DNA of 64,000 bases from a virus: IMG/VR virus record IMGVR_UViG_3300032897_000003, positions 1 to 64,000 of that record. One strand, 5' to 3'. This document shows positions 1 through 64,000 of the stretch, in pieces (position 1 is the first letter of the stretch; every line of letters begins with the position of its first letter). A model generated the notes under the pieces. That model had not been told where the DNA came from. It saw only the letters and a program-made list of their open reading frames with translations, and did not search any database. Position numbers and translations under genes: made by a program.

Positions 1-312
1 CTCGGGGACCAGCTCAGGGGCCAGCTCTGGGACCAGCTCTGGGACCAGCTCAGGGGCCAGCTCTGGGGCCAGCTCAGGGGCCAGCTCGGGGGCCAGCTCG
101 GGGGCCAGCTCGGGGGCCAGCTCGGGGACCAGCTCAGGGGCCAGCTCTGGGACCAGCTCGGGGGCCAGCTCGGGGGCCAGCTCGGGGACCAGCTCTGGGA
201 CCAGCTCAGGGGCCAGCTCGGGGACCAGCTCAGGGGCCAGCTCTGGGACCAGCTCAGGGGCCAGCTCAGGGGCCAGCTCAGGGGCCAGCTCGGGGGCCAG
301 CTCAGGGACCAG
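1..312 (+). repeat. 26 tandem 12-bp units in a coding region
   Basis: Twenty-six head-to-tail copies of CTC(G/A/T)GG(G/A)... with unit form CTCnGGGnCCAG fill the left edge without an interruption; a degenerate 27th copy follows at 313-324. Variation is confined to base 4 (G, A or T) and base 8 or so (G or A). In the frame that continues into the DUF6745 domain each unit encodes L-[G/R/W]-[G/D]-Q. Because units are 12 bp, gain or loss keeps the frame. The array runs off the window, so its full length is unknown. Confidence 0.97.
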
Positions 313-1011
313 CTCTGGTCAGAATTGGGGATCGAATGGTGGGGCCAACACGAAGCTTACTGGATTTCGTTCTACACATTTTGTCGCGAGATCGTCGGAG
401 CGAAATACGATGAGGTCGCGGATCGACGACTGAATATGTGGCGAGACATCGCGCAGTCGTGCTGCTGGTGGTGGTGTTACGAAAACTACGTCGTCATCAG
501 CGACAGACCAACTGTCTGCCGAATGACCGAGCAAGAGGGACGGCTGCATTGCTCGGACGGTCCAGCGCTCGCCTTCGCCGACGGGTATTCGCTCTGGCGC
601 TGGCACGGCGTCACTGTGCCCGAGGATGTGATCCTGCATCCTGAACAGATCATCGTTTCCCGCATCGACAGCGAAAGCAACGCCGAGGTTCGTCGGGTGC
701 TGATGGAGCGATACGGAGAAGCTCGATACCTGCAGGACAGCGGAGCGAAACCGATCCATCGCGACAAATACGGTGTGCTCTATCTCAAGGAAATACCCGA
801 CGACGAGCCGCTCGTCATGGTGCGGGTGGAGAACAGCACTCCCGAACCGGACGGCAGCACGAAAACCTACTTCCTGCGGGTAAACCCGGAATGCCGGCCG
901 TTGCTCGAAGATGGCACGATGGGAGAGCCACAGAAGCTGACAGCTCGAAACGCGGTGGCATCGGTGCATGGCCTGCGCGGAAAAGAATATGCACCAATGA
1001 TCGAGACCTAG
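1..1011 (+). CDS. DUF6745 protein with N-terminal LxxQ tetrapeptide repeats (5' partial)
   Basis: The frame is open from base 1 to the TAG at 1009-1011, so the start lies outside the window; a TTG at 325 is only an internal candidate. The first ~105 codons are the LxxQ repeat. The rest reads like DUF6745: an aromatic AYWISFYTF segment, then [17 protein letters not shown], a [10 protein letters not shown] stretch, and a C-terminal block with the acidic NSTPEPDGS turn. Members of this family that I know often carry similar W/R/G-D-Q repeats in front of the domain. Biochemical role is unknown. It lies between the expected terminase/portal genes and the head genes and is followed 15 bp later by its usual small partner gene. 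Confidence 0.8.
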
Positions 1012-1025
1012 GAGGAAGACCGACC

Positions 1026-1358
1026 ATGAGCACAAAGAAGAAGATGGACCAATTCCGTCAGGGCGACGTTATGCTGATTGCCTGCAATCGGCCGAGCAAT
1101 CCCGGCAAGGAGGTCGAGCGCGAGAACGGCCGCATCGTCCTGGCCCACGGCGAGGTCACTGGACACGCCCACGCCATCGCATCCATGGACGCCACGCTGT
1201 TCATGGACGAGGCGACCGTCAACCGCTACCTCGACGTGCGAGCTCCGGTTACGCTTGACCACGAAGAGCACGCGCGTATCGACCTGCCTACGGGCTTCTA
1301 CCGTGTCGTGCGCCAGCGCGAATACCATCCCGCTGGCCTTCGACAAGTGGCAGACTAG
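1026..1358 (+). CDS. small conserved protein with HGEVTGHAH motif
   Basis: 110 residues from ATG 1026, chosen because AGGAGGAAG lies at the right distance; the frame is open further upstream but overlaps the previous gene. Visible motifs are QGDVMLI near the N-terminus, HGEVTGHAH in the middle, then LDHEEHARIDLPTGFYRVVRQREY. The many His and Glu residues suggest a metal-binding beta-rich fold (inference). Small proteins of this type commonly sit next to DUF6745 genes, which is the case here. Function unknown. Confidence 0.75.
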   Translation: MSTKKKMDQFRQGDVMLIACNRPSNPGKEVERENGRIVLAHGEVTGHAHAIASMDATLFMDEATVNRYLDVRAPVTLDHEEHARIDLPTGFYRVVRQREYHPAGLRQVAD

Positions 1359-1366
1359 ATAGCACC

Positions 1367-1762
1367 ATGGGAACAGCAAGCGTCGCGTACGCGAAGTCAC
1401 GCCAGAAGCAGCACGAGCAACACGATCAGCCCAAGCTGTCCGGCGAGGAACGCAGGGCTCTGAAGAAGCTGCGCAGGGAGGCGAGGGCAGCCGGGGCGAC
1501 GCTCGCCACCGATGGCGAGGGCGGGCTTCCACCGTCCCTCGTTCTCGGGGTGATGAGACGGGACAAGTTCCACTGCAAGAAGTGCGGCGAGCAGAAGGAC
1601 CTGTCGCTGCACCACAAAGCCCACTTGGATCACCCTGGATCGAAGTGGCTGAAGAAGAAGTCCAAGATCAAGGGGCCCGACCGCAACGACCCCGAGCTGA
1701 TTGCCACCATCTGCAAGGACTGTCACGACGACATCCACGAGGAAGACCGAGAACGCGGATGA
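1367..1762 (+). CDS. HNH endonuclease
   Basis: 131 residues. The C-terminal half has the zinc-HNH pattern: CKKCG, then DLSLHHKAHLD supplying the first histidines, then CKDCHDDIH supplying the second CxxC and the last His. A basic, helical N-terminal region (KKLRREARAA) precedes it. Phage HNH proteins near the terminase end of a genome often help DNA packaging, though some are free-standing homing enzymes. Position next to head genes favours a packaging role, but this is inference. Starts 8 bp after the previous stop. Confidence 0.85.
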   Translation: MGTASVAYAKSRQKQHEQHDQPKLSGEERRALKKLRREARAAGATLATDGEGGLPPSLVLGVMRRDKFHCKKCGEQKDLSLHHKAHLDHPGSKWLKKKSKIKGPDRNDPELIATICKDCHDDIHEEDRERG

Positions 1763-1768
1763 TCCACC

Positions 1769-1987
1769 ATGTTTTCAACGCGTGATTGCGCCGCTTTGTA
1801 TCGCTCCGAAGTGGGAGCCCATGCCCATGACGGCGAGCGGATCATCATGCCGACCCTCGACCAGCTTGAGAAGTGGTCCGACTATGTGGTGGAGAAGGCG
1901 AGGAACCGAGGGCGACGGCCGTGGCTCGGTCGCGAGATCTCCTACGGAGCCAGCAGGCCCCAATGGCCAGCCTCTACGACCAGGTAG
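1769..1987 (+). CDS. small hypothetical protein
   Basis: 72 residues from ATG 1769; an internal ATG at 1847 would give a 46-residue product starting MPTLDQLEKW. It fills the gap between the HNH gene and the head protein and overlaps the latter by 25 bp. The ribosome site is weak. Basic C-terminal part (KARNRGRRPW). No family recognised; it could be spurious. Confidence 0.4.
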   Translation: MFSTRDCAALYRSEVGAHAHDGERIIMPTLDQLEKWSDYVVEKARNRGRRPWLGREISYGASRPQWPASTTR

Positions 1988-2901
1988 TCTCAGCGCACCG
2001 GCGTACCCTTGATCGGCTGATCGACCGCGGGAGCGTGGAGAGGCTGAAGTACGTCTACGACAGAGCAACGGCCGATGTTGCGCGCAAGCTCGAGCAGCGG
2101 CTTGGGAAAGGATCGGTCGACTTCACCGCCCACCACCTGCAGCTGGTCATGGCGCAGTTGAAGAGCGGTCAGATGTACATCGACGAGCAGCTGCTTGGAG
2201 AGCTGGACGCGGCCACCAGGGAAGCGCAGGTGGAATCCCTCCGAGGGCTGGCCCGGGACTACAAGAAGCTGGAGAAACACTTCAGCGGGCAGGCACCTGT
2301 CTTGCCGATCGAGGAATCGGCGCGATTCGCCAAGGTGGTCGACAAGGGGAGAAGCTCTCTCTTGCGCCAGCACAAGACCAGCATCAAGCGCTACGGCATG
2401 CAGATGATCGGGTCAATGCAGGACGCGATGGCTATCAGCCTCGCATCGGGGGAAACGCTCGATGGGGCGGTCGGTCGGGTGCACGGGGTGATGCAGGACG
2501 AATGGTGGAGGGCCGAGAGGGTCGCGAGGACCGAGTCCTGCTACGCAGCAAATGTCACCCACAGCGACGGCATTGCTGAGATTGCGAAGGACGACCATGG
2601 TCTCATGCAGCAATGGATCGAGTTCTGCGATCCTGACGGCAAGCCCCTCGACGACCGAGTGGCGGTCGACAGCATCGCAATCCATGGGCAGGTGGTGGAG
2701 CCAGGAGGGCTCTTCGTCATGCCGAAGACAGCGCCGTACCCAGACGCGAAGGGGAGAACGGACGTTCCCGACGCGCTTGTGGGGCAATCCTGGTCAGTTC
2801 CGCCATGTCGGCCCAACGGTAGAGAGACAGTGCAGGCGTGGAAGAAGGAGTGGGGGCCCGGCTGGAAGTACGTCAATGGACGAAGGGTGTGGATCAAGTA
2901 G
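1963..2901 (+). CDS. head morphogenesis / minor head protein (Mu gpF-like)
   Basis: 312 residues from ATG 1963; a longer reading from 1873 is possible but lies over the preceding small gene. The N-terminal half is alpha-helical and charged. The central RVARTESCYAANVTHSDG segment and the following Trp-x-x-x-C/D-P-D-G portion match the layout of Mu F and SPP1 gp7-type minor head proteins, which bind the portal and stabilise proheads. The position just after where portal should be, and before scaffold and capsid, agrees. Family assignment is from pattern, not from a search. Confidence 0.75.
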   Translation: MASLYDQVVSAHRRTLDRLIDRGSVERLKYVYDRATADVARKLEQRLGKGSVDFTAHHLQLVMAQLKSGQMYIDEQLLGELDAATREAQVESLRGLARDYKKLEKHFSGQAPVLPIEESARFAKVVDKGRSSLLRQHKTSIKRYGMQMIGSMQDAMAISLASGETLDGAVGRVHGVMQDEWWRAERVARTESCYAANVTHSDGIAEIAKDDHGLMQQWIEFCDPDGKPLDDRVAVDSIAIHGQVVEPGGLFVMPKTAPYPDAKGRTDVPDALVGQSWSVPPCRPNGRETVQAWKKEWGPGWKYVNGRRVWIK

Positions 2902-2949
2902 CAGTTTCGATCTGCAGTCTGTTACCATGGCGAGCTTGGAGGTACCACT

Positions 2950-4026
2950 ATGGCTCAATTTCGTCCGCATCGTCTGGACCCGCAACAGGAATCAATTCGA
3001 GCTTGGTTTGTTTGTCGCGATTTCCTAGGAACTGGAGTCTCGCACATCGGTCTCTCAATAAGCGCGGACTACACAGCTAAGTCTCTACAGTCACATGGAA
3101 TTTGGGCGGAAGCAATGGCTGTAAAGGACGCCGGCTCGCTTGCCGCTCAATTGGATGCCGCAGTAAAGACGGCATTAGCAAACGGGGAAGTGCGGCCATC
3201 GCACGTCATCATCTCTGCCCCGTGGCTCGAGGCTGATGACGTGGTCAAGCTGGCGCGCAAGTACCACGAGATGCAGTGGTATGTCATCAGCCATTCGAAC
3301 GTCGGCTTTCTCCAGGCAGACCCACACGCGATCAAGATCATGCGCGACCTGACGAGCTACCAGATGCAGATGCCGAACCTGTACGTCGGGGGGAACTGCA
3401 AGACGTTCGTCGAATGGGCAACCGCCGCGTGGCGCGTGCCCGTGATGTGGGCCCCGAACATGTACAACATGGCCGAGGTCATGGAACAGCACCCGAGAAC
3501 GTGGACGCCGGGCGCTCCGCTGCGGATAGGCCTGTTCGGTGCCAACCGTCCGCTCAAGAACCACATCACCGCGGCTGCCGCTGTCGTGGAGCTCGCCACG
3601 CGCTACGGATCACCCGTCGAGTTGTTGATGTCGTCGGGCCGTAACGAGGGATCATCCCAGCAGGCCATCGACGAAATCACAGCTCGCATTCCCAACTTGA
3701 AGGTGACCAAGACAGGGTGGCTCGACTGGCCTAGTTTCCGGGCCCTGATCAGGTCAACGAACCTGATGTTGCAGACCTCATTCACCGAAAGCTTCAACGT
3801 GGTGACGGCTGACGCCATCGCCGAGGGCGTGCCCGTGGTTGTCGGCTCCGCCATCGATTGGGCGCCTACACACTGGCAAGCCGACCCGGACGATCCAATG
3901 GATGTCGCGGCGGTAGCCGACCGTCTCCTGCGTGACCCGCACGCGATGGCCAACGGGCGGAGGGCTCTTCAGCACTATGTAAGCCAAGCGTGGATCGGCT
4001 GGCAGCAGTTGTTCGGATTGGCGTAG
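2950..4026 (+). CDS. GT4-like glycosyltransferase
   Basis: 358 residues; a good ribosome site (TTGGAGGT) precedes ATG 2950. The C-terminal half has a GT-B fold signature: LRIGLFGANRPLKNH opens the second Rossmann domain, LKVTKTGWLDWPSF follows, and TESFNVVTADAIAEGVPVV is the donor-site motif. The usual E-x7-E pair reads E-x7-D here. Family 4 enzymes transfer sugars from nucleotide-sugars. In a phage head cluster the acceptor could be capsid protein, host surface sugar or modified DNA; nothing in the sequence decides. It has long flanking gaps, which suggests an inserted cargo gene. Confidence 0.85.
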   Translation: MAQFRPHRLDPQQESIRAWFVCRDFLGTGVSHIGLSISADYTAKSLQSHGIWAEAMAVKDAGSLAAQLDAAVKTALANGEVRPSHVIISAPWLEADDVVKLARKYHEMQWYVISHSNVGFLQADPHAIKIMRDLTSYQMQMPNLYVGGNCKTFVEWATAAWRVPVMWAPNMYNMAEVMEQHPRTWTPGAPLRIGLFGANRPLKNHITAAAAVVELATRYGSPVELLMSSGRNEGSSQQAIDEITARIPNLKVTKTGWLDWPSFRALIRSTNLMLQTSFTESFNVVTADAIAEGVPVVVGSAIDWAPTHWQADPDDPMDVAAVADRLLRDPHAMANGRRALQHYVSQAWIGWQQLFGLA

Positions 4027-4238
4027 TTCGCAGGGCTTCCGGTGCTCTCTATCCCCGATTCTATGGGGTCACTCAACAGCATCTCCTGTCCACTTCTTCA
4101 GTCGCCACGGCCTTCTTCGAATTAGCTGTTGCACGCTCCAGAAATAGTGTCCACCATTACGTCAGCAGTGCTGACAATTAGATCCAGCCATCGGCCCCAG
4201 CCGGCCAGGACTAAAGGCAGCCCTGCTCCGGAGGACCA

Positions 4239-4388
4239 ATGCTCAAGATCGCTCTGACCCTGTTCGTAATGGGCTCGCTCGCTTGGTGTGGGAATGCTGA
4301 GGCCAAGGGCAAGGCCGGCGTTAGCGGAGAATGCGTCGAGGTGCCGATTCCGTCCGACCGGCTCACCGGGTGGAGGGATGCTCGGTGA
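4239..4388 (+). CDS. small secreted or lipoprotein-like peptide
   Basis: 49 residues with GGAGGA 4-5 bases before ATG 4239. Residues 1-22 look like an export signal: MLK, a hydrophobic stretch ALTLFVMGSLAW, then CGNAEA. Cleavage after AEA or a lipobox reading (SLAWC) are both possible. The remaining 25 residues are unremarkable. A GTG at 4385 overlaps its stop and opens a 27-codon frame ending at 4468 that I do not trust. Confidence 0.45.
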   Translation: MLKIALTLFVMGSLAWCGNAEAKGKAGVSGECVEVPIPSDRLTGWRDAR

Positions 4389-4653
4389 GCAAGGGCACGC
4401 GTATAGCCACGGTCATCGACCTGGCAGAGCTGGTGTTTCGCTGGAGGCGCCCCAACATCCCATGCTGAAGGCCTGCAGCACCTGCGGCTGGGTGATGAGA
4501 ACACCATCTGGTCGCAGGGTTTGCACCTGTTTCGATTCACAGGAATTGGTCGTGCACGCCTCGGGTTTGTGCCGACGCTGGTTTCACGTGTGGTTGTTGC
4601 GTGCGCTGTACGCGAGCACACATGACCATGCAAGAAAAACGACACCGTCACTG

Positions 4654-4675
4654 CTAGACACCTGTCCAGGTCTAG
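4654..4675. promoter_or_regulatory. palindromic operator-like site
   Basis: CTAGAC...GTCTAG arms with inner CTG/CAG make a near-perfect dyad. The left arm with its following bases (TGCTAGACACCTGTCCAG, 4652-4669) matches 16 of 18 bases at 58952-58969, where the same bases contain a promoter -35 box. Confidence 0.4.
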
Positions 4676-4701
4676 CGAACGTAACTATGGATAACTGTTG
4701 C

Positions 4702-4730
4702 TAGACACAGTGAAGCGATGTCGCTAACGT
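4702..4730 (+). promoter_or_regulatory. possible sigma-70-like promoter
   Basis: TAGACA (4702-4707), 17 bases, then TAACGT (4725-4730). Both boxes depart from consensus. It is the best-placed candidate ahead of the acidic protein and capsid cluster. A second weak option is TTGACC at 4754-4759 with a poor -10. Confidence 0.3.
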
Positions 4731-4796
4731 ATTGTAATGACTGAAGAAAAAGCTTGACCTGCCACGCAAGGCGTGGACTCTATTGATCTAGAGACC

Positions 4797-5354
4797 ATGA
4801 GCAGCGTCGACCCTGGCAAGCTGAAGTCACTCGTCAAAAACTCTCAAACCGAGCTTCCCGATACGGAAGATGAAGAGGAAAGCGAGGATACAGACGAGGG
4901 AGACGAAGGCGCTGGGGATGATGAGACCGAAGACGAAGCCGATGGCGACGATGGTGACGAGGAGGAAGTAACGGTCGATTCATTGGCCGAGTCCTTCGCC
5001 CCTGCCGTAGCCTCCATCAACGAGATCATCGACGAGTTTCGGGGTGGCGGCGATGCCCAGCCGAAGGCCGGCGTCGAGCAGCTGGAAGAGGACGTAGACG
5101 CCGAGACGGTGCACGAGTTTTGTGCATGGACCGTCGACGCCGGTAAGAAGGACTTCCGGAAGCTCGGCGAGGCGCTCGACCTGGAAGACGTCGACGGGTT
5201 CGTCGGCTGGTGCCGTGCCGTTCGCAAGATGGAGGAAGATGGAGAGGGCGAGGGTGGCGGTGAGGATGGGAAAGAGGAGCAGGACGACGAGGGCGCCGGA
5301 GATGATGAGGCCATGGGCGAGGAAGAGACCGAAGACGAAGGCGACGAGGACTAA
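4797..5354 (+). CDS. highly acidic hypothetical protein
   Basis: 185 residues from ATG 4797; GTG 4773 would add eight. The protein has two Asp/Glu-rich tracts (roughly residues 25-65 and 150-185) around a helical core containing DSLAESFAPAVASINEIIDEF and FVGWCRAVRKMEED. Such charge would suit a capsid interior or scaffold-interacting role, but no family is recognised. It opens the row of small genes that leads to scaffold and major capsid. Confidence 0.65.
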   Translation: MSSVDPGKLKSLVKNSQTELPDTEDEEESEDTDEGDEGAGDDETEDEADGDDGDEEEVTVDSLAESFAPAVASINEIIDEFRGGGDAQPKAGVEQLEEDVDAETVHEFCAWTVDAGKKDFRKLGEALDLEDVDGFVGWCRAVRKMEEDGEGEGGGEDGKEEQDDEGAGDDEAMGEEETEDEGDED

Positions 5355-5357
5355 CTC

Positions 5358-5624
5358 ATGCCGGGCAACCTCAAGAACAGAATGCGGATGCCGTCCGGCA
5401 ACGGTCTGGTCAATCGCGACTTGAGCCGCGTGGAAGGCGAGCGAGCGGCCGATCCTCAGTTCTACGAGCCCGACGTCAGCCACGTCGACACGGATACGGA
5501 CGACGGCCTCAAGGTGTCGGGAGGAAAGATTTCGGCGAGGCCGCGGAGCAAGTCGAGTGACCTGCCCGGCTATCCCGTCAACCGCAGCGCATTCGTGCGC
5601 ACCAATCCAAGGGGGACTCGATGA
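5358..5624 (+). CDS. small hypothetical head-cluster protein
   Basis: 88 residues, starts 3 bp after the acidic protein. Hydrophilic, no Cys, with many Arg, Asp and Pro residues; looks largely unstructured. Last codons overlap the next start (ATGA). No family recognised. Confidence 0.6.
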   Translation: MPGNLKNRMRMPSGNGLVNRDLSRVEGERAADPQFYEPDVSHVDTDTDDGLKVSGGKISARPRSKSSDLPGYPVNRSAFVRTNPRGTR

Positions 5625-5848
5625 GCACAGAAGCTCTATCACCCGGGCGCCGCCGGGCCCTGCAGTTGTCCGGTGCGAAGATTCGATCGCCACAACAGCA
5701 CATGGCTCCTGATGGGAAACCTGTCGGAGCAGGCGCTGACGTGCTCGGTGGAGCGAAGCCGAGTGAACCTTTGCTCAACACTGCGAGCGTTTCGCCGCCC
5801 GCAGCCGGGCGCCGCCCGCTGCCGCTCAAGCGCCAGGCCGGTAAGTGA
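5621..5848 (+). CDS. small basic hypothetical protein
   Basis: 75 residues, coupled to the previous gene by an ATGA overlap. Low-complexity, rich in Pro, Ala, Gly and Arg (for example GRRPLPLKRQAGK at the end), probably disordered. Function unknown. Confidence 0.55.
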   Translation: MSTEALSPGRRRALQLSGAKIRSPQQHMAPDGKPVGAGADVLGGAKPSEPLLNTASVSPPAAGRRPLPLKRQAGK

Positions 5849-5868
5849 GCGGCTGAAGGAGAATTTTC

Positions 5869-6018
5869 ATGGCCGAGATCAAAGACACCAAGAAAGAGTA
5901 CGACGCTTCCCACGGGACGCCCAAGGGATGGGATCCGAAGGAGATCGACACCGCATCGACCGCGATGCCAAAGCGGCAGGGCCCGTTGCCGTTCAAGAAG
6001 ACGGGCGGCACCGTCTAA
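5869..6018 (+). CDS. 49-residue hypothetical protein
   Basis: Short frame with a strong ribosome site (AAGGAG, 7-8 bases before ATG 5869). Lys- and Pro-rich, with the C-terminus PKRQGPLPFKKTGG resembling the C-terminus of the previous protein (RPLPLKRQ). The two may be distant copies of one small head-associated peptide. Confidence 0.55.
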   Translation: MAEIKDTKKEYDASHGTPKGWDPKEIDTASTAMPKRQGPLPFKKTGGTV

Positions 6019-6055
6019 CCCTTTTCACCGCCACAGGCAGAAAGACGATTTTTTG

Positions 6056-6808
6056 ATGACGACAACAACGGTTGTTCAAACGGTTCGCGACAAGCTGAAC
6101 AGCAACATTCTCGGCAAGGAGACCGACGTACACAGCCGAGCCCCGCTCGGTGACATCCTGTCGATCCTCCTCGACACGACCAACCCGACCACGGTCGTTG
6201 CGGCCACCACAGTGGGCGCTGCGGTGACTCCGACGTCGAGTGCACCGTCGGCGCAGACCGGCGCGACGGTGAGTACGACCAGCGCGGCGACGCAGACCGG
6301 GAGCTACGTCCAGGCCGACGTCCAGACGATCGCGACTTTGGCGAACGCGCTGAAGACCGACTACAACAAGACGATCACCGACGTGGGCGCGATCCTCACC
6401 ACGCTGGGCGCCGCGGTTACTGACGTGGGAACGCTGGCCACGCGGCTGAACCAAGCTCGCGTCGACATCCTTGCCTTGCGTGCCGAGCTGGCCGCGGTCG
6501 TTGGGAACGGCGTGATCGGTGGAGCGACCGAGACCGGGCTGACCCCGACGTCCAACGTGGTCACCCTGTCGGCCGCGCCGACCGAGCATGGCCTCATCAC
6601 CGTGCACGTCACCGCTGGTACGACGACGGGCGTGTTCAAGCTCGTTCGAGATCCCGACCACACCCTCGCCACCGGTGAGGTGTACTGGAACGGAAAGACG
6701 AAGCTCACGTTCGCCGCGATCGATGCCGTCAGCGCGGTGGATGTCATCTACGCGAAGGGCGACCTCTCGCAGAAGGTCTCCTGCCTGTTGCCGTCCGTAC
6801 CGACGTAA
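6056..6808 (+). CDS. probable head-associated structural protein
   Basis: 250 residues from ATG 6056 (a TTG at 6053 directly precedes it). The N-terminal third is Thr/Ala/Ser-rich and low-complexity; the middle is helical (QTIATLANALKTDYNKTITDVG, split by turns); the C-terminus is beta-rich (HGLITVHVTAGTTTGVFKLV). This resembles capsid decoration or fibre-like proteins, and it sits two genes before scaffold. Function inferred from position only. Confidence 0.6.
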   Translation: MTTTTVVQTVRDKLNSNILGKETDVHSRAPLGDILSILLDTTNPTTVVAATTVGAAVTPTSSAPSAQTGATVSTTSAATQTGSYVQADVQTIATLANALKTDYNKTITDVGAILTTLGAAVTDVGTLATRLNQARVDILALRAELAAVVGNGVIGGATETGLTPTSNVVTLSAAPTEHGLITVHVTAGTTTGVFKLVRDPDHTLATGEVYWNGKTKLTFAAIDAVSAVDVIYAKGDLSQKVSCLLPSVPT

Positions 6809-6822
6809 CCGTCGGCCACCAA

Positions 6823-6981
6823 ATGTTCATCACCCGCGGGACATACGCCAACCTCGGATTCACCGGGGGCGCCTCTGTCCCGCGCCACGTGACTCGTAGA
6901 CTCGCGCAAGCCCGCTTGTCGAAGTCGTCACTCGTGACGACGGCGACGATACAGCCGGTAGACCGCGACAGAGACGAGTAG
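6823..6981 (+). CDS. possible 52-residue protein
   Basis: The only frame that fills the 190-bp gap before scaffold. ATG 6823 has no clear ribosome site. Contains TRGTYANLGFTGG and a basic middle. May be spurious. Confidence 0.3.
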   Translation: MFITRGTYANLGFTGGASVPRHVTRRLAQARLSKSSLVTTATIQPVDRDRDE

Positions 6982-6998
6982 CTCACGAGGAGCGAGTC

Positions 6999-7883
6999 AT
7001 GCCAGACCCCATCATCCCACAGCCCGCAGAAAACCAACTCCCAGTCCCACAGCCACAGCCAATCACTCCGCCAGATCCGAACGCGCAACCGGCGCAGTCC
7101 CAGACCGTGCGATCCGAAGGCAGCCTCGTGCATCTGCCGAGCCGGGCGCTCAAAGAGCGCTTGGACAAAGCAGAGAAGCGAGGACGCAGTGCCATGTTGG
7201 CCGAGCTTGATACACAAGCCCAAGCACTTGGGTACGCGAATCACGCGGCCATGATGCAGCACCTGCAAGCCAGGAAGCCAACCGGCGCGGGACCGAAGCC
7301 GGCGCAAGCCCAGCCCCAACCAGGACAGACACCCAATTCCGAACCGACGCCACCCAGGGATCGCAACAACCGCCAGGCCATGCGGGAGTACGAGCGAGAC
7401 CACCGTAGGTGGCAAGAAACGCAAAAGGCGAAAGAGCGGGCCGAGCAAGCGGCAGCCGATGCGCGCAAAAAGCAGCGACGAGCCGAGCGACAAGTGCAAG
7501 CCATGCAGGCTCGCATGGAGCTCGAGCGGATCGCGTCCCACGTTGGGATCAAGGACACCGACTACGCAATCACCTTGTTCGAGCGAGCCCACGCCAATTT
7601 GAGCGAGGACGATCTCGGGAAGGTCGACGAGGCAAAATTCTTCGAAGGGCTTCGTCAAGGACATGCGTACCTGTTCGGTGAAGTCGTGGTACCCGCTACG
7701 ACTGGCACGACAGGAACGGTACCAGGGTCGAGTGGAGCGAGACCGCCACAGCCTTCGGCCACGTCGGTCAAGGCAGGCGATCAGGGCAAGGTCGATACCA
7801 TGAAGATGTCCAAGGAGGAGTACCAACGGTACAAGGCCAAGTTGGGCATCCGCGGGGCAGCGGCCGGAACCCGAATGTCGTAG
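6999..7883 (+). CDS. capsid scaffold protein
   Basis: 294 residues. The first ~40 are Pro/Gln-rich and disordered; residues ~130-180 form a long charged helix likely to be coiled coil (YERDHRRWQETQKAKERAEQ and onward, rich in Ala, Glu, Arg); the C-terminus is basic and Met-rich (KMSKEEYQRYKAKLGIRG), like the capsid-binding end of many scaffolds. It lies immediately before the major capsid gene, the standard place. Sequence conservation in scaffolds is poor, so the call rests on composition and order. Confidence 0.75.
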   Translation: MPDPIIPQPAENQLPVPQPQPITPPDPNAQPAQSQTVRSEGSLVHLPSRALKERLDKAEKRGRSAMLAELDTQAQALGYANHAAMMQHLQARKPTGAGPKPAQAQPQPGQTPNSEPTPPRDRNNRQAMREYERDHRRWQETQKAKERAEQAAADARKKQRRAERQVQAMQARMELERIASHVGIKDTDYAITLFERAHANLSEDDLGKVDEAKFFEGLRQGHAYLFGEVVVPATTGTTGTVPGSSGARPPQPSATSVKAGDQGKVDTMKMSKEEYQRYKAKLGIRGAAAGTRMS

Positions 7884-7939
7884 TGAGGGGGCACGGGGGT
7901 CGAGAACCACAACAGCAGCAGAAGTAAAGGAAGGAAACC

Positions 7940-9352
7940 ATGGATTGGTCAGTCATTTCTCAAGACCCGCAAATTCGAGCCCTCGTGCAAGAGAACGCGC
8001 TCATCCGCGAGTTCAGGGATGCGCTCTTCCCCCGGATCTTGTTCCGCGGTGAAGCACAGGCGATTCACCAGCCCGGCGAAGCCGGCGACTCGTTTGTCTT
8101 CACCGGAAACGGCCTCATGACCCCGACCTCGGGCCCCATGAAGCCAGGCGAAGATCCCGAGCCGCAGGATTTCCAGAAGGAACAGTGGACGATGCAGTTC
8201 CACCAGTACGGCGATCGGGCGCCCGACACGCACATGCCGACCAGCATCCTCGCCATCGCAAGCTTGCTGGTGAACAACGTTCGCACGCTCGGTCTGCACG
8301 CGGCGCAGTCGCTGAACCGCGCCGTCCGCAACCGCCTGTACAACGCCGGCCTGTCCGGCAACACTGTGGGCACCGGCAACGCTGGCACGCATACACTGCC
8401 CGTCGCTCGCCTGAACGGATTCACCACCGCGCGACGGCCCGACCTCGCCAACGGCGAGCCGGTGAAGTACGCCGCGGTGTCGTCGAACAACCCGCTGATC
8501 GTGCACTACAAGCACAGCGGGACGGTCTACGACGCCACCGTGACCTCGTTCACGCCGGATAATTCCGGAGACGAGTGCGGGCCCGGCACGCTGACCGTGT
8601 CCGAGACGGTCACCGGCCAGTTCGTGTCACGCGATCCGATCTGGACCGATGACCACAGCGCCGTGCTGCGTCCTACGTCGCTGCTGTCGATCGACACCAT
8701 GGCGGCATCGACCACCTACGCGTTCACGTTCGACCTGTTCCGCCAGGCCATCGCGCAGCTGAGCGACAACAACGTGCCGAAGTGCCCGGATGGCTTCTAC
8801 CATTCGCACTTCAGCAACTACAGCAAGAACCAGCTGTACTCGAGCGACGAGGCCCAGCGGCTCCAGACGAGCTTGCCGGATTACTACTGGTACAAGGAGT
8901 TCACGATCGGCGACGTGCTCGGCACGCTGGTGTTCGAGGACACCGAGACGCCGAGGAAGGACACCTTGATCGGTGGCCAGACGAACACCTACACCGGGAA
9001 TCTGCGTCGGGGCGACCTGTTCGGCGGCGAGTCCTACAACGCCACCAGCGTCGAGATCCAGCGGCCCATCTTCTTGGGGGCCGAGGCCGTGTACGAATAC
9101 TACAACGACCTCAGCGGGATGATCACCGAGGCCGGCGTTGTCGGAGCCATCGGAGACTTCTCGAACCTCACGAACAGCGGCGTCGACGTCAACGTGGAAC
9201 GCGTGCAGTGCTACATCCGCGCGCCGGTGAACGTGATGGGCGACATCGTGACGGCCGTCTGGAAGATGATCGCAGACTGGCCGTGCAGGACCGACGGAGC
9301 CGTTGGCGGGAAGGCCCGCTACAAGAGAGTCGTCGTTGTTGAGCATGCATAG
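7940..9352 (+). CDS. major capsid protein
   Basis: 470 residues with an excellent ribosome site (GGAAGGAAA). The N-terminus (VQENALIREFRDALFPRILF) is helical; a Gly/Thr-rich beta segment follows; RQAIAQLSDNNVPKCPDGFYHSHFSNY and the next lines fit the spine and P-domain of HK97-fold capsids of the N4 gp56/P22 coat type. The C-terminus, VNVMGDIVTAVWKMIADWPCR, resembles the closing beta segment of those proteins. Size and position after scaffold fit. There is no separate protease gene nearby. Confidence 0.8.
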   Translation: MDWSVISQDPQIRALVQENALIREFRDALFPRILFRGEAQAIHQPGEAGDSFVFTGNGLMTPTSGPMKPGEDPEPQDFQKEQWTMQFHQYGDRAPDTHMPTSILAIASLLVNNVRTLGLHAAQSLNRAVRNRLYNAGLSGNTVGTGNAGTHTLPVARLNGFTTARRPDLANGEPVKYAAVSSNNPLIVHYKHSGTVYDATVTSFTPDNSGDECGPGTLTVSETVTGQFVSRDPIWTDDHSAVLRPTSLLSIDTMAASTTYAFTFDLFRQAIAQLSDNNVPKCPDGFYHSHFSNYSKNQLYSSDEAQRLQTSLPDYYWYKEFTIGDVLGTLVFEDTETPRKDTLIGGQTNTYTGNLRRGDLFGGESYNATSVEIQRPIFLGAEAVYEYYNDLSGMITEAGVVGAIGDFSNLTNSGVDVNVERVQCYIRAPVNVMGDIVTAVWKMIADWPCRTDGAVGGKARYKRVVVVEHA

Positions 9353-9369
9353 CCGGCATTTCGGAGCTA

Positions 9370-9870
9370 GTTTCACGTGAAACTCACGCAGAGCAGCCAC
9401 ATCACGAACCGGGCGACGAGCCCGGAGGGCTGCTCTGCGTTTGGTTTGCCCTTCGGGGCAATTAAGTGGCCTGGACCGTTCTACGGTCGTATGTCTCAGC
9501 GGTCGTGTCGCTGGACTCGGGCCCACCGGCGTGGTGGCTGCGTTTCGGCGCTGGCCTATACGAACATGCCGGGTAGCCACACTTACCGCCTGATGGTAGC
9601 GGCTCTGCGTGCAACTGGTATGGTCTCCGGTTTTGCGCATCCGCTTTTGGATGGCGGACTTGGACGAGCTTCGGCTTTGTCCGTGTTGTTGTGTGGCATT
9701 CGGGGAACGCAAACCCTAGCCTTTTTTGGCTATGGAACCGCGTGCCCCTTTGGTGGCCCCGATGCTAGTCGTCGGTCGGTGGCTTTTGCCATGACGTCGC
9801 ACTCTCGCCAGGAAAGTCCCCTCGCCCAGGGTTACAGGGCGTTACTTCCGTCGCTGGAGTGCGACGTCCC
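9370..9870 (+). ncRNA. candidate large structured RNA (about 500 nt)
   Basis: A block between capsid and the next head gene that lacks credible coding but is dense in perfect stems. Examples: a 13-bp stem 9386-9398/9428-9440 with an inner 6-bp stem 9409-9414/9420-9425; TTGCCC-TTCG-GGGCAA at 9446-9461; GACCGT/ACGGTC at 9474-9488; CCACC/GGTGG at 9523-9537; CATCC/GGATG at 9638-9653; GGAC+AGC-TTCG-GCT+GTCC at 9662-9682; TAGCC/GGCTA at 9717-9732; and a 12-bp stem 9793-9804/9857-9868 enclosing two more helices. Two loops are C(UUCG)G tetraloops, which argues for the + sense. Known phage-borne large RNAs (GOLLD, ROOL) are similar in style, but I recognise no specific family. Confidence 0.6.
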
Positions 9871-9895
9871 ACCGCTTTTCTCTTGAAAGGAAACC

Positions 9896-10312
9896 ATGTC
9901 AGCCTTCAGCGATCGTCCGAAGAAGCAGAAGCAGCCCGCGCCGGCCGATGCGGCAGTGCTGCCTACAGTAGAGCAGGTATCTCCGGCCGAGACGGTGACC
10001 GAGCAGGCCACGCCCGCTGCTGACAACGTGCAGGCTTCGGTGGTTTCCGAGGAACAGTTTCTTGCGGAACAGGCTGCGGCGGCAGCGCCGCCCCCCCCTC
10101 CCTTTTGCCCACCGCCGCAGCCTGAACCGCCGGTCAAGTCACCACGTGCGGTCAAGGTGATGGTGCGCGAGACAGGGAGAGTGATGATCGGTAGCAGCCG
10201 TTGCAAGATCGTGGCTGGCACCGTGCTCGACTCCAATCTGTACGACGACAACACCTGGCGAGCGATTCTGGCCCATCTCCACACCGATCCAGTGGAGGAC
10301 GAAGAGAAGTAA
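9896..10312 (+). CDS. hypothetical head protein with Pro-rich linker
   Basis: 138 residues, GAAAGGAAA ribosome site. Acidic, Ala/Pro-rich first 80 residues including a run of seven prolines, then a small beta domain (RAVKVMVRETGRVMIGSSRCKIVAGTVLD, broken by turns). Position suggests a head decoration or connector accessory. No family recognised. Confidence 0.6.
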   Translation: MSAFSDRPKKQKQPAPADAAVLPTVEQVSPAETVTEQATPAADNVQASVVSEEQFLAEQAAAAAPPPPPFCPPPQPEPPVKSPRAVKVMVRETGRVMIGSSRCKIVAGTVLDSNLYDDNTWRAILAHLHTDPVEDEEK

Positions 10313-10316
10313 GGCG

Positions 10317-10733
10317 ATGCCGCTGAGCGAGGATGAAAAGGTTCGCGTGCGATACCATCTGGGCTACCCGATGTTGTCGGCGAATCCGTCGCTGTCGTTG
10401 GGCGTCCCCATCGACACGCCGCTGATGACGTTGCTGCAGCGGGCGTTCGACATCATCCTGCCGCAGGCCGAGCCGATGATTCGACGGCTGATCGTCATCT
10501 GCGACCAGAAGGATCTTGAAGTGAGCGAGGCCAGCGACCGGCTGTCGGTGGCAAAGGCAGAGGGCGTGGAGATGCGAGTAGACGAGACGGACGCCAGGGA
10601 GCGCGAGTACATGCGCTGGGTGGCGCGGCTATCCGATGCACTGCACGCTCCAATCTATCCGTTTTCCGAGCGTTTTCAGGCGATGCCGTCGAAGCGCGGC
10701 CACACCGGCATGATTCCAGTGAGGGTGTCATGA
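10317..10733 (+). CDS. probable head completion / connector protein
   Basis: 138 residues beginning MPLSEDEKVRVRYHLGYP. The N-terminus resembles small phage proteins found after major capsid genes that start with a 'DKVRVRRHLGYP' helix. Mostly helical with a basic tail. Likely part of the head-tail joint, by position. Ends in an ATGA overlap with the next gene. Confidence 0.6.
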   Translation: MPLSEDEKVRVRYHLGYPMLSANPSLSLGVPIDTPLMTLLQRAFDIILPQAEPMIRRLIVICDQKDLEVSEASDRLSVAKAEGVEMRVDETDAREREYMRWVARLSDALHAPIYPFSERFQAMPSKRGHTGMIPVRVS

Positions 10734-11125
10734 GCATTCCGTCGGTCATCAATCACACGGGCGTCCTGGTGGCAAGGTCGAGCGCTGGCATGCCGTTTGG
10801 CGGAGAGCCATTCGACACGACCATTGCCGCGACGTACGCCGCGCACAAGAGCAGCGAGCTCGACGTCTCGGGCGCCACGGATGAAGCTCCGCTGGTCATT
10901 CCGCTCGAGAACGTGGCCAAGGTGCGAGTGCTAGCCCTGCGCGTGATTGGCAACACGGTCAAGCTGCTCCTCACGAGCGTCTCTGGGACCGATCAGGCCA
11001 TCCCGGCGAGCAGCGGGGGGCTCATCCTGATCCATGCCCCGGGGCTCGACGACCCGTTTACCGCGATCAAGGTGGTAGGCAGCGGCGCCACCGTGAGCTA
11101 CCTCATTGCGGGGGATCTCAGCTGA
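10730..11125 (+). CDS. small beta-rich structural protein
   Basis: 131 residues with alternating hydrophobic patches (VRVLALRVIGNTVKLLLTSVSG) and no charged tracts; looks like a beta-sandwich, perhaps a decoration or joint protein. Starts in an ATGA overlap; its stop overlaps the next ATG by one base. Family not recognised. Confidence 0.6.
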   Translation: MSIPSVINHTGVLVARSSAGMPFGGEPFDTTIAATYAAHKSSELDVSGATDEAPLVIPLENVAKVRVLALRVIGNTVKLLLTSVSGTDQAIPASSGGLILIHAPGLDDPFTAIKVVGSGATVSYLIAGDLS

Positions 11126-11721
11126 TGGAGCAGGACCGGACAAAACCGAGCGACGTTGACGCCGAAGTGCAGGCGGCCGGCGGCGCTCTTCGTCCGGAGC
11201 CACCGAGGAAGAAAAACCTCTGTCTGTCGTTGCTGCCCACGCTGGACAAGGCAAGGCAGCTCGTCGTTGACCTTGGCTTGCGGCCCTATCGGGTGTTCCT
11301 CATCCACTGGCGTTGGCCCAGGCAGAGGGGGATCGGAAAGCCGGTGGAGATCTCGAGACGCGAGATCAGGCCAGCGCCGCGAGTGATGAGCATGGACGGC
11401 ACGCTGCTGTCCGTGGCCGCCTTCGGGAACGTGGAGGGCGGTGGCATCAAGCTCGACCGGATCAGTGGCCGGTTCAGTGAGGACGACCTCATGGGGAGGA
11501 CGCCGGACCTGCGAGATCCGGTCAACCCGAACACCAACGCAAACAACGTGGAGTTTTTCTACGAGGTGGTTGAGAGTCGCGACACCGACCCTTCCCCGAA
11601 GCCGCGCCGATTCGCCCCGAGCGCCGTCCCCCATCTGTCGCGCGCCGGGATGAGTTGGACGGTCACGCTCACCAAGCAGGACAAGACGGCCAGCGGAATT
11701 ACGCCGGAGGTAGTCTCGTGA
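11125..11721 (+). CDS. hypothetical head-tail joining protein
   Basis: 198 residues. A basic N-terminal third is followed by a beta-rich part with NPNTNANNVEFFYEVVES. It lies within the tightly coupled connector row (shared bases with both neighbours). No motif decides its role. Confidence 0.6.
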   Translation: MEQDRTKPSDVDAEVQAAGGALRPEPPRKKNLCLSLLPTLDKARQLVVDLGLRPYRVFLIHWRWPRQRGIGKPVEISRREIRPAPRVMSMDGTLLSVAAFGNVEGGGIKLDRISGRFSEDDLMGRTPDLRDPVNPNTNANNVEFFYEVVESRDTDPSPKPRRFAPSAVPHLSRAGMSWTVTLTKQDKTASGITPEVVS

Positions 11722-12263
11722 TCCGCACGGTCCATGTGAGGGACGTGGCCGGATACGTGCGCCGCCGTGCGAAGGGGAGCCACGCAGCTGCAGTGCGAGC
11801 AATCCGGGTCACGATGCGCGGGCAGGGGCCACGGATCGTGCGCGAGGAGATCAACGCCACGCAGCCGCACCCTCCTTTCGACAGGGGCGAGTACCTGCGG
11901 TCGTGGAGAGAGCTCGACATCGACGACGGCGGGCGATTCTTTTCGACGAGCAGTTACGCGTCGGTCATCGACCGAGGGCGCCGGCCGGGCACGTGGACCC
12001 CGATCGGGCCCCTGATCGGATGGGTGAAGCGCAAGGGCCTTAACCGGTGGGACAACAACCCTGGCATGCGGGGCAGGGTGAAGGGCAAGGCCAACCTGGA
12101 GTCGAACGCGCGCTCGATTGCCTTTGCCATTGCCGCAGCCATTAAGAAGCGCGGTCTCCCCCCCAAGAACGTCTTCGCCCGAGCGGCGAAGCGGATCATT
12201 GCTGCTTGTAAGCAGGCGGTTAACGCGGCCTGGGCCAAGGCCGAAGATAGGGCGGCTGGCTGA
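11718..12263 (+). CDS. HK97 gp10-like / virion morphogenesis protein
   Basis: 181 residues from GTG 11718, which overlaps the previous TGA (GTGA). The pattern PPFDRGEYLRSWRELD, then STSSYASVIDRGRRPG and a conserved GWVKRKG, is typical of HK97 gp10/Mu G-like neck proteins: a strand with an N-terminal 'Y-x-x-S-W', then 'YA-x-x-I-x-x-G'. These proteins help join head and tail. The very basic C-terminus is usual. The downstream gene is a tail-terminator candidate, matching the usual order. Confidence 0.75.
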   Translation: MIRTVHVRDVAGYVRRRAKGSHAAAVRAIRVTMRGQGPRIVREEINATQPHPPFDRGEYLRSWRELDIDDGGRFFSTSSYASVIDRGRRPGTWTPIGPLIGWVKRKGLNRWDNNPGMRGRVKGKANLESNARSIAFAIAAAIKKRGLPPKNVFARAAKRIIAACKQAVNAAWAKAEDRAAG

Positions 12264-12958
12264 TGCGGGCGGAGCAGTATTCGCAGACGGCGGTCATGGA
12301 CGTGCGCGATGCGTGCGCGCTCGCCCTGCGCCGGGTGCTCGAAGGCATCGACAAGATGATTGGCGGGCAGCAGATCAAGTTCGTCCGGGTGTTCGACGAG
12401 TGGCCTACCTTCGACGATTACCAGGACACGCCGACAGCTTGCGTGGTGCCTCCGTCGGAGTGGACCTACGACGACAGCGGGTGCACACCGAAACTGATGG
12501 AGCAAACCATCGAGACGGCCGAGGATGCAGTCGAAGGCGAGCCGCCAAGCTTCGGTTTGTGGAAGACCGCCGAGATGGTGGACCAGTTCATGGTGCAGCT
12601 GAGAGTGGCCACGCCGGAGCTGCGCTCCATGTTCAAGCTGGCGGTCGAGGACGCATTCCAGGCCTTGAATCTCACGATGAATCCCAATGAACAGCGCTAC
12701 GGCCTGTTGCTCGACCTGCCCGAGTATTGGGGCTTGCAGGCGAGGGCCTCGTTGCTCAGCGGGATGAACATCGATGACGAAGATCAGGCCATGCGCAATC
12801 GCAGGGATGCCCGCTTCGTGGTGTCCATGCAGGCGACCAAAGTTCAGCTTGGCGCTGTCTATCCGCAGGCTCTGACGATCCGCAAGGAAGTACAGACCCA
12901 GGCGGGCGAGACCATCAGCGCCTTGACGATAACCCTTCCAACCCCACAGAGGAGCTAG
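12263..12958 (+). CDS. probable tail terminator / tail completion protein
   Basis: 231 residues between the gp10-like protein and tail sheath, where gpU-type terminators normally sit. Alpha/beta mixed, with a central helix AEMVDQFMVQLRVATPELR and a C-terminal strand-rich part. At 231 residues it is longer than lambda gpU (131). Assigned by order, not by motif. Confidence 0.5.
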   Translation: MRAEQYSQTAVMDVRDACALALRRVLEGIDKMIGGQQIKFVRVFDEWPTFDDYQDTPTACVVPPSEWTYDDSGCTPKLMEQTIETAEDAVEGEPPSFGLWKTAEMVDQFMVQLRVATPELRSMFKLAVEDAFQALNLTMNPNEQRYGLLLDLPEYWGLQARASLLSGMNIDDEDQAMRNRRDARFVVSMQATKVQLGAVYPQALTIRKEVQTQAGETISALTITLPTPQRS

Positions 12959-12961
12959 CCC

Positions 12962-14788
12962 ATGTTCATTCTGCGCACAACGACCATGCCGACCCTGGCG
13001 AAGCTGATGGAGCTCGAGCGCATCATCGCGGTCGACAACGCGGGTCCAAACCAGCCGGTAGGTCCAGGACGGGGCTATGCCTGCGTGGTGGGGGAGACGA
13101 CGCAAGGACCGTTCGTCCCGACGATCGTGAACAGCCCGAGCGACATCTCTGGCTACTACACCAGCGCGGTGACCTCGCGGTTTTCTCTGCTCAGCCAGAG
13201 CGGATTCGACCCGTCCACGGCAATTCAGGACGGATCTGGCGTGGCCTACGACGGGAACCTCTTGGCCGAGCTCAAGGGCAAGAGCTTCACCGGATTGGTC
13301 ATCCAGCGTGTCGACTGCGACATGGTGGCGGCCGATTCGAGCAAGACGAAGGTGTTTGTCAAGTTCGACGTCGTCGTGGACTCCTCCGACGTCAGCTCAG
13401 GCGTGACCAACAAGGACATCATCATCCCGAGTGGCCAGCGCTTTGCCGACCAGGCCATCAGCACGGCGACCAAGGTCATCGCCACCAGCCAGCAGGTCAG
13501 GATACCGGCCGGGACCACGGTTACCGGTGGAGCGGTGACCTGCGGGGTGAATTTCACCCAGGACGCGAGCGGCCAGCTGAACTACGTCACCAGCGGAGCC
13601 ACAACCGGCGTGACGGCCTTTTTCGTGAAGGGCACGAAGGCTACCACGGCGGGAAGCGATCTGATCGACACTGCGGTGGACACTGCGATCCAGGGCGTGT
13701 CCTCGGTGGTGGGAGGAACCGTGTCGACCGTTGGGTCGAATGGGTCTGCGGCCGATGCGTACGCGGCAGCGGGTGGCGGTGCAGCTCCGACCAGCGACAC
13801 GCTGGCCAACCGAATTCTCGCCTGCTACGCCGAGGCGATCCTCAAGACCCTCCCGGGCGTCGATGCGACCAACGACATCATCGCGATCTGGTCAGCGCGC
13901 AACTACTTGGCCAGCACCACGGATGGTTTCAAGACGTTACGTGCGGCCCTCTGGACCAATGCCAAGGATTCCAGCAAGACCGGGCGCGGCCGAGTAGCCT
14001 GCGTGACAACGGCGCCGTCCCTCGGCCTGACGAGCTCGGCTGCTACCACGGCCAAGGCCGTCTATACCGGCCTGCGCAGCGCGGACGGCATCACGGGCGA
14101 CGACGCGGATCGGTTCTGGGCATCGGGCCCGTTCGTGCAGGTGTTCAGTAGCGAGCTGAATGCCGACATCACGATCAGCTCGTGCGGTTTCCGCGCGGCG
14201 ATGAAGGTGAACCTCTTCAACGACGGGAAGTCCGAGTACCAGACCGGAGTCGGAAACCCGGAGAATGACAGCATCCAGAACATCGATGCGCAGGAGGCAT
14301 GCTTCGCGGCCAATCCGCTTGGCGAGTCCGACTACGTAGCGATGCGGGCCGCCGGCATCGCATGGCTCGTGCGAGATCGCACGGCTGGGTGGTGGTTCTA
14401 CAGCTCGGTGACGATGGCCAACCAGTTGACCGCGGCCAACCGGGTGCAGGACAACCGCCGCAGCTTCGCCGACGAGATCCAGGACACGATCTTTGGTCTG
14501 GCCGCGCCGTATTCGAAGAAGCCAGGGACAAGCGAGCGAGCCGACGCGTTCACCTCGGACATGACGGCCTACCTCGACCTGATGAAGGATCCGCCCGTGG
14601 GCGACAAACGAGCCAAGGACTACAGCGTGCTTGATGGCTCCGCCGCGGGGAACAACGACACGCTGAACAGCCACGGCGCCTATCTATTCAGCGCGATCGT
14701 GCAGATGTTTGGCGACATGAACGACATCGTCATCAACACGATGATCGGCCCGACGGTCATCATCGCCCAGGTCGCGCCCGCGGCCTAA
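12962..14788 (+). CDS. tail sheath protein
   Basis: 608 residues with GAGGAG ahead of the ATG. Near the N-terminus is a GRGYACVVGETTQGPF turn typical of sheath proteins; residues ~125-250 form a surface domain that includes the VRIPAGTTVTGGAVTCGVNF segment common to baseplate J-like domains; the C-terminal part (AMRAAGIAWLVRDRTAGWWFYSS) and final strands fit the conserved sheath core. With the tube gene next, this shows the phage has a contractile tail. Confidence 0.85.
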   Translation: MFILRTTTMPTLAKLMELERIIAVDNAGPNQPVGPGRGYACVVGETTQGPFVPTIVNSPSDISGYYTSAVTSRFSLLSQSGFDPSTAIQDGSGVAYDGNLLAELKGKSFTGLVIQRVDCDMVAADSSKTKVFVKFDVVVDSSDVSSGVTNKDIIIPSGQRFADQAISTATKVIATSQQVRIPAGTTVTGGAVTCGVNFTQDASGQLNYVTSGATTGVTAFFVKGTKATTAGSDLIDTAVDTAIQGVSSVVGGTVSTVGSNGSAADAYAAAGGGAAPTSDTLANRILACYAEAILKTLPGVDATNDIIAIWSARNYLASTTDGFKTLRAALWTNAKDSSKTGRGRVACVTTAPSLGLTSSAATTAKAVYTGLRSADGITGDDADRFWASGPFVQVFSSELNADITISSCGFRAAMKVNLFNDGKSEYQTGVGNPENDSIQNIDAQEACFAANPLGESDYVAMRAAGIAWLVRDRTAGWWFYSSVTMANQLTAANRVQDNRRSFADEIQDTIFGLAAPYSKKPGTSERADAFTSDMTAYLDLMKDPPVGDKRAKDYSVLDGSAAGNNDTLNSHGAYLFSAIVQMFGDMNDIVINTMIGPTVIIAQVAPAA

Positions 14789-14800
14789 GAAGGAGATCCC

Positions 14801-15247
14801 ATGCCAGGTGCAGACTATCGTTTTCTCGGCCGAGACTCGGCCATGCGGCTGACCCAAGATGGGGTGCTGTTGGCTGAGACGACGGCGCTCAAGGACATCA
14901 ACATGAAGTTGGTGCAGACGCTGCTGTCCGAGGGTTTCCTTGGCGAGGCGGCGAAGCGGCACCGCGAAATCTTCGATGAAGTCGACATGGCGTGGAACGT
15001 GCAGCCCGAGGGGGCCGAGATCTTCCGCATGCAGAATGCGATCTACACGCGGGCTCGGCAGGTCATCACCAACCTGCAGATCAACCTGTCGCTGCGGATC
15101 CAGTTCCCCAGCGGCACAACCATCAGGCTCACGATTCCAGACCTGAAGTTCGGAACCAACGGCGACCTCAACGTGCCCGGGCGCGAGCAGTTCGGCACGA
15201 TGGCGTGGGCCGCGAAGTCCAATCGCTACATCCCCAATTTCACCTAA
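14801..15247 (+). CDS. tail tube protein
   Basis: 148 residues, ribosome site AGAAGGAGA. Starts with a strand-loop-strand motif and carries NLQINLSLRIQFPSGTTIRL and LKFGTNGDLNVPGREQFGTM, the pattern of small contractile-tail tube proteins. Comes right after sheath, as usual. Forms the inner tube through which DNA passes. Confidence 0.8.
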   Translation: MPGADYRFLGRDSAMRLTQDGVLLAETTALKDINMKLVQTLLSEGFLGEAAKRHREIFDEVDMAWNVQPEGAEIFRMQNAIYTRARQVITNLQINLSLRIQFPSGTTIRLTIPDLKFGTNGDLNVPGREQFGTMAWAAKSNRYIPNFT

Positions 15248-15280
15248 CCCCCACCCATTCACCACGACAAGGAGGCCACC

Positions 15281-15664
15281 ATGTCGAATCTGTCGCACCT
15301 TGAAGGGCAAGCCGCCGCGGTCATCGCGTCGCTGCCTCGCACCACGTACACCATTCCCGAGTCGGCCAGGACGGCGACCGACCCGAAGACCGTCACCATT
15401 CGCCAGCTCACCAGCGGAGAGGAGGAGGCGGCCCTCGTCGCCTCCAATCGGAAGGGCACGAACTTCGAGTACGAGGGAGCGAAGCGCAGCATCTACGCGA
15501 TCGACGACAGGGTGTTGACCGACACCAACAACGAAAGGGAGGAGGCCTACTACGCTCTCTCGAACAAGGTGCGCGACCTCGTGATCCGAGGATTCACGAG
15601 GGTGGCCATGCCGACGAATGGCGAGGCGTCGGATTTTTTAACGAGTGGCAAGACCGAAGGGTAG
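15281..15664 (+). CDS. tail assembly chaperone, short form
   Basis: 127 residues, ribosome site AAGGAGG. An N-terminal beta region (TVTIRQLTSGEEEAALVAS) is followed by helices, as in lambda gpG-like chaperones. Near the end the 0-frame passes TTTTTTA at 15634-15640 and stops at 15664. Chaperones of this kind bind the tape measure and tube subunits; a fraction of ribosomes makes the longer fusion listed separately. Confidence 0.85.
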   Translation: MSNLSHLEGQAAAVIASLPRTTYTIPESARTATDPKTVTIRQLTSGEEEAALVASNRKGTNFEYEGAKRSIYAIDDRVLTDTNNEREEAYYALSNKVRDLVIRGFTRVAMPTNGEASDFLTSGKTEG

Positions 15665-15834
15665 TTGAGAAACAGCTGCTCGACGGCTTGTACGACACCA
15701 TAGCCTACGCTGCCCGATACGGACACCAGCCCCTCAGCGAGATATTCAGCCGACCAAGGTCACAGCTCAAACGGTTCGAGGATGCCCTCAGTCGGCTGGT
15801 AGAAAAAGAGAACGCCAAGCCACCGACGGAATGA
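15281..15834 (+). CDS. tail assembly chaperone, -1 frameshift fusion
   Basis: Best written as join(15281..15640, 15640..15834), 184 residues. After a -1 slip on T TTT TTA, which is in phase with codons GAT-TTT-TTA, the frame continues NEWQDRRVVEKQLLDGL... and ends PPTE, TGA at 15832-15834, four bases before the tape measure start. The extension has the helical, Arg/Glu-rich look of gpGT and T4-type extension domains. No independent start with a ribosome site exists for this second frame, which supports frameshifting. Confidence 0.88.
15634..15640 (+). other. -1 programmed frameshift slippery site
   Basis: T TTT TTA in the X XXY YYZ phase relative to the 15281 start: T is the third base of GAT, followed by TTT and TTA. 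Same heptamer as used by several viruses. A G/C-rich stretch follows but I see no strong hairpin close behind. Confidence 0.88.
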
Positions 15835-15837
15835 CCG

Positions 15838-17658
15838 ATGTCAGAGCACACGACACAGGTTGAAGGTCTAGACTTCACGGTCAAGGACCACTCGTCGGAG
15901 CCAGCCGAAAGGATGGCCCATGCGTTCGAACGCGTGCATCACGCTGCCGAGCACAGCATGCACACGATGGAGCGCTGGGGCCATCACTCGGCCATGGCCG
16001 GGCTTGGCGCCCTTGGTATCGGCTGGGGCTTCCACGCGATGGGGGACCGGATCAAGGAGGTCAATGAGGAGCTCGAAGAGTCCGCCCAAAAGATCGCCGG
16101 CGTGCAGTACACGTTCGGGGGCTGGCAGAAGGGCACGACCGCACAACAGAAGTGGAACGAATCGCTCGAGCACGGAGAGGAGATCGTCAAAGATCTGGAG
16201 GCATCCGAGCGGAAGCTGAAGATGGGGAGGATGGAGCTGGCCGACGTCTACAAGTCGGCGTACGCAATTGGGCAACGGCACAACCTCAACCAAGAAGAGT
16301 TGATGGAGTTGACCGAGAAGCTCGGCGCTGCTCAGCGGGTGCTCGGGGTGAACGCGGACTTTGCCGGGATGCAGATCACCCGCATGGTGATGAGCGGGAA
16401 GGTGCGAGGGTTCGACGACTTTTCGAAGCAGATGCGGTTCGCTATCGGCGACATGAAGCACTTTGCCGCTCTCAGCGAGGCGAGGAGATTCGAGAAGGTG
16501 AAGACAGCCATGGGCGATCTGCTGCCAGCCGCCATCGGGATGGGGAAGACGCTGCACGGAGCCTTTTTCGACATGCGACAGTCGATCGAAGAGGCCACAC
16601 GCGATCTGTCCAAGCCGGTGTTCGAGGAGGTGACGAAGACGGTAGGGGAGTGGGCCGCCAAGCTGAACGAGGTACGGGAGAACGGGAAGTCGGTATCGGC
16701 GATCTACGGCGACAGGCTGGTGAGCGCGTTCCACTTCCTCAAAGATGCGACGGTGTTCATCGCTGACCACTGGCAGGCTATCGCCGCTGTGCTCGTCAGC
16801 AGCAAGATGGGCGCCTGGATGGAGGCCCTGTCAGGCGCGAAGCACGGTGCCGCTGCCGCAGGTGGAGCAGCGGGGGGGCTCGGCGGAGCCGTCGGCGCCA
16901 TGACCATAAAGGCGGGCGTAGTGAATCTGTCGTCCGGACCAGCGTCGGCTCTATCAGAGATGACCGCGTCCCAGATCCGATCGAAGCTGCAGCCTGGCCT
17001 GGACCACACGATGTCCAAGCTGTTCGGCATGGCCGGCAAAACCATGATGGTGACGGAAGCCCTGGGAGTTTTCTACGTCGGGCTGCAGGGGGTGGCCAAG
17101 GTCATCGACGAGCTGCAGACCAAGAGCATCGCCACGCAAGCGGCAGCACCGAGAACGCTGGACGCCCTCACGTCTGGCGCCAAGGCAATGTCGTCGGCCA
17201 TGCACGAACGGTCGGTCAAAGAGACCTTCAGCCATTTGCAGTCGGCATTCTCGGCCTATGGCCTGAAGCCAGGTCAGATGCTATCTGCGAAGACGATCGC
17301 CGATGAGCTTCGCACGCTCGAGCCCGGCCTGGCTGCAAAGCAGATCGGCATGTACGGGATCCGAGGGGCATCGGCGAAAAGCGTGCAGGGGTCGGGATTC
17401 ATCGACGAAGCCGCAGGACGCATCGCAGGACTGTTGAACAACTTTGCGTCGCAGATGCTGGCCGCCTATCCAGAGCTGGCCAAGTCTGAGTCTCACACGG
17501 CGAAGAAAGCGGACCACATCGTCAACATCGAGCACCAGTACATCACGCCGGAGTTTCGCGATCCGAACCCAGACCGCCTCTTCCACCGGATCGTCAATGA
17601 AGCTGTGCAGATGGCCAACTCGCCGTTGGGCAGCAACGCCAGAAGGGTGCCAGGCTGA
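15838..17658 (+). CDS. tape measure protein
   Basis: 606 residues, largest helical protein of the tail row. Long amphipathic helices fill residues 60-310; two hydrophobic, Gly/Ala-rich segments (about residues 310-370 and 395-420) suit membrane insertion during DNA entry. Located directly after the chaperone pair, the canonical place. If 0.15 nm per residue applies, the tail would be about 90 nm, a short contractile tail (inference). Confidence 0.85.
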   Translation: MSEHTTQVEGLDFTVKDHSSEPAERMAHAFERVHHAAEHSMHTMERWGHHSAMAGLGALGIGWGFHAMGDRIKEVNEELEESAQKIAGVQYTFGGWQKGTTAQQKWNESLEHGEEIVKDLEASERKLKMGRMELADVYKSAYAIGQRHNLNQEELMELTEKLGAAQRVLGVNADFAGMQITRMVMSGKVRGFDDFSKQMRFAIGDMKHFAALSEARRFEKVKTAMGDLLPAAIGMGKTLHGAFFDMRQSIEEATRDLSKPVFEEVTKTVGEWAAKLNEVRENGKSVSAIYGDRLVSAFHFLKDATVFIADHWQAIAAVLVSSKMGAWMEALSGAKHGAAAAGGAAGGLGGAVGAMTIKAGVVNLSSGPASALSEMTASQIRSKLQPGLDHTMSKLFGMAGKTMMVTEALGVFYVGLQGVAKVIDELQTKSIATQAAAPRTLDALTSGAKAMSSAMHERSVKETFSHLQSAFSAYGLKPGQMLSAKTIADELRTLEPGLAAKQIGMYGIRGASAKSVQGSGFIDEAAGRIAGLLNNFASQMLAAYPELAKSESHTAKKADHIVNIEHQYITPEFRDPNPDRLFHRIVNEAVQMANSPLGSNARRVPG

Positions 17659-18890
17659 TGGCGGACGACGAACAGGGATTGGTCGAAATCATCCCGCTCG
17701 AGGGCGACTATCCAACGATTCGGTTGACCGGGGATGCGCTGCCATTCCGCCCAGTGGAGTACCCGGGCGAGCAGCGGATAGCGACGAAATACTACCCCGG
17801 CAACCCGGTGGCTACGCAGCTGGTGGTTGGGCCGACGAAGCCGCCATCGACCTGGTCAGGGCGATGGATGGACGTCACGCTTGGCGAAGGCGGAGCCCGA
17901 TCGTTGGTCCTGCAGTTCGAGCTGTTGCGAGATCTGGCTATCCCGGTTGAGGTGAGGTGGGGGGGGCGGCAGCTCAGCACAGGCGTGGACCCGGCCATCG
18001 TGCGCCGCGGTCTGATCCGCAGATTCACGCCCAAGTATCACCTCGCCCAGCACGTCGAATGGACGTGCGAGTGGGAGTGGCGTGGCGAGAGCATCCAGAC
18101 GAAGGCCCCGACGTTCTCGACAGCGGTGCGTCCGAGTGATGACTTCTCGGCACTGGCGGACCAACTGCAGGAGACAGGAGATCAGACCTCATCCTGGAAG
18201 GATGTCGTGTTCGGGGCGATGAGCTCGGCTACCGGGTTCATGGGGCTGGTATCCGATGCAATCGACGACATTGGCAACTCGATCATCGATGCCATAAATA
18301 CCGTAGACGCGGCCACCTCGATGCTCGCCACCGCGGCCGAGCTGCCAAGCGAGCTGTCGGACAGGGTGCGAGCAGTCTGCATTCACACGGTCGACGTGTG
18401 CGCGAATAGCCGTGCGGCACTGGCGGACTTCTGCGGGTTGTGGCCCGGTTTGCCAGCCGTATTCGCGCCGGGATGGCAGGACACGGCCAACCAGATCGCC
18501 ACCGCAGCTTTGCAAGCGAAGCTCGCCATGTTCCCGACCGATGATCCGATCGACCGTCTGGATGGACAGACCGGAAGGGATGACCTGATTCAGTCCTGGG
18601 ACCTGCTGGCTGAGCAAGCAGCGGTGGCCGCTGCGACACTTGCCAGCCGGCAGGTCCCGGACGTTATCGCGATCGTGCGACTGCCGGCGGGCTCAGACCT
18701 GCGAGACGCGGCCGTGAAATACTACGGCGACCCCGATCTGTGGGTGCTGATCGCGGACTACAACGATCTCCCGAGCTCGGAGGTCCCTGCAACTCCCGTT
18801 GGCTTGAGCGACGATGGGGCCCCGCCGATCTACATCCCGAGGAAGACCGACTACACCACGGCGTTGACTCAGGTTTGGGGGGACTCGTGA
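17658..18890 (+). CDS. baseplate protein with C-terminal LysM-like domain
   Basis: 410 residues, shares one base with the tape measure stop. Residues 1-140 are beta-rich, like tube-initiator or DNA-circulation-type proteins; the last ~70 residues (LPAGSDLRDAAVKYYGDPDLW followed by ADYNDLPSS and IYIP) match the LysM pattern found in baseplate hub proteins such as T4 gp53 and phage Mu-like gpP-side proteins. Acts in the baseplate between tape measure and hub. Confidence 0.7.
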   Translation: MADDEQGLVEIIPLEGDYPTIRLTGDALPFRPVEYPGEQRIATKYYPGNPVATQLVVGPTKPPSTWSGRWMDVTLGEGGARSLVLQFELLRDLAIPVEVRWGGRQLSTGVDPAIVRRGLIRRFTPKYHLAQHVEWTCEWEWRGESIQTKAPTFSTAVRPSDDFSALADQLQETGDQTSSWKDVVFGAMSSATGFMGLVSDAIDDIGNSIIDAINTVDAATSMLATAAELPSELSDRVRAVCIHTVDVCANSRAALADFCGLWPGLPAVFAPGWQDTANQIATAALQAKLAMFPTDDPIDRLDGQTGRDDLIQSWDLLAEQAAVAAATLASRQVPDVIAIVRLPAGSDLRDAAVKYYGDPDLWVLIADYNDLPSSEVPATPVGLSDDGAPPIYIPRKTDYTTALTQVWGDS

Positions 18891-21043
18891 ACCAGCCACA
18901 GCCGAGGATGTATCGCCCAGCGTGGTTCGTGCGGTTGTACGTACGCCTGGAGGACTTCGGCCAGGCAGACGACTCGGACGCCCAGGACGAAGCCGTGCCG
19001 TACAAGCAAGCAGCTGTGCAGAAAGTCGTGCAGGCTGCGGTGGTAGAAGGGCAGATCGCGCAGGCAGCTGCCGGAGGCGACCGGTCGCGGGCTGCGATGA
19101 TTGGGCTGCAGACCACGGCAAAGGCGCTCTGGCGCGATGCCGGCAAGGTAGCGAAGATGTCGTCTGCCGGGCCCGCCGGGAAAGGAGACGAATTCTCGAT
19201 CGAGTTCGTGACGGCGCCGATGGTGCTCGACATCGAAGACAAGGGATTCCGCGAGGCCGAGACCATGGACGTGACGGTGCCGTTTCAGGACGTGCCTCTG
19301 CATCCACTCATTGTGCGCGAGATCAGGATCGAGGGTTGGGTGGGGACGGTCAAGCGGGAGGATTTCGCGACGCCGGAGCGATGGCATCTCGAACCGAAGA
19401 TGTCGAAGACGAGCGTGTTGCGGTTCAACGGCTACGTCGACTTGGCAGAGATGGAGTACGACGACTCGGCTGGGATGGTGCACCTCAAGTGCCGGTCCTA
19501 CATAGCCGTGCTGATCGACGGCAAGATCAACCCCCTGGCGAAGGCATACCGGATCGAGGGAGGGGAGGAGTACCTCACCAGCTACATCAACCGCATCCTG
19601 ACACAGTACCCGCCGACCTCGGGAGACACCGGCGGCTCTCCATTTCGCTGCTACTGGTACGCCAGCCCGTCAGATAAGGAGCCGAAGATCAGCAGGAAGC
19701 AGCTGTTGAGGTCGCTCCAGACGGCCAAGTCGCGGAACGCATCCGCCAACCAGTCGACCTCGAGCAATGTCAACGCGCAGCCAGATCCGACAGGGGAAGC
19801 TTCGGATGCGGCAGGCATGGGGGACGCGGCCCTAGCCGGAAACCCGATGATGCCCACCAAGGGAGTCACCGAGGACGGCATGTCGATCTGGGATCTCATC
19901 ACGCAGGCCTGCGAGCTTTGCGGCGTGATGCCCATGTACCGGCCGAGCTTGCCACCGTTCACCGGGAGCATTGGAGGCAAGGAGACGCAGATCGACCCGG
20001 CCAACTGCCTGCTCATCACGGCGCCAGAAGCGTTTCTGGACACCGTTTCGAACGCGACGCAGATCGCGGGAGGGGCCCGCGACGGTTTTCAGCGCGAGTT
20101 CTCGAACGGGTCGGCTGGCACCTTCCGCTCGGATGTTCGTTTCATGGTGTGGGGCCACCATGTCGGCAAGATGAAGCTGTCCCGTAAGATGGGGAAGCTT
20201 CGCCCCACCGGGGTAGAAGTGAGGGCGTACAACCCCGACGCGGACGATGCCCTGCGAGTGCTCTCATCGCGGTACCCTCGCCACGTGGCCAAGAAGAAGC
20301 ACGGCAAGTTCGGCCGGGCGGCCAAGAAGATGCACGAGAAGGGGGGCGGAAAGGTCGACACCATCAAGGTGTTCGTGCTGAAGGGCATCCGCGACCAGCA
20401 CGCGTTGGACATGGCCGCTGTGTCCCTCTACCATCAGCTGACCCGTCCCGAGATCAGCATGCAGATCGAGACGGACGACCTGTCGAGCTACATCGACCCG
20501 GTGGCCAGCCAGCAGGCCGGTGTGTTGGTCGAGAATCACAACGATAACCCAGACATCCTGAGGCTGTGCGCGGGGACGCCCGTCCACGTGACGGTAGCTC
20601 GCAAGTCAACCCAGGAAGGGAATCTCGTCATCTCGAGCCTGTCGGACTTCTACGATCTGGCCGGGAACAACATCGTCGACATCTTGCTGAAGCAAAACGA
20701 TCGCTGGGGAGCCTTTCGCTCGGACGGCTCCATGGACCAGACGCGCATCGAGGAAACGGCCAGAAAGATCCAGGCGGCGTACCGGGCGGCCAAGCTGCCG
20801 TCGGTCTACTACTGCAGGCTGGTGCGATTGCACTTCGCCGCGGAGGACGAGAGCTTCCACGCTAGCATGGAGTTGACCAACTACATGCCGAGCAATGATC
20901 CGAGCCAGTTCGACGACGAGACGGAGAAACTTAACGACGAGAGGAAGCGCCATCCGACAAGTGCGTCAGCAAAGAACGCCGCTGCAGAGAAGAAGCACAC
21001 CGACGAGATCGTCACCCGTGGCGCGAAAGCGGGGATTCAATGA
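18887..21043 (+). CDS. baseplate hub protein (gpD / gp27-like)
   Basis: 718 residues from GTG 18887, overlapping the previous stop (GTGA); the frame is open further upstream but that part would overlie the LysM gene. Late control D-type features: long beta-rich N-terminal half (VTVPFQDVPLHPLIVREIRIEGWVG, split) and a C-terminal half with EVRAYNPDADDALRVLSSRYP and later strand-turn repeats. It precedes the spike gene, as gpD precedes or accompanies gpV. At ~720 residues it is much longer than P2 gpD (387), mostly from inserted hydrophilic segments. Confidence 0.7.
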   Translation: MNQPQPRMYRPAWFVRLYVRLEDFGQADDSDAQDEAVPYKQAAVQKVVQAAVVEGQIAQAAAGGDRSRAAMIGLQTTAKALWRDAGKVAKMSSAGPAGKGDEFSIEFVTAPMVLDIEDKGFREAETMDVTVPFQDVPLHPLIVREIRIEGWVGTVKREDFATPERWHLEPKMSKTSVLRFNGYVDLAEMEYDDSAGMVHLKCRSYIAVLIDGKINPLAKAYRIEGGEEYLTSYINRILTQYPPTSGDTGGSPFRCYWYASPSDKEPKISRKQLLRSLQTAKSRNASANQSTSSNVNAQPDPTGEASDAAGMGDAALAGNPMMPTKGVTEDGMSIWDLITQACELCGVMPMYRPSLPPFTGSIGGKETQIDPANCLLITAPEAFLDTVSNATQIAGGARDGFQREFSNGSAGTFRSDVRFMVWGHHVGKMKLSRKMGKLRPTGVEVRAYNPDADDALRVLSSRYPRHVAKKKHGKFGRAAKKMHEKGGGKVDTIKVFVLKGIRDQHALDMAAVSLYHQLTRPEISMQIETDDLSSYIDPVASQQAGVLVENHNDNPDILRLCAGTPVHVTVARKSTQEGNLVISSLSDFYDLAGNNIVDILLKQNDRWGAFRSDGSMDQTRIEETARKIQAAYRAAKLPSVYYCRLVRLHFAAEDESFHASMELTNYMPSNDPSQFDDETEKLNDERKRHPTSASAKNAAAEKKHTDEIVTRGAKAGIQ

Positions 21044-21813
21044 AATCGTCGCACGTGTTTGGCACGGACATCCGCACGAGCTTCGATGCCAAAACGCTTG
21101 GCAGCGCTCTGGCGGCCCCAGGGAATGACACCAGGTACTGGTGCAGCTTTGCGACGGTGTGCACGGTGGACCCAGAGTCGGGGAAGCCAAACTACGCCGA
21201 CAAGCACGCGATCTACAACGACTCTGCCGGGGTCGATGTCGATGTCCTCCTTGAACCGCTGAAGCAGCCCTGTACCTGCAAGTACGCAGGAGAATCGGCC
21301 GGCGAGGTCACGATCTGCACGCCGATTCGGCCGGGCGATATCGTGCTCGTCGAGTGCCCAGATGGCGACCTCACGACGCCTGTCATCACCCACATCCTGC
21401 ACACCCGCTCGAAGCGCCAGCCCACCGATGGCGGAAAACCGATCTTCGATAACAACCGCCTACTCATCTTCGCCAAGTCGGTGCCCATCGACATCCGCAC
21501 AGCGGGAAGCGATGGAAGTCCAGTCCAGATCCTTGTCGAGCAGGATGGGACTGCGACCATTACCGCGAAGCGGATCAATGAGGGCGATCACTCGGTCACC
21601 GAGCAAGCCGTTCTCGGTACGAGCTACCGCAATCGAGAAAACGCGATGCTGGATGCGCTCGAGGACGGCTTGTCTGCAATGGAATCAGCCGCGCAGGGAT
21701 CGAACGCTGGCTTCTTCCCTGGCCTGACGATGTGCGAACAGGCCATTGCGACGTTCCGGAAGGCATCGACCGCGAACAATGAGGATCTCTCGAACACGGT
21801 GTATCTGAAGTGA
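21040..21813 (+). CDS. baseplate spike / assembly protein V-like
   Basis: 257 residues, ATGA-coupled to the hub. Contains an OB-like region with RPGDIVLVECPDGDLTTPVITHILH, the typical gpV/gp5 'P-G-D-x-V-l-V-x-f-x-d-G-d-x-x-x-p-v-I' core, then a short beta-helix-like stretch (GTATITAKRINEGDHSV). A C-terminal helix follows. This is probably the membrane-piercing spike. Confidence 0.75.
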   Translation: MKSSHVFGTDIRTSFDAKTLGSALAAPGNDTRYWCSFATVCTVDPESGKPNYADKHAIYNDSAGVDVDVLLEPLKQPCTCKYAGESAGEVTICTPIRPGDIVLVECPDGDLTTPVITHILHTRSKRQPTDGGKPIFDNNRLLIFAKSVPIDIRTAGSDGSPVQILVEQDGTATITAKRINEGDHSVTEQAVLGTSYRNRENAMLDALEDGLSAMESAAQGSNAGFFPGLTMCEQAIATFRKASTANNEDLSNTVYLK

Positions 21814-23327
21814 ACGACTCGGTCACAGGGCGAGCGATAGGAGACGATTGCTACTCTGCCCAGCAGGCGCGGGCGGCCACGTTCAAGGCTACCGACGCCC
21901 TGACTTTCCCCGGCCTCAATAAGAGTCAGCGAGATGCGCTGATCGCACAGCTCGAACAGGACATGGATCGCTTGTTCGGCAACGCGATCATCACCCATTG
22001 TCCAGGCTGGGACACCATCACGTATGCGCCTAATGTCTCTCCCGGGTTGGACCGACCGATTCCAGCCCTGGCAATGCAGTTGACCGCGGGTGGTGTTTTC
22101 GTAGGTCTATGGGTCAAGTTTGGACCGGCGGTGACCGATTGGACGATGCTGGGTGCAGGGGGGGCGGTATCTGGAGGCATCGAACTGGTGGCCACCGCCC
22201 CCGGCGTCCCGACCTGGACCGCAAACCTTGTTACGAATCCGAGTGCCGAGGACGGCAGTAGGACAGGCCCTACTGGATGGACCGGCACAGGCGGTGACGC
22301 ATACCGATTAGATGCAGCGACGGCTGCTACAATCGGGATTGGCGGAGATCCATTGCAATACCTCAGCAGTGAATTCTCCGTTCCGCGAGGAGGCGGCTCG
22401 TGGGTCTATTGTGGCGGTCCAGGTCCAGAGGCGTATACCTGGGATTTTTGGAGCACGACGAATGTTTCGAGCTACGCTACGGCCATCGATGGCGGCTCGG
22501 TGCAGGCCGCCATCGCGGCGTGGCTGTCGTCGAGTCTTGGTCCCGGTGGAGACATTCCGTCGTGGGATGACACCGTGGCATTCATCGTGCAATTCATCGC
22601 TGCCAACCAGAGCATGGTATTGGGCTCTACGCAGCTGGGACCCGCCGGTATGGCGCGGTCGGGAACGGGCGCCGCTGGCACTCACCAAACCACTGTCTCT
22701 GTGCCAGCGTCGACGCGATACCTAAAATTCATCCAACGCTATCTGATCAGCTCGCAAGATCAGGCTCACGGCGGTTTTTGTTTTGCCTATGCGGATCTAT
22801 TGAGCTGCAAACTACAGATCCCTTCGGCCGGGCTCGACCGCAAGGTTGGCACGATCGTCACCCAGGTGGACAACGTCTCGAATCCTACGACGCTCGTGCA
22901 GAATTGGCAGAAGTACGGCACCGATCCATCGGACTGGGAGCCGCTCAATCAGGTTGGCACCACGTCTCCAGACCTCGCGACGCCGGCCACGATTGCCGTG
23001 GACGCATACGGGCAGCTCACCCGCGGGAGCGCCAGGATCGTCATTGTTACCGGCTCCCCGCTGGTAGCAATCTCGACCGACGGGCTCAATGTCGGCGATT
23101 CAGTCGTCATCATCGCAGGCAACCCGATCCAGCTGCAGCGAAACAACGGCGCTACTCCGGGTTACGGTGATCTTCGCTTCGCACCTCTTGAGCCTGACGC
23201 CGGATTCGTCGATAGCCATTACAACGCCGATACGACGATCGTACTCAACCAGTACGACTCGAACACGTTCCGCTATTTCGTCGATTCGTGCGGCGCCGGA
23301 TTTTTTGTGCGCGTAGGAGGTCCGTGA
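21810..23327 (+). CDS. tail/baseplate structural protein, fibre-like
   Basis: 505 residues from GTG 21810 (GTGA overlap). An N-terminal helical part (ALIAQLEQDMDRLFG) is followed by Gly/Ser/Thr-rich beta segments, including TNPSAEDGSRTGPTGWTGTGGDA, which resembles carbohydrate-binding or collagen-like linker modules in fibres. No enzyme motif seen. Stop shares bases with the next ATG. Confidence 0.6.
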   Translation: MNDSVTGRAIGDDCYSAQQARAATFKATDALTFPGLNKSQRDALIAQLEQDMDRLFGNAIITHCPGWDTITYAPNVSPGLDRPIPALAMQLTAGGVFVGLWVKFGPAVTDWTMLGAGGAVSGGIELVATAPGVPTWTANLVTNPSAEDGSRTGPTGWTGTGGDAYRLDAATAATIGIGGDPLQYLSSEFSVPRGGGSWVYCGGPGPEAYTWDFWSTTNVSSYATAIDGGSVQAAIAAWLSSSLGPGGDIPSWDDTVAFIVQFIAANQSMVLGSTQLGPAGMARSGTGAAGTHQTTVSVPASTRYLKFIQRYLISSQDQAHGGFCFAYADLLSCKLQIPSAGLDRKVGTIVTQVDNVSNPTTLVQNWQKYGTDPSDWEPLNQVGTTSPDLATPATIAVDAYGQLTRGSARIVIVTGSPLVAISTDGLNVGDSVVIIAGNPIQLQRNNGATPGYGDLRFAPLEPDAGFVDSHYNADTTIVLNQYDSNTFRYFVDSCGAGFFVRVGGP

Positions 23328-24916
23328 TGAGCAGGATTTCGCCCATTGCATTCTCGGTGGCATTCTTGGCGGCGACGCTGGTCCCCTTTCAGGCAGTGCA
23401 AGCCGACGACATCATAGGGACCGCGTACATCTATCAGCAGCAGGGTTGGATTCGCTCGCCCATTGTGCCACCGCTGGAGCTGCGATTTTTTCCCAATTCT
23501 ACCAGCACCAGTGTTCAAGAGGCCTGGTCAACCGCGACCTACACTGAGACGTACACCGGAACGCTCGTCTCGATATCGAGCGACGGAGTCAGGTCAACAT
23601 CTACCAGTACGACGACGATCACTCTGCGCGGGCTGGACATCCGCCCGAGCTTTCTGTGTAGCGTGACGCCAGCGGCGGGGGGGTGTCCGCTGACGGACTC
23701 CAACGGAAAAATAAGCACAACCATCCTGCCCAATTTTGCCAGCGCAACGCACACGCATACTGTGACGGATGTTTCGGGCGCCGTGAGCATAAATGCCATT
23801 GAAGGCACCGGCACGGCTACAAGCACGGCAACAGACAAATTGGTGCAAGCCAATGACGATCGCATGTCAAACGCTCGTGCTCCGATAGGCAATATCGTTT
23901 GTGGTTCCGGGTTGCAATGCACGAGCGGAACTAATACGTCTACGTCCACTTCGGTGGCTCTTTCTTCAACTCCCCAATTGACCGTCAATGGTGTGGTTGA
24001 ATCCATGATGTCGTTTTCGAACAACACGACCGGGGATTCGTCGGCGAGTAACCACGGCTTCTATCCGAAGTTGAGTGGCTCTGTGAATGACTGCGCTCGT
24101 GGCGATGGGACGTTTCGTGCCTGTACGGACATTGGGATGCCAACAGGTTGGACCACTCTCTACCAAGAAGACTTCGTTTCGCTAAACAATCAGACCATTT
24201 CGGCCAACGGGGCAGTTACAATTGGATCTGGCAGCTATTATGTAGTCAATTACGCCAATGCCACTACATTTGCTGTGCAGCAGAACGGCAATGGGTTATA
24301 TATTCGGTGGAAGGCTGCCAGCGGGAACACTAGCACGGCCGCCGGATGGTACCTCTTACTCGGGCAGTTTTCGACTGCTATTGACAAATACAATTGGACG
24401 CGCATTCGAGCGTACTTCAATTTTCGGCCTGTACTAGAAGACAGTGGTTCATCAGAGCAAGCGTTTTTCGGTCTTGGTTTGTCAAAGGCGTCAGGTATGG
24501 CGTACAATGTTAATCGCTTGGCCGGAGGTCTCAATACTTCTCAGGCATCCCCGTCAACCCTGTTCACATTCGGTGGAGCCGGGATGCAATACGACGGTAG
24601 CACGTCGTGGTCTAGCAGTTACGGTATAGGCTATTTGTCGTACACAGTTATGCCGTCGCCGGCTTCGTTTTGCATTATGGTCCAGTTAGAGAAAGGCGGT
24701 TTGACTGCTGTGGTCTACAGGATCCCAATGACTTGGGATGGCTCGTGGCCAGCGGATTCTGATTTGGTAGTTGCCGGGAAAGCCTACTTGGCCAATGCTC
24801 TATATGTTGACAATGCTGATACAGTCGTGCCCGCTATAGGCAGTTGGATCTACTCAGGAGGTTCGTCAGGCACTGCTGATATAGGACTCGCAAAGCTACT
24901 CGTACAGTACCAATAA
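23327..24916 (+). CDS. tail fibre-like protein with N-terminal signal peptide
   Basis: 529 residues from ATG 23327, chosen for the ribosome site GGAGGT; an upstream in-frame start at 23288 would bury the signal. Residues 1-27 look like a Sec signal: MSR, a hydrophobic core AFSVAFLAATLVPF, then AVQA before DD. Later ATHTHTVTDVSGA and LVQANDDRMSNARAP are typical fibre motifs, and the C-terminal ~240 residues look like a beta-sandwich receptor-binding domain. That part is visibly richer in A and T than its neighbours, suggesting exchange. A signal on a tail protein is unusual. Confidence 0.7.
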   Translation: MSRISPIAFSVAFLAATLVPFQAVQADDIIGTAYIYQQQGWIRSPIVPPLELRFFPNSTSTSVQEAWSTATYTETYTGTLVSISSDGVRSTSTSTTTITLRGLDIRPSFLCSVTPAAGGCPLTDSNGKISTTILPNFASATHTHTVTDVSGAVSINAIEGTGTATSTATDKLVQANDDRMSNARAPIGNIVCGSGLQCTSGTNTSTSTSVALSSTPQLTVNGVVESMMSFSNNTTGDSSASNHGFYPKLSGSVNDCARGDGTFRACTDIGMPTGWTTLYQEDFVSLNNQTISANGAVTIGSGSYYVVNYANATTFAVQQNGNGLYIRWKAASGNTSTAAGWYLLLGQFSTAIDKYNWTRIRAYFNFRPVLEDSGSSEQAFFGLGLSKASGMAYNVNRLAGGLNTSQASPSTLFTFGGAGMQYDGSTSWSSSYGIGYLSYTVMPSPASFCIMVQLEKGGLTAVVYRIPMTWDGSWPADSDLVVAGKAYLANALYVDNADTVVPAIGSWIYSGGSSGTADIGLAKLLVQYQ

Positions 24917-24936
24917 CAACAAACGAAAGGAAAATC

Positions 24937-25275
24937 ATGGTAACTCGAACCGATATCGAAAATGCACGCGCTCAGCTCGATCTATTGTACGCGGCCGTGA
25001 AGGCCGCCGTCGCCGGCAAGCCAACAGGCGCGCAGGTGGCTACTGCGCGCGCGGATTGGGGGCAGGCGAAGACCGACCTGCAAAACGCGATGAACACCCA
25101 ACAGCCTGACAGCACGATCCAGACTATGGAAGCGACGATGGTCACGAAACAGAACGCATACCTCGATCTGGTGGACGCTCAGGCTGGGAGTCAGGTGAAC
25201 CAGGCGCTCGCCGCTCTCACGACGGGATTCACGACCTATTACAACACGGTAGGGGCCTACACGCCTCCGACGTAA
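24937..25275 (+). CDS. small helical protein, possible fibre accessory
   Basis: 112 residues, ribosome site GAAAGGAAA. Almost fully helical, rich in Ala, Thr and Gln (TDLQNAMNTQQPDSTIQ). It follows the fibre gene in the place where fibre chaperones often lie, but no family motif is recognised. Confidence 0.6.
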   Translation: MVTRTDIENARAQLDLLYAAVKAAVAGKPTGAQVATARADWGQAKTDLQNAMNTQQPDSTIQTMEATMVTKQNAYLDLVDAQAGSQVNQALAALTTGFTTYYNTVGAYTPPT

Positions 25276-25326
25276 GCCACCGACCTGCAGTACCAGCAAC
25301 ACCTGACAACTTAGACGAGGGACACC

Positions 25327-25434
25327 ATGAGCAATGGCCGCCAATCTGACTCTGAAGTTTCGAGCGAGATGCGGCCTGCCCATGGTGTCTGCTGCCCGGA
25401 CTCTAGACTCAAGGAAGCCCTGGCGTGCAGATAA
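25327..25434 (+). CDS. 35-residue hypothetical peptide
   Basis: Short frame with a good ribosome site (GACGAGGG). Contains VCCPD and ends ALACR. Overlaps the start of the next gene by 10 bases, which could couple their translation. May be a leader rather than a functional peptide. Confidence 0.4.
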   Translation: MSNGRQSDSEVSSEMRPAHGVCCPDSRLKEALACR

Positions 25435-25838
25435 CTTTCCAACGAAGGATGAATCGGTCGGGAATTGCGACGATCATCTTCGATGGGGACTTGAGCACGT
25501 TTCGTCGATCCAAATGGATAGACAATGGGTATTCCCTCGTCGGACTTGGTATCGGCTGGCCGACCGGCATAGTCGGGACCATCGCGATCGAGCTGTCGAA
25601 TCATGGGATCGACGGTGTCCCGGGCGCTGTCTACGACGTCAACGGATCGCTCGCCATCGACCCCACGAAGCAACCCAACGGCACGGCTGGCGTGCTCATC
25701 ATCAATGGCATCACGACATCGTTGGCTGCGATCTGCGTGACTTTCACGCTGGGCTCTGGCAATGATGGCGCTGGGAAGTATTTTACCGACGACTCGCACA
25801 TCGATGGCCATCCTCCCACGCTGAGCATGAAGCTTTGA
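25425..25838 (+). CDS. hypothetical tail protein
   Basis: 137 residues from GTG 25425, with AAGGAAG about 9 bases upstream; ATG 25449 is an alternative. Beta-rich sequence (IIFDGDLSTFRRSKWIDNGY, LGIGWPTGIVGTIAIELSNHG) compatible with a small beta-barrel on the tail surface. Last codon overlaps the TTG of the next gene (TTGA). No family recognised. Confidence 0.55.
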   Translation: MQITFQRRMNRSGIATIIFDGDLSTFRRSKWIDNGYSLVGLGIGWPTGIVGTIAIELSNHGIDGVPGAVYDVNGSLAIDPTKQPNGTAGVLIINGITTSLAAICVTFTLGSGNDGAGKYFTDDSHIDGHPPTLSMKL

Positions 25839-26245
25839 AGACGCTGGCCATTCTCCTAATTCTCGCAGCCGGTAGCTCCGGCGGATCAATGGGCGCTGGC
25901 GGGGCCGGCACGGGCGGCGTGAAGAACACGGGCGGAAGCGTGACCGGAGGGACGCGCGGGACGGGCGGTAGGACAGGAAGCGGCGGTGGAACTGGTGGGT
26001 TTAGTACAGGCGGCCATGGAGTGTCGATTGACGCTGGAAGTGGTGGCAGCCCTGGAACCGGTGGTCGAACGGGAACAGGCGGCAGCCCAGGCGCGGGCGG
26101 GCGACCCGGCACCGGAGGGAGTGCAGGCACGGGCGGCACTCCAGGCACGGGTGGCATCCCTGGAACCGGTGGTCGACCAGGGACCGGCGGGGCCGGAGGG
26201 TATGGTATTTACTACCAGGACGCGAGACTGCGGAGGACGCAGTGA
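25835..26245 (+). CDS. secreted-like glycine-rich TGG-repeat protein
   Basis: 136 residues from TTG 25835 in a TTGA overlap. MKTLAILLILAAGSSGG looks like a short export signal. The rest is nearly all Gly, Thr, Ser and Pro in hexad repeats of GTGGxx (for example GTGGRPGTGGSAGTGG), ending in a short aromatic tail GGYGIYYQD. Similar TGG linkers are frequent in myxobacterial surface proteins (background knowledge). Could be a flexible tail spacer or a mimic of host surface protein; function unknown. Confidence 0.55.
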   Translation: MKTLAILLILAAGSSGGSMGAGGAGTGGVKNTGGSVTGGTRGTGGRTGSGGGTGGFSTGGHGVSIDAGSGGSPGTGGRTGTGGSPGAGGRPGTGGSAGTGGTPGTGGIPGTGGRPGTGGAGGYGIYYQDARLRRTQ

Positions 26246-26328
26246 TGTGTGATGATTTCGTCGTTTCGAGTTTCAAAATTGCGGGCACCACTGTCTACGG
26301 TGGTAGGATCTCTCCATGTCCATCCTAG
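26245..26328 (+). CDS. possible 27-residue peptide / coupling leader
   Basis: ATG 26245 has a perfect GGAGG eight bases upstream and the frame stops 10 bases after the next gene's ATG (26316), which has no site of its own. It may exist mainly to deliver ribosomes to that start. Confidence 0.35.
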   Translation: MCDDFVVSSFKIAGTTVYGGRISPCPS

Positions 26329-27095
26329 TTCGTCGAGCTATAGCGGTTGGCGGTCAACTGGTCCGTGTGGTCTTTTCATCCGAGCCCCGACACAGGAGCA
26401 GTGCTGGGCTGGACGACGCGAGAAATGCGGCCAACTATACCGTGACGATTCTATCCGGTACCGGCCAACCCTTGCGGTGCGTTGGCGTGCAGGCAGATGT
26501 CGTGCCCTTTCCGGCATTTGGGGTCACGACAAGTGGGGAAGTTGGTGTTGATGTCCAACTCGATCGCCAGATGGTAGTCGGGATGTCATACCGAGTGACC
26601 GTCAGCTCGTCGCTCAAGTCGGCGGCTGGCGAGCTGATCAGTACGACGTTCGCCGCTGACTTTGCCGGGGCAGCCAGGCCCAAGCGAAGTGGGCAACTGC
26701 GCAGAAACATTGGCCTCGTGGATCTGGCAAGCAGTCCGTTCGCCGGAGGGATCCTCGTGGATAGCGCAGGGGACTGGGCTCACCACGAAGGGATCGATGG
26801 CACGCACAAGCGCGTGTGGAGAATCGCCCTGACGGGCAAGGGGGCATTCGCTTGGATGCCCAACTTTGGCATAAGCCATAGGCTGAAGACCCCAGCGACC
26901 CTAAGCATGCTCGCGAACCTGCGCACCGATTTGAGAGAGCAGATCATTCGCCAGCCTGACGTGGTAGACTCATCGACGCGGGTGATGATGGACCAACGAG
27001 GTTTGCTGGAAATCACCATTACGGTGAAGACGAGCGGGGGTGAGCAACTCTCGACGTCGGCCCATGCTACGCAAGACGGAGATTTTGTCCCATGA
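26316..27095 (+). CDS. baseplate wedge protein with gp25-like C-terminus
   Basis: 259 residues. The N-terminal ~125 form beta segments; the C-terminal ~130 read like a gp25/gpW wedge: GISHRLKTPATLSMLANLRTDL then REQIIRQPDVVDSSTRVMMD and a final strand LEITITVKTSGGE. It comes just before the J-like gene, the classic W-J order. Probably nucleates the sheath at the baseplate. The fused N-terminal domain is not typical of short gp25. Confidence 0.7.
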   Translation: MSILVRRAIAVGGQLVRVVFSSEPRHRSSAGLDDARNAANYTVTILSGTGQPLRCVGVQADVVPFPAFGVTTSGEVGVDVQLDRQMVVGMSYRVTVSSSLKSAAGELISTTFAADFAGAARPKRSGQLRRNIGLVDLASSPFAGGILVDSAGDWAHHEGIDGTHKRVWRIALTGKGAFAWMPNFGISHRLKTPATLSMLANLRTDLREQIIRQPDVVDSSTRVMMDQRGLLEITITVKTSGGEQLSTSAHATQDGDFVP

Positions 27096-28228
27096 CGATG
27101 TTCGTGAGCCGACAGGATCTATTCGCAGTAGGTAGGCGGGCCCTGGCTGCGACGCCGGGGATCCGGCTGAACCCAGCTGTGGCCGACATTCCAGGGAGCG
27201 ACCTGAACGTGGTCCTAGGTATGATGGCGGTGATTGGAGAGACGATTTCTGCAAGGGGAGCACGAGGGATGCGCGGCTGTTTCGCCGAGCTGGCCCGGGG
27301 CTCTCAGCAGGACAGGCTGTTCTACGACCGGGCGGGTCTGACGAGGTTCGGCACGAACCAAGCCACGGTCGACCTCGAGCTGTTCCGGTCCACGCCGAGC
27401 GTGGCGACTCCTGGAACGGTCCACGCCGGAGACGTCGTGCAGACCCCCAGCGGGGTCCAGTTCGGGTTGAGCAGGGACGCTGTGTTCGGAGACTACGACA
27501 CCCTCGTTGCTGTCCCAGCCCAGGCATTGGTGGCAGGCCCAGACGGCAACGTGCCACCGACAGATCTTTCTACTGGCATGGGCGTCAGCTCATTTTCCTC
27601 GACACCATTCGATCCCACGCTCCAGGTGCGAAACACCAGCAGTGCGGCCGGCGGTACCGATGTCGAGGACGATATTCCGTATCTCGGCAGGTACAGGTCC
27701 TTTTTCCCGACTCTGAGCAAGGGCGTGATGGGGGCCATCGAGTACGGAGCGCTGCAAGTCCCAGGGGTTGCGGTGGCCACGGCGACAGAGATTGCCAATC
27801 CCGTGGGTGGTTATCCGGTGGCATTCATCCAGCTGGTGATCGGTGATCGCAATGGGAACGCGACCAGCACGATGGTGCAGAAGGTGTCCGATATTCTCCT
27901 CGACTATCGAGCCTTCGGCATGCCGGTGGAGGTGCTCATCGGGAGCGTTGTCTACCAGACGGTGCAGTGGAAGCTTGCTTTCCAGGTAGGGGTGGACGAA
28001 CAGCTTGCGATAGAACGAGTTCGAGCCGTGACCGTAGCGGTGTCGCAATTCTTGCCCCCGGGCCCCGACCGCGGTGTGCTCTATCGAGCTAACCTGATGG
28101 CGGCTGCCAAGCAGGTCCCTGGCGTCGTGATCAGGGATGACAGTTTGGTCGACCCGGCGGGAGACATAATCCCGGTGACGACGCAGCAGATGATCCGTGT
28201 GTTGCCCACGCAGGTGACTTTTGTCTGA
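27092..28228 (+). CDS. baseplate J-like protein
   Basis: 378 residues, ATGA-coupled. The J-like pattern is clear: a helical start, DLELFRSTPSVATPGTVHAGD then VQTPSGVQFGL (the beta domain), and a C-terminal half with VSDILLDYRAFGMPVEVL and IVIRDDSLVDP-like closing strands. These proteins build the wedge ring with gp25-like partners. Confidence 0.8.
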   Translation: MTMFVSRQDLFAVGRRALAATPGIRLNPAVADIPGSDLNVVLGMMAVIGETISARGARGMRGCFAELARGSQQDRLFYDRAGLTRFGTNQATVDLELFRSTPSVATPGTVHAGDVVQTPSGVQFGLSRDAVFGDYDTLVAVPAQALVAGPDGNVPPTDLSTGMGVSSFSSTPFDPTLQVRNTSSAAGGTDVEDDIPYLGRYRSFFPTLSKGVMGAIEYGALQVPGVAVATATEIANPVGGYPVAFIQLVIGDRNGNATSTMVQKVSDILLDYRAFGMPVEVLIGSVVYQTVQWKLAFQVGVDEQLAIERVRAVTVAVSQFLPPGPDRGVLYRANLMAAAKQVPGVVIRDDSLVDPAGDIIPVTTQQMIRVLPTQVTFV

Positions 28229-29708
28229 TCGAGATCCTGACATCGCCCTGACGTCTGACGAGGTGCTCGACGTCATCAAGCGCACGTGCGATACCGATTG
28301 GGTGGCAGGGATGCTCGCCAGCCCGGACGGTCAGGCCATCCTAGCTGCTGCTCAAGCGATTGGGGCCAAGGTGAGCGAGGCTCTAGATGAGCAGGTAGGG
28401 GCCTGCCAGATCGGGCGGGCTCCAACGGGATCGCCCGGGACCTGCAATCTGGTGATCTCGCGGTCGAGCACCACTCCCACAGGGACGATCCCCAATGGAT
28501 TCAAGTTCGTCACCAAGCTCGGTGTCGAGCTGTTGGTAAGCGGCGACGTCGCGGTTGCGAATGGACAGGCGAACGTGACGCTGCCACTGCAAAGCCTCCG
28601 ACAGATCGACCTCGTGAACACGGTAATTGGCGCCTTCGACGACCAGCTGAAGGCGGGTGACCTCCTGGACAGCATCATCTCCTACGATAGCCCAGCGGTG
28701 GTGGACGACAGCGGGAACCCTCTGCTAGGTTTCGGGGCGGACGTCTTTGGCTACGTGTCCAGCACTCCGATTGACGGCGCGACGATGAATTGGCTCGCCG
28801 AGCACGGGAAGGAGCGTGGCTGCCTGCAGCAACCCGGAGAGGATGGTGAGGCCTACCGGGCGCGAGTGCGCCAGATTCCGGACGCGGTGACTCCGATCGC
28901 GGTGCAGACAGCTGTGCTCGGTGCGAAGTCGCAGGGACAGCTCCGGGAGCTATACGCAGTCGAGCCGATGCCTGACCAATCGAGTGTCACCGCTAGGTCG
29001 GTCATCAATTTGGTTTTCGCCGATGCTCCCTACTGTGACGACTCCTACTGCGACGATCCATTCGGAGCCGACCTGGCAGCGAAAGGTCCCTTCCGCACGA
29101 TTGAGATGCCGGATATGCGGGGCAGTCGGGCATACTTTCGCGAATCGGTCTACGGCAACCCCATCGAGACCGATGGCCTCGTGTTTTATGCCGACGAGTC
29201 CTACTGCGACGATCCGATGTGGGGCTATGCGGATGTTGGCCAGCATCCCAGTATCACGGCTGCCTTGCGCGCGATCCAGGAGGAGGCGCGATCCAAGCGA
29301 GCCGGCGGGGTGCAATTCGACCTCACGATCGAAAATGCAACGATCGCCCATGGGCAGACAGCCGCAGCCAACCCCCCCGGCTCGGCCGCCGTGATCTGGT
29401 CGCTAGAGGCTCCCAGTGGAAAGGCATGGTACATCCGCGAGGGTCTGGTCAGCTGCAACATCGACGGGGCAGGGGCCATTGACCCGGCCACCGACGAATT
29501 CCGCATTGTGATTACGCAGGTTGGCGGAGGCGTTCTCCAGTCCGACTGGTGGCACTCCATTTCTAGTCTGCCTATTCGCCGCAGCCAGCTTGAGAAAATG
29601 GGGTACTACGGGACGATCGTGGCGAAGATCGAAGGGTTGATTTACAGCTCGGTTCCCAATACCCTCAACCTCGTCGGGACATTTTGGGTTACAGAAGTGA
29701 CCCTCTGA
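28221..29708 (+). CDS. second baseplate protein, J-like, with YCDD repeats
   Basis: 495 residues from TTG 28221 (AGGTGA ahead; overlaps the previous stop). The centre again has NGFKFVTKLGVELLVSGDVAVANG, a J-domain-like strand pair, so it is probably a paralogous wedge arm. Odd feature: a YCDDSYCDDPFG motif around residue 270 and ESYCDDPMWG around residue 327, acidic Cys pairs that could bind metal. C-terminal part is beta-rich. Confidence 0.65.
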   Translation: MSDRDPDIALTSDEVLDVIKRTCDTDWVAGMLASPDGQAILAAAQAIGAKVSEALDEQVGACQIGRAPTGSPGTCNLVISRSSTTPTGTIPNGFKFVTKLGVELLVSGDVAVANGQANVTLPLQSLRQIDLVNTVIGAFDDQLKAGDLLDSIISYDSPAVVDDSGNPLLGFGADVFGYVSSTPIDGATMNWLAEHGKERGCLQQPGEDGEAYRARVRQIPDAVTPIAVQTAVLGAKSQGQLRELYAVEPMPDQSSVTARSVINLVFADAPYCDDSYCDDPFGADLAAKGPFRTIEMPDMRGSRAYFRESVYGNPIETDGLVFYADESYCDDPMWGYADVGQHPSITAALRAIQEEARSKRAGGVQFDLTIENATIAHGQTAAANPPGSAAVIWSLEAPSGKAWYIREGLVSCNIDGAGAIDPATDEFRIVITQVGGGVLQSDWWHSISSLPIRRSQLEKMGYYGTIVAKIEGLIYSSVPNTLNLVGTFWVTEVTL

Positions 29709-29717
29709 AAGGAACAC

Positions 29718-31187
29718 ATGCCAGGTCAAAGAACGCGAGAACAGTGGGTCAGTCGAGAGCTCGTAGTCTCAAGTGACCTGGTCCGCATCGGCCAACTCTC
29801 AGCCATGGAAGCACAGAATGCCGACGCGCTGAAGTCGATACGAAACGATGGCTACAACCCAGAGACCAACACGTTCGACGATCTCAGCGCTGCTGCTAAG
29901 GCCGCGAATTCTGGCGATCCGATGTTCGGTTTGAACCTTGCTCCGTCGCTGGACGGGATAGTCGGATCATTCGATATGACGATCGGTACCGGCGAAGGGT
30001 ATGTCGTCGGCTCCGGGACGATTCCAGGGGACGAGTCGGCGTACCAGATATGTCGTTGGGATGGACAGCGAATAGCCTGGCCAGCCGATGGCGTCCCGGA
30101 TCCGAGCCATCGCAGAATCTGTACGATCTATGCGACGCCGGGAGACGGAGCGGCGGATCCGCAGAGCCGCAATATCCTCGTCAACCCGTCGACTCGCGAG
30201 GTTGCTCCTGTTACATCGTACAAGACCAGCAAGCCCGTCGCTACGATCGCGGTAGTCGTAGGGTCGCCATCGTCGGCGCCAGTGCCTCCGACCGTGCCTG
30301 ATGGCTCGCTGCCACTTTTTGACGTCAGCGTGGAGGCTGGAGCCACAGATTCGACGGGGTTCGTCGCTGTCAGGCGTGCGTGGCGTCGGATTGAATTCCC
30401 AGGCTCCGCCATGCACGGGATCGTAGATGGCTGCGTGCCAGACCTGACGTCAGTGATGACACCGCATCTCAAGCTGAGCGCCCATCGTTTGGTCATCGAT
30501 GGCGAGATGCTCGCCTTTGCTACGGCAATCTCCGTCTTTTTCAGCACGGACACGGCGAATAATCCCGGCGCCGCGCCGGCTGGGAATGACCTACCGACGT
30601 ATCTCTACCTTTGCGGTGGCAGGCATCAGCCGGTCACAGTGATGGGTATTCCGGTGGCGATCATCGAAAGCGCGACGCCTCCAGACCAGTTCGGCTATCC
30701 CACGGCAGATCTCGGTATGGCTGGAAACCTGTACTTCCACGCAGTGACCTTCCCGCGGGCTGCCTGTTGTTTCATCGGGGTGAAGTTCCGCGGAGCTGGC
30801 AGCTCCAACGGAGTTCCCTGTTATTACTCAGGAGATTGGATCTATCCGACCCGCTTGAGCTCATTTGTACAGCCAGTGGTCAGCACTGACTCGTCGTCTG
30901 GATACCAGGCTGTTACGATGCCGACCATACCGGCATGCTCGACAGATATGCTGTTGCGATTGTTTTTCACAGGAACGGCGAGCCCGTACGTATCGGTGGC
31001 GACCGCCACGTCCGACACAGACATTGTGCTGCTGGCTGTGAAGTATGGCGGAGCCACGGTGGGGGTAAGTACGATCACGGGTCACTGCCTTGCGCTGGGC
31101 ACGCTTTACCACAAGGGACTCACGAGTCCTGACAGTATCTACATCAAGGCCGCCGGCTTCAACATGAATGTGCCCAGACTGAAGTAG
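29718..31187 (+). CDS. tail fibre / receptor-binding protein candidate
   Basis: 489 residues after AAAGGAA. The first ~110 residues are helical (attachment part); the remainder is beta-rich with no charged helices, as in fibre shafts and tips. Contains several Cys in the distal half (LYLCGGRHQP, FPRAACCFIG, IPACSTDM). It ends the tail cluster before lysis genes, where the fibre tip gene is often placed. No enzymatic motif seen. Confidence 0.6.
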   Translation: MPGQRTREQWVSRELVVSSDLVRIGQLSAMEAQNADALKSIRNDGYNPETNTFDDLSAAAKAANSGDPMFGLNLAPSLDGIVGSFDMTIGTGEGYVVGSGTIPGDESAYQICRWDGQRIAWPADGVPDPSHRRICTIYATPGDGAADPQSRNILVNPSTREVAPVTSYKTSKPVATIAVVVGSPSSAPVPPTVPDGSLPLFDVSVEAGATDSTGFVAVRRAWRRIEFPGSAMHGIVDGCVPDLTSVMTPHLKLSAHRLVIDGEMLAFATAISVFFSTDTANNPGAAPAGNDLPTYLYLCGGRHQPVTVMGIPVAIIESATPPDQFGYPTADLGMAGNLYFHAVTFPRAACCFIGVKFRGAGSSNGVPCYYSGDWIYPTRLSSFVQPVVSTDSSSGYQAVTMPTIPACSTDMLLRLFFTGTASPYVSVATATSDTDIVLLAVKYGGATVGVSTITGHCLALGTLYHKGLTSPDSIYIKAAGFNMNVPRLK

Positions 31188-31242
31188 TTCCCAGCGCTTG
31201 AAGCGCAGTAGTTGCAGTAGTCCCTGAAAATTGAGGTTGTTG

Positions 31243-31608
31243 ATGTCCCACAAGAAATTGAGCGATACCGACGAGAATGAAGCGGTACCAGAATCCGTTG
31301 GTGCGGTGGCGCAGGTGCCAGTTGGGATTGAAGACCTCATTGACATGAGATCGGGGGCGAAGGTGTCCAGGCACGCCTCGACCTGTCCGGCGGCTAAGGC
31401 CTACCAGAAGATGCTTGGGGTGGCCGCCGTTGCAGTGCTCGTCATCGGCATGATCGTGTGGCTTGGGCAGAGCGCAACCGAGAAGAAGATCGACGACGCC
31501 GTCGAATCCGCATTTCAGAAGAGGATGCCGTACATCCAATTGCTGATCAAGCAGGAGCGGGCCGGTATGTCGCTCGTGCCGAGCGCTGCTGCCGCCACAT
31601 CAAAATAG
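31243..31608 (+). CDS. single-span membrane protein, possible holin
   Basis: 121 residues from ATG 31243 (TTGAGG ahead; the frame is open to 31231). A hydrophilic N-terminal 60 residues precede one clear membrane segment MLGVAAVAVLVIGMIVWLG (about residues 58-76) and a charged C-terminal helix. It lies 8 bp before the amidase, so a lysis role (holin or release regulator) is likely but not proven by motif. Confidence 0.6.
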   Translation: MSHKKLSDTDENEAVPESVGAVAQVPVGIEDLIDMRSGAKVSRHASTCPAAKAYQKMLGVAAVAVLVIGMIVWLGQSATEKKIDDAVESAFQKRMPYIQLLIKQERAGMSLVPSAAAATSK

Positions 31609-31616
31609 GAGGGACC

Positions 31617-32195
31617 ATGCTGGACCAGATTCCGTTTGTGCAGGCTCGTTATTGGAAGGCAGCTGACCGTGCCGACGTGAAGTACGTCGTGATCCACACG
31701 ATGGAGTTGCCCTGCCAGGTTGGCATCGCCGAGCGGCTCGCCGATCGCATGGCTGCGCTTCCGGCGGGGCTGCCAAAAGAAAAACAGAAGTCGGCTCACT
31801 ACTACATCGACCCGGACGAGATCTACCAGGGCGTGATCGAGAAGCATGTCGCCTTCCACTGCCGCAAGGCCAATCGCGAAGGTATCGGGATCGAGCACTC
31901 GGCTTACGCGTACGACGTGTTCGCAGAGGGCAAGATGATTGCGCGCGCGACCGACTTTGCCAGTCCGGAGGCGCTAGCCATGCTCGAGCGCTCCGCCGAG
32001 CTCGTGGCGAGTATTTGCAAGCGGTGGAGCATTCCGGTCGTGCGGTTGATGCCGGGCCAGATTGCCAGCGGACGAGGCATCGTTGGCCACGTCGACGTGA
32101 TGACCGAGTTCCCCGGGTCTGGCACCCATCGCGATCCGGGCCCGCGGTGGCCATGGTCCATGTACCTGCAGTTGGTGAAGCAGGCGATGGCGTAA
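31617..32195 (+). CDS. endolysin, N-acetylmuramoyl-L-alanine amidase (Amidase_2)
   Basis: 192 residues with AGGAGGGACC before ATG 31617; longer readings of the frame overlap the membrane gene. Amidase_2 hallmarks: VKYVVIHTME (first zinc His), SAHYYIDPDEIYQGV, GIEHSAYA, then IVGHVDVM (second zinc His) and GTHRDPGPRWPW (third ligand Asp/His region). Cleaves the amide bond between muramic acid and the stem peptide. No signal peptide, so a holin is needed. No separate binding domain. Confidence 0.88.
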   Translation: MLDQIPFVQARYWKAADRADVKYVVIHTMELPCQVGIAERLADRMAALPAGLPKEKQKSAHYYIDPDEIYQGVIEKHVAFHCRKANREGIGIEHSAYAYDVFAEGKMIARATDFASPEALAMLERSAELVASICKRWSIPVVRLMPGQIASGRGIVGHVDVMTEFPGSGTHRDPGPRWPWSMYLQLVKQAMA

Positions 32196-32219
32196 GCCGC
32201 AAGCTCATCGACAATAATC
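32191..32219 (+). promoter_or_regulatory. phage-type promoter (weak copy)
   Basis: CGTAAGC at 32191 and CGACAATAATC at 32209, 18 bases apart start to start, 7 bases before ATG 32227. The -35-like half is the weakest of the six sites, the -10-like half is exact. Confidence 0.55.
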
Positions 32220-32226
32220 ACGATGC

Positions 32227-32613
32227 ATGGAAGCTCCAGTGCGTGAGAGACTGCCCTCAGAGCGAAGTGGGGTGACGAAGAAGATCCACCTGCACTACAC
32301 CGTCGAACAGCAGCTACGCGAACTGAAGCTGTATATCACGATCGGTGAGTACCCAGATGGCCGGCCGGGCGAGGTGTTCCTCAAGGTCGACAAGATGGGC
32401 TCGACGATCAGCGGCTTGATGGATGCTCTGTCGATCACGCTGTCGATCGGGCTGCAGCACGGGGTGCCGCTCGCCGAGTACCTCGACAAGCTCGTGAATA
32501 TGCGGTTTGAACCGATGGGGACGACCGAGGACGCGGACCTGCCCAGGGTGACCTCAATCGTCGATGCGGTGGCGCGGTACCTCTCCAGACGCTACCCTAA
32601 GCCTGGGGCGTGA
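32227..32613 (+). CDS. stand-alone TSCPD-domain protein
   Basis: 128 residues. The core YITIGEYPDGRPGEVFLKVDKMGSTISGLMDALS (split here) and GVPLAEYLDKLVNMRFEP closely follow the C-terminal TSCPD domain of B12-dependent (class II) ribonucleotide reductase, including the preceding RLPSER-type linker. The catalytic reductase domain is missing from this protein and from the window. It could bind or regulate host reductase or have another role. No ribosome site is apparent; the promoter box ends 7 bases before the start. Confidence 0.8.
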   Translation: MEAPVRERLPSERSGVTKKIHLHYTVEQQLRELKLYITIGEYPDGRPGEVFLKVDKMGSTISGLMDALSITLSIGLQHGVPLAEYLDKLVNMRFEPMGTTEDADLPRVTSIVDAVARYLSRRYPKPGA

Positions 32614-32683
32614 TTCCTGACGTCCTCGCACAGAGGCGTAACTATTCACGAATTGGTTCGTGCGTTTTCTTGTCGAATTTTAC

Positions 32684-32712
32684 TTGCGAACCTAACGAAT
32701 CTAGCGTATCTT
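32684..32712 (+). promoter_or_regulatory. sigma-70-like promoter
   Basis: TTGCGA, 17 bases, TATCTT. Transcription would start at about 32719-32722, on or next to the ATG codons there, implying a leaderless or near-leaderless message. The surrounding 80 bases are AT-rich for this genome. Confidence 0.6.
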
Positions 32713-32718
32713 ATGATC

Positions 32719-32994
32719 ATGATGATCAACACACGGACACAGGAGACGACGGCGACCCTCTCCTTCTTCCGCACCTTCGGCGCGACGGGACGGATTGATA
32801 CCATCGAGTTTGCTACCGGAGACGAGCTGGCGCGTTATATCGAATCCGAGCAGGGAATGGGCGAGTGGATCTACGTCACAATGGCGCGTGCTGATGCTGA
32901 GCGCCTGGGCCTGTTCCAGCATGAACTCGGGTTTTTGGCCATCCCGGCACCAGCGGCGGTCTGGGGTTGCGTGTCCATTCAGCATCTCAACTAG
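32719..32994 (+). CDS. hypothetical protein, possibly leaderless
   Basis: 91 residues from ATG 32719 (ATG 32713 and 32722 are in the same frame). Contains FFRTFGATGRIDTIEF and a Trp-rich middle. No ribosome site, but a good promoter ends 6 bases before it. Family not recognised. Likely the first gene of an early unit. Confidence 0.55.
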   Translation: MMINTRTQETTATLSFFRTFGATGRIDTIEFATGDELARYIESEQGMGEWIYVTMARADAERLGLFQHELGFLAIPAPAAVWGCVSIQHLN

Positions 32995-33017
32995 TAGGCT
33001 CCCGCGTCCCTGCCCCT

Positions 33018-33035
33018 CTCCGAGCCACCTCGGAG
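33018..33035 (+). promoter_or_regulatory. leader hairpin
   Basis: CTCCGAG-ccac-CTCGGAG, a perfect 7-bp stem with a 4-base loop, in the 102-bp gap before the next start. No T-tract, so more likely a structured leader than a terminator. Confidence 0.4.
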
Positions 33036-33096
33036 ACGGACAGAGGCGAGGAGCCCCGAGCCGGCCGGTTGCCGGCGAATCCACGGAGAAAATCAC

Positions 33097-33480
33097 ATGA
33101 CCACTACCACCACTACCATCACCCACGAAGGCACCCAAATCACTGCGTCCGAGGCATCCTGGCGCGCTCTCGGATTCCAGCTGTTGCTCGATGGCAATAG
33201 CGATAGATTGATGCTAGGCGCTGGCCCGCATGGAATCGAGGCTCTGCTGTATTTTGGCATCCAACAGGCGGGCACTCGCGACGAGCGCGCCGTAATCGCC
33301 GCCATCGTCGAGCGTGATCGACGAGCCGAAGAGCGCACGAAAGCAACGGCCCAAGCCCGTCTCGCGGAATCTCTCGGAGCCCTAGCACGAGAATTCCACG
33401 CCGAGACGGCCGAACAGCTCGTAGCGCGACTGCCCGACAAGATCAGGCCGTACGTCGCAAAGATCATGCAGCAGCGATAG
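33097..33480 (+). CDS. hypothetical protein
   Basis: 127 residues with CGGAGAA ahead of the ATG. Opens with a Thr run (MTTTTTTITHEG), then a small globular part, then a long charged helix (VERDRRAEERTKATAQARLAE). No family recognised. Its stop is followed by the first copy of a duplicated structured element. Confidence 0.6.
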   Translation: MTTTTTTITHEGTQITASEASWRALGFQLLLDGNSDRLMLGAGPHGIEALLYFGIQQAGTRDERAVIAAIVERDRRAEERTKATAQARLAESLGALAREFHAETAEQLVARLPDKIRPYVAKIMQQR

Positions 33481-33483
33481 CTT

Positions 33484-33545
33484 CCCGCGCGCTTCGGCGC
33501 GCTCTGCTCACGATCGTCGCGGGCAGAGCGGACTGAAGAACGGAG
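33484..33545 (+). repeat. structured intergenic element, copy A
   Basis: Begins three bases after a stop codon and ends at the ribosome site of the next gene. Contains GCGCGC-TTCG-GCGCGC and a 10-bp helix CGCTCTGCTC/GGGCAGAGCG that uses the last bases of the first hairpin, so the two cannot form fully together. About 80% identical to copy B at 33871. Confidence 0.65.
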
Positions 33546-33555
33546 GGGGGTGGCC

Positions 33556-33867
33556 ATGACGACGCAAACGACGGAGACGAAGAAGATGGATTGGAACGCC
33601 ACGCGCAATTATGTCAAGAAATACTGGATTGTCGCCGAGTTGGCAGACAAGAACCTCCTGCCTAAAGACGCCGAGGCGATCGTCGCGGAATACGCGGGAA
33701 AGCTCTCGGTCAAGCAAATTGGCATCGTGTGCGGCTCGCTCGGCACCATCTGGATCGAAATCTATGTGTCAGCGTCTGACAAGGACGCTCTCTTCGTAGC
33801 GTTCGAGGCCGACGACCGGATCGCGGAGTATCACCAGAGCGGACCCGGATCCGTGTCGCCTCTGTAG
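33556..33867 (+). CDS. hypothetical protein
   Basis: 103 residues from ATG 33556 behind GGAGGGGGG (GTG 33550 is possible). Contains YWIVAELADKNLLPKDAEAI and a beta pair IGIVCGSLGTIWIEIYV. No family recognised. Flanked on both sides by copies of the structured element. Confidence 0.55.
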   Translation: MTTQTTETKKMDWNATRNYVKKYWIVAELADKNLLPKDAEAIVAEYAGKLSVKQIGIVCGSLGTIWIEIYVSASDKDALFVAFEADDRIAEYHQSGPGSVSPL

Positions 33868-33870
33868 CAC

Positions 33871-33934
33871 CCCGCGCGCTTCGGCGCGCTCTGCCCACGA
33901 GCCTCGCGGGTGGAGCGGACCGAAACACAGGAGG
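33871..33934 (+). repeat. structured intergenic element, copy B
   Basis: Same start as copy A (three bases after a stop) and same end (ribosome site). The long helix is kept as CGCTCTGCCC/GGGTGGAGCG: a G-C and a T-A pair have become G.T and T.G and a T.G has become C-G, so pairing is preserved though bases differ. Confidence 0.65.
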
Positions 33935-33940
33935 GGACCA

Positions 33941-34132
33941 GTGGACCAGGTACACCACACGAACGGCTCGAGAGCGCTTGCGCGGCAGCCACAGGAGCAC
34001 CTAATCGCGATGATCAGAGCGATACCGGCGAAGTACCGCCGGGCCTCCCTACGCAGGCTGCTCCGGCTGGGGAACATCAGCGAGGCTACCTACCACTCCC
34101 GAATGCGGGAGATCATGACCATCGGACTCTAG
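33941..34132 (+). CDS. small basic helical protein
   Basis: 63 residues from GTG 33941 with GGAGGGG ahead. The second half, AKYRRASLRRLLRLGNISEATYHSR, looks like a helix-turn-helix (inference). Possibly a small DNA-binding regulator. Confidence 0.55.
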   Translation: MDQVHHTNGSRALARQPQEHLIAMIRAIPAKYRRASLRRLLRLGNISEATYHSRMREIMTIGL

Positions 34133-34142
34133 GAGGACCACC

Positions 34143-34331
34143 ATGTTGCAGTTGCGCGTTGTGAAAGTGGAACGGCCAATCGGATCCATGGCATGTGCTG
34201 TCGGCGTGGACAAGAAGGGGCGCAAGGTGCGCTTCCTTGGCGACGCCCGGATGATGGTGGACGTCTCCGAGGCCCTGCGCTCCAGACGTCGGCCACGGGT
34301 GACAGTCGAGTTTTGGCAGGTCGTAGCCTAG
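34143..34331 (+). CDS. small hypothetical protein
   Basis: 62 residues with AGGAGGACC ahead of ATG 34143. Beta-rich (LRVVKVERPIG, RPRVTVEFWQVVA). No family recognised; last gene before a new promoter. Confidence 0.6.
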   Translation: MLQLRVVKVERPIGSMACAVGVDKKGRKVRFLGDARMMVDVSEALRSRRRPRVTVEFWQVVA

Positions 34332-34337
34332 AAGGGC

Positions 34338-34366
34338 TTGCAAGAAGACATCACGTAACTTACACT
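34338..34366 (+). promoter_or_regulatory. sigma-70-like promoter of the sigma-factor operon
   Basis: TTGCAA, 17 bases, TACACT; a ribosome site (GGAGGT) and ATG 34394 follow 15-28 bases later. It heads genes 34394-35964. Confidence 0.6.
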
Positions 34367-34393
34367 ACTGAAACATCTGACGGAGGTAGGACC

Positions 34394-34588
34394 ATGCACG
34401 AGGGACCAAGTGCACTCCAGCATCGGCATCATTGCCCGCATTGCCACAGGGTGACCATCGATTCTAACCGCGACGTCGTCACTTGCAGCAACCCAGCTTG
34501 CGGCAAGCTGATCGAAACGCCACCGCAGGCGACCATGCTGCTCAGTAAGGCAGCGTTTGGGTCTCTGGTGGAGGAGTCTCAGCGATGA
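34394..34588 (+). CDS. zinc-ribbon protein
   Basis: 64 residues. HHCPHCHRVT and CSNPACGKLIET supply two Cys pairs of a zinc ribbon. Small ribbons next to transcription factors often act on RNA polymerase or DNA. It begins the sigma operon and overlaps the next start (ATGA). Confidence 0.65.
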   Translation: MHEGPSALQHRHHCPHCHRVTIDSNRDVVTCSNPACGKLIETPPQATMLLSKAAFGSLVEESQR

Positions 34589-34794
34589 CCGGGCGCCATT
34601 TGACAGTGAAGCTCCACGGCGGTGGAGAGGCCGAGTCGATCGATTTGGCTTACACCGGCGGTCCGGAGGGGAAGCTGCAGCTCGACATCTGGGCCCGCGG
34701 TGGCCGGCAGGATGGCGTACCTGCGATCCAGATCCTTGCGACGGGGCAGGATGTCTCCAACGTGCTGAAGGCCATCAAGTCGGTGATGCCGTGA
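34585..34794 (+). CDS. small hypothetical protein
   Basis: 69 residues, coupled on both sides (ATGA before, GTGA after). Beta strand start HLTVKLHGGG, then IDLAYTGG and a C-terminal helix. Not recognised; its tight coupling to the sigma gene suggests a shared role. Confidence 0.6.
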   Translation: MTGRHLTVKLHGGGEAESIDLAYTGGPEGKLQLDIWARGGRQDGVPAIQILATGQDVSNVLKAIKSVMP

Positions 34795-35333
34795 GATCTG
34801 CCTACCTCACAATGCCCACGGCAGTCCGAGCTGTGGTGAACAACTACAGCGCGCGGGCCCCGTGGCTGCGAGACGACCTCGAACAGGAGGCCATCATTGC
34901 GATGATGGTCGCGAAGAAGGCGTGGAAACCCGGTCTCGCGCCGCTCGACCTGTTCCAGGCCAAGATCGTGGCGCGCGAGCTGCGCTTCTTCATCGCCCGA
35001 TCGTCGAGCCCTGTGTCGGCGACCAGGGAGGTGTTCCTCAAGCGGCAGTTTCAGACAGAGACGCTCGACCCGAGCAATGAGCTTGGGCGGGCTGTCCATC
35101 CAGCGATGGAATTCGAGATGGACCTGAAGCGGGCTGTGGCCGAGGTCGTGCGAATCCTCGACGGGGTCGACTCCGGGACTGCCGACGTCATCCTTGGCGA
35201 GTCCCCGTCCCGCGAGGTGGCGAAGTCGGCGCGACTGCCCATTCGCACGGTCTACAAGCGCGTCTGGAAGGCTCGTCAACAGCTGCACCGAAACCCGCGC
35301 CTCAAGGCGTATCTGGAAGGAGAATCCTCGTGA
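34791..35333 (+). CDS. phage sigma-70-like (ECF-like) transcription factor
   Basis: 180 residues from GTG 34791 (overlaps the previous TGA); an upstream open frame is discarded. Region 2-like: APWLRDDLEQEAIIAMMVAK then a Pro-Gly turn and DLFQAKIVARELRFFI, matching the 'D-L-x-Q-E-a...A' core-binding helices. Region 4-like: GESPSREVAKSARLPIRTVY with KRVWKARQQLHRN, a clear helix-turn-helix. Regions 1 and 3 are absent, as in ECF sigmas. Expected to redirect host RNA polymerase; a matching family of six non-standard promoters lies nearby. Might alternatively be a non-sigma HTH regulator. Confidence 0.7.
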   Translation: MRSAYLTMPTAVRAVVNNYSARAPWLRDDLEQEAIIAMMVAKKAWKPGLAPLDLFQAKIVARELRFFIARSSSPVSATREVFLKRQFQTETLDPSNELGRAVHPAMEFEMDLKRAVAEVVRILDGVDSGTADVILGESPSREVAKSARLPIRTVYKRVWKARQQLHRNPRLKAYLEGESS

Positions 35334-35713
35334 GCACACCGATCAACGACGTCTCGATATTTGGCCAGTTTCCAGCGCCGGGGCCGCAGCCGCCCGACCC
35401 AGGATCTCCCCCACAGGTCGACACCGGCAACGGCGAAAAGGAAGCGTGGATGCGAGCCTTCCACGAGCTGGAGGAATGGCGGAGAAAGGCACGGGCACAT
35501 CTGCTCGCGGCCGAGTTGGCGCGTCTGCAGGAAGCGCGATTGCGCGAGCTCGACGGGGCCAAGGATGGTCATGTGCTCGGGCAGACCTTCGACATCGTGA
35601 CCACGCTGCTGCTCATCGGCAGCATGCTGCTCGAGAAGGAGCTCAGCCGGTCGCACGCCGCGGAAGCCTTCCAAGGCACCGAGATCGGCAAAATCCTGCA
35701 GGCGTTGGCGTAG
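35330..35713 (+). CDS. hypothetical helical protein
   Basis: 127 residues from GTG 35330 (GTGA). Pro-rich first 35 residues, then a long helix EEWRRKARAHLLAAELARLQ and a hydrophobic stretch IVTTLLLIGSMLL (one possible membrane segment). By its place it could modulate the sigma factor, for example as an anti-sigma, but there is no motif for that. Confidence 0.55.
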   Translation: MSTPINDVSIFGQFPAPGPQPPDPGSPPQVDTGNGEKEAWMRAFHELEEWRRKARAHLLAAELARLQEARLRELDGAKDGHVLGQTFDIVTTLLLIGSMLLEKELSRSHAAEAFQGTEIGKILQALA

Positions 35714-35715
35714 CC

Positions 35716-35964
35716 ATGAAGACGCGCGAACGACAGCGCACGCTGATGGCAGAGAAAGGCTACCTCACGATGGATGAGGCGGCGGAGTTGGTCGGTCTCA
35801 CCCGGACTGCCATCAGTCTGTGGTGCTCGGATGGCAAGATCGAATCCACGAAGTTGGGGAAGCACCGCTACATCAAGCGGGACAGCCTCATGAGGCACTT
35901 GGGAGCCGATGCCACGCAGGCGCTCGGCCTCGTGGAAGCGAAGCCCGCCCGGGGAAAATCCTAG
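35716..35964 (+). CDS. excisionase/MerR-type HTH protein
   Basis: 82 residues from ATG 35716, 2 bases after the previous stop. Standard helix-turn-helix 17 pattern: YLTMDEAAELVGLTRTAISLW, SDGKIESTKLGKHRYIKRDSL. Family members are excisionases or small DNA-binding regulators. The following bases contain a phage-type promoter. Confidence 0.75.
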   Translation: MKTRERQRTLMAEKGYLTMDEAAELVGLTRTAISLWCSDGKIESTKLGKHRYIKRDSLMRHLGADATQALGLVEAKPARGKS

Positions 35965-35980
35965 CGACTCCGACAATGAT
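35953..35980 (+). promoter_or_regulatory. phage-type promoter
   Basis: GGAAAAT at 35953 and CGACAATGAT at 35971, 18 bases apart. Ribosome site AGGAGGG and ATG 35999 follow. The -35-like half overlaps the end of the HTH gene. Confidence 0.65.
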
Positions 35981-35998
35981 ACTGGCCAGGAGGGATCG

Positions 35999-36985
35999 AT
36001 GAGCGACAAGACACTTGCGACCACCGCGACCCAAGAGGTGGCGAAACCAGCAGCATTCTCGTTCGATGTCGATGTCCAACGCGTGATCGCTATTCGTCGA
36101 GCCGTCGAGGAGATCATCGAGAAGGTGCTCGTGGAGGGCGAGCATTATGGGGTGATCCCAGGAACGAGCCAGCCCGACAAGAAGCCCAAGAAGGCTCTGT
36201 TGCAGCCGGGCGCAGAGGTGCTGTGCCAGGTGTTCCGCTTTCGTCCGAAGTACGTTGTCGAGACGAAGGAGGAGCGCCCGGACTTCATCCTGCGCGAGTA
36301 CCGGTGCGAGCTATACAACGTGGTGACTGGCGAGCTGGTCGGAGAGGCAATCGGCTCCGCCAATTCCCGCGAGGAGAAGTACCTCGTGCAGACGGCGGCG
36401 CGCCTCTGCCCGGTGTGTAACAAGCCGACGATCATCAAGGGCAAGGACGAGTTCGGGGGCGGGTGGCTCTGTTTCGCGAAGAAGGGCGGGTGCGGGGCCA
36501 AGTTTGTCGACGAAGACAAGAAGATCCTCGACCAGACCGGCGCCGTCAGCTCGGACAAGGTGCAGAACCTGCACAACACCATCATCTCGATTGCGCAGAA
36601 GCGCGCGTTCGTGAAGGCCACCAGGACCGCGACGGCGACGTCGAACATCTTCACCGACGAGCCAGATGATGTTCACGGAGATGACAAGGACGCTGGCGGC
36701 AAGGGGTCCGGCCAACCGCAATCAGGGAAGCCTGCCACGTCGATCAAGGCTGACGCGACGAAGATCCGCGACCTGAACTTCGCCCTGCGAGACGCCGGGA
36801 TCGGTCTCGCCGGCACGGAGAACATGGCCAAGGGGGAGAGGGATCCGGCCATCCTCAAGAACCGCCTGGAATGGATCAACGCCCGCCTGGAAGAGGCAGG
36901 CCAGACCAAGGTGTCCAGCCTGATGGACCTCACGCCAGACCAGGCCGACATGCTCATGGGCGAAGTGAAGAAGGGCGGCAAGTAG
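35999..36985 (+). CDS. conserved phage protein with zinc ribbon, candidate recombination mediator
   Basis: 328 residues behind AGGAGGG. The 'LVEGEHYGVIPGTSQPDKKP...LLQPGAEVLCQVF' pattern marks a phage family usually near RecT- or nuclease-type genes. A ribbon with CPVCNKP and CFAKKGGCG sits at about residues 135-165. KVQNLHNTIISIAQKRAFVKA resembles a helix seen in single-strand annealing and DNA-binding proteins of such operons. The neighbour is a PD-(D/E)XK nuclease, 3 bp downstream. A role as annealing protein is inference. Confidence 0.6.
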   Translation: MSDKTLATTATQEVAKPAAFSFDVDVQRVIAIRRAVEEIIEKVLVEGEHYGVIPGTSQPDKKPKKALLQPGAEVLCQVFRFRPKYVVETKEERPDFILREYRCELYNVVTGELVGEAIGSANSREEKYLVQTAARLCPVCNKPTIIKGKDEFGGGWLCFAKKGGCGAKFVDEDKKILDQTGAVSSDKVQNLHNTIISIAQKRAFVKATRTATATSNIFTDEPDDVHGDDKDAGGKGSGQPQSGKPATSIKADATKIRDLNFALRDAGIGLAGTENMAKGERDPAILKNRLEWINARLEEAGQTKVSSLMDLTPDQADMLMGEVKKGGK

Positions 36986-36988
36986 TCC

Positions 36989-38044
36989 ATGGCGAAGAAA
37001 CGAACGCGCCCGAGCAGCCTGCAAATGGCCGAGAGCTGCGCCCGAGCTCCGTACCTCTCGGCGAAGTACAACCAGTCGATGGAGAACACACGGTTCGGGG
37101 GCGACGTCGACCGTCAGGTGAGCACCCTGCTGAAGGGGAATCTGGACGACCTGCCGGAGGACCAGCCGATCCACCCGGAGACTCAGATCATCCTCAACTG
37201 GCTGGCGGAGAACTATCCTGCCTCCGACTGGGAGTACCACGTGCAGGAGAAGGTCACGCTGTTAGACCCGATGTCCAGCGCTGACCCGCCGGACGAGCTT
37301 ACCAACGGCACGCCAGACCTGATCTGCGTGCACCGGACGGAGCCGATCTTCGTCGATATCGACTGGAAGTCGATCGGTCAGATGTGGGCCGCCCACCTGG
37401 CACCGCCAGACGAGAACCTGCAGCAGCTCTCCTATGTCGCCGGTTTCTGGCTAGCGTCGAGTCGCAAGTTCGAGTCGGCGAGGATCGTGCTCGCGTGCTG
37501 GGATGCCCGCGGTGTGAAGCCGCTTGAGTCGCAGCCGATCTTGGCCGACCAGCTCGGCGACATCGTGAGGAGAATCGCCGCAGTCCCCGGCATCGACCTG
37601 GAGGAAGTCCAGCCGGAGGCATCCGTGGGGGATCACTGCGACCACTGCTACCAGCGCATGCATTGCGATGCCCACCTGCTGCCGGCCGGCGCACTGGTGA
37701 AGGCTGGGCTGACGAGCGGAGAGGCTGCCGTCGCAGGATTCGAGGAAGCTTCTGGCCAACTCGACGCTGAGAGCGCTGTGCGTGCCCTGGCCTGGATGGA
37801 ACAGGCGAAGCGCGTGCTCAAATCGGCCCAGGGGATGGTCGATATCGTCGAGGCGAACGTCAACGCCTATTCCGTGCGTGAGGGACCAATCGTTGCCGGG
37901 GAGATGGCTTATGGACCATGCCTGTCAGCTGGGAAACGCATGGGGGCTACCGTGGCCACGCTCGAGAAGGAGGGTCTGCAGCGGCTTATCCGGCCGGGCA
38001 AGCCTGGCGTGCGGTACAAATGGTTCCGGAAGTCCGATCTGTGA
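36989..38044 (+). CDS. PD-(D/E)XK nuclease with C-terminal Cys cluster (RecB/Cas4-like)
   Basis: 351 residues. Opens with RTRPSSLQMAESCARAPYLSA, the usual 'S-x-L-x-x-x-x-x-C-P' start. NGTPDLICV followed by EPIFVDIDWKS gives the catalytic Asp and D-x-K, and NLQQLSYVAGFW fits the 'Q...Y' helix. DHCDHCYQRMHC with the earlier Cys can hold an iron-sulphur cluster as in AddB or Cas4. Likely a DNA exonuclease that works with the previous gene product. Confidence 0.75.
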   Translation: MAKKRTRPSSLQMAESCARAPYLSAKYNQSMENTRFGGDVDRQVSTLLKGNLDDLPEDQPIHPETQIILNWLAENYPASDWEYHVQEKVTLLDPMSSADPPDELTNGTPDLICVHRTEPIFVDIDWKSIGQMWAAHLAPPDENLQQLSYVAGFWLASSRKFESARIVLACWDARGVKPLESQPILADQLGDIVRRIAAVPGIDLEEVQPEASVGDHCDHCYQRMHCDAHLLPAGALVKAGLTSGEAAVAGFEEASGQLDAESAVRALAWMEQAKRVLKSAQGMVDIVEANVNAYSVREGPIVAGEMAYGPCLSAGKRMGATVATLEKEGLQRLIRPGKPGVRYKWFRKSDL

Positions 38045-38049
38045 CGTCG

Positions 38050-38078
38050 GGCAAACCTGACCGCAGACGACAATAATC
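38050..38078 (+). promoter_or_regulatory. phage-type promoter
   Basis: GGCAAAC at 38050 and CGACAATAATC at 38068, 18 bases apart. ATG 38095 follows, with GAGG between. Confidence 0.7.
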
Positions 38079-38094
38079 CAGATCGAGGACACAC

Positions 38095-38385
38095 ATGCCA
38101 CAGCAAGGTTCACTTTTCGAAGCTGAGTTCGTCAGTCAGAACCCAGCTCGCAACGAACAGACCAGGTCGGCGATTGTCGAAGTGCAGAACTACATCGTCG
38201 AGAAGGTTGCGGAGCGACATGGGGGGTACGCGCCGGTGCCGAACGATCCGGTGTTCACGGCCGTCGAGTGCCTGACCCATCTGGTTGGTGGGCTGATCGC
38301 CGAGAACCGCTCGCTCCACGAGAAGATCGCCAACATGGACTTGCGTCTGCGCGGGCTCGATAACAAGCGACCAGCGACATCGTAG
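38095..38385 (+). CDS. hypothetical protein
   Basis: 96 residues. Acidic/aromatic start QQGSLFEAEF, then helices, ending in a coiled-coil-like NRSLHEKIANMDLRLRGLDN. The 'QGSLF' start resembles clamp-binding peptides (QxxLF), an inference worth noting as a clamp-like gene exists at 62805. Separated by 2 bp from the ATPase gene. Confidence 0.6.
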   Translation: MPQQGSLFEAEFVSQNPARNEQTRSAIVEVQNYIVEKVAERHGGYAPVPNDPVFTAVECLTHLVGGLIAENRSLHEKIANMDLRLRGLDNKRPATS

Positions 38386-38387
38386 CA

Positions 38388-39995
38388 ATGAAGATCATCT
38401 ACAACGACCGCCAAATCACCCTTGCCGAGTTTTCTAACCTGCCGCCCGAACCGATGGAGACCACCATGCCCAACGACCCCGATATCAAAGTGACCCACCT
38501 GCGCTTCCGCGACTTTCGCGGCATCAGCGCTCTTGACCTGGACATCCCTCCGAGCGGCGTGGTGTTCAGCGGCACAAATGCCGCCGGGAAGACCAGCGCC
38601 CTCATGGGGCTGCGAGCCGCGTTCGAAGCGATTGGCATTGGCCCGGACGCAATCCGGTTCGACGCTGACAAGTTCGAGCTGGTCGTCGACACGAACCGAT
38701 TCCAGGTGCGGCGGGTGACGACTCGCAAGAGCACGAGCAGCGAGATGCTCGGCTCGGACGGCGTGCCCATCCCGCGGGCGAAAGAGCAGATGCGCCAGAT
38801 GCTCGGAGAGGACAGCCTCGACCCTCTGAAGCTGTACCTGTCAGACGCCAAGGATCGGCGGAAGCTGATTCTATCCGCGTGTCCAGTGCAGATCACGGTC
38901 GAAGATCTGAACGGCTGGTGCGAAACACAGCAGGAGTGGAACACCGATGGCCACGGGCAAGAGGTGTTGTCCCGCGTGCGGCAGATGTTCTTCGACAAGC
39001 GCACGAACGCCGGGCGAACGGTGGACCAGGCGAAGGCCGTGATGGAAGTAAAGCAGCGTGATGCAGACGCGATCCGCGTGACCGAGAAGGTCGACCCTCC
39101 GGAAGTGGTTCGCACGCACGTCGCCGCGATCGAGCGTGATCTGGCGGTGCTCAGCGAGCGCAAGCGGGCGGCGCTCGAGCAGGAGGAGGCCCTCGCATCT
39201 ACCAAGGTCAGGATTACCGAGATTCGAACGGCGATCGAAACGCGGATCCTCTCTCAAGAGAGGAAGCCAACCAGTGACGAGGTGGCCGAGGTCGATGCCA
39301 GGGTTAATGCGGCGGCCAAGCGTTTCGAGGAGGCGACCAGGGAGCTCGAGGAGGCAAGGAAGGCGCAAGCTTCGCTAGACGACCGACTGAAGATCGCAGA
39401 GGATCAGCAGAAGGACATCGACAGCCTCATGTCGCAGGCCAAGGATCTCGAAGCATCAGTCGTCAACGTGCAGTCGGAGTGGAACCCGGAGTTTCACGCT
39501 CACGTCGTCGCGGACAAGGAAAAGGATCTGGAGCAGGCGAAGGCCAACGTCCAGATGGCAGAGAAAGCTCAGCGCCACAAAGCAGCGCAGGCAGAGGTAG
39601 AGGAAGCCGAGCGCACATACCGGGAAGCTGAGTCGGCCTGGGCGAAGCTCGACCGCATCGTCAAACGCCTGACCGAGGAAGCGCCTGCCGTGCTGGCCAA
39701 ACGGTCGAACCAGATTCCAGGCCTGGAGGTCACGCCTACCGCCATCTTGCTCGACGGCAAGAACATCGACCTGCTCAGCGGGGCAGAACGCATGCGGCTG
39801 GCCGTGGAGGTGGCCAAGCGAGCAGCACGCAAGGCGAAGATTCTCACCATCGACGGTCTCGAGCAGCTCGCCCCGTCGAACCAACCCGAGTTTGTGCGGA
39901 TGTGCCTCGAAGGTGGGTACCAGCTGTTCGCGACTCGGGTCGCTGACGGAGCCCTCGACATCGTCGATTGCTACCAGCTGGCGCACAAGGAGTAG
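38388..39995 (+). CDS. SMC/Rad50-type AAA ATPase
   Basis: 535 residues. Walker A FSGTNAAGKTSAL at about residues 60-72, after HLRFRDFRGI (the usual N-lobe start); a central coiled coil from ~230 to ~435; ABC signature LLSGAERMRLA at ~465; Walker B AKILTIDGLEQL at ~485, with Gly-Leu in place of the usual Glu-x after Asp. Similar to phage gp46/SbcC-like proteins that process ends with a nuclease. ATG 38388 is used; a second in-frame ATG at 38466 follows. Confidence 0.8.
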   Translation: MKIIYNDRQITLAEFSNLPPEPMETTMPNDPDIKVTHLRFRDFRGISALDLDIPPSGVVFSGTNAAGKTSALMGLRAAFEAIGIGPDAIRFDADKFELVVDTNRFQVRRVTTRKSTSSEMLGSDGVPIPRAKEQMRQMLGEDSLDPLKLYLSDAKDRRKLILSACPVQITVEDLNGWCETQQEWNTDGHGQEVLSRVRQMFFDKRTNAGRTVDQAKAVMEVKQRDADAIRVTEKVDPPEVVRTHVAAIERDLAVLSERKRAALEQEEALASTKVRITEIRTAIETRILSQERKPTSDEVAEVDARVNAAAKRFEEATRELEEARKAQASLDDRLKIAEDQQKDIDSLMSQAKDLEASVVNVQSEWNPEFHAHVVADKEKDLEQAKANVQMAEKAQRHKAAQAEVEEAERTYREAESAWAKLDRIVKRLTEEAPAVLAKRSNQIPGLEVTPTAILLDGKNIDLLSGAERMRLAVEVAKRAARKAKILTIDGLEQLAPSNQPEFVRMCLEGGYQLFATRVADGALDIVDCYQLAHKE

Positions 39996-40249
39996 GAGAC
40001 CAACACGGGCTGATGCTCAGCCGTCGCAGCACCCTCAAACGGTACACCACACTTAGGCGAGCTCGCCCCATCAAGCGAGTCTCGCCTAAGCCTCGTTCTG
40101 GTGGAGAGCCCGAGCGCCGCGCCTGGATTCGGTCCCTCCCATGCTGCGCCCCTGGCGCCCCTTGTGGCTGCTACGGGGCATCCGACCCGCACCATGCCGG
40201 CAGGAAGCCAGGCATGCGCCTGAAGGCCCCAGACGATACGGTAATCCCG

Positions 40250-40275
40250 CTGTGCCGGCAGCCTGTGCCGGCAGC
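40250..40275 (+). repeat. exact 13-bp tandem duplication
   Basis: CTGTGCCGGCAGC at 40250-40262 and again at 40263-40275, inside the HNH-like gene. Length is not a multiple of three. Confidence 0.95.
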
Positions 40276-40386
40276 ACCACACCGACGTTGATGCCTTCTC
40301 GGGTCCCTTCCGCGGCTGGACCGGGGAGCAGTTGCGGGCCTGGCAGGACGAAAGGATAGCGGAGTACCAAGAGCGATTTCAGCGTA

Positions 40387-40415
40387 GGAAAACCGTGACG
40401 TTCCCGACAATAATC
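40387..40415 (+). promoter_or_regulatory. phage-type promoter
   Basis: GGAAAAC at 40387 and CGACAATAATC at 40405, 18 bases apart; ATG 40421 lies six bases after AATAAT, so the message would be leaderless or nearly so. Confidence 0.7.
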
Positions 40416-40420
40416 CCGGT

Positions 40421-40648
40421 ATGAAACGCACGCGACACTTCGAACCTCCAGTCCGCCACATCTACACGCCACCCAAGACGGTAAGCCAGCGCCAACTGCT
40501 ACTCGATAGGAAGGCAGGGCTCGAGCTGGGTATTCGAGCAGCAAAGAAAGCCGCCAAGACCGCCGGTACGGTGGCCGACGTGCGTGTGATGAATGACACA
40601 CTTCGGTCAGTGAAGGAAAAGCTCGCCAAGCTCGGCCCAGTCTCTTGA
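40421..40648 (+). CDS. small basic protein
   Basis: 75 residues, Lys/Arg-rich with a helix AGLELGIRAAKKAAKTAG. Overlaps the end of the broken HNH gene. No ribosome site. Not recognised; composition suits nucleic-acid binding. Confidence 0.6.
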   Translation: MKRTRHFEPPVRHIYTPPKTVSQRQLLLDRKAGLELGIRAAKKAAKTAGTVADVRVMNDTLRSVKEKLAKLGPVS

Positions 40649-41088
40649 CCGTCGTCAACCAATAGAAGTATCCGTAGCCATTGACAATTTGCGAACCGTG
40701 GATCCCGGGTATTGACTGCCTACGTGCAGTTACAGTACCGTAACGAATGCTCTCACGTGATGAACCAGGACCAGATAGTTTTTGCTCGTGCCCTCAGTGC
40801 TGCGCCTCCGCCGCTTGTCCTGGTACGTGTGAGCAGCGATCGTTCAGGCGTCGACGGCGTGGCCTTGAGGGCACGAGCTAGCGGCGGCTCGTCACCCGCC
40901 GGTCGGGCCGCCGCTGGCACGGAGGGGCGCCGAAATCGTAAAGTGGTACCGAGGGCGTGTCCGCTACGGTACAGGAAAATACAGGCCCGACGGCACCGAA
41001 TGGAAGGCCTCGGGTTTCTTCCCGTCGGTCTCGGTCCTGTGGAAAGTGAGCGACTATAAGTGACCTCGCTCTGTTGGAGGTACACACA
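40649..41088. other. 440-bp gap with weak promoters and a damaged small gene
   Basis: TTGACA at about 40681, TTGCGA just after it, and TTGACT at 40711 with TACCGT 18 bases later suggest host-type promoter activity. From 40720 to 40930 no frame is convincing: a 112-codon frame (40712-41059) crosses the region but reads as low-complexity Arg/Ala/Gly. The last 130 bases encode a much better short sequence, listed next. Confidence 0.5.
40935..41063 (+). pseudogene. short protein lacking a normal start (ATC) or truncated
   Basis: The frame from 40869 to TGA 41061-41063 has no ATG, GTG or TTG. A perfect GGAGGGG at 40921-40927 stands 7 bases before an ATC codon at 40935. From there it reads 42 residues including VKWYRGRVRYGTGKYRPDG and SGFFPSVSVLWKVSDYK, a convincing beta-rich small protein. 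Either the start mutated from ATG to ATC, or an upstream frameshift removed the real N-terminus. Confidence 0.4.
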
Positions 41089-42075
41089 ATGACTGGCGAG
41101 CGACCACACGCCCCAGACGTGTCGATCAGCATGTCTCTGCACCTCGGGGACAGCATGCGCGAGACAGCGCATCTCTCGCCCGCCGAGATGGGGGCCCACA
41201 TGCGCCTGACCATGGCGTCGTGGTCGCACGGAGGATACCTACCGGCGGAGCCCGACCGCCTGAGGAGGCTGGCAGGAGTCGATGTCGATGATTGGCCCTC
41301 GATTTGGTCCGTGGTGCAGGAGCTGTGGACAGTATCCGATGACGCAAGAATCTACCACCAGAGGACCCTGGAGGAGATTGAACGCGCTAGGGCAAAGAAA
41401 GCTAGCCACCAAGCTAGGGGAAAGCTGGGAGGACGGCCAGCTAAAGCTCAGCTTAAGTTGGAGGAAAGCTCAGCTTTAGCTGAAGGTAAAGCTAACAGCA
41501 AACCTAACGGTAACCTGTCGGCTAGCAGATCAGCTCGTCCTGATGTGTCTCAGGATCGCGGCAATCCGGTAAGTAGTGAATATTCCACAGCCGAGGAAAG
41601 CTCAGCTTTAGCTGAAGGTAAAGCTGGAGGAAAGACGCCTCCGCCTCCGCCTCCGCCTCCGCCAGATCTTCAGAAAAGGGGATCCGGATCCCCTACGGTA
41701 GTGGTAGGTGATGGCAGTAGTACACAGCACGTAGTACCAGCTGGGAAGTTGCGTCCATCGAACGCAGCCGATTTGCTTTGGTGTCTCCGGATCGCAATGG
41801 AGCAGCATAGGCCTGAGCTCGGGATGTGGTCTGGAGGCAAGTTCGCGCAGAAGGATGCCCGCGAGTTTCTCGAAGGCTTTGGAGGCAAGCTGGATCTCGA
41901 CGAAATCGAACGGAGGATCGAGCTGTTCGCGAAAAACGACGACATGAAGCCGTGGACGATGGACAAATTTGTCAGGTGCTACAATGCCTTGGGGTCGACG
42001 GGAGGGACAGGCTGGTCATCGCGATCCAAGCCCGGCGTGAGCGACGCCATGAAACGGGAGTTTGGCCTTGAGTGA
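41089..42075 (+). CDS. DUF1376 (YdaU-like) replication protein
   Basis: 328 residues with GGAGG 8 bases before ATG 41089. Residues ~8-95 follow DUF1376: SLHLGDSMRETAHLSPAEMGAHMRL then SWSHGGYLP and the 'D-D-W-P-S-I-W' segment. These are winged-helix domains of phage replication initiators or helicase loaders. The middle is a repetitive linker (EESSALAEGKA twice, then ten prolines); the C-terminal ~110 residues are helical. Sits right before the helicase-loader-like gene and DnaB. Confidence 0.75.
   Translation: MTGERPHAPDVSISMSLHLGDSMRETAHLSPAEMGAHMRLTMASWSHGGYLPAEPDRLRRLAGVDVDDWPSIWSVVQELWTVSDDARIYHQRTLEEIERARAKKASHQARGKLGGRPAKAQLKLEESSALAEGKANSKPNGNLSASRSARPDVSQDRGNPVSSEYSTAEESSALAEGKAGGKTPPPPPPPPPDLQKRGSGSPTVVVGDGSSTQHVVPAGKLRPSNAADLLWCLRIAMEQHRPELGMWSGGKFAQKDAREFLEGFGGKLDLDEIERRIELFAKNDDMKPWTMDKFVRCYNALGSTGGTGWSSRSKPGVSDAMKREFGLE
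41461..41493 (+). repeat. 33-bp direct repeat, copy 1
   Basis: Identical to 41593-41625, 132 bases apart, inside the replication gene. Rich in AGCT words (AAAGCTCAGCTTTAGCT) with internal symmetry. Confidence 0.9.
41593..41625 (+). repeat. 33-bp direct repeat, copy 2
   Basis: Second copy of the AGCT-rich repeat; encodes EESSALAEGKA like the first. The area between contains further AGCT words and more A/T than its surroundings, as origin iterons in initiator genes often do. Confidence 0.9.
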
Positions 42076-42331
42076 CTTGGTTGAGCGGAAGAGGCTGTTC
42101 ATCGCTGGCATGGCAGCCTTGGCCGATGCATTCGATATCTCGCTGAGGGATGCGCGGGTCGCCGTCTACTGGTCAGTCCTTGGCCGATACGAGACCAGTG
42201 CGCTGAAGAAAGCCCTGCAGGAAGCGCTTGAGAACGAAAGCAGGTTCCCTTCTGTCGCCGACATCCGGAAGTACATCGAGCCGCTGCTCGACCCTCGGCA
42301 TCCTCCGACCTCGTACAAAGTCCTCGGGTAA
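42062..42331 (+). CDS. probable helicase loader or replication accessory
   Basis: 89 residues from TTG 42062 (TTG 42068 is possible), overlapping the previous stop. Helical, with VYWSVLGRYETSALKKALQEAL and ESRFPSVADIRKYIEP, the 'F-P-x-x-A-x-I' end found in phage proteins such as G39P-like loaders. Directly precedes DnaB. Function is inferred from this ending and the neighbours. Confidence 0.6.
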   Translation: MALSDLVERKRLFIAGMAALADAFDISLRDARVAVYWSVLGRYETSALKKALQEALENESRFPSVADIRKYIEPLLDPRHPPTSYKVLG

Positions 42332-42355
42332 ACAGGAGAGTATTCGCCAATAATC
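42327..42355 (+). promoter_or_regulatory. phage-type promoter
   Basis: GGTAAAC at 42327 and CGCCAATAATC at 42345, 18 bases apart. The GGTAAAC overlaps the stop of the previous gene. Start GTG 42372 follows with AGGA between. Confidence 0.7.
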
Positions 42356-42371
42356 GCAATTCAGGACCGCC

Positions 42372-45050
42372 GTGCAGTACCAAGCAGATCTTGACAAGAC
42401 CCCACCGCATGACCGAGCCGCAGAGCTCGCCGTGATCGGGTGCGCTCTGGTCACGCCAGAGGCTATCGTAGAGGTCGGAGAGCTGTACCCGACCGACTTT
42501 TTCTCGCAGGAATGTCAGGAGGCTTGGGGGGCGATCCAAGGCCTCGTCGGTGAAAGCTTGGCAGTAGATATCGTGACCGTTGGACAGCGGCTGAAGGACT
42601 CCGGGTGCGCGGATCGGTTTGAGGGCGGTTGGGCAACCTGGGCGGTTTCGGCGAGCTCGAATGTTCCAACCGTGCACAACGTGAAGCATTACGCAGACAT
42701 CGTCCGTAACAAGGCTATCTTGCGCAAGCTGATCGCAGTGGCCATCGAGACGATGTCGAGAAGCTATTCAGGGGCGAAGGCCGAGGACGTGTTGCTCGAC
42801 CTCACTTCAGCCGTGTCGGAGCTTCAAACCAGGGCCACGAGCAAAGAGCCTGCGCTGCTGAAAGACGCCATTCCAGTCGCCATCGAAACCATCAGCATGA
42901 AGTGCGACCCGAGAAATCACAACGTGCTGGTGCGGACAGGAATAGCCCCCTTGGACGCACACATCGGAGGGTTGGCACCGGAGGAAATGGTTGTTGTCGC
43001 GGCCAGGCCTGGAGTCGGGAAAACGAGCTGGGCGAATGGAGTGGCTGAGTACGCGGCTGGAGTTTGCGGGATACCGACTCTGTACATCTCCGTCGAGATG
43101 TCCCAGCAGCAGCAAATCGAGAGGTTCATTTCGATGGAGAGCGGGATCCCTGCGACGGCATTCCGCTCGGGAAGAATCGACGGGAAGACGCTGACCCTGG
43201 ACCATCACAAGAAGGTCCTGCAAGTAGGCGAGCGGCTGATGAAGATGCCGCTCTGGATAGACGCCGAGTCGATGACCCTCGGGCGTATCTTGAGCACCTC
43301 TCGACGGTGGCACGCAAAGCACGCGGTTGCCTCCGGCATGAAGATTTGTCTCATCGTCATCGACTACCTGCAGCTCATAGCAATGCAGGCGCAGGAGAAG
43401 CCTATCCCACGCGAGCAGCAGGTAGCGATGATTTCGAAGTCCTGCAAGTGGCTGGCGAAGACTCTGAAGTGCCCGGTGCTCGTGTGCAGCCAGCTCAATC
43501 GCAAGGTGGAGGAGCGAGGTGGGGAGCCAGTGTTGTCGGACTTGAGGGAGTGCCTTACCGGCGAAACGCGCATCTGGGACGCAGCTACGGGAGGGACGGT
43601 CTCCGTGCGCGATTTGTCAGCCGGCGGAAATGCTCTCGTGTGGGGTATTCGCGACCGGTACCAGATCGGATCCGCAATGGTGAGTAAGGCCTGGTCGACA
43701 GGCGTAAAGCCGGTGTACCGAGTGCAAACCGCCAGTGGCCGGGTGATACGAGCAACCGGGAATCATCCGTTCCTGACGGTTAGTGGATGGACGAAACTTG
43801 CCGAGGTGGCGCTCGGAGAGCGTATCGCTGTACCACGCTTCATCCCGCAGCATGCGTGTAAGTATAACCCGCACACCGTCGACCAGCTTCGTCTGCTCGG
43901 GTTCCTGATTTCCGACGGACACTATGGAAAGAACAGGTCGGTCGGATACGTGAAGGGAGACCACGTCCTTGTCGACGAGGTCCGGAGGATAGCGAAGTCC
44001 TCCTTTGGTATCGACGCCAAAGATCATCCCTGCCATGGAATCGCACAGCAGATCGAGCTCACCACGAAGCAAGCTGGCCCGGGGTGCAATCCGGTGATCA
44101 ACTGGCTGAAGGCGCTTGGCGTTCACGGTCAGTTGGGTCCGAAAAAGCGGATACCAGAATCGGTGTTTACCTGCGACAATGACCATGTTGCGGAATTTCT
44201 GGGTGCACTTTGGTCAGGCGATGGCTCTGTGGTTCAGAGGAAGACGGGGGGATGGGTACTCAAGTTCGCATCGACCAGCAGAGGACTCCTGCAAGACATC
44301 CAGCGCATGCTGTTGCGCTTCGGAATCGTGAGCGTGTTGGGTAATCCAAGACGCAACAGCAAGTCGACGATGGACATAGCCACTGTCACGATCGGAGATG
44401 GGGATGCAATTGCCGCATTTGCAAGGCAGATTAGGCTCCATGGTGAGAAGCAGCGAAAACTGGAGATTGCTGCCCAATGGGTTGCCAGCGAGCGCGAGCA
44501 TGAAAATGCCAGGGCAGATCGCATGCCAATCGAAATCACTGCTCATGTTTCGGCATTGAAAGAGAAGCGTGGATGGTCATGGGAAGAACTAGGATATCGC
44601 TGTCAGAAAAAGGAGATGAGCCGCGCTTCTCTGGGCAAAGTCGCTCGTAAGCTCGACGACGACAAACTGCTTGCCCTTTCCGATAGCGACATCCTGTGGG
44701 ATCAGGTCGTGGCAATTTCCCCGGACGGCAACGAAGAAGTGTTCGATGTCTCAGTGCCAGCCATGGGGAACTTTGTCGCCGATGGCTTTTTTGTCCATAA
44801 CAGCGGCGCCATAGAGCAAGATGCAGACATCGTGTTCTTTCTGCACCGGTCGGAGGATGAACAGAGCACCGTCGAAGGCGAAGTCATCTCGTGGCTCATC
44901 GCCGGAAAGAACCGCAACGGCCCGGTCGGAAAGTACAAGATGAAATTCGTTGGCGGGCGGACGAAGTTCTTCGGTGCCGAGCAGGATGACGACGGGGCCC
45001 GGGACGCCATGGGCGATCCTGCCGATGATCCACATTGGAGCGACAGATGA
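42372..45050 (+). CDS. dnaB: replicative DNA helicase DnaB, interrupted by an intein
   Basis: 892 codons from GTG 42372. N-terminal domain starts PHDRAAELAVIGCALVTPEA, as in DnaB. Walker A is RPGVGKTSW at about residues 212-220; LIVIDYLQLI is Walker B; QLNRKVEERGGEPVLSDLRE leads to the intein at Cys394, and SGAIEQDADIVFFLHR resumes after Asn810. Removing the 417-residue intein gives a 475-residue helicase of normal size. It unwinds DNA at the phage fork. First gene of a unit driven by a phage-type promoter; its TGA overlaps the next ATG. Confidence 0.92.
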   Translation: MQYQADLDKTPPHDRAAELAVIGCALVTPEAIVEVGELYPTDFFSQECQEAWGAIQGLVGESLAVDIVTVGQRLKDSGCADRFEGGWATWAVSASSNVPTVHNVKHYADIVRNKAILRKLIAVAIETMSRSYSGAKAEDVLLDLTSAVSELQTRATSKEPALLKDAIPVAIETISMKCDPRNHNVLVRTGIAPLDAHIGGLAPEEMVVVAARPGVGKTSWANGVAEYAAGVCGIPTLYISVEMSQQQQIERFISMESGIPATAFRSGRIDGKTLTLDHHKKVLQVGERLMKMPLWIDAESMTLGRILSTSRRWHAKHAVASGMKICLIVIDYLQLIAMQAQEKPIPREQQVAMISKSCKWLAKTLKCPVLVCSQLNRKVEERGGEPVLSDLRECLTGETRIWDAATGGTVSVRDLSAGGNALVWGIRDRYQIGSAMVSKAWSTGVKPVYRVQTASGRVIRATGNHPFLTVSGWTKLAEVALGERIAVPRFIPQHACKYNPHTVDQLRLLGFLISDGHYGKNRSVGYVKGDHVLVDEVRRIAKSSFGIDAKDHPCHGIAQQIELTTKQAGPGCNPVINWLKALGVHGQLGPKKRIPESVFTCDNDHVAEFLGALWSGDGSVVQRKTGGWVLKFASTSRGLLQDIQRMLLRFGIVSVLGNPRRNSKSTMDIATVTIGDGDAIAAFARQIRLHGEKQRKLEIAAQWVASEREHENARADRMPIEITAHVSALKEKRGWSWEELGYRCQKKEMSRASLGKVARKLDDDKLLALSDSDILWDQVVAISPDGNEEVFDVSVPAMGNFVADGFFVHNSGAIEQDADIVFFLHRSEDEQSTVEGEVISWLIAGKNRNGPVGKYKMKFVGGRTKFFGAEQDDDGARDAMGDPADDPHWSDR
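43551..44801 (+). other. intein in DnaB with LAGLIDADG endonuclease and HTH insert
   Basis: 417 residues from Cys394 to Asn810, followed by Ser. Block A CLTGETRIWD; block B TGNHPFLTV (T-x-x-H); LAGLIDADG motifs LLGFLISDGHY and FLGALWSGDGSV; block F/G EVFDVSVPAMGNFVADGFFVHN with penultimate His. Between the endonuclease and the C-terminal blocks is an extra helix-turn-helix-like stretch (KEKRGWSWEELGYRC, then MSRASLGKVARKL). All splicing residues are present, so it should be active. Insertion point is RE/SGAIEQD. Confidence 0.9.
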
Positions 45051-45250
45051 CGCCACAAAGCCGCAAGCTCTGGAGGATCCACGACAAGGCCTTCCGCCAA
45101 GCCAAGGCAGATGGGGCATGCTTCGACTGCGCAACTGACGCCGGGTTCGCTGCGACGGATACCGTCGCCGGACAAACGAGGGTGGCCAAGCTTTGCCCGA
45201 AGTGCACACGCAACACGAAGGAAAGGACGACACCATCATGGCCATGCTGA
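45047..45250 (+). CDS. small CxxC protein
   Basis: 67 residues, ATGA-coupled to DnaB. Two Cys pairs, CFDC and CPKC, about 30 apart make a probable zinc finger. Basic overall. Overlaps the next start by 13 bases. Not recognised. Confidence 0.6.
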   Translation: MTPQSRKLWRIHDKAFRQAKADGACFDCATDAGFAATDTVAGQTRVAKLCPKCTRNTKERTTPSWPC

Positions 45251-45657
45251 GACGACTGCCCGTAAAGCTCACCAACGAGGAGTTGCTTGACCGGAGCAAG
45301 TCCCTAACCACGGAGCTCGACAAGAAGGACGCCCTAACTGCCAAGAAGAAAAGCGAGGCGGAGAAGATCGCGGGCGACATCGCCCTAGTCGAGGAAGGAA
45401 TCCAAGCCCTGCGAAAAGCGCTCCGTGACGGAGAAGAAGAGCGCGATGTCGAGTGCCACGTGCACAGGGACTTCGACAACCACACGGTGGTGACGATCCG
45501 TAACGACACCGGCGAAATCATCGAGGAGCGGCCCATGACCCAAGCCGAGCTGCAGACGTCACTGCTCGACCGTGGCGCCGAGCAACACGGGAAGCTTCTC
45601 GCAATCAACGGCGACAAGCCGAAGGGAGACGAAGAGAAGGACAAGCCGAAGAACTGA
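45238..45657 (+). CDS. hypothetical coiled-coil protein
   Basis: 139 residues from ATG 45238. The first ~65 residues form a charged coiled coil (KLTNEELLDRSKSLTTELDK, then KKKSEAEKIAGDIALVEEG); then a beta part (HTVVTIRNDTGEIIEERPMT) and a Lys/Asp tail. Part of the DnaB unit. No family recognised. Confidence 0.6.
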   Translation: MAMLRRLPVKLTNEELLDRSKSLTTELDKKDALTAKKKSEAEKIAGDIALVEEGIQALRKALRDGEEERDVECHVHRDFDNHTVVTIRNDTGEIIEERPMTQAELQTSLLDRGAEQHGKLLAINGDKPKGDEEKDKPKN

Positions 45658-45698
45658 ACCGACACACGAGGCTGGACCACCATTCGAAAGGAGACCAT

Positions 45699-46361
45699 AT
45701 GCGACGACCGAAACCACCTACGAGCATCAACAACGTCAACGTCAGCCCGACAGCACCAGCGGACAAGCCCGGCGGAGAAAACCCGATCGAGGTTACGATC
45801 CGTCCGCTGAACCTGCAGCGCACGACCATCAAGATCCGCGGCATCAGCACGCTGATCATGCACGCCTGGAGTCAGAAGGCCATCAAGATGATCGAGGACA
45901 AGCAGCAGAAGAAAGCCACGGGGCCGCGGAAGGCGAAGGACCCGCAGGCCGACTTCGAGAGCGCGCGATATCGCATCGACAAGAACACGGACGGGATCCC
46001 GGCCATCGCGCTGAAAGCGTGCGCTGTCGAGGCCGGCGTGTTGCTCGGGCTGAAGAAGACGAACTTGCGTAAGTCCTTCTTCGTTGGGCCCGACGGCGAG
46101 GAGCTCATCCCCATCATCGTGGCCGAAGAGCCAGCGATGAGGCGGGACATGGTGCGAGTCGGGATGGGCACCAGCGACGTGCGGTACCGACCGGAGTACA
46201 AGGACTGGAGCTGCGAGATTCCGATCGAGTTCAACGCCGACGCGATCTCGGCCGACCAGCTCGTCAACCTGTTCGACCAGGGCGGGTACTCCGTCGGGGT
46301 CGGCGAGTGGCGGCCCGAAAAGGACGGGACGCACGGAAGATTCAGGGTGGTAAGCGAATAG
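45699..46361 (+). CDS. conserved phage protein, function unknown
   Basis: 220 residues behind AAAGGAGA. Beta-alpha sequence with TLIMHAWSQKAIKMI, PEYKDWSCEIPIEFNADAIS and a C-terminal GYSVGVGEWRPEKDGTHGRF. The Gly-x-Gly-E-W-R-P end is shared by a phage family near recombination and replication genes, and is reminiscent of the Gly-rich loop of RAMP-fold proteins, though the resemblance may be chance. Confidence 0.6.
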   Translation: MRRPKPPTSINNVNVSPTAPADKPGGENPIEVTIRPLNLQRTTIKIRGISTLIMHAWSQKAIKMIEDKQQKKATGPRKAKDPQADFESARYRIDKNTDGIPAIALKACAVEAGVLLGLKKTNLRKSFFVGPDGEELIPIIVAEEPAMRRDMVRVGMGTSDVRYRPEYKDWSCEIPIEFNADAISADQLVNLFDQGGYSVGVGEWRPEKDGTHGRFRVVSE

Positions 46362-46367
46362 CTGCCC

Positions 46368-46982
46368 ATGCTGAACCACCTGGCACAGTTGCCGCGCCCT
46401 TCCCTCGACCTGACAGAAGGAGACTGTGAGATCGTCCGCAAGACGCTCGAGCAGTTGAAGTCGGAAGGGCGTGCGACACCAGATGCATTCCTCACCGCAG
46501 CGGAGCCGGAGGACAGTCCGCTCCATAAGTTTTTCGAGTGGGACAACGACCGGGCTGCGCACGAGCACCGCCTACTGCAGGCGCGCCAGCTCGTTCGCAC
46601 GGTTGTTCTTCGTCCCGTCCGCGTGGAGACGACCAGGAAAACCATCAGCGTTCGCATAAATCCAAGCGTGCGAGAGGAGGATGAGGACGACGAGCGACCG
46701 GAGCCAAGACTGCCTCTTCCGACCCCGATACCAGAAACGCAGGTGACAAGAGGGAAAATCAAGGAGCTGGCGGATCGAATCGAGGATGCGCTCAAAGATG
46801 CCCGTGGAACCATGGACATCTTCGACGAGATGAGAACGCTGCGCGAGATCTTGGCAGACCTACGGCAAAAAGCACCCTGGGAGGGAAAGCGTTGCCCGAA
46901 GTGCAGCTTGCTCGGGCATGCTCCAGGCTCACGCTTCTGCACCCCGGTGAACCAGTGTCTAGGAAGAAAGGCGATCGACTGA
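46368..46982 (+). CDS. conserved phage protein with DSPLHxFFEWD motif
   Basis: 204 residues, 6 bp after the previous gene. LTAAEPEDSPLHKFFEWDND and AAHEHRLLQARQLVRTV match a conserved phage family that usually sits near replication genes. The C-terminus has CPKCSLLGHAPGSRFC, a single zinc-binding Cys set. Function unknown. Confidence 0.65.
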   Translation: MLNHLAQLPRPSLDLTEGDCEIVRKTLEQLKSEGRATPDAFLTAAEPEDSPLHKFFEWDNDRAAHEHRLLQARQLVRTVVLRPVRVETTRKTISVRINPSVREEDEDDERPEPRLPLPTPIPETQVTRGKIKELADRIEDALKDARGTMDIFDEMRTLREILADLRQKAPWEGKRCPKCSLLGHAPGSRFCTPVNQCLGRKAID

Positions 46983-47496
46983 CATGGCAGTAAGGGTTGG
47001 CTGGGCTTGTCTTGGATCGGCCGTCAGGTACTGGCTAGTCTGGTCGTGGCTGCGCAGGCAGTCATGGCTGGTCGGGGCGTCGATTGGCGTGGCCGTCGGG
47101 TTTGGGAGCGGCCAGGAAAGGCGGGTCCAGGCCAGGCAGTATGGGCTGGTCATGGTCGGGACATGAAGGCTTGGCTAGGCAGGCAAGGCGAGGTACGTCG
47201 GATCATGGGTAGGAACGGCAGGCGTCGAATGGCAAGGATGGGCCTCGGTGGCAAGGCCTGGCAGTCAGGGCTTGTCTGCGCCAGGAAGGGAATGGTTTGG
47301 ACAGGCAGGGCATGGATCGGCAGGAGCGGCCAGGATTTGTTGGGACAGGCGGGTCAAGTCGTGGAGTGGCAGGCATGGCTAGTCTCGGCGACGACAGGAG
47401 GGGATGGGCAGGAAGTGCTAGGCTTGGTTTGTACCGGATCGGAGGGGCAGGCGGGGCTAGTTGTGGCCCGGAACGAAGCGGAAAGGCAGGGCAGGC
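46983..47496 (+). repeat. G-rich, C-poor degenerate repeat region (514 bp)
   Basis: No credible gene. The top strand holds about twice as many G as C (29 to 14 in the 60 bases from 47041) and degenerate repeats of GGCAGGC, GGCATGG and GGCTGGTC words (47056, 47132, 47170, 47300, 47375, 47481). Two long open frames cross it but read as Gly/Trp/Arg low complexity. The last unit (GGCAGGGCAGGC) doubles as the ribosome site of 47497. Confidence 0.7.
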
Positions 47497-47904
47497 ATGG
47501 ACGTAGAGCAAATTGACTTGAACCACATCAAGAGAGCGGTGTTCGAGCTCGTCTGGAAGGAAGATGGGCGAGTCACGCTGTTCATCAACAAACACGACAG
47601 CCGCGTGTTCCCTCAACCGGGACCGGGGATTCTTTCTTCAGGCAGCAAGAATGATCGGCATCTCAAGGCCGAAAGAGATGGGATTTCAGGAACGATATCC
47701 GTCCGTTGGAGAAGTGAGAGTGGTGGAATCTCAAGCACGGCCAGCGAAGGGATCCCGCCAGTCGAGGTATTTCTTCCGTGGGAGTGCTTGGCCGGCATCT
47801 CGCTGGGCAATCCGAATGCTCCAGTGTTCGCTGGCGTTTGGGCTCTGTGGGAGGGCTTCACCTCGGACAATGACGTCGAGGTCCCGACGAAACAGATGTG
47901 CTGA
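47497..47904 (+). CDS. hypothetical protein
   Basis: 135 residues from ATG 47497. Beginning MDVEQIDLNHIKRAVFELVW, then a beta-rich part with VEVFLPWECLAGISLG. Its normal composition contrasts with the G-rich DNA upstream. No family recognised. Confidence 0.6.
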   Translation: MDVEQIDLNHIKRAVFELVWKEDGRVTLFINKHDSRVFPQPGPGILSSGSKNDRHLKAERDGISGTISVRWRSESGGISSTASEGIPPVEVFLPWECLAGISLGNPNAPVFAGVWALWEGFTSDNDVEVPTKQMC

Positions 47905-48080
47905 CGACTATGATGTTCACGGCGAAGATAGGCGACATCCTCCGCTGGGACGCACAGTCGTGCTCGGTTCTTCTCGTGCATGCAGGCGACAATGCGGAGG
48001 CGGTGGCATTTCTGCGCAAGAACCGAGACGCCATTGTGCAGGTGACCGTCGAACTGGCCAAAACGAAGGAGGTGAAATAG
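47898..48080 (+). CDS. small hypothetical protein
   Basis: 60 residues from GTG 47898 (overlap with the previous stop); ATG 47910 or 47913 are alternatives. Beta-rich, MMFTAKIGDILRWDAQ, with a Lys-rich end. Not recognised. Confidence 0.5.
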   Translation: MLTTMMFTAKIGDILRWDAQSCSVLLVHAGDNAEAVAFLRKNRDAIVQVTVELAKTKEVK

Positions 48081-48084
48081 CCAG

Positions 48085-48588
48085 ATGCCACAGGCGCAGC
48101 TCTTTGCCGAGGAGCCCAGAGCGGTGTTCAGTGACGACCGTCGCTACCGGTATCGACTTTGGCGAACCGTCGAGGACGTTGCGATCCTGAAGCGCAAGGC
48201 GGTGATGATCGGGCTCAACCCGAGCATTGCCGACGAACACGTGTTGGACCCGACTCTGAAGAGGTTCTTGTCCTTCTGCCGACTCTGGGGCTGCTCGCGT
48301 ATGGAGGTGGTCAACCTGTTCGCGCTCGTCAGCACTGATCCGTCCGGGCTGTACACGTGCGCTGATCCGGTCGGACCTGGGAACGACTTGGCCATCGACG
48401 TAGCTGTGGTCGATGCAGACGTCATTGTCGCATGCTGGGGAGCCCATCCAATGGCTGCGAAGCGGGCATCCGACGTGCTCAGTATGCTCGGTACCAGGCA
48501 GCTGATGTGCTTCGGGCGCAACCACGACGGCTCTCCCAAGCATCCGCTCTACCTGCCGAAGACGGCCGAGCTGTCGGTGTATGCATGA
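48085..48588 (+). CDS. DUF1643 protein
   Basis: 167 residues. DUF1643 is recognisable from KAVMIGLNPSIADEHVLDPTL, RLWGCSRMEVVNLFALVSTD and VIVACWGAHP...CFGRNHDGSPKHPLYLP. The family is common in phages and plasmids; its activity is not established. Coupled by ATGA to a small nuclease-like gene. Confidence 0.85.
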   Translation: MPQAQLFAEEPRAVFSDDRRYRYRLWRTVEDVAILKRKAVMIGLNPSIADEHVLDPTLKRFLSFCRLWGCSRMEVVNLFALVSTDPSGLYTCADPVGPGNDLAIDVAVVDADVIVACWGAHPMAAKRASDVLSMLGTRQLMCFGRNHDGSPKHPLYLPKTAELSVYA

Positions 48589-48944
48589 CCACGCTAGATT
48601 CGGTACTGGAAGTGCTGCGCGGGATGCGCATCATGTTCTCGGACGAGAAGGAGCTACAGGACGCGGTCGAGAAGGCGATGACGACCGCGAGTATCCCTCA
48701 CCAGCGAGAGGCTATCCTCGGGCCTCGCGACCGGATCGACTTCATGGCGGACGGGGGGATCGGAATCGAGTGCAAGATCGACCACAGCCGGGCGGACTTG
48801 CTGAGACAGCTGTTCCGCTACAGCAAACAGCCACAGGTGCGCGTCTTGGTTGTGGTGCTAGGGAAGCTGCGACTGTCCGCGCTCCCTACCGAGATGAACA
48901 ACATCCCCATCCACGTGGTCAACCTCGTGAGGGCCTTCGTTTGA
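48585..48944 (+). CDS. small PD-(D/E)XK-like nuclease
   Basis: 119 residues. DRIDFMADGGIGIECKIDHSRA has the D...E-x-K core strand pair, and LLRQLFRYSKQPQVRVLVVVLG fits the following helix and strand. Size is right for a VRR-NUC-like or Holliday-junction-type nuclease domain. It is coupled on both sides, to DUF1643 and to the helicase, so it probably acts with the helicase. Confidence 0.7.
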   Translation: MTTLDSVLEVLRGMRIMFSDEKELQDAVEKAMTTASIPHQREAILGPRDRIDFMADGGIGIECKIDHSRADLLRQLFRYSKQPQVRVLVVVLGKLRLSALPTEMNNIPIHVVNLVRAFV

Positions 48945-51880
48945 GCGGGCAAGTCTCTCTATTCTCGAAAGTAGCCGAACCTGCGGCTAAGTCTGCACAT
49001 GCTGGGGTGGTCAGAGCGGTACGAATCTACGGGAAGGTGATCTACAACGTGGCCAAGCGGGCCTGGGAGATCGACTGCGAGCCGCAGGTAAGGCAGCGTC
49101 TGAAACGGGTGTTTCCGCGGATCAAGGCGGGAGCGGTCGACCTTTGCCTCGAGGACAACATCGACGCCGGGCGGGACCTGGCGTGGTTTCTCGATCGCTA
49201 TCCAATGGAGATCTCACCGGCAGACATGCGGCTCTTGCGCGAGCGAGAGACCGAGCACCGCGTGCTGGTTGAGGACATCGGACGGATCATGCAGTCGGAC
49301 TATGTGCCGACGGACATCACGTTGGCAATACCGCTGCGCAACTACCAGGCGCAGGCAGTCGATCTGACGAAGCGGGTGTTCGGGCTGCTCGATGCGGATG
49401 ATCTCGGAGTCGGGAAGACAGCCATTGGAATCGGATTGCTGGCCGATCCAAGGGCGCGTCCGGCGCTGGTCGTTACGTTGACCCACCTACCCGGGCAGTG
49501 GAAGCGCGAGATCGAACGGTTCGCCCCCGGACTCAACGTGCACATCCTGAAGAAGGGAACACCGTACAAGTTCGAGATCCGCGGCGGGCAGGAGTATTTC
49601 CCCGACGTCATCGTGACCAACTACCACAAGCTGGTCGGGTGGGCCGAAGAGCTACACGGCAAAGTCCAGACGGTGATCTTCGACGAGGCGCACGAGCTGA
49701 GGCGCAGCACGAGTGAGAAATACAGCGCTGCCAAGCGGGTCGCAGCAAAGTCGCGGTATAGGCTTGGGCTCACGGCAACCCCGATCTTCAACTTCGGTGG
49801 CGAGTTCTTCAATATCGCGGACGTGCTCCGCCCAGGAGATCTCGGAACGTGGGAGGAATTCTGCACGGAGTGGTGCAGTGGCTTCGCCGACAAGACGAAG
49901 GCCACCATTACGAAGCCGAAGGAGTTCGGGGCATACGTGCGCGAAGCTGGTTTGATGATCCGGCGTACGCGCAAAGAGGTTGGGCGCGAGCTGCCGCCGC
50001 TTACCATCTGCCCGCAGCTCGTCGATGCCGACCTGTTCTACTTGGACGAGATCGAGACCGAGGCCACCGCGCTGGCCAAGATCGTCTTGTCGGGAGGGGC
50101 TAACCCGTTCGAACAGCTGCGAGCAAGCCAGGAGCTGTCATGGAAGCTGCGCCAGGCCACTGGCGTCGCGAAGGCTCCTGCAGTAGCCGAGTTCACCCGC
50201 ATGCTTGTGGAGGGGGAAGAATCGGTCGTGCTGTTCGGATGGCACCGTGAGGTGTACCGCATCTGGGCGGAGCGGCTGGCCGACCTCGAACCGGTGTTTT
50301 TCACGGGAGAGGAGACTCCAGGGCAGAAGGAGGCAGCCGCGCAGGCCTTCATCGGTAAGAAAACCAAGTTGCTCATCATGAGCCTGCGGGCCGGGGCAGG
50401 CATCGATGGCCTGCAGAAAGCCTGCAGGACAGCCGTGTACGGTGAGATGGACTGGTCCCCGGCCGTGCACGAGCAGTGCCTCTCGAGCGATACCGAGATA
50501 TTGACGCCAGCCGGATTTCTCGGGGTTGACGCCGTAAAAGAGGGTGATGAGGTGGCTGCGTTCGACGCTGCGACCGGAGAGATTCGATGGGTTGCCGCGA
50601 CGAGCAAGGTGGATCGAACTCTCGGCGACGACGAACGGATGTACAGGTGCTACTCGAAGAAGGTCGATTTCCTGGTGACCGGGGATCACCGAATGGTCGT
50701 GAGGCGAAAAACCAGAACGACGGCAGGGGTTGGCAGGTCCCAGTGGGAGTTCGACATCGCTAGAAACATCGCGGGGTCGGCAAGACGCTTCATCCCTACG
50801 AGCGGGGTTCAGTCATCCGACGGTGTTCCTCTGAGTGACTATGAGCTAAGGCTGCTGGGATGGTTTGTGACCGACGGACATTTCAGTGGGCATCAATTGA
50901 TCTTCTATCAGGCTGAACAACAGCCGTGGAATGAAGACCTCGTCGAGGTGCTCAACGGATGCGGCATCGGGTGGACGCTCTTTAAGCGACGAGTCGTGCG
51001 GCCAAGCGGGGTCACAGTGATGAACTGGTACCACGTACCAAAGGGTAATTGCCCTCGGTGGTCAGAAGAGGAGCTAGACCAACTTCTGGCGGTGACAGGA
51101 CTCCCCGAGAGACTGGCTCTGGCGAAGAAGATGGGCAGAACAGAGTATGCGCTATACAAAAAACAGAGAAAGTGGGCACAAGGAGAACGCCCGGTCCCGG
51201 TCAAAAAGCGAGCTGGGCGTGGATATGAAACCTTGGAAAAATACCTCGATAAGAACCTCAGTCCACACCTCGACTCGATGACGAGAGAGCAATTGCGGGC
51301 TTTCCTTCGCGGAGTCAATATGGGCGATGGTGCGAAAGCGATGAAACTCAGCTACAAGATAACGAGCACGAACCGCTTGTTCTTCGACCGCCTCCAATCG
51401 CTCTGTGTGCGCCGTGGATTCTCTGCCAATTTGTCGACGCGCAACGCAGTCACCAAAGCAGGGAAGCCGATTTATGATCTGTGGATTGCCGACAAGGCAG
51501 AGGCGTCAGTCGCGCGATCAGGTAAACCCGGAGGTTTCGCGGAATGTGCGACCGAGTCTAAAGTTAGGGTGTGGTGCCTCAGCAATGAGCTCGGCACTCT
51601 AGTCACGCGCAGGAATGGGAAGGTCGCGATCGTCGGCAATTGCACTGGTCGTCTGTTGCGTGACGGACAACCGGATCCGGTGTTTGCCTATTACCTGCTG
51701 GCAGACTGTGGGAGCGACCCGGTCATCTCGGACGTGCTCGGGGTGAAGAGGGCGCAGCTGGAGGGGATTCGCGACCCGAGCGGAAATCTCATCGAGATGG
51801 CCCAAACTGATCCGGAACGGGTGAAGCGCTTGGCGGAGGCCTACTTAAGGCAGAGAAAAACGGCACCAGAGCGACAATAA
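48941..51880 (+). CDS. SNF2/DEAD-type helicase, interrupted by an intein
   Basis: 979 codons from TTG 48941 (TTGA overlap, GTGAGGG ahead). Motif I ADDLGVGKTAIGIGL at about residues 150-165; motif II VIFDEAHELRRS; LGLTATPIFN is motif III; the intein follows HEQ at Cys513, and motif VI resumes as CTGRLLRDGQ. Without the 388-residue intein the protein has 591 residues, normal for phage SNF2-like helicases. Might remodel DNA during replication or recombination. Last gene before a phage-type promoter. Confidence 0.88.
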   Translation: MSGQVSLFSKVAEPAAKSAHAGVVRAVRIYGKVIYNVAKRAWEIDCEPQVRQRLKRVFPRIKAGAVDLCLEDNIDAGRDLAWFLDRYPMEISPADMRLLRERETEHRVLVEDIGRIMQSDYVPTDITLAIPLRNYQAQAVDLTKRVFGLLDADDLGVGKTAIGIGLLADPRARPALVVTLTHLPGQWKREIERFAPGLNVHILKKGTPYKFEIRGGQEYFPDVIVTNYHKLVGWAEELHGKVQTVIFDEAHELRRSTSEKYSAAKRVAAKSRYRLGLTATPIFNFGGEFFNIADVLRPGDLGTWEEFCTEWCSGFADKTKATITKPKEFGAYVREAGLMIRRTRKEVGRELPPLTICPQLVDADLFYLDEIETEATALAKIVLSGGANPFEQLRASQELSWKLRQATGVAKAPAVAEFTRMLVEGEESVVLFGWHREVYRIWAERLADLEPVFFTGEETPGQKEAAAQAFIGKKTKLLIMSLRAGAGIDGLQKACRTAVYGEMDWSPAVHEQCLSSDTEILTPAGFLGVDAVKEGDEVAAFDAATGEIRWVAATSKVDRTLGDDERMYRCYSKKVDFLVTGDHRMVVRRKTRTTAGVGRSQWEFDIARNIAGSARRFIPTSGVQSSDGVPLSDYELRLLGWFVTDGHFSGHQLIFYQAEQQPWNEDLVEVLNGCGIGWTLFKRRVVRPSGVTVMNWYHVPKGNCPRWSEEELDQLLAVTGLPERLALAKKMGRTEYALYKKQRKWAQGERPVPVKKRAGRGYETLEKYLDKNLSPHLDSMTREQLRAFLRGVNMGDGAKAMKLSYKITSTNRLFFDRLQSLCVRRGFSANLSTRNAVTKAGKPIYDLWIADKAEASVARSGKPGGFAECATESKVRVWCLSNELGTLVTRRNGKVAIVGNCTGRLLRDGQPDPVFAYYLLADCGSDPVISDVLGVKRAQLEGIRDPSGNLIEMAQTDPERVKRLAEAYLRQRKTAPERQ
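50477..51640 (+). other. intein in helicase motif VI
   Basis: 388 residues from Cys513 to Asn900, followed by Cys. Block A CLSSDTEILTPAGFLGVDAV; block B VTGDHRMVV; LAGLIDADG motifs LLGWFVTDGHF and FLRGVNMGDGAK; C-terminal block KVAIVGN. The residue before the last Asn is Gly rather than the usual His, a change seen in some active inteins. The insertion splits motif VI between Q and C-T-G-R. Confidence 0.88.
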
Positions 51881-51881
51881 T
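51855..51881 (+). promoter_or_regulatory. phage-type promoter
   Basis: GAAAAAC at 51855 and CGACAATAAT at 51872, 17 bases apart. The stop codon of the helicase (TAA at 51878-51880) lies in the -10-like box. Confidence 0.65.
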
Positions 51882-51921
51882 ACCGGTGAGCGATGAGCAA
51901 GCCTTTTCGCGGGAGACGCGT

Positions 51922-52917
51922 ATGAACAAGACTTCGATCTCGTGGTGCATGAACCCCGACGGAACGCCGGGATTCACGTGGAATCCAGCAGTGGGCTGCT
52001 CTCCTGTGTCCAGCGGTTGCGCGAACTGCTGGGCAGCCGCGCTTGCTTCCACCCGGCTCGAACATCTCGCGGCGTACTCTGGTCTCACGAAGAACGGCCG
52101 CTGGACCGGATCCGTCCGCTTCTTCCCCGAGAAGCTGGCCGAGCCGCTGCGCCGTCGCAAGCCGGCCGGAATCTTCGTGATAGACATGGGCGACATCGCA
52201 ATGCTGCCACGCGAGCAGATAGCGGCCATCTTCGGCGTGATGGCGGCGACGCCGCAGCATTGCTATTTCATGCTGACGAAGCGGCCGGGCCTGCTGCGCG
52301 AGTGGTTCCGGTGGTGCGGAGATCCCGCGAGCTGGTATCCGTTCGCGGTCGAGCTGGCGAAGCATGGGATCGGATGCAACGAAGAGCTGAGGCAGACCGT
52401 CGCGAGTCATCCGTTGCATTTGCCACGTGAAAAGCGCTGGCCGCTACCGAACGTCGTGATCGGCGCCTCGGTCTGCACAAAGGCCGACCTATCCAAGCTC
52501 GACGAGCTTCACGAGATTCCGGCGGCCATTCGATTCGTGAGCTTCGAGCCGCTGCTGGAGGACCTGGGCAAGTTGGACCTGCGGGGAATAGGGTGGGCAA
52601 TACCTGGAGGCGAATCCGGCCCCCACGCCCGCCCATGCCATGTCGGGTGGATTCGCTCCATCGTCGAGCAATGCAAGCAGGCCGGCACGCGGGTGCACGT
52701 CAAGCAGCTGGGGACGAATGCGCGCGCTGTCTACAGCAAAGAATCGTTTCGCGAATGGGAGCCGATCGTCGGCCGTAAACGCATTCTGGTCTGGTCCGAG
52801 CGCGGACAGGACGACGAGTTCGAAATCCAATTCCGTGACCGTGCCGGCTCCGACCCGTCCGAATGGCCCGAGGACCTGCGAATCAGGCAACCGATTTTCG
52901 AGAGGAGCGCGCGATGA
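51922..52917 (+). CDS. DUF5131 (phage Gp37/Gp68) protein
   Basis: 331 residues from ATG 51922 (GGGAGA ahead); GTG 51886 is also possible. Start pattern ISWCMNPDGTPGFTWNPAVGC, then CSPVSSGCANCWA, a C-x6-C-x2-C set. Later IFVIDMGDIAML, YFMLTKRPGLL, FVSFEPLLEDLG and IPGGESGPHARP are family marks. The Cys set and barrel pattern point to a radical-SAM-like iron-sulphur enzyme, but substrate is unknown. First gene of a phage-type transcription unit. Confidence 0.85.
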   Translation: MNKTSISWCMNPDGTPGFTWNPAVGCSPVSSGCANCWAAALASTRLEHLAAYSGLTKNGRWTGSVRFFPEKLAEPLRRRKPAGIFVIDMGDIAMLPREQIAAIFGVMAATPQHCYFMLTKRPGLLREWFRWCGDPASWYPFAVELAKHGIGCNEELRQTVASHPLHLPREKRWPLPNVVIGASVCTKADLSKLDELHEIPAAIRFVSFEPLLEDLGKLDLRGIGWAIPGGESGPHARPCHVGWIRSIVEQCKQAGTRVHVKQLGTNARAVYSKESFREWEPIVGRKRILVWSERGQDDEFEIQFRDRAGSDPSEWPEDLRIRQPIFERSAR

Positions 52918-53369
52918 AGACCAAACAGCAACCCGCCGAGTGGGTGAGACCGACGAAGGCGGAGAGACGCGATTGGGTTTGCAACCTTCGGTCATGTGGC
53001 CGCCGACCAGTCGTGGCGGTCAGAAACGCGACGGGAGGCGCCCGCTGCTCCTACTGTGCGAAACTCGACGGCATCAGGCTGCCGCCCGTGCGCAAGGCGA
53101 AGAAGCGCAAGCCCGCGGCGAAGGTCACGACGTGGAGCGGGTGGGGGATTCGCTGCCACTTTGAATTGACCTCATACGCGTCTGAAGAGACGGCTAGAGC
53201 TGCGCTTCGGTTGGCCGCGCCAGGGTGCAAGCTCGTCGCCCACGCCCCGAACCAGGTTTGGATCCGCGTGCGTCTGCTCGTCGGCGCCGGCTGCGACCTC
53301 GTGCTGGGCCGCGTGTCGTGTGCTCGGCTGGGGTTCGCGCTCGTCAAGTACAAGGGGATTTTGGTGTAG
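52914..53369 (+). CDS. basic zinc-binding hypothetical protein
   Basis: 151 residues, ATGA-coupled. N-terminal WVCNLRSCG and CSYCAKL provide Cys pairs; the C-terminal half has beta strands (VWIRVRLLVGAGCDLVLG). Very basic (KKRKPAAK). Not recognised. Confidence 0.55.
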   Translation: MKTKQQPAEWVRPTKAERRDWVCNLRSCGRRPVVAVRNATGGARCSYCAKLDGIRLPPVRKAKKRKPAAKVTTWSGWGIRCHFELTSYASEETARAALRLAAPGCKLVAHAPNQVWIRVRLLVGAGCDLVLGRVSCARLGFALVKYKGILV

Positions 53370-53371
53370 CC

Positions 53372-53728
53372 ATGACCACTCTGTCCTGCGACTGCTCGTG
53401 CGGCGATTACGATAGTTACCGCTGCTACTCCGAGATCATCCGCAAGGCCCGCAAGCCGCACACGTGCTGTGAGTGTGGAGAGGTCATCCAGACGGGAAAG
53501 TGCTACCAAGAAGCCACCGGCATCGACTGCGAGGGGACAGCATTTCGCTATCGCACATGTATCGGCTGCGCGAACATCCGCGCGAAGTATTGTCCAGGGG
53601 GCTTCCTCTTCGGCGATCTGGCCGAGCAAATCATGGACTGCCTCGGATGGGACTACCGCGACTCGCCCGAGGAAATCGTGTGCGACGAAGATGACGGGCC
53701 GTCACTGTATGGAGAACAGCAATCATGA
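53372..53728 (+). CDS. conserved Cys-rich phage protein
   Basis: 118 residues. Pattern CDCSCGDYDSYR, then KARKPHTCCECGEVIQTGKCY, then TCIGCANIRAKYC. Thirteen Cys suggest two zinc sites. The 'K-A-R-K-x-H-x-C-x-E-C' stretch occurs in a widespread phage family of unknown role. Starts 2 bp after the previous stop; ATGA link to the next gene. Confidence 0.7.
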   Translation: MTTLSCDCSCGDYDSYRCYSEIIRKARKPHTCCECGEVIQTGKCYQEATGIDCEGTAFRYRTCIGCANIRAKYCPGGFLFGDLAEQIMDCLGWDYRDSPEEIVCDEDDGPSLYGEQQS

Positions 53729-54435
53729 ACACTGCAACCCCCGACCTTATCGCTACCTGTGGCGGTGGCATCATCTTCACCGCCGACAGCATCCGCGGCA
53801 TTCGCGAGGGGAGGAAGACGCGGACGACGCGGCTGATGAAGCCGCAGCCGCCCGAATGGTGCGATCGATGTGGACACACCTATTTTACTCCGAAGGGGAA
53901 AATCAGTTTTCGCGGAATCCACCAGGAACACGGTCCAGCTGAGAAGTTCATGCCGGGACCACGCTACCTTCCCGGCAAGCGCTACTACTGCAAGGAGACA
54001 TGGGGAGACGCCGATCATTACTACCAGGGCCACGTGAACGATTGTCCAAGCGTAGTTGCCTACGGCACACGCGAAGCCATTCGCTTCAATGCTGAGGAGC
54101 CTCACGAGATAGAAGCTCGCGATATCGAGAGTTGGAATTGGAACAAGATGAAGTGGCGCTCGTCAATGTCCATGCCCCGCTGGGCCGCCCGCTACGTAAT
54201 CGAGATCGACGACGTCAAGCCAATCCGCCTGCAGGAGATGACGGAGGAGATGGCATTCGAAGAGGGCTGCGATGGACCGCACGCAACCGTCATCGCTGGA
54301 GACATCAGCGAGGTGGGTCCAGATTCTCCTGTCCACGATTTGATGGATCGATGGGACGCGCTGAACGGCAAGAAAGCACCTTGGGCGAGCAATCCATGGT
54401 GTTTCAGCTATCGATTCCACTTGGTGCAGCCATGA
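53725..54435 (+). CDS. ASCH-like phage protein
   Basis: 236 residues. GIREGRKTRTTRLMKPQPPEW, then CDRCG, then RYYCKETWGDADHY, and WRSSMSMPRWAARYVIEIDD followed by IRLQEMTEEMAFEEGCDG are the landmarks of ASCH-like phage proteins, a PUA-like RNA-binding fold. Often found close to DUF5131 genes in phages (background knowledge). ATGA overlaps at both ends. Confidence 0.75.
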   Translation: MNTATPDLIATCGGGIIFTADSIRGIREGRKTRTTRLMKPQPPEWCDRCGHTYFTPKGKISFRGIHQEHGPAEKFMPGPRYLPGKRYYCKETWGDADHYYQGHVNDCPSVVAYGTREAIRFNAEEPHEIEARDIESWNWNKMKWRSSMSMPRWAARYVIEIDDVKPIRLQEMTEEMAFEEGCDGPHATVIAGDISEVGPDSPVHDLMDRWDALNGKKAPWASNPWCFSYRFHLVQP

Positions 54436-54902
54436 CCCGCTACCTCATCCCCCTCGCTCTCGCCTGGGCCATCCTGCTGTCCGGCGTGTGCCGAGCCGAC
54501 GCTGCCCGCGCAGTCTCGCTCCTCTGCCCGCCCGGCAGCGCCTACCTCGCGCCGTTGGTCGATTCGGCCGCTCGGCTGTACTTGCTCCATCCCCACTTGC
54601 TGGTAGCCGTGGTCGCGCACGAGAGCCGATGCGACCCCTGGGCGGCGAGTGGCCGCGGAGACTTCGGCCTCGGCCAGATTCGCATCGGCGGGTCGGCGGC
54701 CCTGGGCGCGGCCGCGCTTGAGCTGCAGGGCCCCGCCCTCAACCTCGCCCTGACCGCTCGCCACCTTGCCCGATGCCTCGTGCTCTGCGGGGCGCTCGGG
54801 CCGGCGCTGTCGGTGTACTCGGGACATCGGCGGTGCCGAGCAAGCAGGTACAGTCGCGCGGTGGTCGCGCTGCTGAGGATGACGTTTCGGGAAAGGAGCT
54901 GA
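54432..54902 (+). CDS. secreted lytic transglycosylase (SLT domain)
   Basis: 156 residues from ATG 54432. A Sec signal (YLIPLALAWAILLSGVCRADA, split by charge only at the ends) covers residues 1-24. VVAHESRCDPWAASGRGDFG then LGQI is the SLT core with catalytic Glu in HES, followed by LSVYSGHRRC. Cuts peptidoglycan from the periplasm, so it may aid lysis without a holin or loosen the wall. Lies far from the main endolysin at 31617. Confidence 0.8.
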   Translation: MTRYLIPLALAWAILLSGVCRADAARAVSLLCPPGSAYLAPLVDSAARLYLLHPHLLVAVVAHESRCDPWAASGRGDFGLGQIRIGGSAALGAAALELQGPALNLALTARHLARCLVLCGALGPALSVYSGHRRCRASRYSRAVVALLRMTFRERS

Positions 54903-54905
54903 CCC

Positions 54906-55106
54906 ATGTTGACCAGGAAACGAATCGCGGAGCTGGGATCCGAGGTAGAAGAGGGCCTGGGAGGCAGGATATCCGACGACGACCTTTTTGACCTGCTGGC
55001 CATGGCCGACCCGGCCGAGCGAGAGAAGGACCGCGAGAGATGCCGCCGAAAGGCCGAGGCCGAGAGACGATTCAAGCAGACGTTGCCATTTGCAAGGGAG
55101 AGGTGA
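54906..55106 (+). CDS. small helical protein
   Basis: 66 residues. Charged helix-rich sequence (AEREKDRERCRRKAEAERRF). Follows the transglycosylase by 3 bp. Not recognised. Confidence 0.55.
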   Translation: MLTRKRIAELGSEVEEGLGGRISDDDLFDLLAMADPAEREKDRERCRRKAEAERRFKQTLPFARER

Positions 55107-55108
55107 CC

Positions 55109-55543
55109 ATGGAAGCGCAGAAGATGATGACCGAAGAAGAGATGGCGCTGGAGATTGCGAACGCGTGGCGAAAAGGAAAAGCTGCTCCGCCGATTCCAAG
55201 ATCGGAATGGGGAATGGACAGCTGGCCTGGCAGCTGGGAATGTGCTCACGTAGCCCTCGCCAAAGCACGCGAGATGCTCTGCCCTCCGCTGGAGGCGCGG
55301 ATCAAAGAGCTGGAGGAGATGCTACAGGCGCAGGGCCGGGCGGTGCAACCGGCAGCGCCCCAATCAGCGCCGACGGTGGTCTCAAACACCGCAACAAGGA
55401 CGGTGAATTTTGGACCCCAGCCCACGCCGTTCCGCTGGTCGCCGGAGACGGTTGAGGCGTGCAGGGCAGCTCAAGAAAATGGTCAACGAGGGCTGGCTAC
55501 CATGCTGATGATCGCCGACATCGCCAGGGGAGGTGCAGAGTGA
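55109..55543 (+). CDS. hypothetical protein
   Basis: 144 residues with GAGAGGTGA ahead of ATG 55109. Helical N-terminal half (TEEEMALEIANAWRKGKAAPP), a coil-like middle, and a helical end. GTGA overlap with the next gene. Not recognised. Confidence 0.55.
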   Translation: MEAQKMMTEEEMALEIANAWRKGKAAPPIPRSEWGMDSWPGSWECAHVALAKAREMLCPPLEARIKELEEMLQAQGRAVQPAAPQSAPTVVSNTATRTVNFGPQPTPFRWSPETVEACRAAQENGQRGLATMLMIADIARGGAE

Positions 55544-55812
55544 CCCAAGACGCAAGCGTGCTACAACAGGAATTCAACGCAGCGGTGGTACTCACCGAGG
55601 CTAGGTTGCAGGAATTGGACAACGCTCGTGATGCGGCCAGGCCATCTATGCGATTGCGTCCTCAACTAAGCATCGACGGCAATCAATGGTGCGCGCTGTT
55701 CGGGCAGTCTTTGCAAGACGGCGTGGCTGGATTCGGGGAATCTCCAGACGCTGCCTACAAGGATTTCGACCGAGCGTGGATGGAATCTCTGAAGGACAGA
55801 GGTGCAAAGTGA
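55540..55812 (+). CDS. hypothetical protein
   Basis: 90 residues from GTG 55540. SIDGNQWCALFGQSLQDGVAG followed by FGESPDAAYKDFDRAW resembles a common small phage protein pattern (a 'D-G-x-x-W-x-a-l-x-G' beta segment then a helix). Function unknown. GTGA overlap with the next gene. Confidence 0.6.
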   Translation: MTQDASVLQQEFNAAVVLTEARLQELDNARDAARPSMRLRPQLSIDGNQWCALFGQSLQDGVAGFGESPDAAYKDFDRAWMESLKDRGAK

Positions 55813-56073
55813 GCTTCCCGACGATCGGCGAGCATGTCTTGATTTACTCGGAGCTGGACGGATGGGTGGACGACGTGGTGATCACAGAAGTTGACCGGCG
55901 CGGTCCAGGTTTTCGTGTTCGACGTCGATGGCGTGGTGACGTATTGGCACAACGGAGGCCGGTCACTCTCGGTGCGAGAGGTGATCGTCGAGGCTGCCAG
56001 GTGTCAGCGCGCGAAGATGAAGCTCGCGGAGCTGGAGCGCTTCGCCGAGCGGGTGATTCCGAGGAATGGGTGA
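55809..56073 (+). pseudogene. small protein with a frameshift near 55915
   Basis: From GTG 55809: MSFPTIGEHVLIYSELDGWV, continuing DDVVITEVDRRGPGF. In frame the next codons give Arg-rich nonsense (to 56084), but shifting by one base at about 55912-55916 gives VFDVDGVVTYWHNGGRSLSV and REVIVEAARCQRAKMKLAEL, ending PRNG at TGA 56071-56073. The joined product (~88 residues) is a plausible beta protein followed by a helix. Either decay or a one-base error. Confidence 0.55.
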
Positions 56074-56129
56074 GGGCAGCGTAGTCCTGGAGCTCGGTGG
56101 CTTGATGTAGCAACAATGAGGTGATGACC

Positions 56130-56408
56130 ATGGACCGACCACGCTCAGAATGGGACAAAATCGCCTTGAGTGCTGGGCAAGTGTGGAAACTGGACAACAG
56201 CGGAGATGTGTTCAGGTTGGAAGAAATCGACGGGCAGAGTGACCGAGGCGATACCTGGAGGGTGAGCTTCTTGAACCGGCAAACTCGGCTACCGGATGGA
56301 GAGGTGAGCTTTCTGTTCGCCGAGACCATCAAGCGTAGGTGCAACTACCTAGGAATGGACAGCGTCATTGTCGGCGATGGGGTGGCTCATGCCAGCGCAG
56401 CAGGGTGA
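56130..56408 (+). CDS. hypothetical protein
   Basis: 92 residues from ATG 56130 (GAGGTGA ahead; GTG 56121 and ATG 56124 also possible). Beta-rich: GQVWKLDNSGDVFRLEEIDG, TWRVSFLNRQTRL. Resembles the small SH3-like proteins common in phages. Not assigned. Confidence 0.55.
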   Translation: MDRPRSEWDKIALSAGQVWKLDNSGDVFRLEEIDGQSDRGDTWRVSFLNRQTRLPDGEVSFLFAETIKRRCNYLGMDSVIVGDGVAHASAAG

Positions 56409-56453
56409 GGATTTGAGAAAACTTTTTTACACAGACGTGGTAGACTCTTCCGC

Positions 56454-57293
56454 ATGAAGACCAGGCTCATGCATATTGGACTCGTGTTTCTCGGTCTGGG
56501 ATTGGTTGGAGTTCCGGTTGGGCAGGCGTGGTTTGGAGGAGCGAACATTGGGGCGTCGGTCAGCGTCGGCCTTGTGTTGGCGGTGTTGTACGCCGCGATC
56601 GTGAGGGTTGCGAACGTCTGGGCTGATGGCATTTCCAACATGCGGAGGACATTTGCTGTCGTTGGGACTGTCGCTGGAATTGCCGGACCCGTGATCACTG
56701 CTTTGTCCACCAATCTACCGGCAGGGTCGAAGGGAGCAATCGCAGCAGGATTCGCCACAGCGCTACTGGCTTCGTGGAAAGCAGCATTCGGTAGTGGAGG
56801 GACGGTAGCGATTCCGTCGAGCGAATCTGTGACTGTCCCACTCGACCAGAAGAAGGGAGCGGGAGCCGCGGTCGTGTTGGTGCTAGCTGGTCTGCTGTCA
56901 GGAAGCGCCCAGGCGGCCGGTCCGCAGCTCGGCACGTGTGTGGATGCCGGAAACACCTGGTGCGTTCAGCCAGCCACGGCGCTGGGTTGGCAGCTCAACC
57001 TAAAGACCGGCGACGTCCGCAACGCGGCTGTGATGGTTGGCTACTCGCTCGTGCACCAGACCGGCTTCGCGATCGGCGCCGGGCTGTATGGAGGAATGGG
57101 ACTCGCGGCGAGCGGGCCGAATGCGCCCCAGCTGAGTCTCGGGGTGAGCCTGACCAACTTCGGCGCGATTCTGATCGGAGCCCAGAGGGCGAAATTCGCT
57201 GACGGGACATCGGCCTACCAGGGCGTGGTCACGCTGGCCGGGACGCTGCAATTTGGCGGGACGCCGGCCTACGCGGGAAAGGCGGTGCAGTGA
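56454..57293 (+). CDS. membrane protein with a periplasmic/outer-membrane-like domain
   Basis: 279 residues. At least four hydrophobic segments in the first half (residues ~5-25, 30-55, 68-90, 95-108), then AAVVLVLAGLLSGSAQA at ~143-159, which looks like a second signal peptide. The C-terminal ~120 residues have alternating strands (MVGYSLVHQTGFAIGAGLYGG, LSLGVSLTNFGAILIGAQ) as in small beta-barrels. May be a fusion of a holin-like part and a barrel. No ribosome site; TAGACT at 56442 lies 6-7 bases upstream. Confidence 0.55.
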   Translation: MKTRLMHIGLVFLGLGLVGVPVGQAWFGGANIGASVSVGLVLAVLYAAIVRVANVWADGISNMRRTFAVVGTVAGIAGPVITALSTNLPAGSKGAIAAGFATALLASWKAAFGSGGTVAIPSSESVTVPLDQKKGAGAAVVLVLAGLLSGSAQAAGPQLGTCVDAGNTWCVQPATALGWQLNLKTGDVRNAAVMVGYSLVHQTGFAIGAGLYGGMGLAASGPNAPQLSLGVSLTNFGAILIGAQRAKFADGTSAYQGVVTLAGTLQFGGTPAYAGKAVQ

Positions 57294-57688
57294 TGCGTTT
57301 GTCTCTGTTTTTCTGCGCGGCCGCGCTTTTCCTCGCGTGCGCCACTCCTCAGCCGACGCCCATCCCCGCGCCGACGCCTGCCCCCGCCCCAGACGCCGCC
57401 CCGGATCCGTTCTCGGGCGCCCTGTCCGACTGCCACAGCCTGGCAGTCACGTCCGTGCGCTCTTTGGCGGTGGCCGCTACGCGAGCATGCTTGGCGGGCC
57501 CGCTCTTTGATAGCTGCCTGGTCGGGCTCTTCCCGAGCTACACGATCGACAGCGTGGTCTGCGGTGTCGTGGAAAACGGCGAAATCACCAATGTGGCGAG
57601 GCTCAAGGGGACGGCCACGCCAGAAGATGTGCAGGTCAGCGATGCTGCCGGCACATGGTTGACAGCAAGAAAGGTAGGACTCCGATGA
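57293..57688 (+). CDS. small lipoprotein, possible outer spanin
   Basis: 131 residues from ATG 57293 (TGATG with the previous stop). LSLFFCAAALFLAC is a lipobox signal with Cys ~17 as the lipid site; a Pro/Ala linker follows (PTPIPAPTPAPAPDAAPDP), then a short domain with four Cys. Outer-spanin-like architecture, but no inner partner with a coiled coil is evident apart from the preceding membrane protein. Confidence 0.6.
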   Translation: MRLSLFFCAAALFLACATPQPTPIPAPTPAPAPDAAPDPFSGALSDCHSLAVTSVRSLAVAATRACLAGPLFDSCLVGLFPSYTIDSVVCGVVENGEITNVARLKGTATPEDVQVSDAAGTWLTARKVGLR

Positions 57689-58389
57689 GAATGCTTGGCA
57701 AGCTGCCCGCGCGGCGTGACCCACGCACGCTCAAGCTCGAGAAGTACCTTACGGGTGAAGCCCCACACATCCCAGCGGCGCGCGACTGGACTCGCGACAC
57801 CACGCCGGACACGGATCCGCTTGGCAACACGACCTACGGAGATTGCGCCTATGCGGACATCGGGCACCTCATCACTCTGCTCTTCGCGCTCCAGGGTAAG
57901 CCGAGCCCGGTGACCACCGCCGGCATCCTGTCCGCCTACTCTGCGGGCACCGGATTCGACCCGGCGAAGCCGGACACGGACAACGGCGCGAGCATGCTCG
58001 ACGTGGCCAACCAGTTCCGGCAGGATGGCATCTGCGGCGTGAAGTGCGAGGCTTTCGTCAAGGTGGAGCCCCAGAATCTTGCCTTGGCCATCGAGCTATT
58101 CGGCGCGGTGACGATTGGCTTCCGCTTGCCCAACTCGGCCATGAGCCAGGACATCTGGGACGTGGTCCCGAACGACGGCGGCGAGGCGGGCGGCCACGCG
58201 GTCTGCGTGGCGGCGCAATCTCCGCTGCTCTTGCCCTGCATCTCGTGGGGCGAGCGGCACCCGATCACTTACCCGTTCCTCGGTCGCTATTACGACGAGA
58301 TCTACGCCTACCTGGTGCCCGACCTGCTGGTTCCGAACGGGCTCGACCTGGCAGCGTTGCGGGCGGATCTGGCGCTGGTCACAGGGTGA
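57685..58389 (+). CDS. papain-fold cysteine-peptidase-like phage protein
   Basis: 234 residues, ATGA-coupled. NTTYGDCAYADIGHLITL holds the putative active Cys, GGEAGGHAVCVAA the His, and PCISWGERHPITYPFLGRYY the third position. The 'YGDC...GHA' pattern belongs to a widespread phage protein group with a C1-like fold. It may be structural or proteolytic; peptidase activity is not proven. The last Asn is replaced by Ser-Trp-Gly. Confidence 0.65.
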   Translation: MRMLGKLPARRDPRTLKLEKYLTGEAPHIPAARDWTRDTTPDTDPLGNTTYGDCAYADIGHLITLLFALQGKPSPVTTAGILSAYSAGTGFDPAKPDTDNGASMLDVANQFRQDGICGVKCEAFVKVEPQNLALAIELFGAVTIGFRLPNSAMSQDIWDVVPNDGGEAGGHAVCVAAQSPLLLPCISWGERHPITYPFLGRYYDEIYAYLVPDLLVPNGLDLAALRADLALVTG

Positions 58390-58958
58390 AGTACGTCGGC
58401 ATCGACGCCGGCAAGCACGGAGCTATCGCCAAGATCGACGATGCGCATGCCGTGCTTGCTATGTGCGACTGTCCCTTGGATGCGCATGGGGAGATAGACA
58501 GGTTTGGCATCCTGAAGATGGTAGGTGAGTTGATCGGGCGCGAGCAGGACATGTGCCGGGTTGTGATTGAGCGGGTGCGCGCTATGCCTTACGCGGGGAA
58601 GGTGGCGTATGTGCCAGGGAAGCGCCGGGCCTGCCAAGGGACTGAGGCGGCATTCGAGCTCGGCCGGTCGTACGAAGACTGGATGATGGCCTTGGCAGCT
58701 TACGGGGTGGCACCGCTCGAGGTGCCCCCTCAGAGCTGGCAGAGCATGATGATCGGGCGCGAGCTGATGCGTCTGCAGAAGGGGAAGGCACCGTCTGCCA
58801 CGGTGGCATGCAACCGGTTCCCGTCGGCAAGACCGCTACTGTATGGCCCACGCGGAGGAATCATCGACGGCAGGGCGGACGCATTGCTGATAGCCGCCTA
58901 TGGGGCTGCAACCCTGAAGTCTGGTCATCGGTCCATGTCAGCTAATCCTAGTGCTTGA
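58386..58958 (+). CDS. RuvC-like Holliday-junction resolvase
   Basis: 190 residues from GTG 58386 (overlaps the previous stop). RNase H fold marks: KYVGIDAGKHGAIAKID with the first Asp, RVVIERVRAMP with the Glu, and GGIIDGRADALLIAAYG with the closing Asp pair. Phage RuvC-like enzymes cut branched DNA before packaging. The frame is open far upstream but that part would overlie the previous gene. Confidence 0.85.
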   Translation: MKYVGIDAGKHGAIAKIDDAHAVLAMCDCPLDAHGEIDRFGILKMVGELIGREQDMCRVVIERVRAMPYAGKVAYVPGKRRACQGTEAAFELGRSYEDWMMALAAYGVAPLEVPPQSWQSMMIGRELMRLQKGKAPSATVACNRFPSARPLLYGPRGGIIDGRADALLIAAYGAATLKSGHRSMSANPSA

Positions 58959-58982
58959 CATCTGTCCAGTAGTGGTTATGCT
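58955..58982 (+). promoter_or_regulatory. sigma-70-like promoter
   Basis: TTGACA, 16 bases, TATGCT, overlapping the end of the resolvase gene. Best match to consensus in the window. TGCTTGACATCTGTCCAG here resembles 4652-4669. Confidence 0.7.
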
Positions 58983-59002
58983 TCCGGTCATGAGGTCGCA
59001 AG

Positions 59003-59209
59003 ATGGGAACCGCGAGGAACATAACGAGCTGGAGTCTGGTACTGGATAGGCGTTGTGCCTGCGGGCACTCCGCCTGCATTGCTGCACAGAAAGCGGCAAC
59101 CGAGCGTCGCCTGGCAATCCTGCGAGCCCAAGAGCATCTGTTCGACGATTCGAGCAGGCCATCGACAGCGCCGAACCGTCGGCTTGCTCTACCAGCGTTG
59201 GCAGCCTAA
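59003..59209 (+). CDS. small Cys-containing protein
   Basis: 68 residues. CACGHSACIAAQKAATERR gives three Cys and a His close together. Start ATG 59003 is 21 bases behind the promoter -10 with a weak site. Not recognised. Confidence 0.45.
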   Translation: MGTARNITSWSLVLDRRCACGHSACIAAQKAATERRLAILRAQEHLFDDSSRPSTAPNRRLALPALAA

Positions 59210-59222
59210 CCAGTTTGCGCTT

Positions 59223-59243
59223 GACGACAGTGTGTCTGTCGTC
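59223..59243 (+). promoter_or_regulatory. perfect hairpin/operator-like dyad
   Basis: GACGACAG-tgtgt-CTGTCGTC, 8-bp arms with a 5-base loop, shortly after the stop of the small gene. No T-tract. Confidence 0.4.
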
Positions 59244-59295
59244 GCACAGTAGTGCTTTGAGAGCCGAGGTGGTCCAACCTCCTGCAGAGCATCTA

Positions 59296-59334
59296 GGCCC
59301 CTTCCAGTTGGTCCCTGGGAGGGGCCACTTTTTT
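59296..59334 (+). terminator. rho-independent terminator
   Basis: GGCCCCTTCC pairs with GGGAGGGGCC (one T.G pair) around an 11-base loop, followed by AC and six T. Separates the promoter/small-gene unit from the ParB-like gene. Confidence 0.85.
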
Positions 59335-59362
59335 GTGCTGGACAGCTTCCGTCGGTGTTACC

Positions 59363-60088
59363 ATGCCATGCATGGCTAAGCGTAAGGACCAAGCCGACGG
59401 CCACTCGGCTGTAGCCATCGGCAAGATCAGAGATCGAATCAAAGAGTTTCGTCGGGTGCCAGCGGAGTTACTGCGACCGAGCAGGTTGAACTTCCGTCGA
59501 CATCCGGAAGAGCAGCGGGCGGCGATGCGGGCTATCCTGACAGAGATTGGATACGCCGGAGCAGCCTTGGCCAGGGAACTGCCAGACGGCTCACTGGAGC
59601 TCATCGACGGGCATCTGCGAAGCGAAGAGAGCAGCGGGCAGATGGTGCCGACGTTGATCCTTGATGTGACAGCGGAGGAAGCGGCAACCCTCGTGGCCTT
59701 GTACGATCCGATCGGCGATCTAGCGAAGATCGACCAGGCCGCGGTCAATATCGCTCTCGAAAACGTGCAGGTGGACGCGGATCCACTGCAGGTCGTCCTG
59801 CTCGAGTTGAGCGGATCAGGGCAACTGGTTCCGAAGGATGACGGTGGCACGAAGGGCGGTAAGGAATCGGTGCCAGAAATGGACCTGCGTCCGTACGAGC
59901 ACTACGATTACGTGCTGGTCCTGGCCCGGACGACCATGGACTGGCAGGCCTTGGCAACGCTGTTAGGACTGGAGAAGATCGACGCGAGTCCGACGGCGAA
60001 GGTGAAGAAGATCGGGCTTGGCCACTGCATCGACGCCAAGGTGTTGTTGCAGAAGCTGCAGGGAATCGCCAATGCTCCAGCGCAGTGA
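59363..60088 (+). CDS. ParB-like nuclease-domain protein
   Basis: 241 residues from ATG 59363 (ATG 59372 is in the same frame; no ribosome site for either). The ParB/Srx core is at residues ~28-100: RVPAELLRPSRLNFRRHPEE, AAMRAILTEIGYAGAALARE, then GSLELIDGHLRSEE with the GH-R motif. The C-terminal half is unlike partition ParB proteins. In phages such proteins pair with DNA methylases or base-modifying enzymes, and a TAGT-like glycosyltransferase overlaps its 3' end by 17 bases. Confidence 0.8.
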   Translation: MPCMAKRKDQADGHSAVAIGKIRDRIKEFRRVPAELLRPSRLNFRRHPEEQRAAMRAILTEIGYAGAALARELPDGSLELIDGHLRSEESSGQMVPTLILDVTAEEAATLVALYDPIGDLAKIDQAAVNIALENVQVDADPLQVVLLELSGSGQLVPKDDGGTKGGKESVPEMDLRPYEHYDYVLVLARTTMDWQALATLLGLEKIDASPTAKVKKIGLGHCIDAKVLLQKLQGIANAPAQ

Positions 60089-60824
60089 CCTCGAAGTGGC
60101 CATCCCATCAAGCGGAAGGGCCAAGAGATGCTGGCAGACCATGCGCACTCTCTTGCCGATGGCCAATGTCTACGTTGCCGAACGAGAGGTGGACGACTAT
60201 CGATCTGCCGGGATCCCTGCCGAGCGCATTCGGACGCATCCGAACCTTGAAGGGATGGGAGCCATCCGGAACCACCTCGTGCAAGACGCGCGCAAGTCTG
60301 CCCTGGTCTGTATCGATGACGATCTGCGCTTCATCCTTTGCCGTGTGGGGCGCAAGCCGAGGAAGATAGCGGAGCCGGAGCGGATCTTCGACATCATGTA
60401 CGGGTCCGCTCTAGTTGCATCCGAGATTCCCGTAGCGATGTTCGGATGGGGCGTGCAAGCCATGCCCTGGTTCTACCGAGATAGCGATCCGATGACGTTG
60501 TGTGGGGCGTTCGGAGGAGCGGTTGGATTCATCGGGAAGACGGCACGATACGACGACCGGTTGAAGGTTGGCGAAGACGTCGACGTCATCTTGCGGGAAT
60601 TGCGAGAGCGGAGGATCGTGTTCTCGGACAAGCGCTACTACTGGAATTTCGGCAAGGTGATGGGTGGAGCTGGCGGGCTCCAAGCCGTGCGAAGTGAGGA
60701 GCGATGCCGATTGGACCGAGAGCTGCTGAAAGCAAAGTGGGGAGAGTCACTCCATTTGCTCGAAGATCGGCCGGGGGTCCACTGCCGACTGAGGGTCAAG
60801 CGCCGACAAGCGTGGACCGAGTGA
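60072..60824 (+). CDS. TAGT-family glycosyltransferase (GT-A), DNA modification
   Basis: 250 residues from ATG 60072. LEVAIPSSGRAKRCWQTMRT, a GAIRNHLVQDA segment and VCIDDDLRFIL form the nucleotide-sugar site with the DxD (DDD) metal motif. This is the pattern of TET-associated glycosyltransferases described in phages that decorate hydroxymethylated bases. No TET/JBP or other base-oxidising gene is in the window, so the acceptor is unknown. Its start inside the ParB-like gene indicates joint expression. Confidence 0.7.
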   Translation: MLQRSDLEVAIPSSGRAKRCWQTMRTLLPMANVYVAEREVDDYRSAGIPAERIRTHPNLEGMGAIRNHLVQDARKSALVCIDDDLRFILCRVGRKPRKIAEPERIFDIMYGSALVASEIPVAMFGWGVQAMPWFYRDSDPMTLCGAFGGAVGFIGKTARYDDRLKVGEDVDVILRELRERRIVFSDKRYYWNFGKVMGGAGGLQAVRSEERCRLDRELLKAKWGESLHLLEDRPGVHCRLRVKRRQAWTE

Positions 60825-60849
60825 GATTATAGCGTCAGACGAATTGTTA

Positions 60850-60878
60850 TTGCGGATGGCGCTACTGTCTGGTAGCAT
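60850..60878 (+). promoter_or_regulatory. sigma-70-like promoter
   Basis: TTGCGG, 17 bases, TAGCAT, 27 bases before ATG 60906 with CAGGAGGACC between. Confidence 0.6.
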
Positions 60879-60905
60879 GTTGGTACCACTCACAGGAGGA
60901 CCACC

Positions 60906-61511
60906 ATGCTACTGTTCACGAAGAAGCATTATCCGCTCCCGTCCGTTGTCTCGGCACTGCAAAAGTCCATCCGGCGCGGCGACGTCAAGATGGCTGGCTA
61001 TTGGGCATGCGAGATGTGGCAATCTGGATTTGACGCCTACTTTTGGCGACGGATCCTCATCATCTCGGCCGAGGATGTCGCCGGGATCGTCACGCTCGAG
61101 GTGCTGGCGCTCCACGATGCCTATTGCATCATCAACAAGCACCGCAAGGGGGACGGGGGCGGCCAGCTGTTTGTCTGCAAGGCAGCGTACTTGCTCGCCA
61201 AGGCTCAGAAATCGCGCGACGTCGACAATCTGATCAACCTGGTCTGCATGGACGGGCTCGGCATCTCGAACGAGGAGATCCAGCATGACCTGGAGGCGGC
61301 CGGCCAGGCAACGATGGACGACTTCCCGATCCCGCAGGAGGCGTGGGACTACCATACGCCCAAGGGGAAGAAGAACGGCGAAACCCGGGAAACGTTCATC
61401 GTGCGCGAGCACGAGGCCTTGCGTCCGCGGGTGCCGGGCATTTACGACGATCTCGTCGAGCAGGTGAAAGACAAGCTCGCGCCGGCAAAGAAAGAGCTCG
61501 TGCTCAAGTAG
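60906..61511 (+). CDS. RarA/MgsA C-terminal-like protein
   Basis: 201 residues. LQKSIRRGDVKMAGYWACEMWQSGFDAYFWRRILIISAEDVAG (broken here in sense units) matches the clamp-loader-type C-terminal domain of RarA/MgsA ('aLxKsIRRGDxxxAxYWxxxL...ylwRRLlviasEDiG'). The AAA+ ATPase domain is absent. Such stand-alone pieces occur in phages; a role in replication fork handling is inferred. Has its own promoter and terminator, so it is a single-gene unit. Confidence 0.75.
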   Translation: MLLFTKKHYPLPSVVSALQKSIRRGDVKMAGYWACEMWQSGFDAYFWRRILIISAEDVAGIVTLEVLALHDAYCIINKHRKGDGGGQLFVCKAAYLLAKAQKSRDVDNLINLVCMDGLGISNEEIQHDLEAAGQATMDDFPIPQEAWDYHTPKGKKNGETRETFIVREHEALRPRVPGIYDDLVEQVKDKLAPAKKELVLK

Positions 61512-61533
61512 ACGTCACGCGGCAAACATGAAG

Positions 61534-61567
61534 AAACGCCGGTCCCAGCGACCGGCGTTTATTTTAT
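61534..61567 (+). terminator. rho-independent terminator
   Basis: Perfect 11-bp stem AAACGCCGGTC/GACCGGCGTTT with a 5-base loop, followed by ATTTTAT. Symmetric A/T ends may let it work on both strands, though no minus-strand gene is seen. Confidence 0.92.
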
Positions 61568-61658
61568 CGTGGTATGCTGTTTTTTCTTGTCTGCACCGCC
61601 ATGGTATGTCACTATTAATTGGTACGATACGACGGACCACAACAAGGAGCATTGGACC

Positions 61659-62726
61659 ATGGCACACGAGCTTGAGATGAAGAACGGCAAGGCAGCAATG
61701 ATCTACGTCGGCGAGACGCCCTGGCACGGCCTGGGAAAGAAGCTCGAGGTTGCTCCGGCGACCACCGAGGAAGCGATCAAGCTCGCCGGGCTCGACTGGC
61801 AGATCGCGCTGGAAGAGATGAAGCTTGACGATGGTACGGTGGTCGACTGCTCGAAAGCGGTCGTCCGCCAGAGCGACCGATCGATCCTCGGCGTCGTGGG
61901 GAACGGGTGGGAGCCGGTGCAGAACGCGAAGGCATTCCAGCCGTTCGAGCCGTTTTTGAAGGCCGGCGTCGCGACCATCGAAACTGCGGGCAGCCTGCGG
62001 GATGGCAAGCGGGTGTGGATGCTCGCCAAGGTGAACCGACCGGACAGCGTGATCGTCCCGAGCGCAGACGATCGGGTCGCCAAGTACCTGATGGCGGCAG
62101 TCGGCCACGATGGGACGTTGGCTTTCCGGATCGGCTACACTCCGATCCGGGTCGTCTGCCAGAACACGCTCTCTGTTGCTATCGACCGAGGTCAGTCGAC
62201 GCACGTGCGCCTGTCGCACGTGTCGGGCGTCAACAAGGCCATCGACGAAATCACGCGGATGATCGAGGGCATCGATGCGCGCTTCGAGGAAAGTGCCAAG
62301 GTGTTTCGCGAGCTGGCTGCCCGCAAGGTGCGCAACGACGCTCAGCTGCGCGAGTACGTGGACGCGGTCTACAGCGTGAAGAAGCCCGAGTCCTCCGCCA
62401 CTGGAGCTGCCATCCTGAACGAGCTTCTCGCGAAGCCGCACAAGTCGAGCCAGCCGTCCCCATTCTCCCCCGAAGGCGGCAACATGCTTGCCGAGACCAA
62501 GTCGAAGGTGTTCGAGGAGATTGCGCGCCTGTTCGAGTTCGGCAAGGGGAACACGAACCCGGCGGTAGCGGGTACCGCGTGGGCGGCCTACAACGCCGTG
62601 ACCGAGCACCTGACCTGGCACCGCGGTCGCAGCCAGGACGCTCGTCTCGAGAACCTGTGGATGAAGGTCGAAGGGCCGAGCTCGAAGGCGTTGCCGGCAG
62701 CGGTCGACACGTTCCTTCGCAACTAG
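61659..62726 (+). CDS. DUF932 phage/plasmid-like protein
   Basis: 355 residues with AAGGAGC before ATG 61659; frame open to 61569. Signature: YVGETPWHGLGKKL, then DRSILGVVGNGWEPVQNAKAF, VKYLMAAVGHDGTLAF-like and YTPIRVVCQNTLSVAI. The family (also called TIGR03299) is frequent in phages and plasmids; its function is unsettled. Comes after a strong terminator; TGGTATGCT at about 61570-61578 could be an extended -10. Confidence 0.85.
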   Translation: MAHELEMKNGKAAMIYVGETPWHGLGKKLEVAPATTEEAIKLAGLDWQIALEEMKLDDGTVVDCSKAVVRQSDRSILGVVGNGWEPVQNAKAFQPFEPFLKAGVATIETAGSLRDGKRVWMLAKVNRPDSVIVPSADDRVAKYLMAAVGHDGTLAFRIGYTPIRVVCQNTLSVAIDRGQSTHVRLSHVSGVNKAIDEITRMIEGIDARFEESAKVFRELAARKVRNDAQLREYVDAVYSVKKPESSATGAAILNELLAKPHKSSQPSPFSPEGGNMLAETKSKVFEEIARLFEFGKGNTNPAVAGTAWAAYNAVTEHLTWHRGRSQDARLENLWMKVEGPSSKALPAAVDTFLRN

Positions 62727-62804
62727 AAGCGAGTCGACGGTGCGGGCGGAGAGCGCTCCGCCCAATCCGCCGGGCCGTTTCCCGGGAATGCAAAGGAGTC
62801 TCGC

Positions 62805-63398
62805 ATGCGCCTAAACCGAAGGTTCTCGCCTTGGAAAGTCGCCAGCAAGGACATAACCCGCCAGCACCTGACCCACTGCTATCTCGACGTGGAGAAGCAG
62901 AAGCTGGTCGCGACCAACGGCAACGCCATGGCGGTGGTGCCGGTCGATGAGCTGTCGCAATCTCCGGGCCCCTGCCCCAACGATGAGAGCGGGTTCGTTT
63001 CGGTCGCGGCGCTCGAGCAAGCGAAGAAGCTGACGCCGAAGTCGCTAGACGGCGTGATCCTGTCGGCCAACGGACAGCACGTGTTCCTTGGTGGAGCGAC
63101 CATGCCAAGGGCCAAGGCCGAGCCGCTGGAGTTTCCACCCTGGGAGCGAGTTGTGCCGTCCTACCGGCGCGGTTCGGCTGGAACAGTGACCATCGGGGTA
63201 GACCCGACCATGCTCGCCACGCTGGCGAAGGCCATCGGCGAGGAAAGGGCGGTGTCGTTGACATTCCCCAGCCCGAGCTCGTGCCCGAATTGCGACCACT
63301 ACTCAGAGCAGCTCGGACACGTCGAGATGCTGGATCCGATTCGTGTTGAAGGTTCGAGCGGGGAGGCATTCGGACTGCTGATGCCGGTGCGGCTATGA
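62805..63398 (+). CDS. beta-clamp-like protein
   Basis: 197 residues, site AAGGAG. ITRQHLTHCYLDVEKQKLVATNGNAMAVVPV is the start of a clamp-like domain; a middle part has FPPWERVVPS, and the C-terminus ends FGLLMPVRL, the typical clamp end (M-P-M-R-L in DnaN). At under 200 residues it is shorter than bacterial DnaN, so it would form a higher-order ring or bind host clamp. Likely a sliding clamp for the phage fork. Confidence 0.7.
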   Translation: MRLNRRFSPWKVASKDITRQHLTHCYLDVEKQKLVATNGNAMAVVPVDELSQSPGPCPNDESGFVSVAALEQAKKLTPKSLDGVILSANGQHVFLGGATMPRAKAEPLEFPPWERVVPSYRRGSAGTVTIGVDPTMLATLAKAIGEERAVSLTFPSPSSCPNCDHYSEQLGHVEMLDPIRVEGSSGEAFGLLMPVRL

Positions 63399-63490
63399 CG
63401 TTGGATCGAGACTTCTTCCGCACCCCACCTCGCCACAACCCGAGGAAGGCGTCGGCGATCCGGGATGCCCTTCAGGTAACGCAGATATGA
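63395..63490 (+). CDS. 31-residue peptide between clamp and DUF4942 genes
   Basis: ATGA overlap on both sides (63395 and 63487). Basic and short. It may serve mainly to couple translation. Confidence 0.4.
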   Translation: MTLDRDFFRTPPRHNPRKASAIRDALQVTQI

Positions 63491-64000
63491 GCATCCCAGA
63501 GTACGAAGCCCTGACCGAACACACGACGATCGCCGACATGGTGCGCGTCTATCAGGAGGCAGAGGCGGATATCCGGGCTGGATTCGGTTTGGTCAAGCGA
63601 GGGATGGAGCGAGTGAACGAGAGTACCAGGCTGCGCGACGTCGATGTTGACAACCCGGACGAAACCGCATCCGAGCTTAGACGAGCTTTTTGGAGATCCA
63701 TGGTGACAAAGCTCCAAATGGAGCGAGCCATGTCGGTCAAGCAATGGAACGAATTCGACCAGAAGCTTAGGCACGATGCCCCGCCGCCGGTCACGGTTGA
63801 GATCGTTGAAGGCATGGTGAGGCAGTTCCGTGCCGACCTGCCTGAGATGCTGCAGAGATCGGTCAAAGAGATGTTCGAGTGGCTGCGCCCGAGGGACTCA
63901 GAGTACAAGACGAACAGCGAGTACGAGATCGGGAAGCGGGTGGTATTGAACGGAGTGATCAGGCGTGGCTACCTCGATCATTGGGACGTGAACTACCACT
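63487..64000 (+). CDS. DUF4942 protein (3' partial)
   Basis: Open from ATG 63487 to the window edge (171 codons). Matches DUF4942: helical start, TASELRRAFWRSMVTKLQME, then PPPVTVEIVEGMVRQFRADLPEM, LQRSVKEMFEWLRP and YEIGKRVVLNGVI. The full family protein is usually 250 or more residues with a C-terminal part not seen here. Phage and mobile-element family of unknown activity. Confidence 0.8.
   Translation, partial: MSIPEYEALTEHTTIADMVRVYQEAEADIRAGFGLVKRGMERVNESTRLRDVDVDNPDETASELRRAFWRSMVTKLQMERAMSVKQWNEFDQKLRHDAPPPVTVEIVEGMVRQFRADLPEMLQRSVKEMFEWLRPRDSEYKTNSEYEIGKRVVLNGVIRRGYLDHWDVNYH

Follow-up and report, generated by a model that had tools for sequence, protein, structure and literature searches.

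Predicted middle promoters shared by a group of metagenomic phages and a candidate ECF-like phage sigma factor that may read them

The phage represented by a 78,929-bp (78.9 kb) IMG/VR virus record, a 64,000-nt part of which (the window) was the stretch of DNA under analysis, carries a small set of two-part repeats standing directly before genes. Given their sequence and placement, these repeats are, with high probability, phage promoters, and we consider it very likely, with slightly less assurance, that they are phage-specific middle promoters read by a small sigma factor encoded by the phage itself (gene 34791-35333).

The original prediction listed six copies of a non-standard promoter, GGnAAA-N16-AATAAT, each directly upstream of a gene start. 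All six exist, the copy at 51855 with a shorter spacer and that at 32191 with a weak upstream box, and four of them (35953, with the hexamer AATGAT, 38050, 40387 and 42327) match GGnAAA-N16-AATnAT exactly. The boxes in this phage are GGnAAAC and CGACAATAATC, and a 16-bp spacer separates GGnAAA from AATAAT. A matrix trained on the six reported sites alone and run over the entire record (78,929 bp, both strands) returned eight coding-strand sites with scores of 26.4-32.0, followed by 18.2 (64683, minus strand), 17.0 (66716) and then scores of at most 13.8. The sites first reported, together with a weaker, probable one, are the following.

32191..32219, plus strand: predicted promoter site, score 26.8; perfect CGACAATAATC but a weak -35 box (CGTAAGC); stands ahead of gene 32227, with the ATG 9 nt past the hexamer
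35953..35981, plus strand: predicted promoter site, score 27.5; GGAAAAT and AATGAT; before the gene at 35999
38050..38078, plus strand: predicted promoter site, score 30.0; before gene 38095 and the SbcC/RecF-like ATPase gene 38388
40387..40415, plus strand: predicted promoter site, score 32.0; before gene 40421, with the ATG exactly 7 nt past the hexamer and a predicted leaderless mRNA
42327..42355, plus strand: predicted promoter site, score 28.8; before the intein-bearing DnaB-type helicase gene 42372 (DnaB_C E 3.7e-60)
51855..51882, plus strand: predicted promoter site, score 30.2; GAAAAAC, spacer reduced by one base; stands ahead of the DUF5131 gene (start 51886, alternatively ATG 51922)
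66716: probable site, score 17.0, at a gene start

The other two strong sites, 77966 and 78433, lie beyond the window and are therefore independent predictions of the matrix; both stand directly before ORFs, in the stretch that separates the portal gene from the capsid genes. The statement that no copy occurs in the structural region thus holds within the window and fails outside it, and the proposed control of replication and recombination units, while correct in that such genes are included, is too narrow, given that the DUF5131 gene, small unknown genes and the two portal-side genes are preceded by sites as well.

All eight strong sites outscore every one of 40 shuffled (third-order Markov) genomes, in which the best score averaged 15.8 and never exceeded 21.2; the same six-site matrix reached 14.6 on the reversed sequence. 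Every strong site has a same-strand start at +5 to +29 after the hexamer, against 1.7% of strand-positions with a called start 3-30 nt downstream. The whole-genome scan had been named beforehand as the first refuting test, and the motif proved not to be equally frequent inside genes, because the strong sites stand at gene starts. Position 35971, within the site 35953..35981, sits inside an over-extended ORF call, and homology puts the true start of that gene at 35999. Three sites do overlap the stop codon of the upstream gene (genes 48581-51880, 76808-77974 and 78004-78441), as might be the case if the repeats arose by chance or were coding or translational elements devoid of promoter function. 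The chance of this is negligible: the scores are far above those of the controls, the motif is conserved in three other phages, and its distance to the start codon varies, unlike that of a ribosome signal.

The gene downstream of the site 35953..35981 is a proposed target.

35999..36985, plus strand: target gene, 328 aa, phrog_10048 (E 2.1e-27)

The next gene, 36989-38044, matches the phrog_69 exonuclease (E 2.2e-4), and we term gene 35999 a recombination gene because it adjoins this exonuclease gene. Myxococcus phage Mx4 is a match reached through gene 35999. Two other genes of the region, those for the DnaB-type helicase (42372-45050) and an SNF2-type helicase (48581-51880), both contain intein/LAGLIDADG endonuclease domains.

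With the tail sheath protein as query, eight related phage records were recovered. One of these, the near-complete G020 (81.9 kb), is largely collinear with the phage under study and encodes a sigma ortholog (E 1.8e-22, 34% identical to the window sigma) together with five copies of a changed motif, for example, GCGAAAACCGCCCGCCGTGAACAACAATAG, before the orthologs of gene 35999, the SbcC-like gene and others. A further near-complete relative, G021 (75.5 kb), was reached by a two-sequence sigma alignment; it encodes a sigma ortholog (identity 32% with the window sigma, 62% with the G020 protein) and carries seven copies of AAAAC-N10-GATCAACAATA; a fragment, G016, holds two copies. The site before gene 35999 occupies the same position before its ortholog in G020, the genes being 51% identical; in both G020 and G021, a site is present just before the gene preceding their ortholog of gene 32227, and another at the SbcC-like gene or at the small gene before it. 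Across orthologous site pairs, the boxes are alike and the spacers have diverged, as has the upstream flank in four of the five pairs.

Aligned on the hexamer, the 23 sites of the four phages require no gaps and share the core AAAnC-N13-CAAyAAT; numbered from the hexamer end, AAA occupies positions -24 to -22, C position -20 and CAAyAAT positions -6 to 0. In the relatives, the boxes are AAAAC and GAACAACAAT, GGACAACAAT or GATCAACAAT, followed by A. Hence the comparison with relatives bears out the original prediction as regards both boxes and their near-constant spacing, kept in three other phages, and restricts it in one respect: the two Gs of the GGnAAA box are specific to this phage. The shorter spacing at 51855 is that of most sites in the three relatives. 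A strict common expression is matched by 5 of this phage's 9 sites and by 5 in G020, 7 in G021 and 2 in G016, against a Markov expectation of at most 0.06, and by nothing in the reversed sequences. An unbiased search for spaced word pairs returned the motif as its top result in G021; the same search did not rank it in the genome to which the window belongs, tandem repeats and variation among the sites being dominant there. Exact-motif matches in IMG/VR (9 stretches with one match each) were taken as chance or coding occurrences and set aside because they are single in each stretch, five being copies of one sequence. A terminase search yielded two short fragments, neither with the motif.

Conservation across these phages also bears on whether the repeats are simply host sigma-70 promoters whose -10 box is good and whose -35 box is poor, as might be thought from AATAAT, which equals TATAAT in five of six bases. 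However, the -35 box is conserved, and conserved as GGnAAAC, unlike TTGACA; the CGAC before the hexamer is conserved as well; and in relatives the hexamer is AACAAT, a poorer sigma-70 match, yet both boxes persist. A sigma-70 consensus scan of 31001-50000 listed none of the sites, and we regard this reading as very unlikely.

At seven sites, distributed over all four phages, the A of the ATG lies exactly 7 nt past the hexamer (6 nt in one further case and 9 nt in another). Transcription usually starts 7 nt from a -10 box, and because of this coincidence the seven sites probably start leaderless mRNAs. At the remaining sites a leader is present, in several cases one that includes a purine-rich ribosome-binding site. 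With the predicted start 7 nt past the hexamer, the GG-type -35 box would occupy about -34 to -29, the position of the GGAAYA -35 box of Mycobacterium tuberculosis SigH (-34 to -29; PMC6411747).

The proposed reader of the sites and two elements in its vicinity are encoded in the same region of the genome.

34338..34366, plus strand: possible promoter of the host sigma-70 type ahead of the sigma gene, TTGCAA-N17-TACACT, noticed by eye and agreeing with the consensus at 8 of 12 bases
34791..35333, plus strand: phage sigma factor, 180 aa, sigma2 + sigma4 layout, the proposed promoter reader (PHROG 1740, TIGR02937, AlphaFold/PDB folds, orthologs in G020 and G021)
35716..35964, plus strand: HTH_17/excisionase-like DNA-binding protein, 82 aa (Pfam HTH_17 E 1.4e-10), close downstream of the sigma gene

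The protein is homologous to sigma-70 family proteins, matching PHROG 1740 'RNA polymerase sigma factor' (E 9.5e-6; 2.2e-7 for the genome) and, under the curated NCBIfam cut-off, sigma70-ECF TIGR02937 (E 0.0018, 18 against 42.9 bits); the match to Pfam Sigma70_r2 (13.3 against 24 bits) is likewise under the curated cut-off. Because of these sub-cut-off Pfam and NCBIfam scores, we call the protein ECF-like and place it in no named ECF group. The AlphaFold model, derived from four homologs in place of a poor single-sequence model (pLDDT 49), consists of two helical domains, the first confident (pLDDT about 84-91, residues 11-70) and the second weaker, joined by a low-confidence linker; the model and its PDB fold matches indicate sigma2 and sigma4 only, with no sigma3. 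The best of these fold matches are ECF sigma factors, the first being M. tuberculosis SigH (prob 0.99, E 5.7e-3), and the first domain of the model overlays the N-terminal domain of SigE with 1.7 A over 62 columns. As no match in the PDB fold comparison reaches E 0.001, the fold supports the sigma assignment and would not alone prove it. A PDB sequence search with the window sigma gave no match, and a single-sequence search found no close sigma relatives in IMG/VR, GTDB genomes or GenBank phages; tblastn against the GenBank phage collection, the sole comparison bearing on the phiEco32/7-11 sigmas, produced no significant match in any phage. The candidate host-type promoter at 34338-34366 is rated weak because a stricter scan did not call it.

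The earlier hint that a GG-A-A type -35 box belongs to ECF sigma promoters fits a phage that encodes a small ECF-like sigma2 + sigma4 sigma and has GGnAAA at the ECF -35 position. The broader claim of a phage-specific promoter class is well supported, on sequence grounds, by the enrichment at gene starts, the strand bias, the conservation in three other phages and the ATG at +7 in seven sites.

The sigma gene and the promoter set go together among the relatives: both are present in this phage (G000), G020 and G021, and neither this sigma nor the motif is present in G012 and G018, a sample of three genomes with the sigma and two without, all metagenomic records that may be incomplete. G012 is near-complete and has no motif copy; the sigma in its corresponding gene region is FliA/WhiG-like (E 9.8e-24). 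In near-complete G018, which lacks the entire recombination block, neither a sigma nor a motif copy was detected. Thus, the motif shifts along with the phage sigma and is absent in two relatives that lack it, whereas promoters read by one of the host's alternative sigma factors need show no such pattern. Relatives could differ in host, and an upstream AAA with an AT-rich -10 box is found in several alternative sigma classes; even so, we judge reading by a host alternative sigma to be improbable.

The HTH_17 gene has the same distribution as the sigma gene (present in G000, G020 and G021, absent in G012 and G018), and a weakly similar sigma/HTH_17 pair lies side by side in G022, a 20-kb fragment in which the motif was not found. 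The sites might, accordingly, be operators or activator sites of the HTH_17 protein 35716-35964, with the polymerase brought by another sigma. A pair of boxes separated by about 15 nt, an AT-rich hexamer and the ATG at +7 are, however, promoter geometry, and excisionase-type proteins usually bind near recombination sites. This possibility is improbable too, if by a hair less so than reading by a host factor. The HTH_17 protein could equally help the sigma as its partner; it is the less likely promoter reader of the two.

Several observations concern the relatives in their own right. The FliA/WhiG-like sigma gene of G012 (L021 4958-5557) occupies the region that holds an unrelated-looking sigma in the window's phage, and a profile comparison of the two sigmas gave no match; this gene suggests sigma exchange within the lineage. 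G018 (L028) has a two-part repeat of its own, GAAGCCGTTT...GCATATACAGGGG, mostly just before genes, which is possibly another phage promoter class.

G018 contig 75357, 68917, 64536, 60146 and 55808, minus strand, and 35919, plus strand: GAAGCCGTTT...GCATATACAGGGG elements

A second, ECF-type sigma gene is found in G021 (contig 64991-65455, plus strand; TIGR02937 46.6 bits), oriented opposite to the phage genes. At L008 7101-8300, an ORF that by eye resembles an IS200/IS605-type TnpB is inserted between the orthologs of genes 76808 and 78004. Both ends of the 78.9-kb record (window 1-324 and the record end) consist of a degenerate 12-bp tandem repeat (GGGGCCAGCTCn), and G020 likewise ends in a 12-bp repeat; in both cases the genome is probably circular or permuted, with its break at the repeat.

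Returning to the phage sigma as the reader, the following scheme can be envisaged. The sigma would be produced early, probably from a host sigma-70-type promoter and perhaps from the weak candidate at 34338-34366, and would join the host core RNA polymerase, redirecting the host enzyme. The -35 box, GGnAAAC in this phage with the core AAAnC, would be read by its sigma4 domain, and the -10 box, CGACAATAATC in this phage with the core CAAyAAT, by its sigma2 domain. Transcription would begin about 7 nt past the hexamer, a base that in some genes is the A of the start codon, yielding a leaderless mRNA. Such a switch would turn on middle genes that act in DNA recombination and replication, along with some others, among them the two near the portal gene.

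A lineage known, as far as we found, only from metagenomes thereby gains a regulatory map with one candidate sigma and about 23 predicted promoters in four genomes, with predicted start points given to the base. The related phages amount to a natural experiment on the joint change of sigma factors and promoters because they carry either the ortholog and an altered motif, another kind of sigma, or no sigma that could be detected. A more ambitious generalization, which we offer tentatively and hold to be somewhat less probable than not, is that of an undescribed sigma family whose promoter code changes with it, with the whole switch exchangeable within the lineage (this sigma with AAAnC/CAAyAAT, a FliA-type sigma in G012 and GAAGCCGTTT...GCATATACAGGGG in G018) and many promoters initiating the mRNA at the start codon itself. 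A sigma this small, paired with a short and well-separated promoter, might also find use as a tool for orthogonal expression.

Among known systems, the FliA/sigma-28 promoter consensus is TAAA-N15-GCCGATAA. The sites resemble it in having AAA as the upstream box and a downstream box similar to GAyAA, and differ in that their spacing falls short by about two bases and they lack GCCGATAA; as no site fits TAAA-N15-GCCGATAA within 2 mismatches, this reading was rejected, and G012, the relative with a FliA-type sigma, is without the window phage's motif. ECF (group IV) sigmas such as SigH are closer, sharing with the window sigma the sigma2 + sigma4 composition, the length of about 180 aa, the GG-type -35 box, the near-fixed spacing and the fold; in contrast to them, the window sigma scores below the curated family cut-offs, no anti-sigma gene was recognised nearby, and the -10 box is CAAyAAT as opposed to the GTT of SigH. 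The nearest precedent is that of phages phiEco32 and 7-11, in which a phage sigma distantly related to sigma-70 directs middle and late genes from a few well-conserved promoters, early genes, including that of the first sigma, use host promoters, and related phages have kindred, shifted motifs (PMC4331800). The present system, known from sequence, is similar in its distant phage sigma, its few conserved promoters and the shift of the motif among relatives. It differs in the motif, AAAnC-N13-CAAyAAT here against tAATGTATA in phiEco32 (PMC4331800), in having no sigma site between 32209 and the sigma gene, in the lack of a recognised anti-sigma factor, in the many predicted starts that coincide with the start codon, and probably in the sigma, which appears to be of a separate family. 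The kind of system is therefore already known from the phiEco32/7-11 phages; what appears to be undescribed, and new on present reading, is the sigma family, the promoter code, the change of this code among relatives and the frequent identity of the start codon with the predicted +1.
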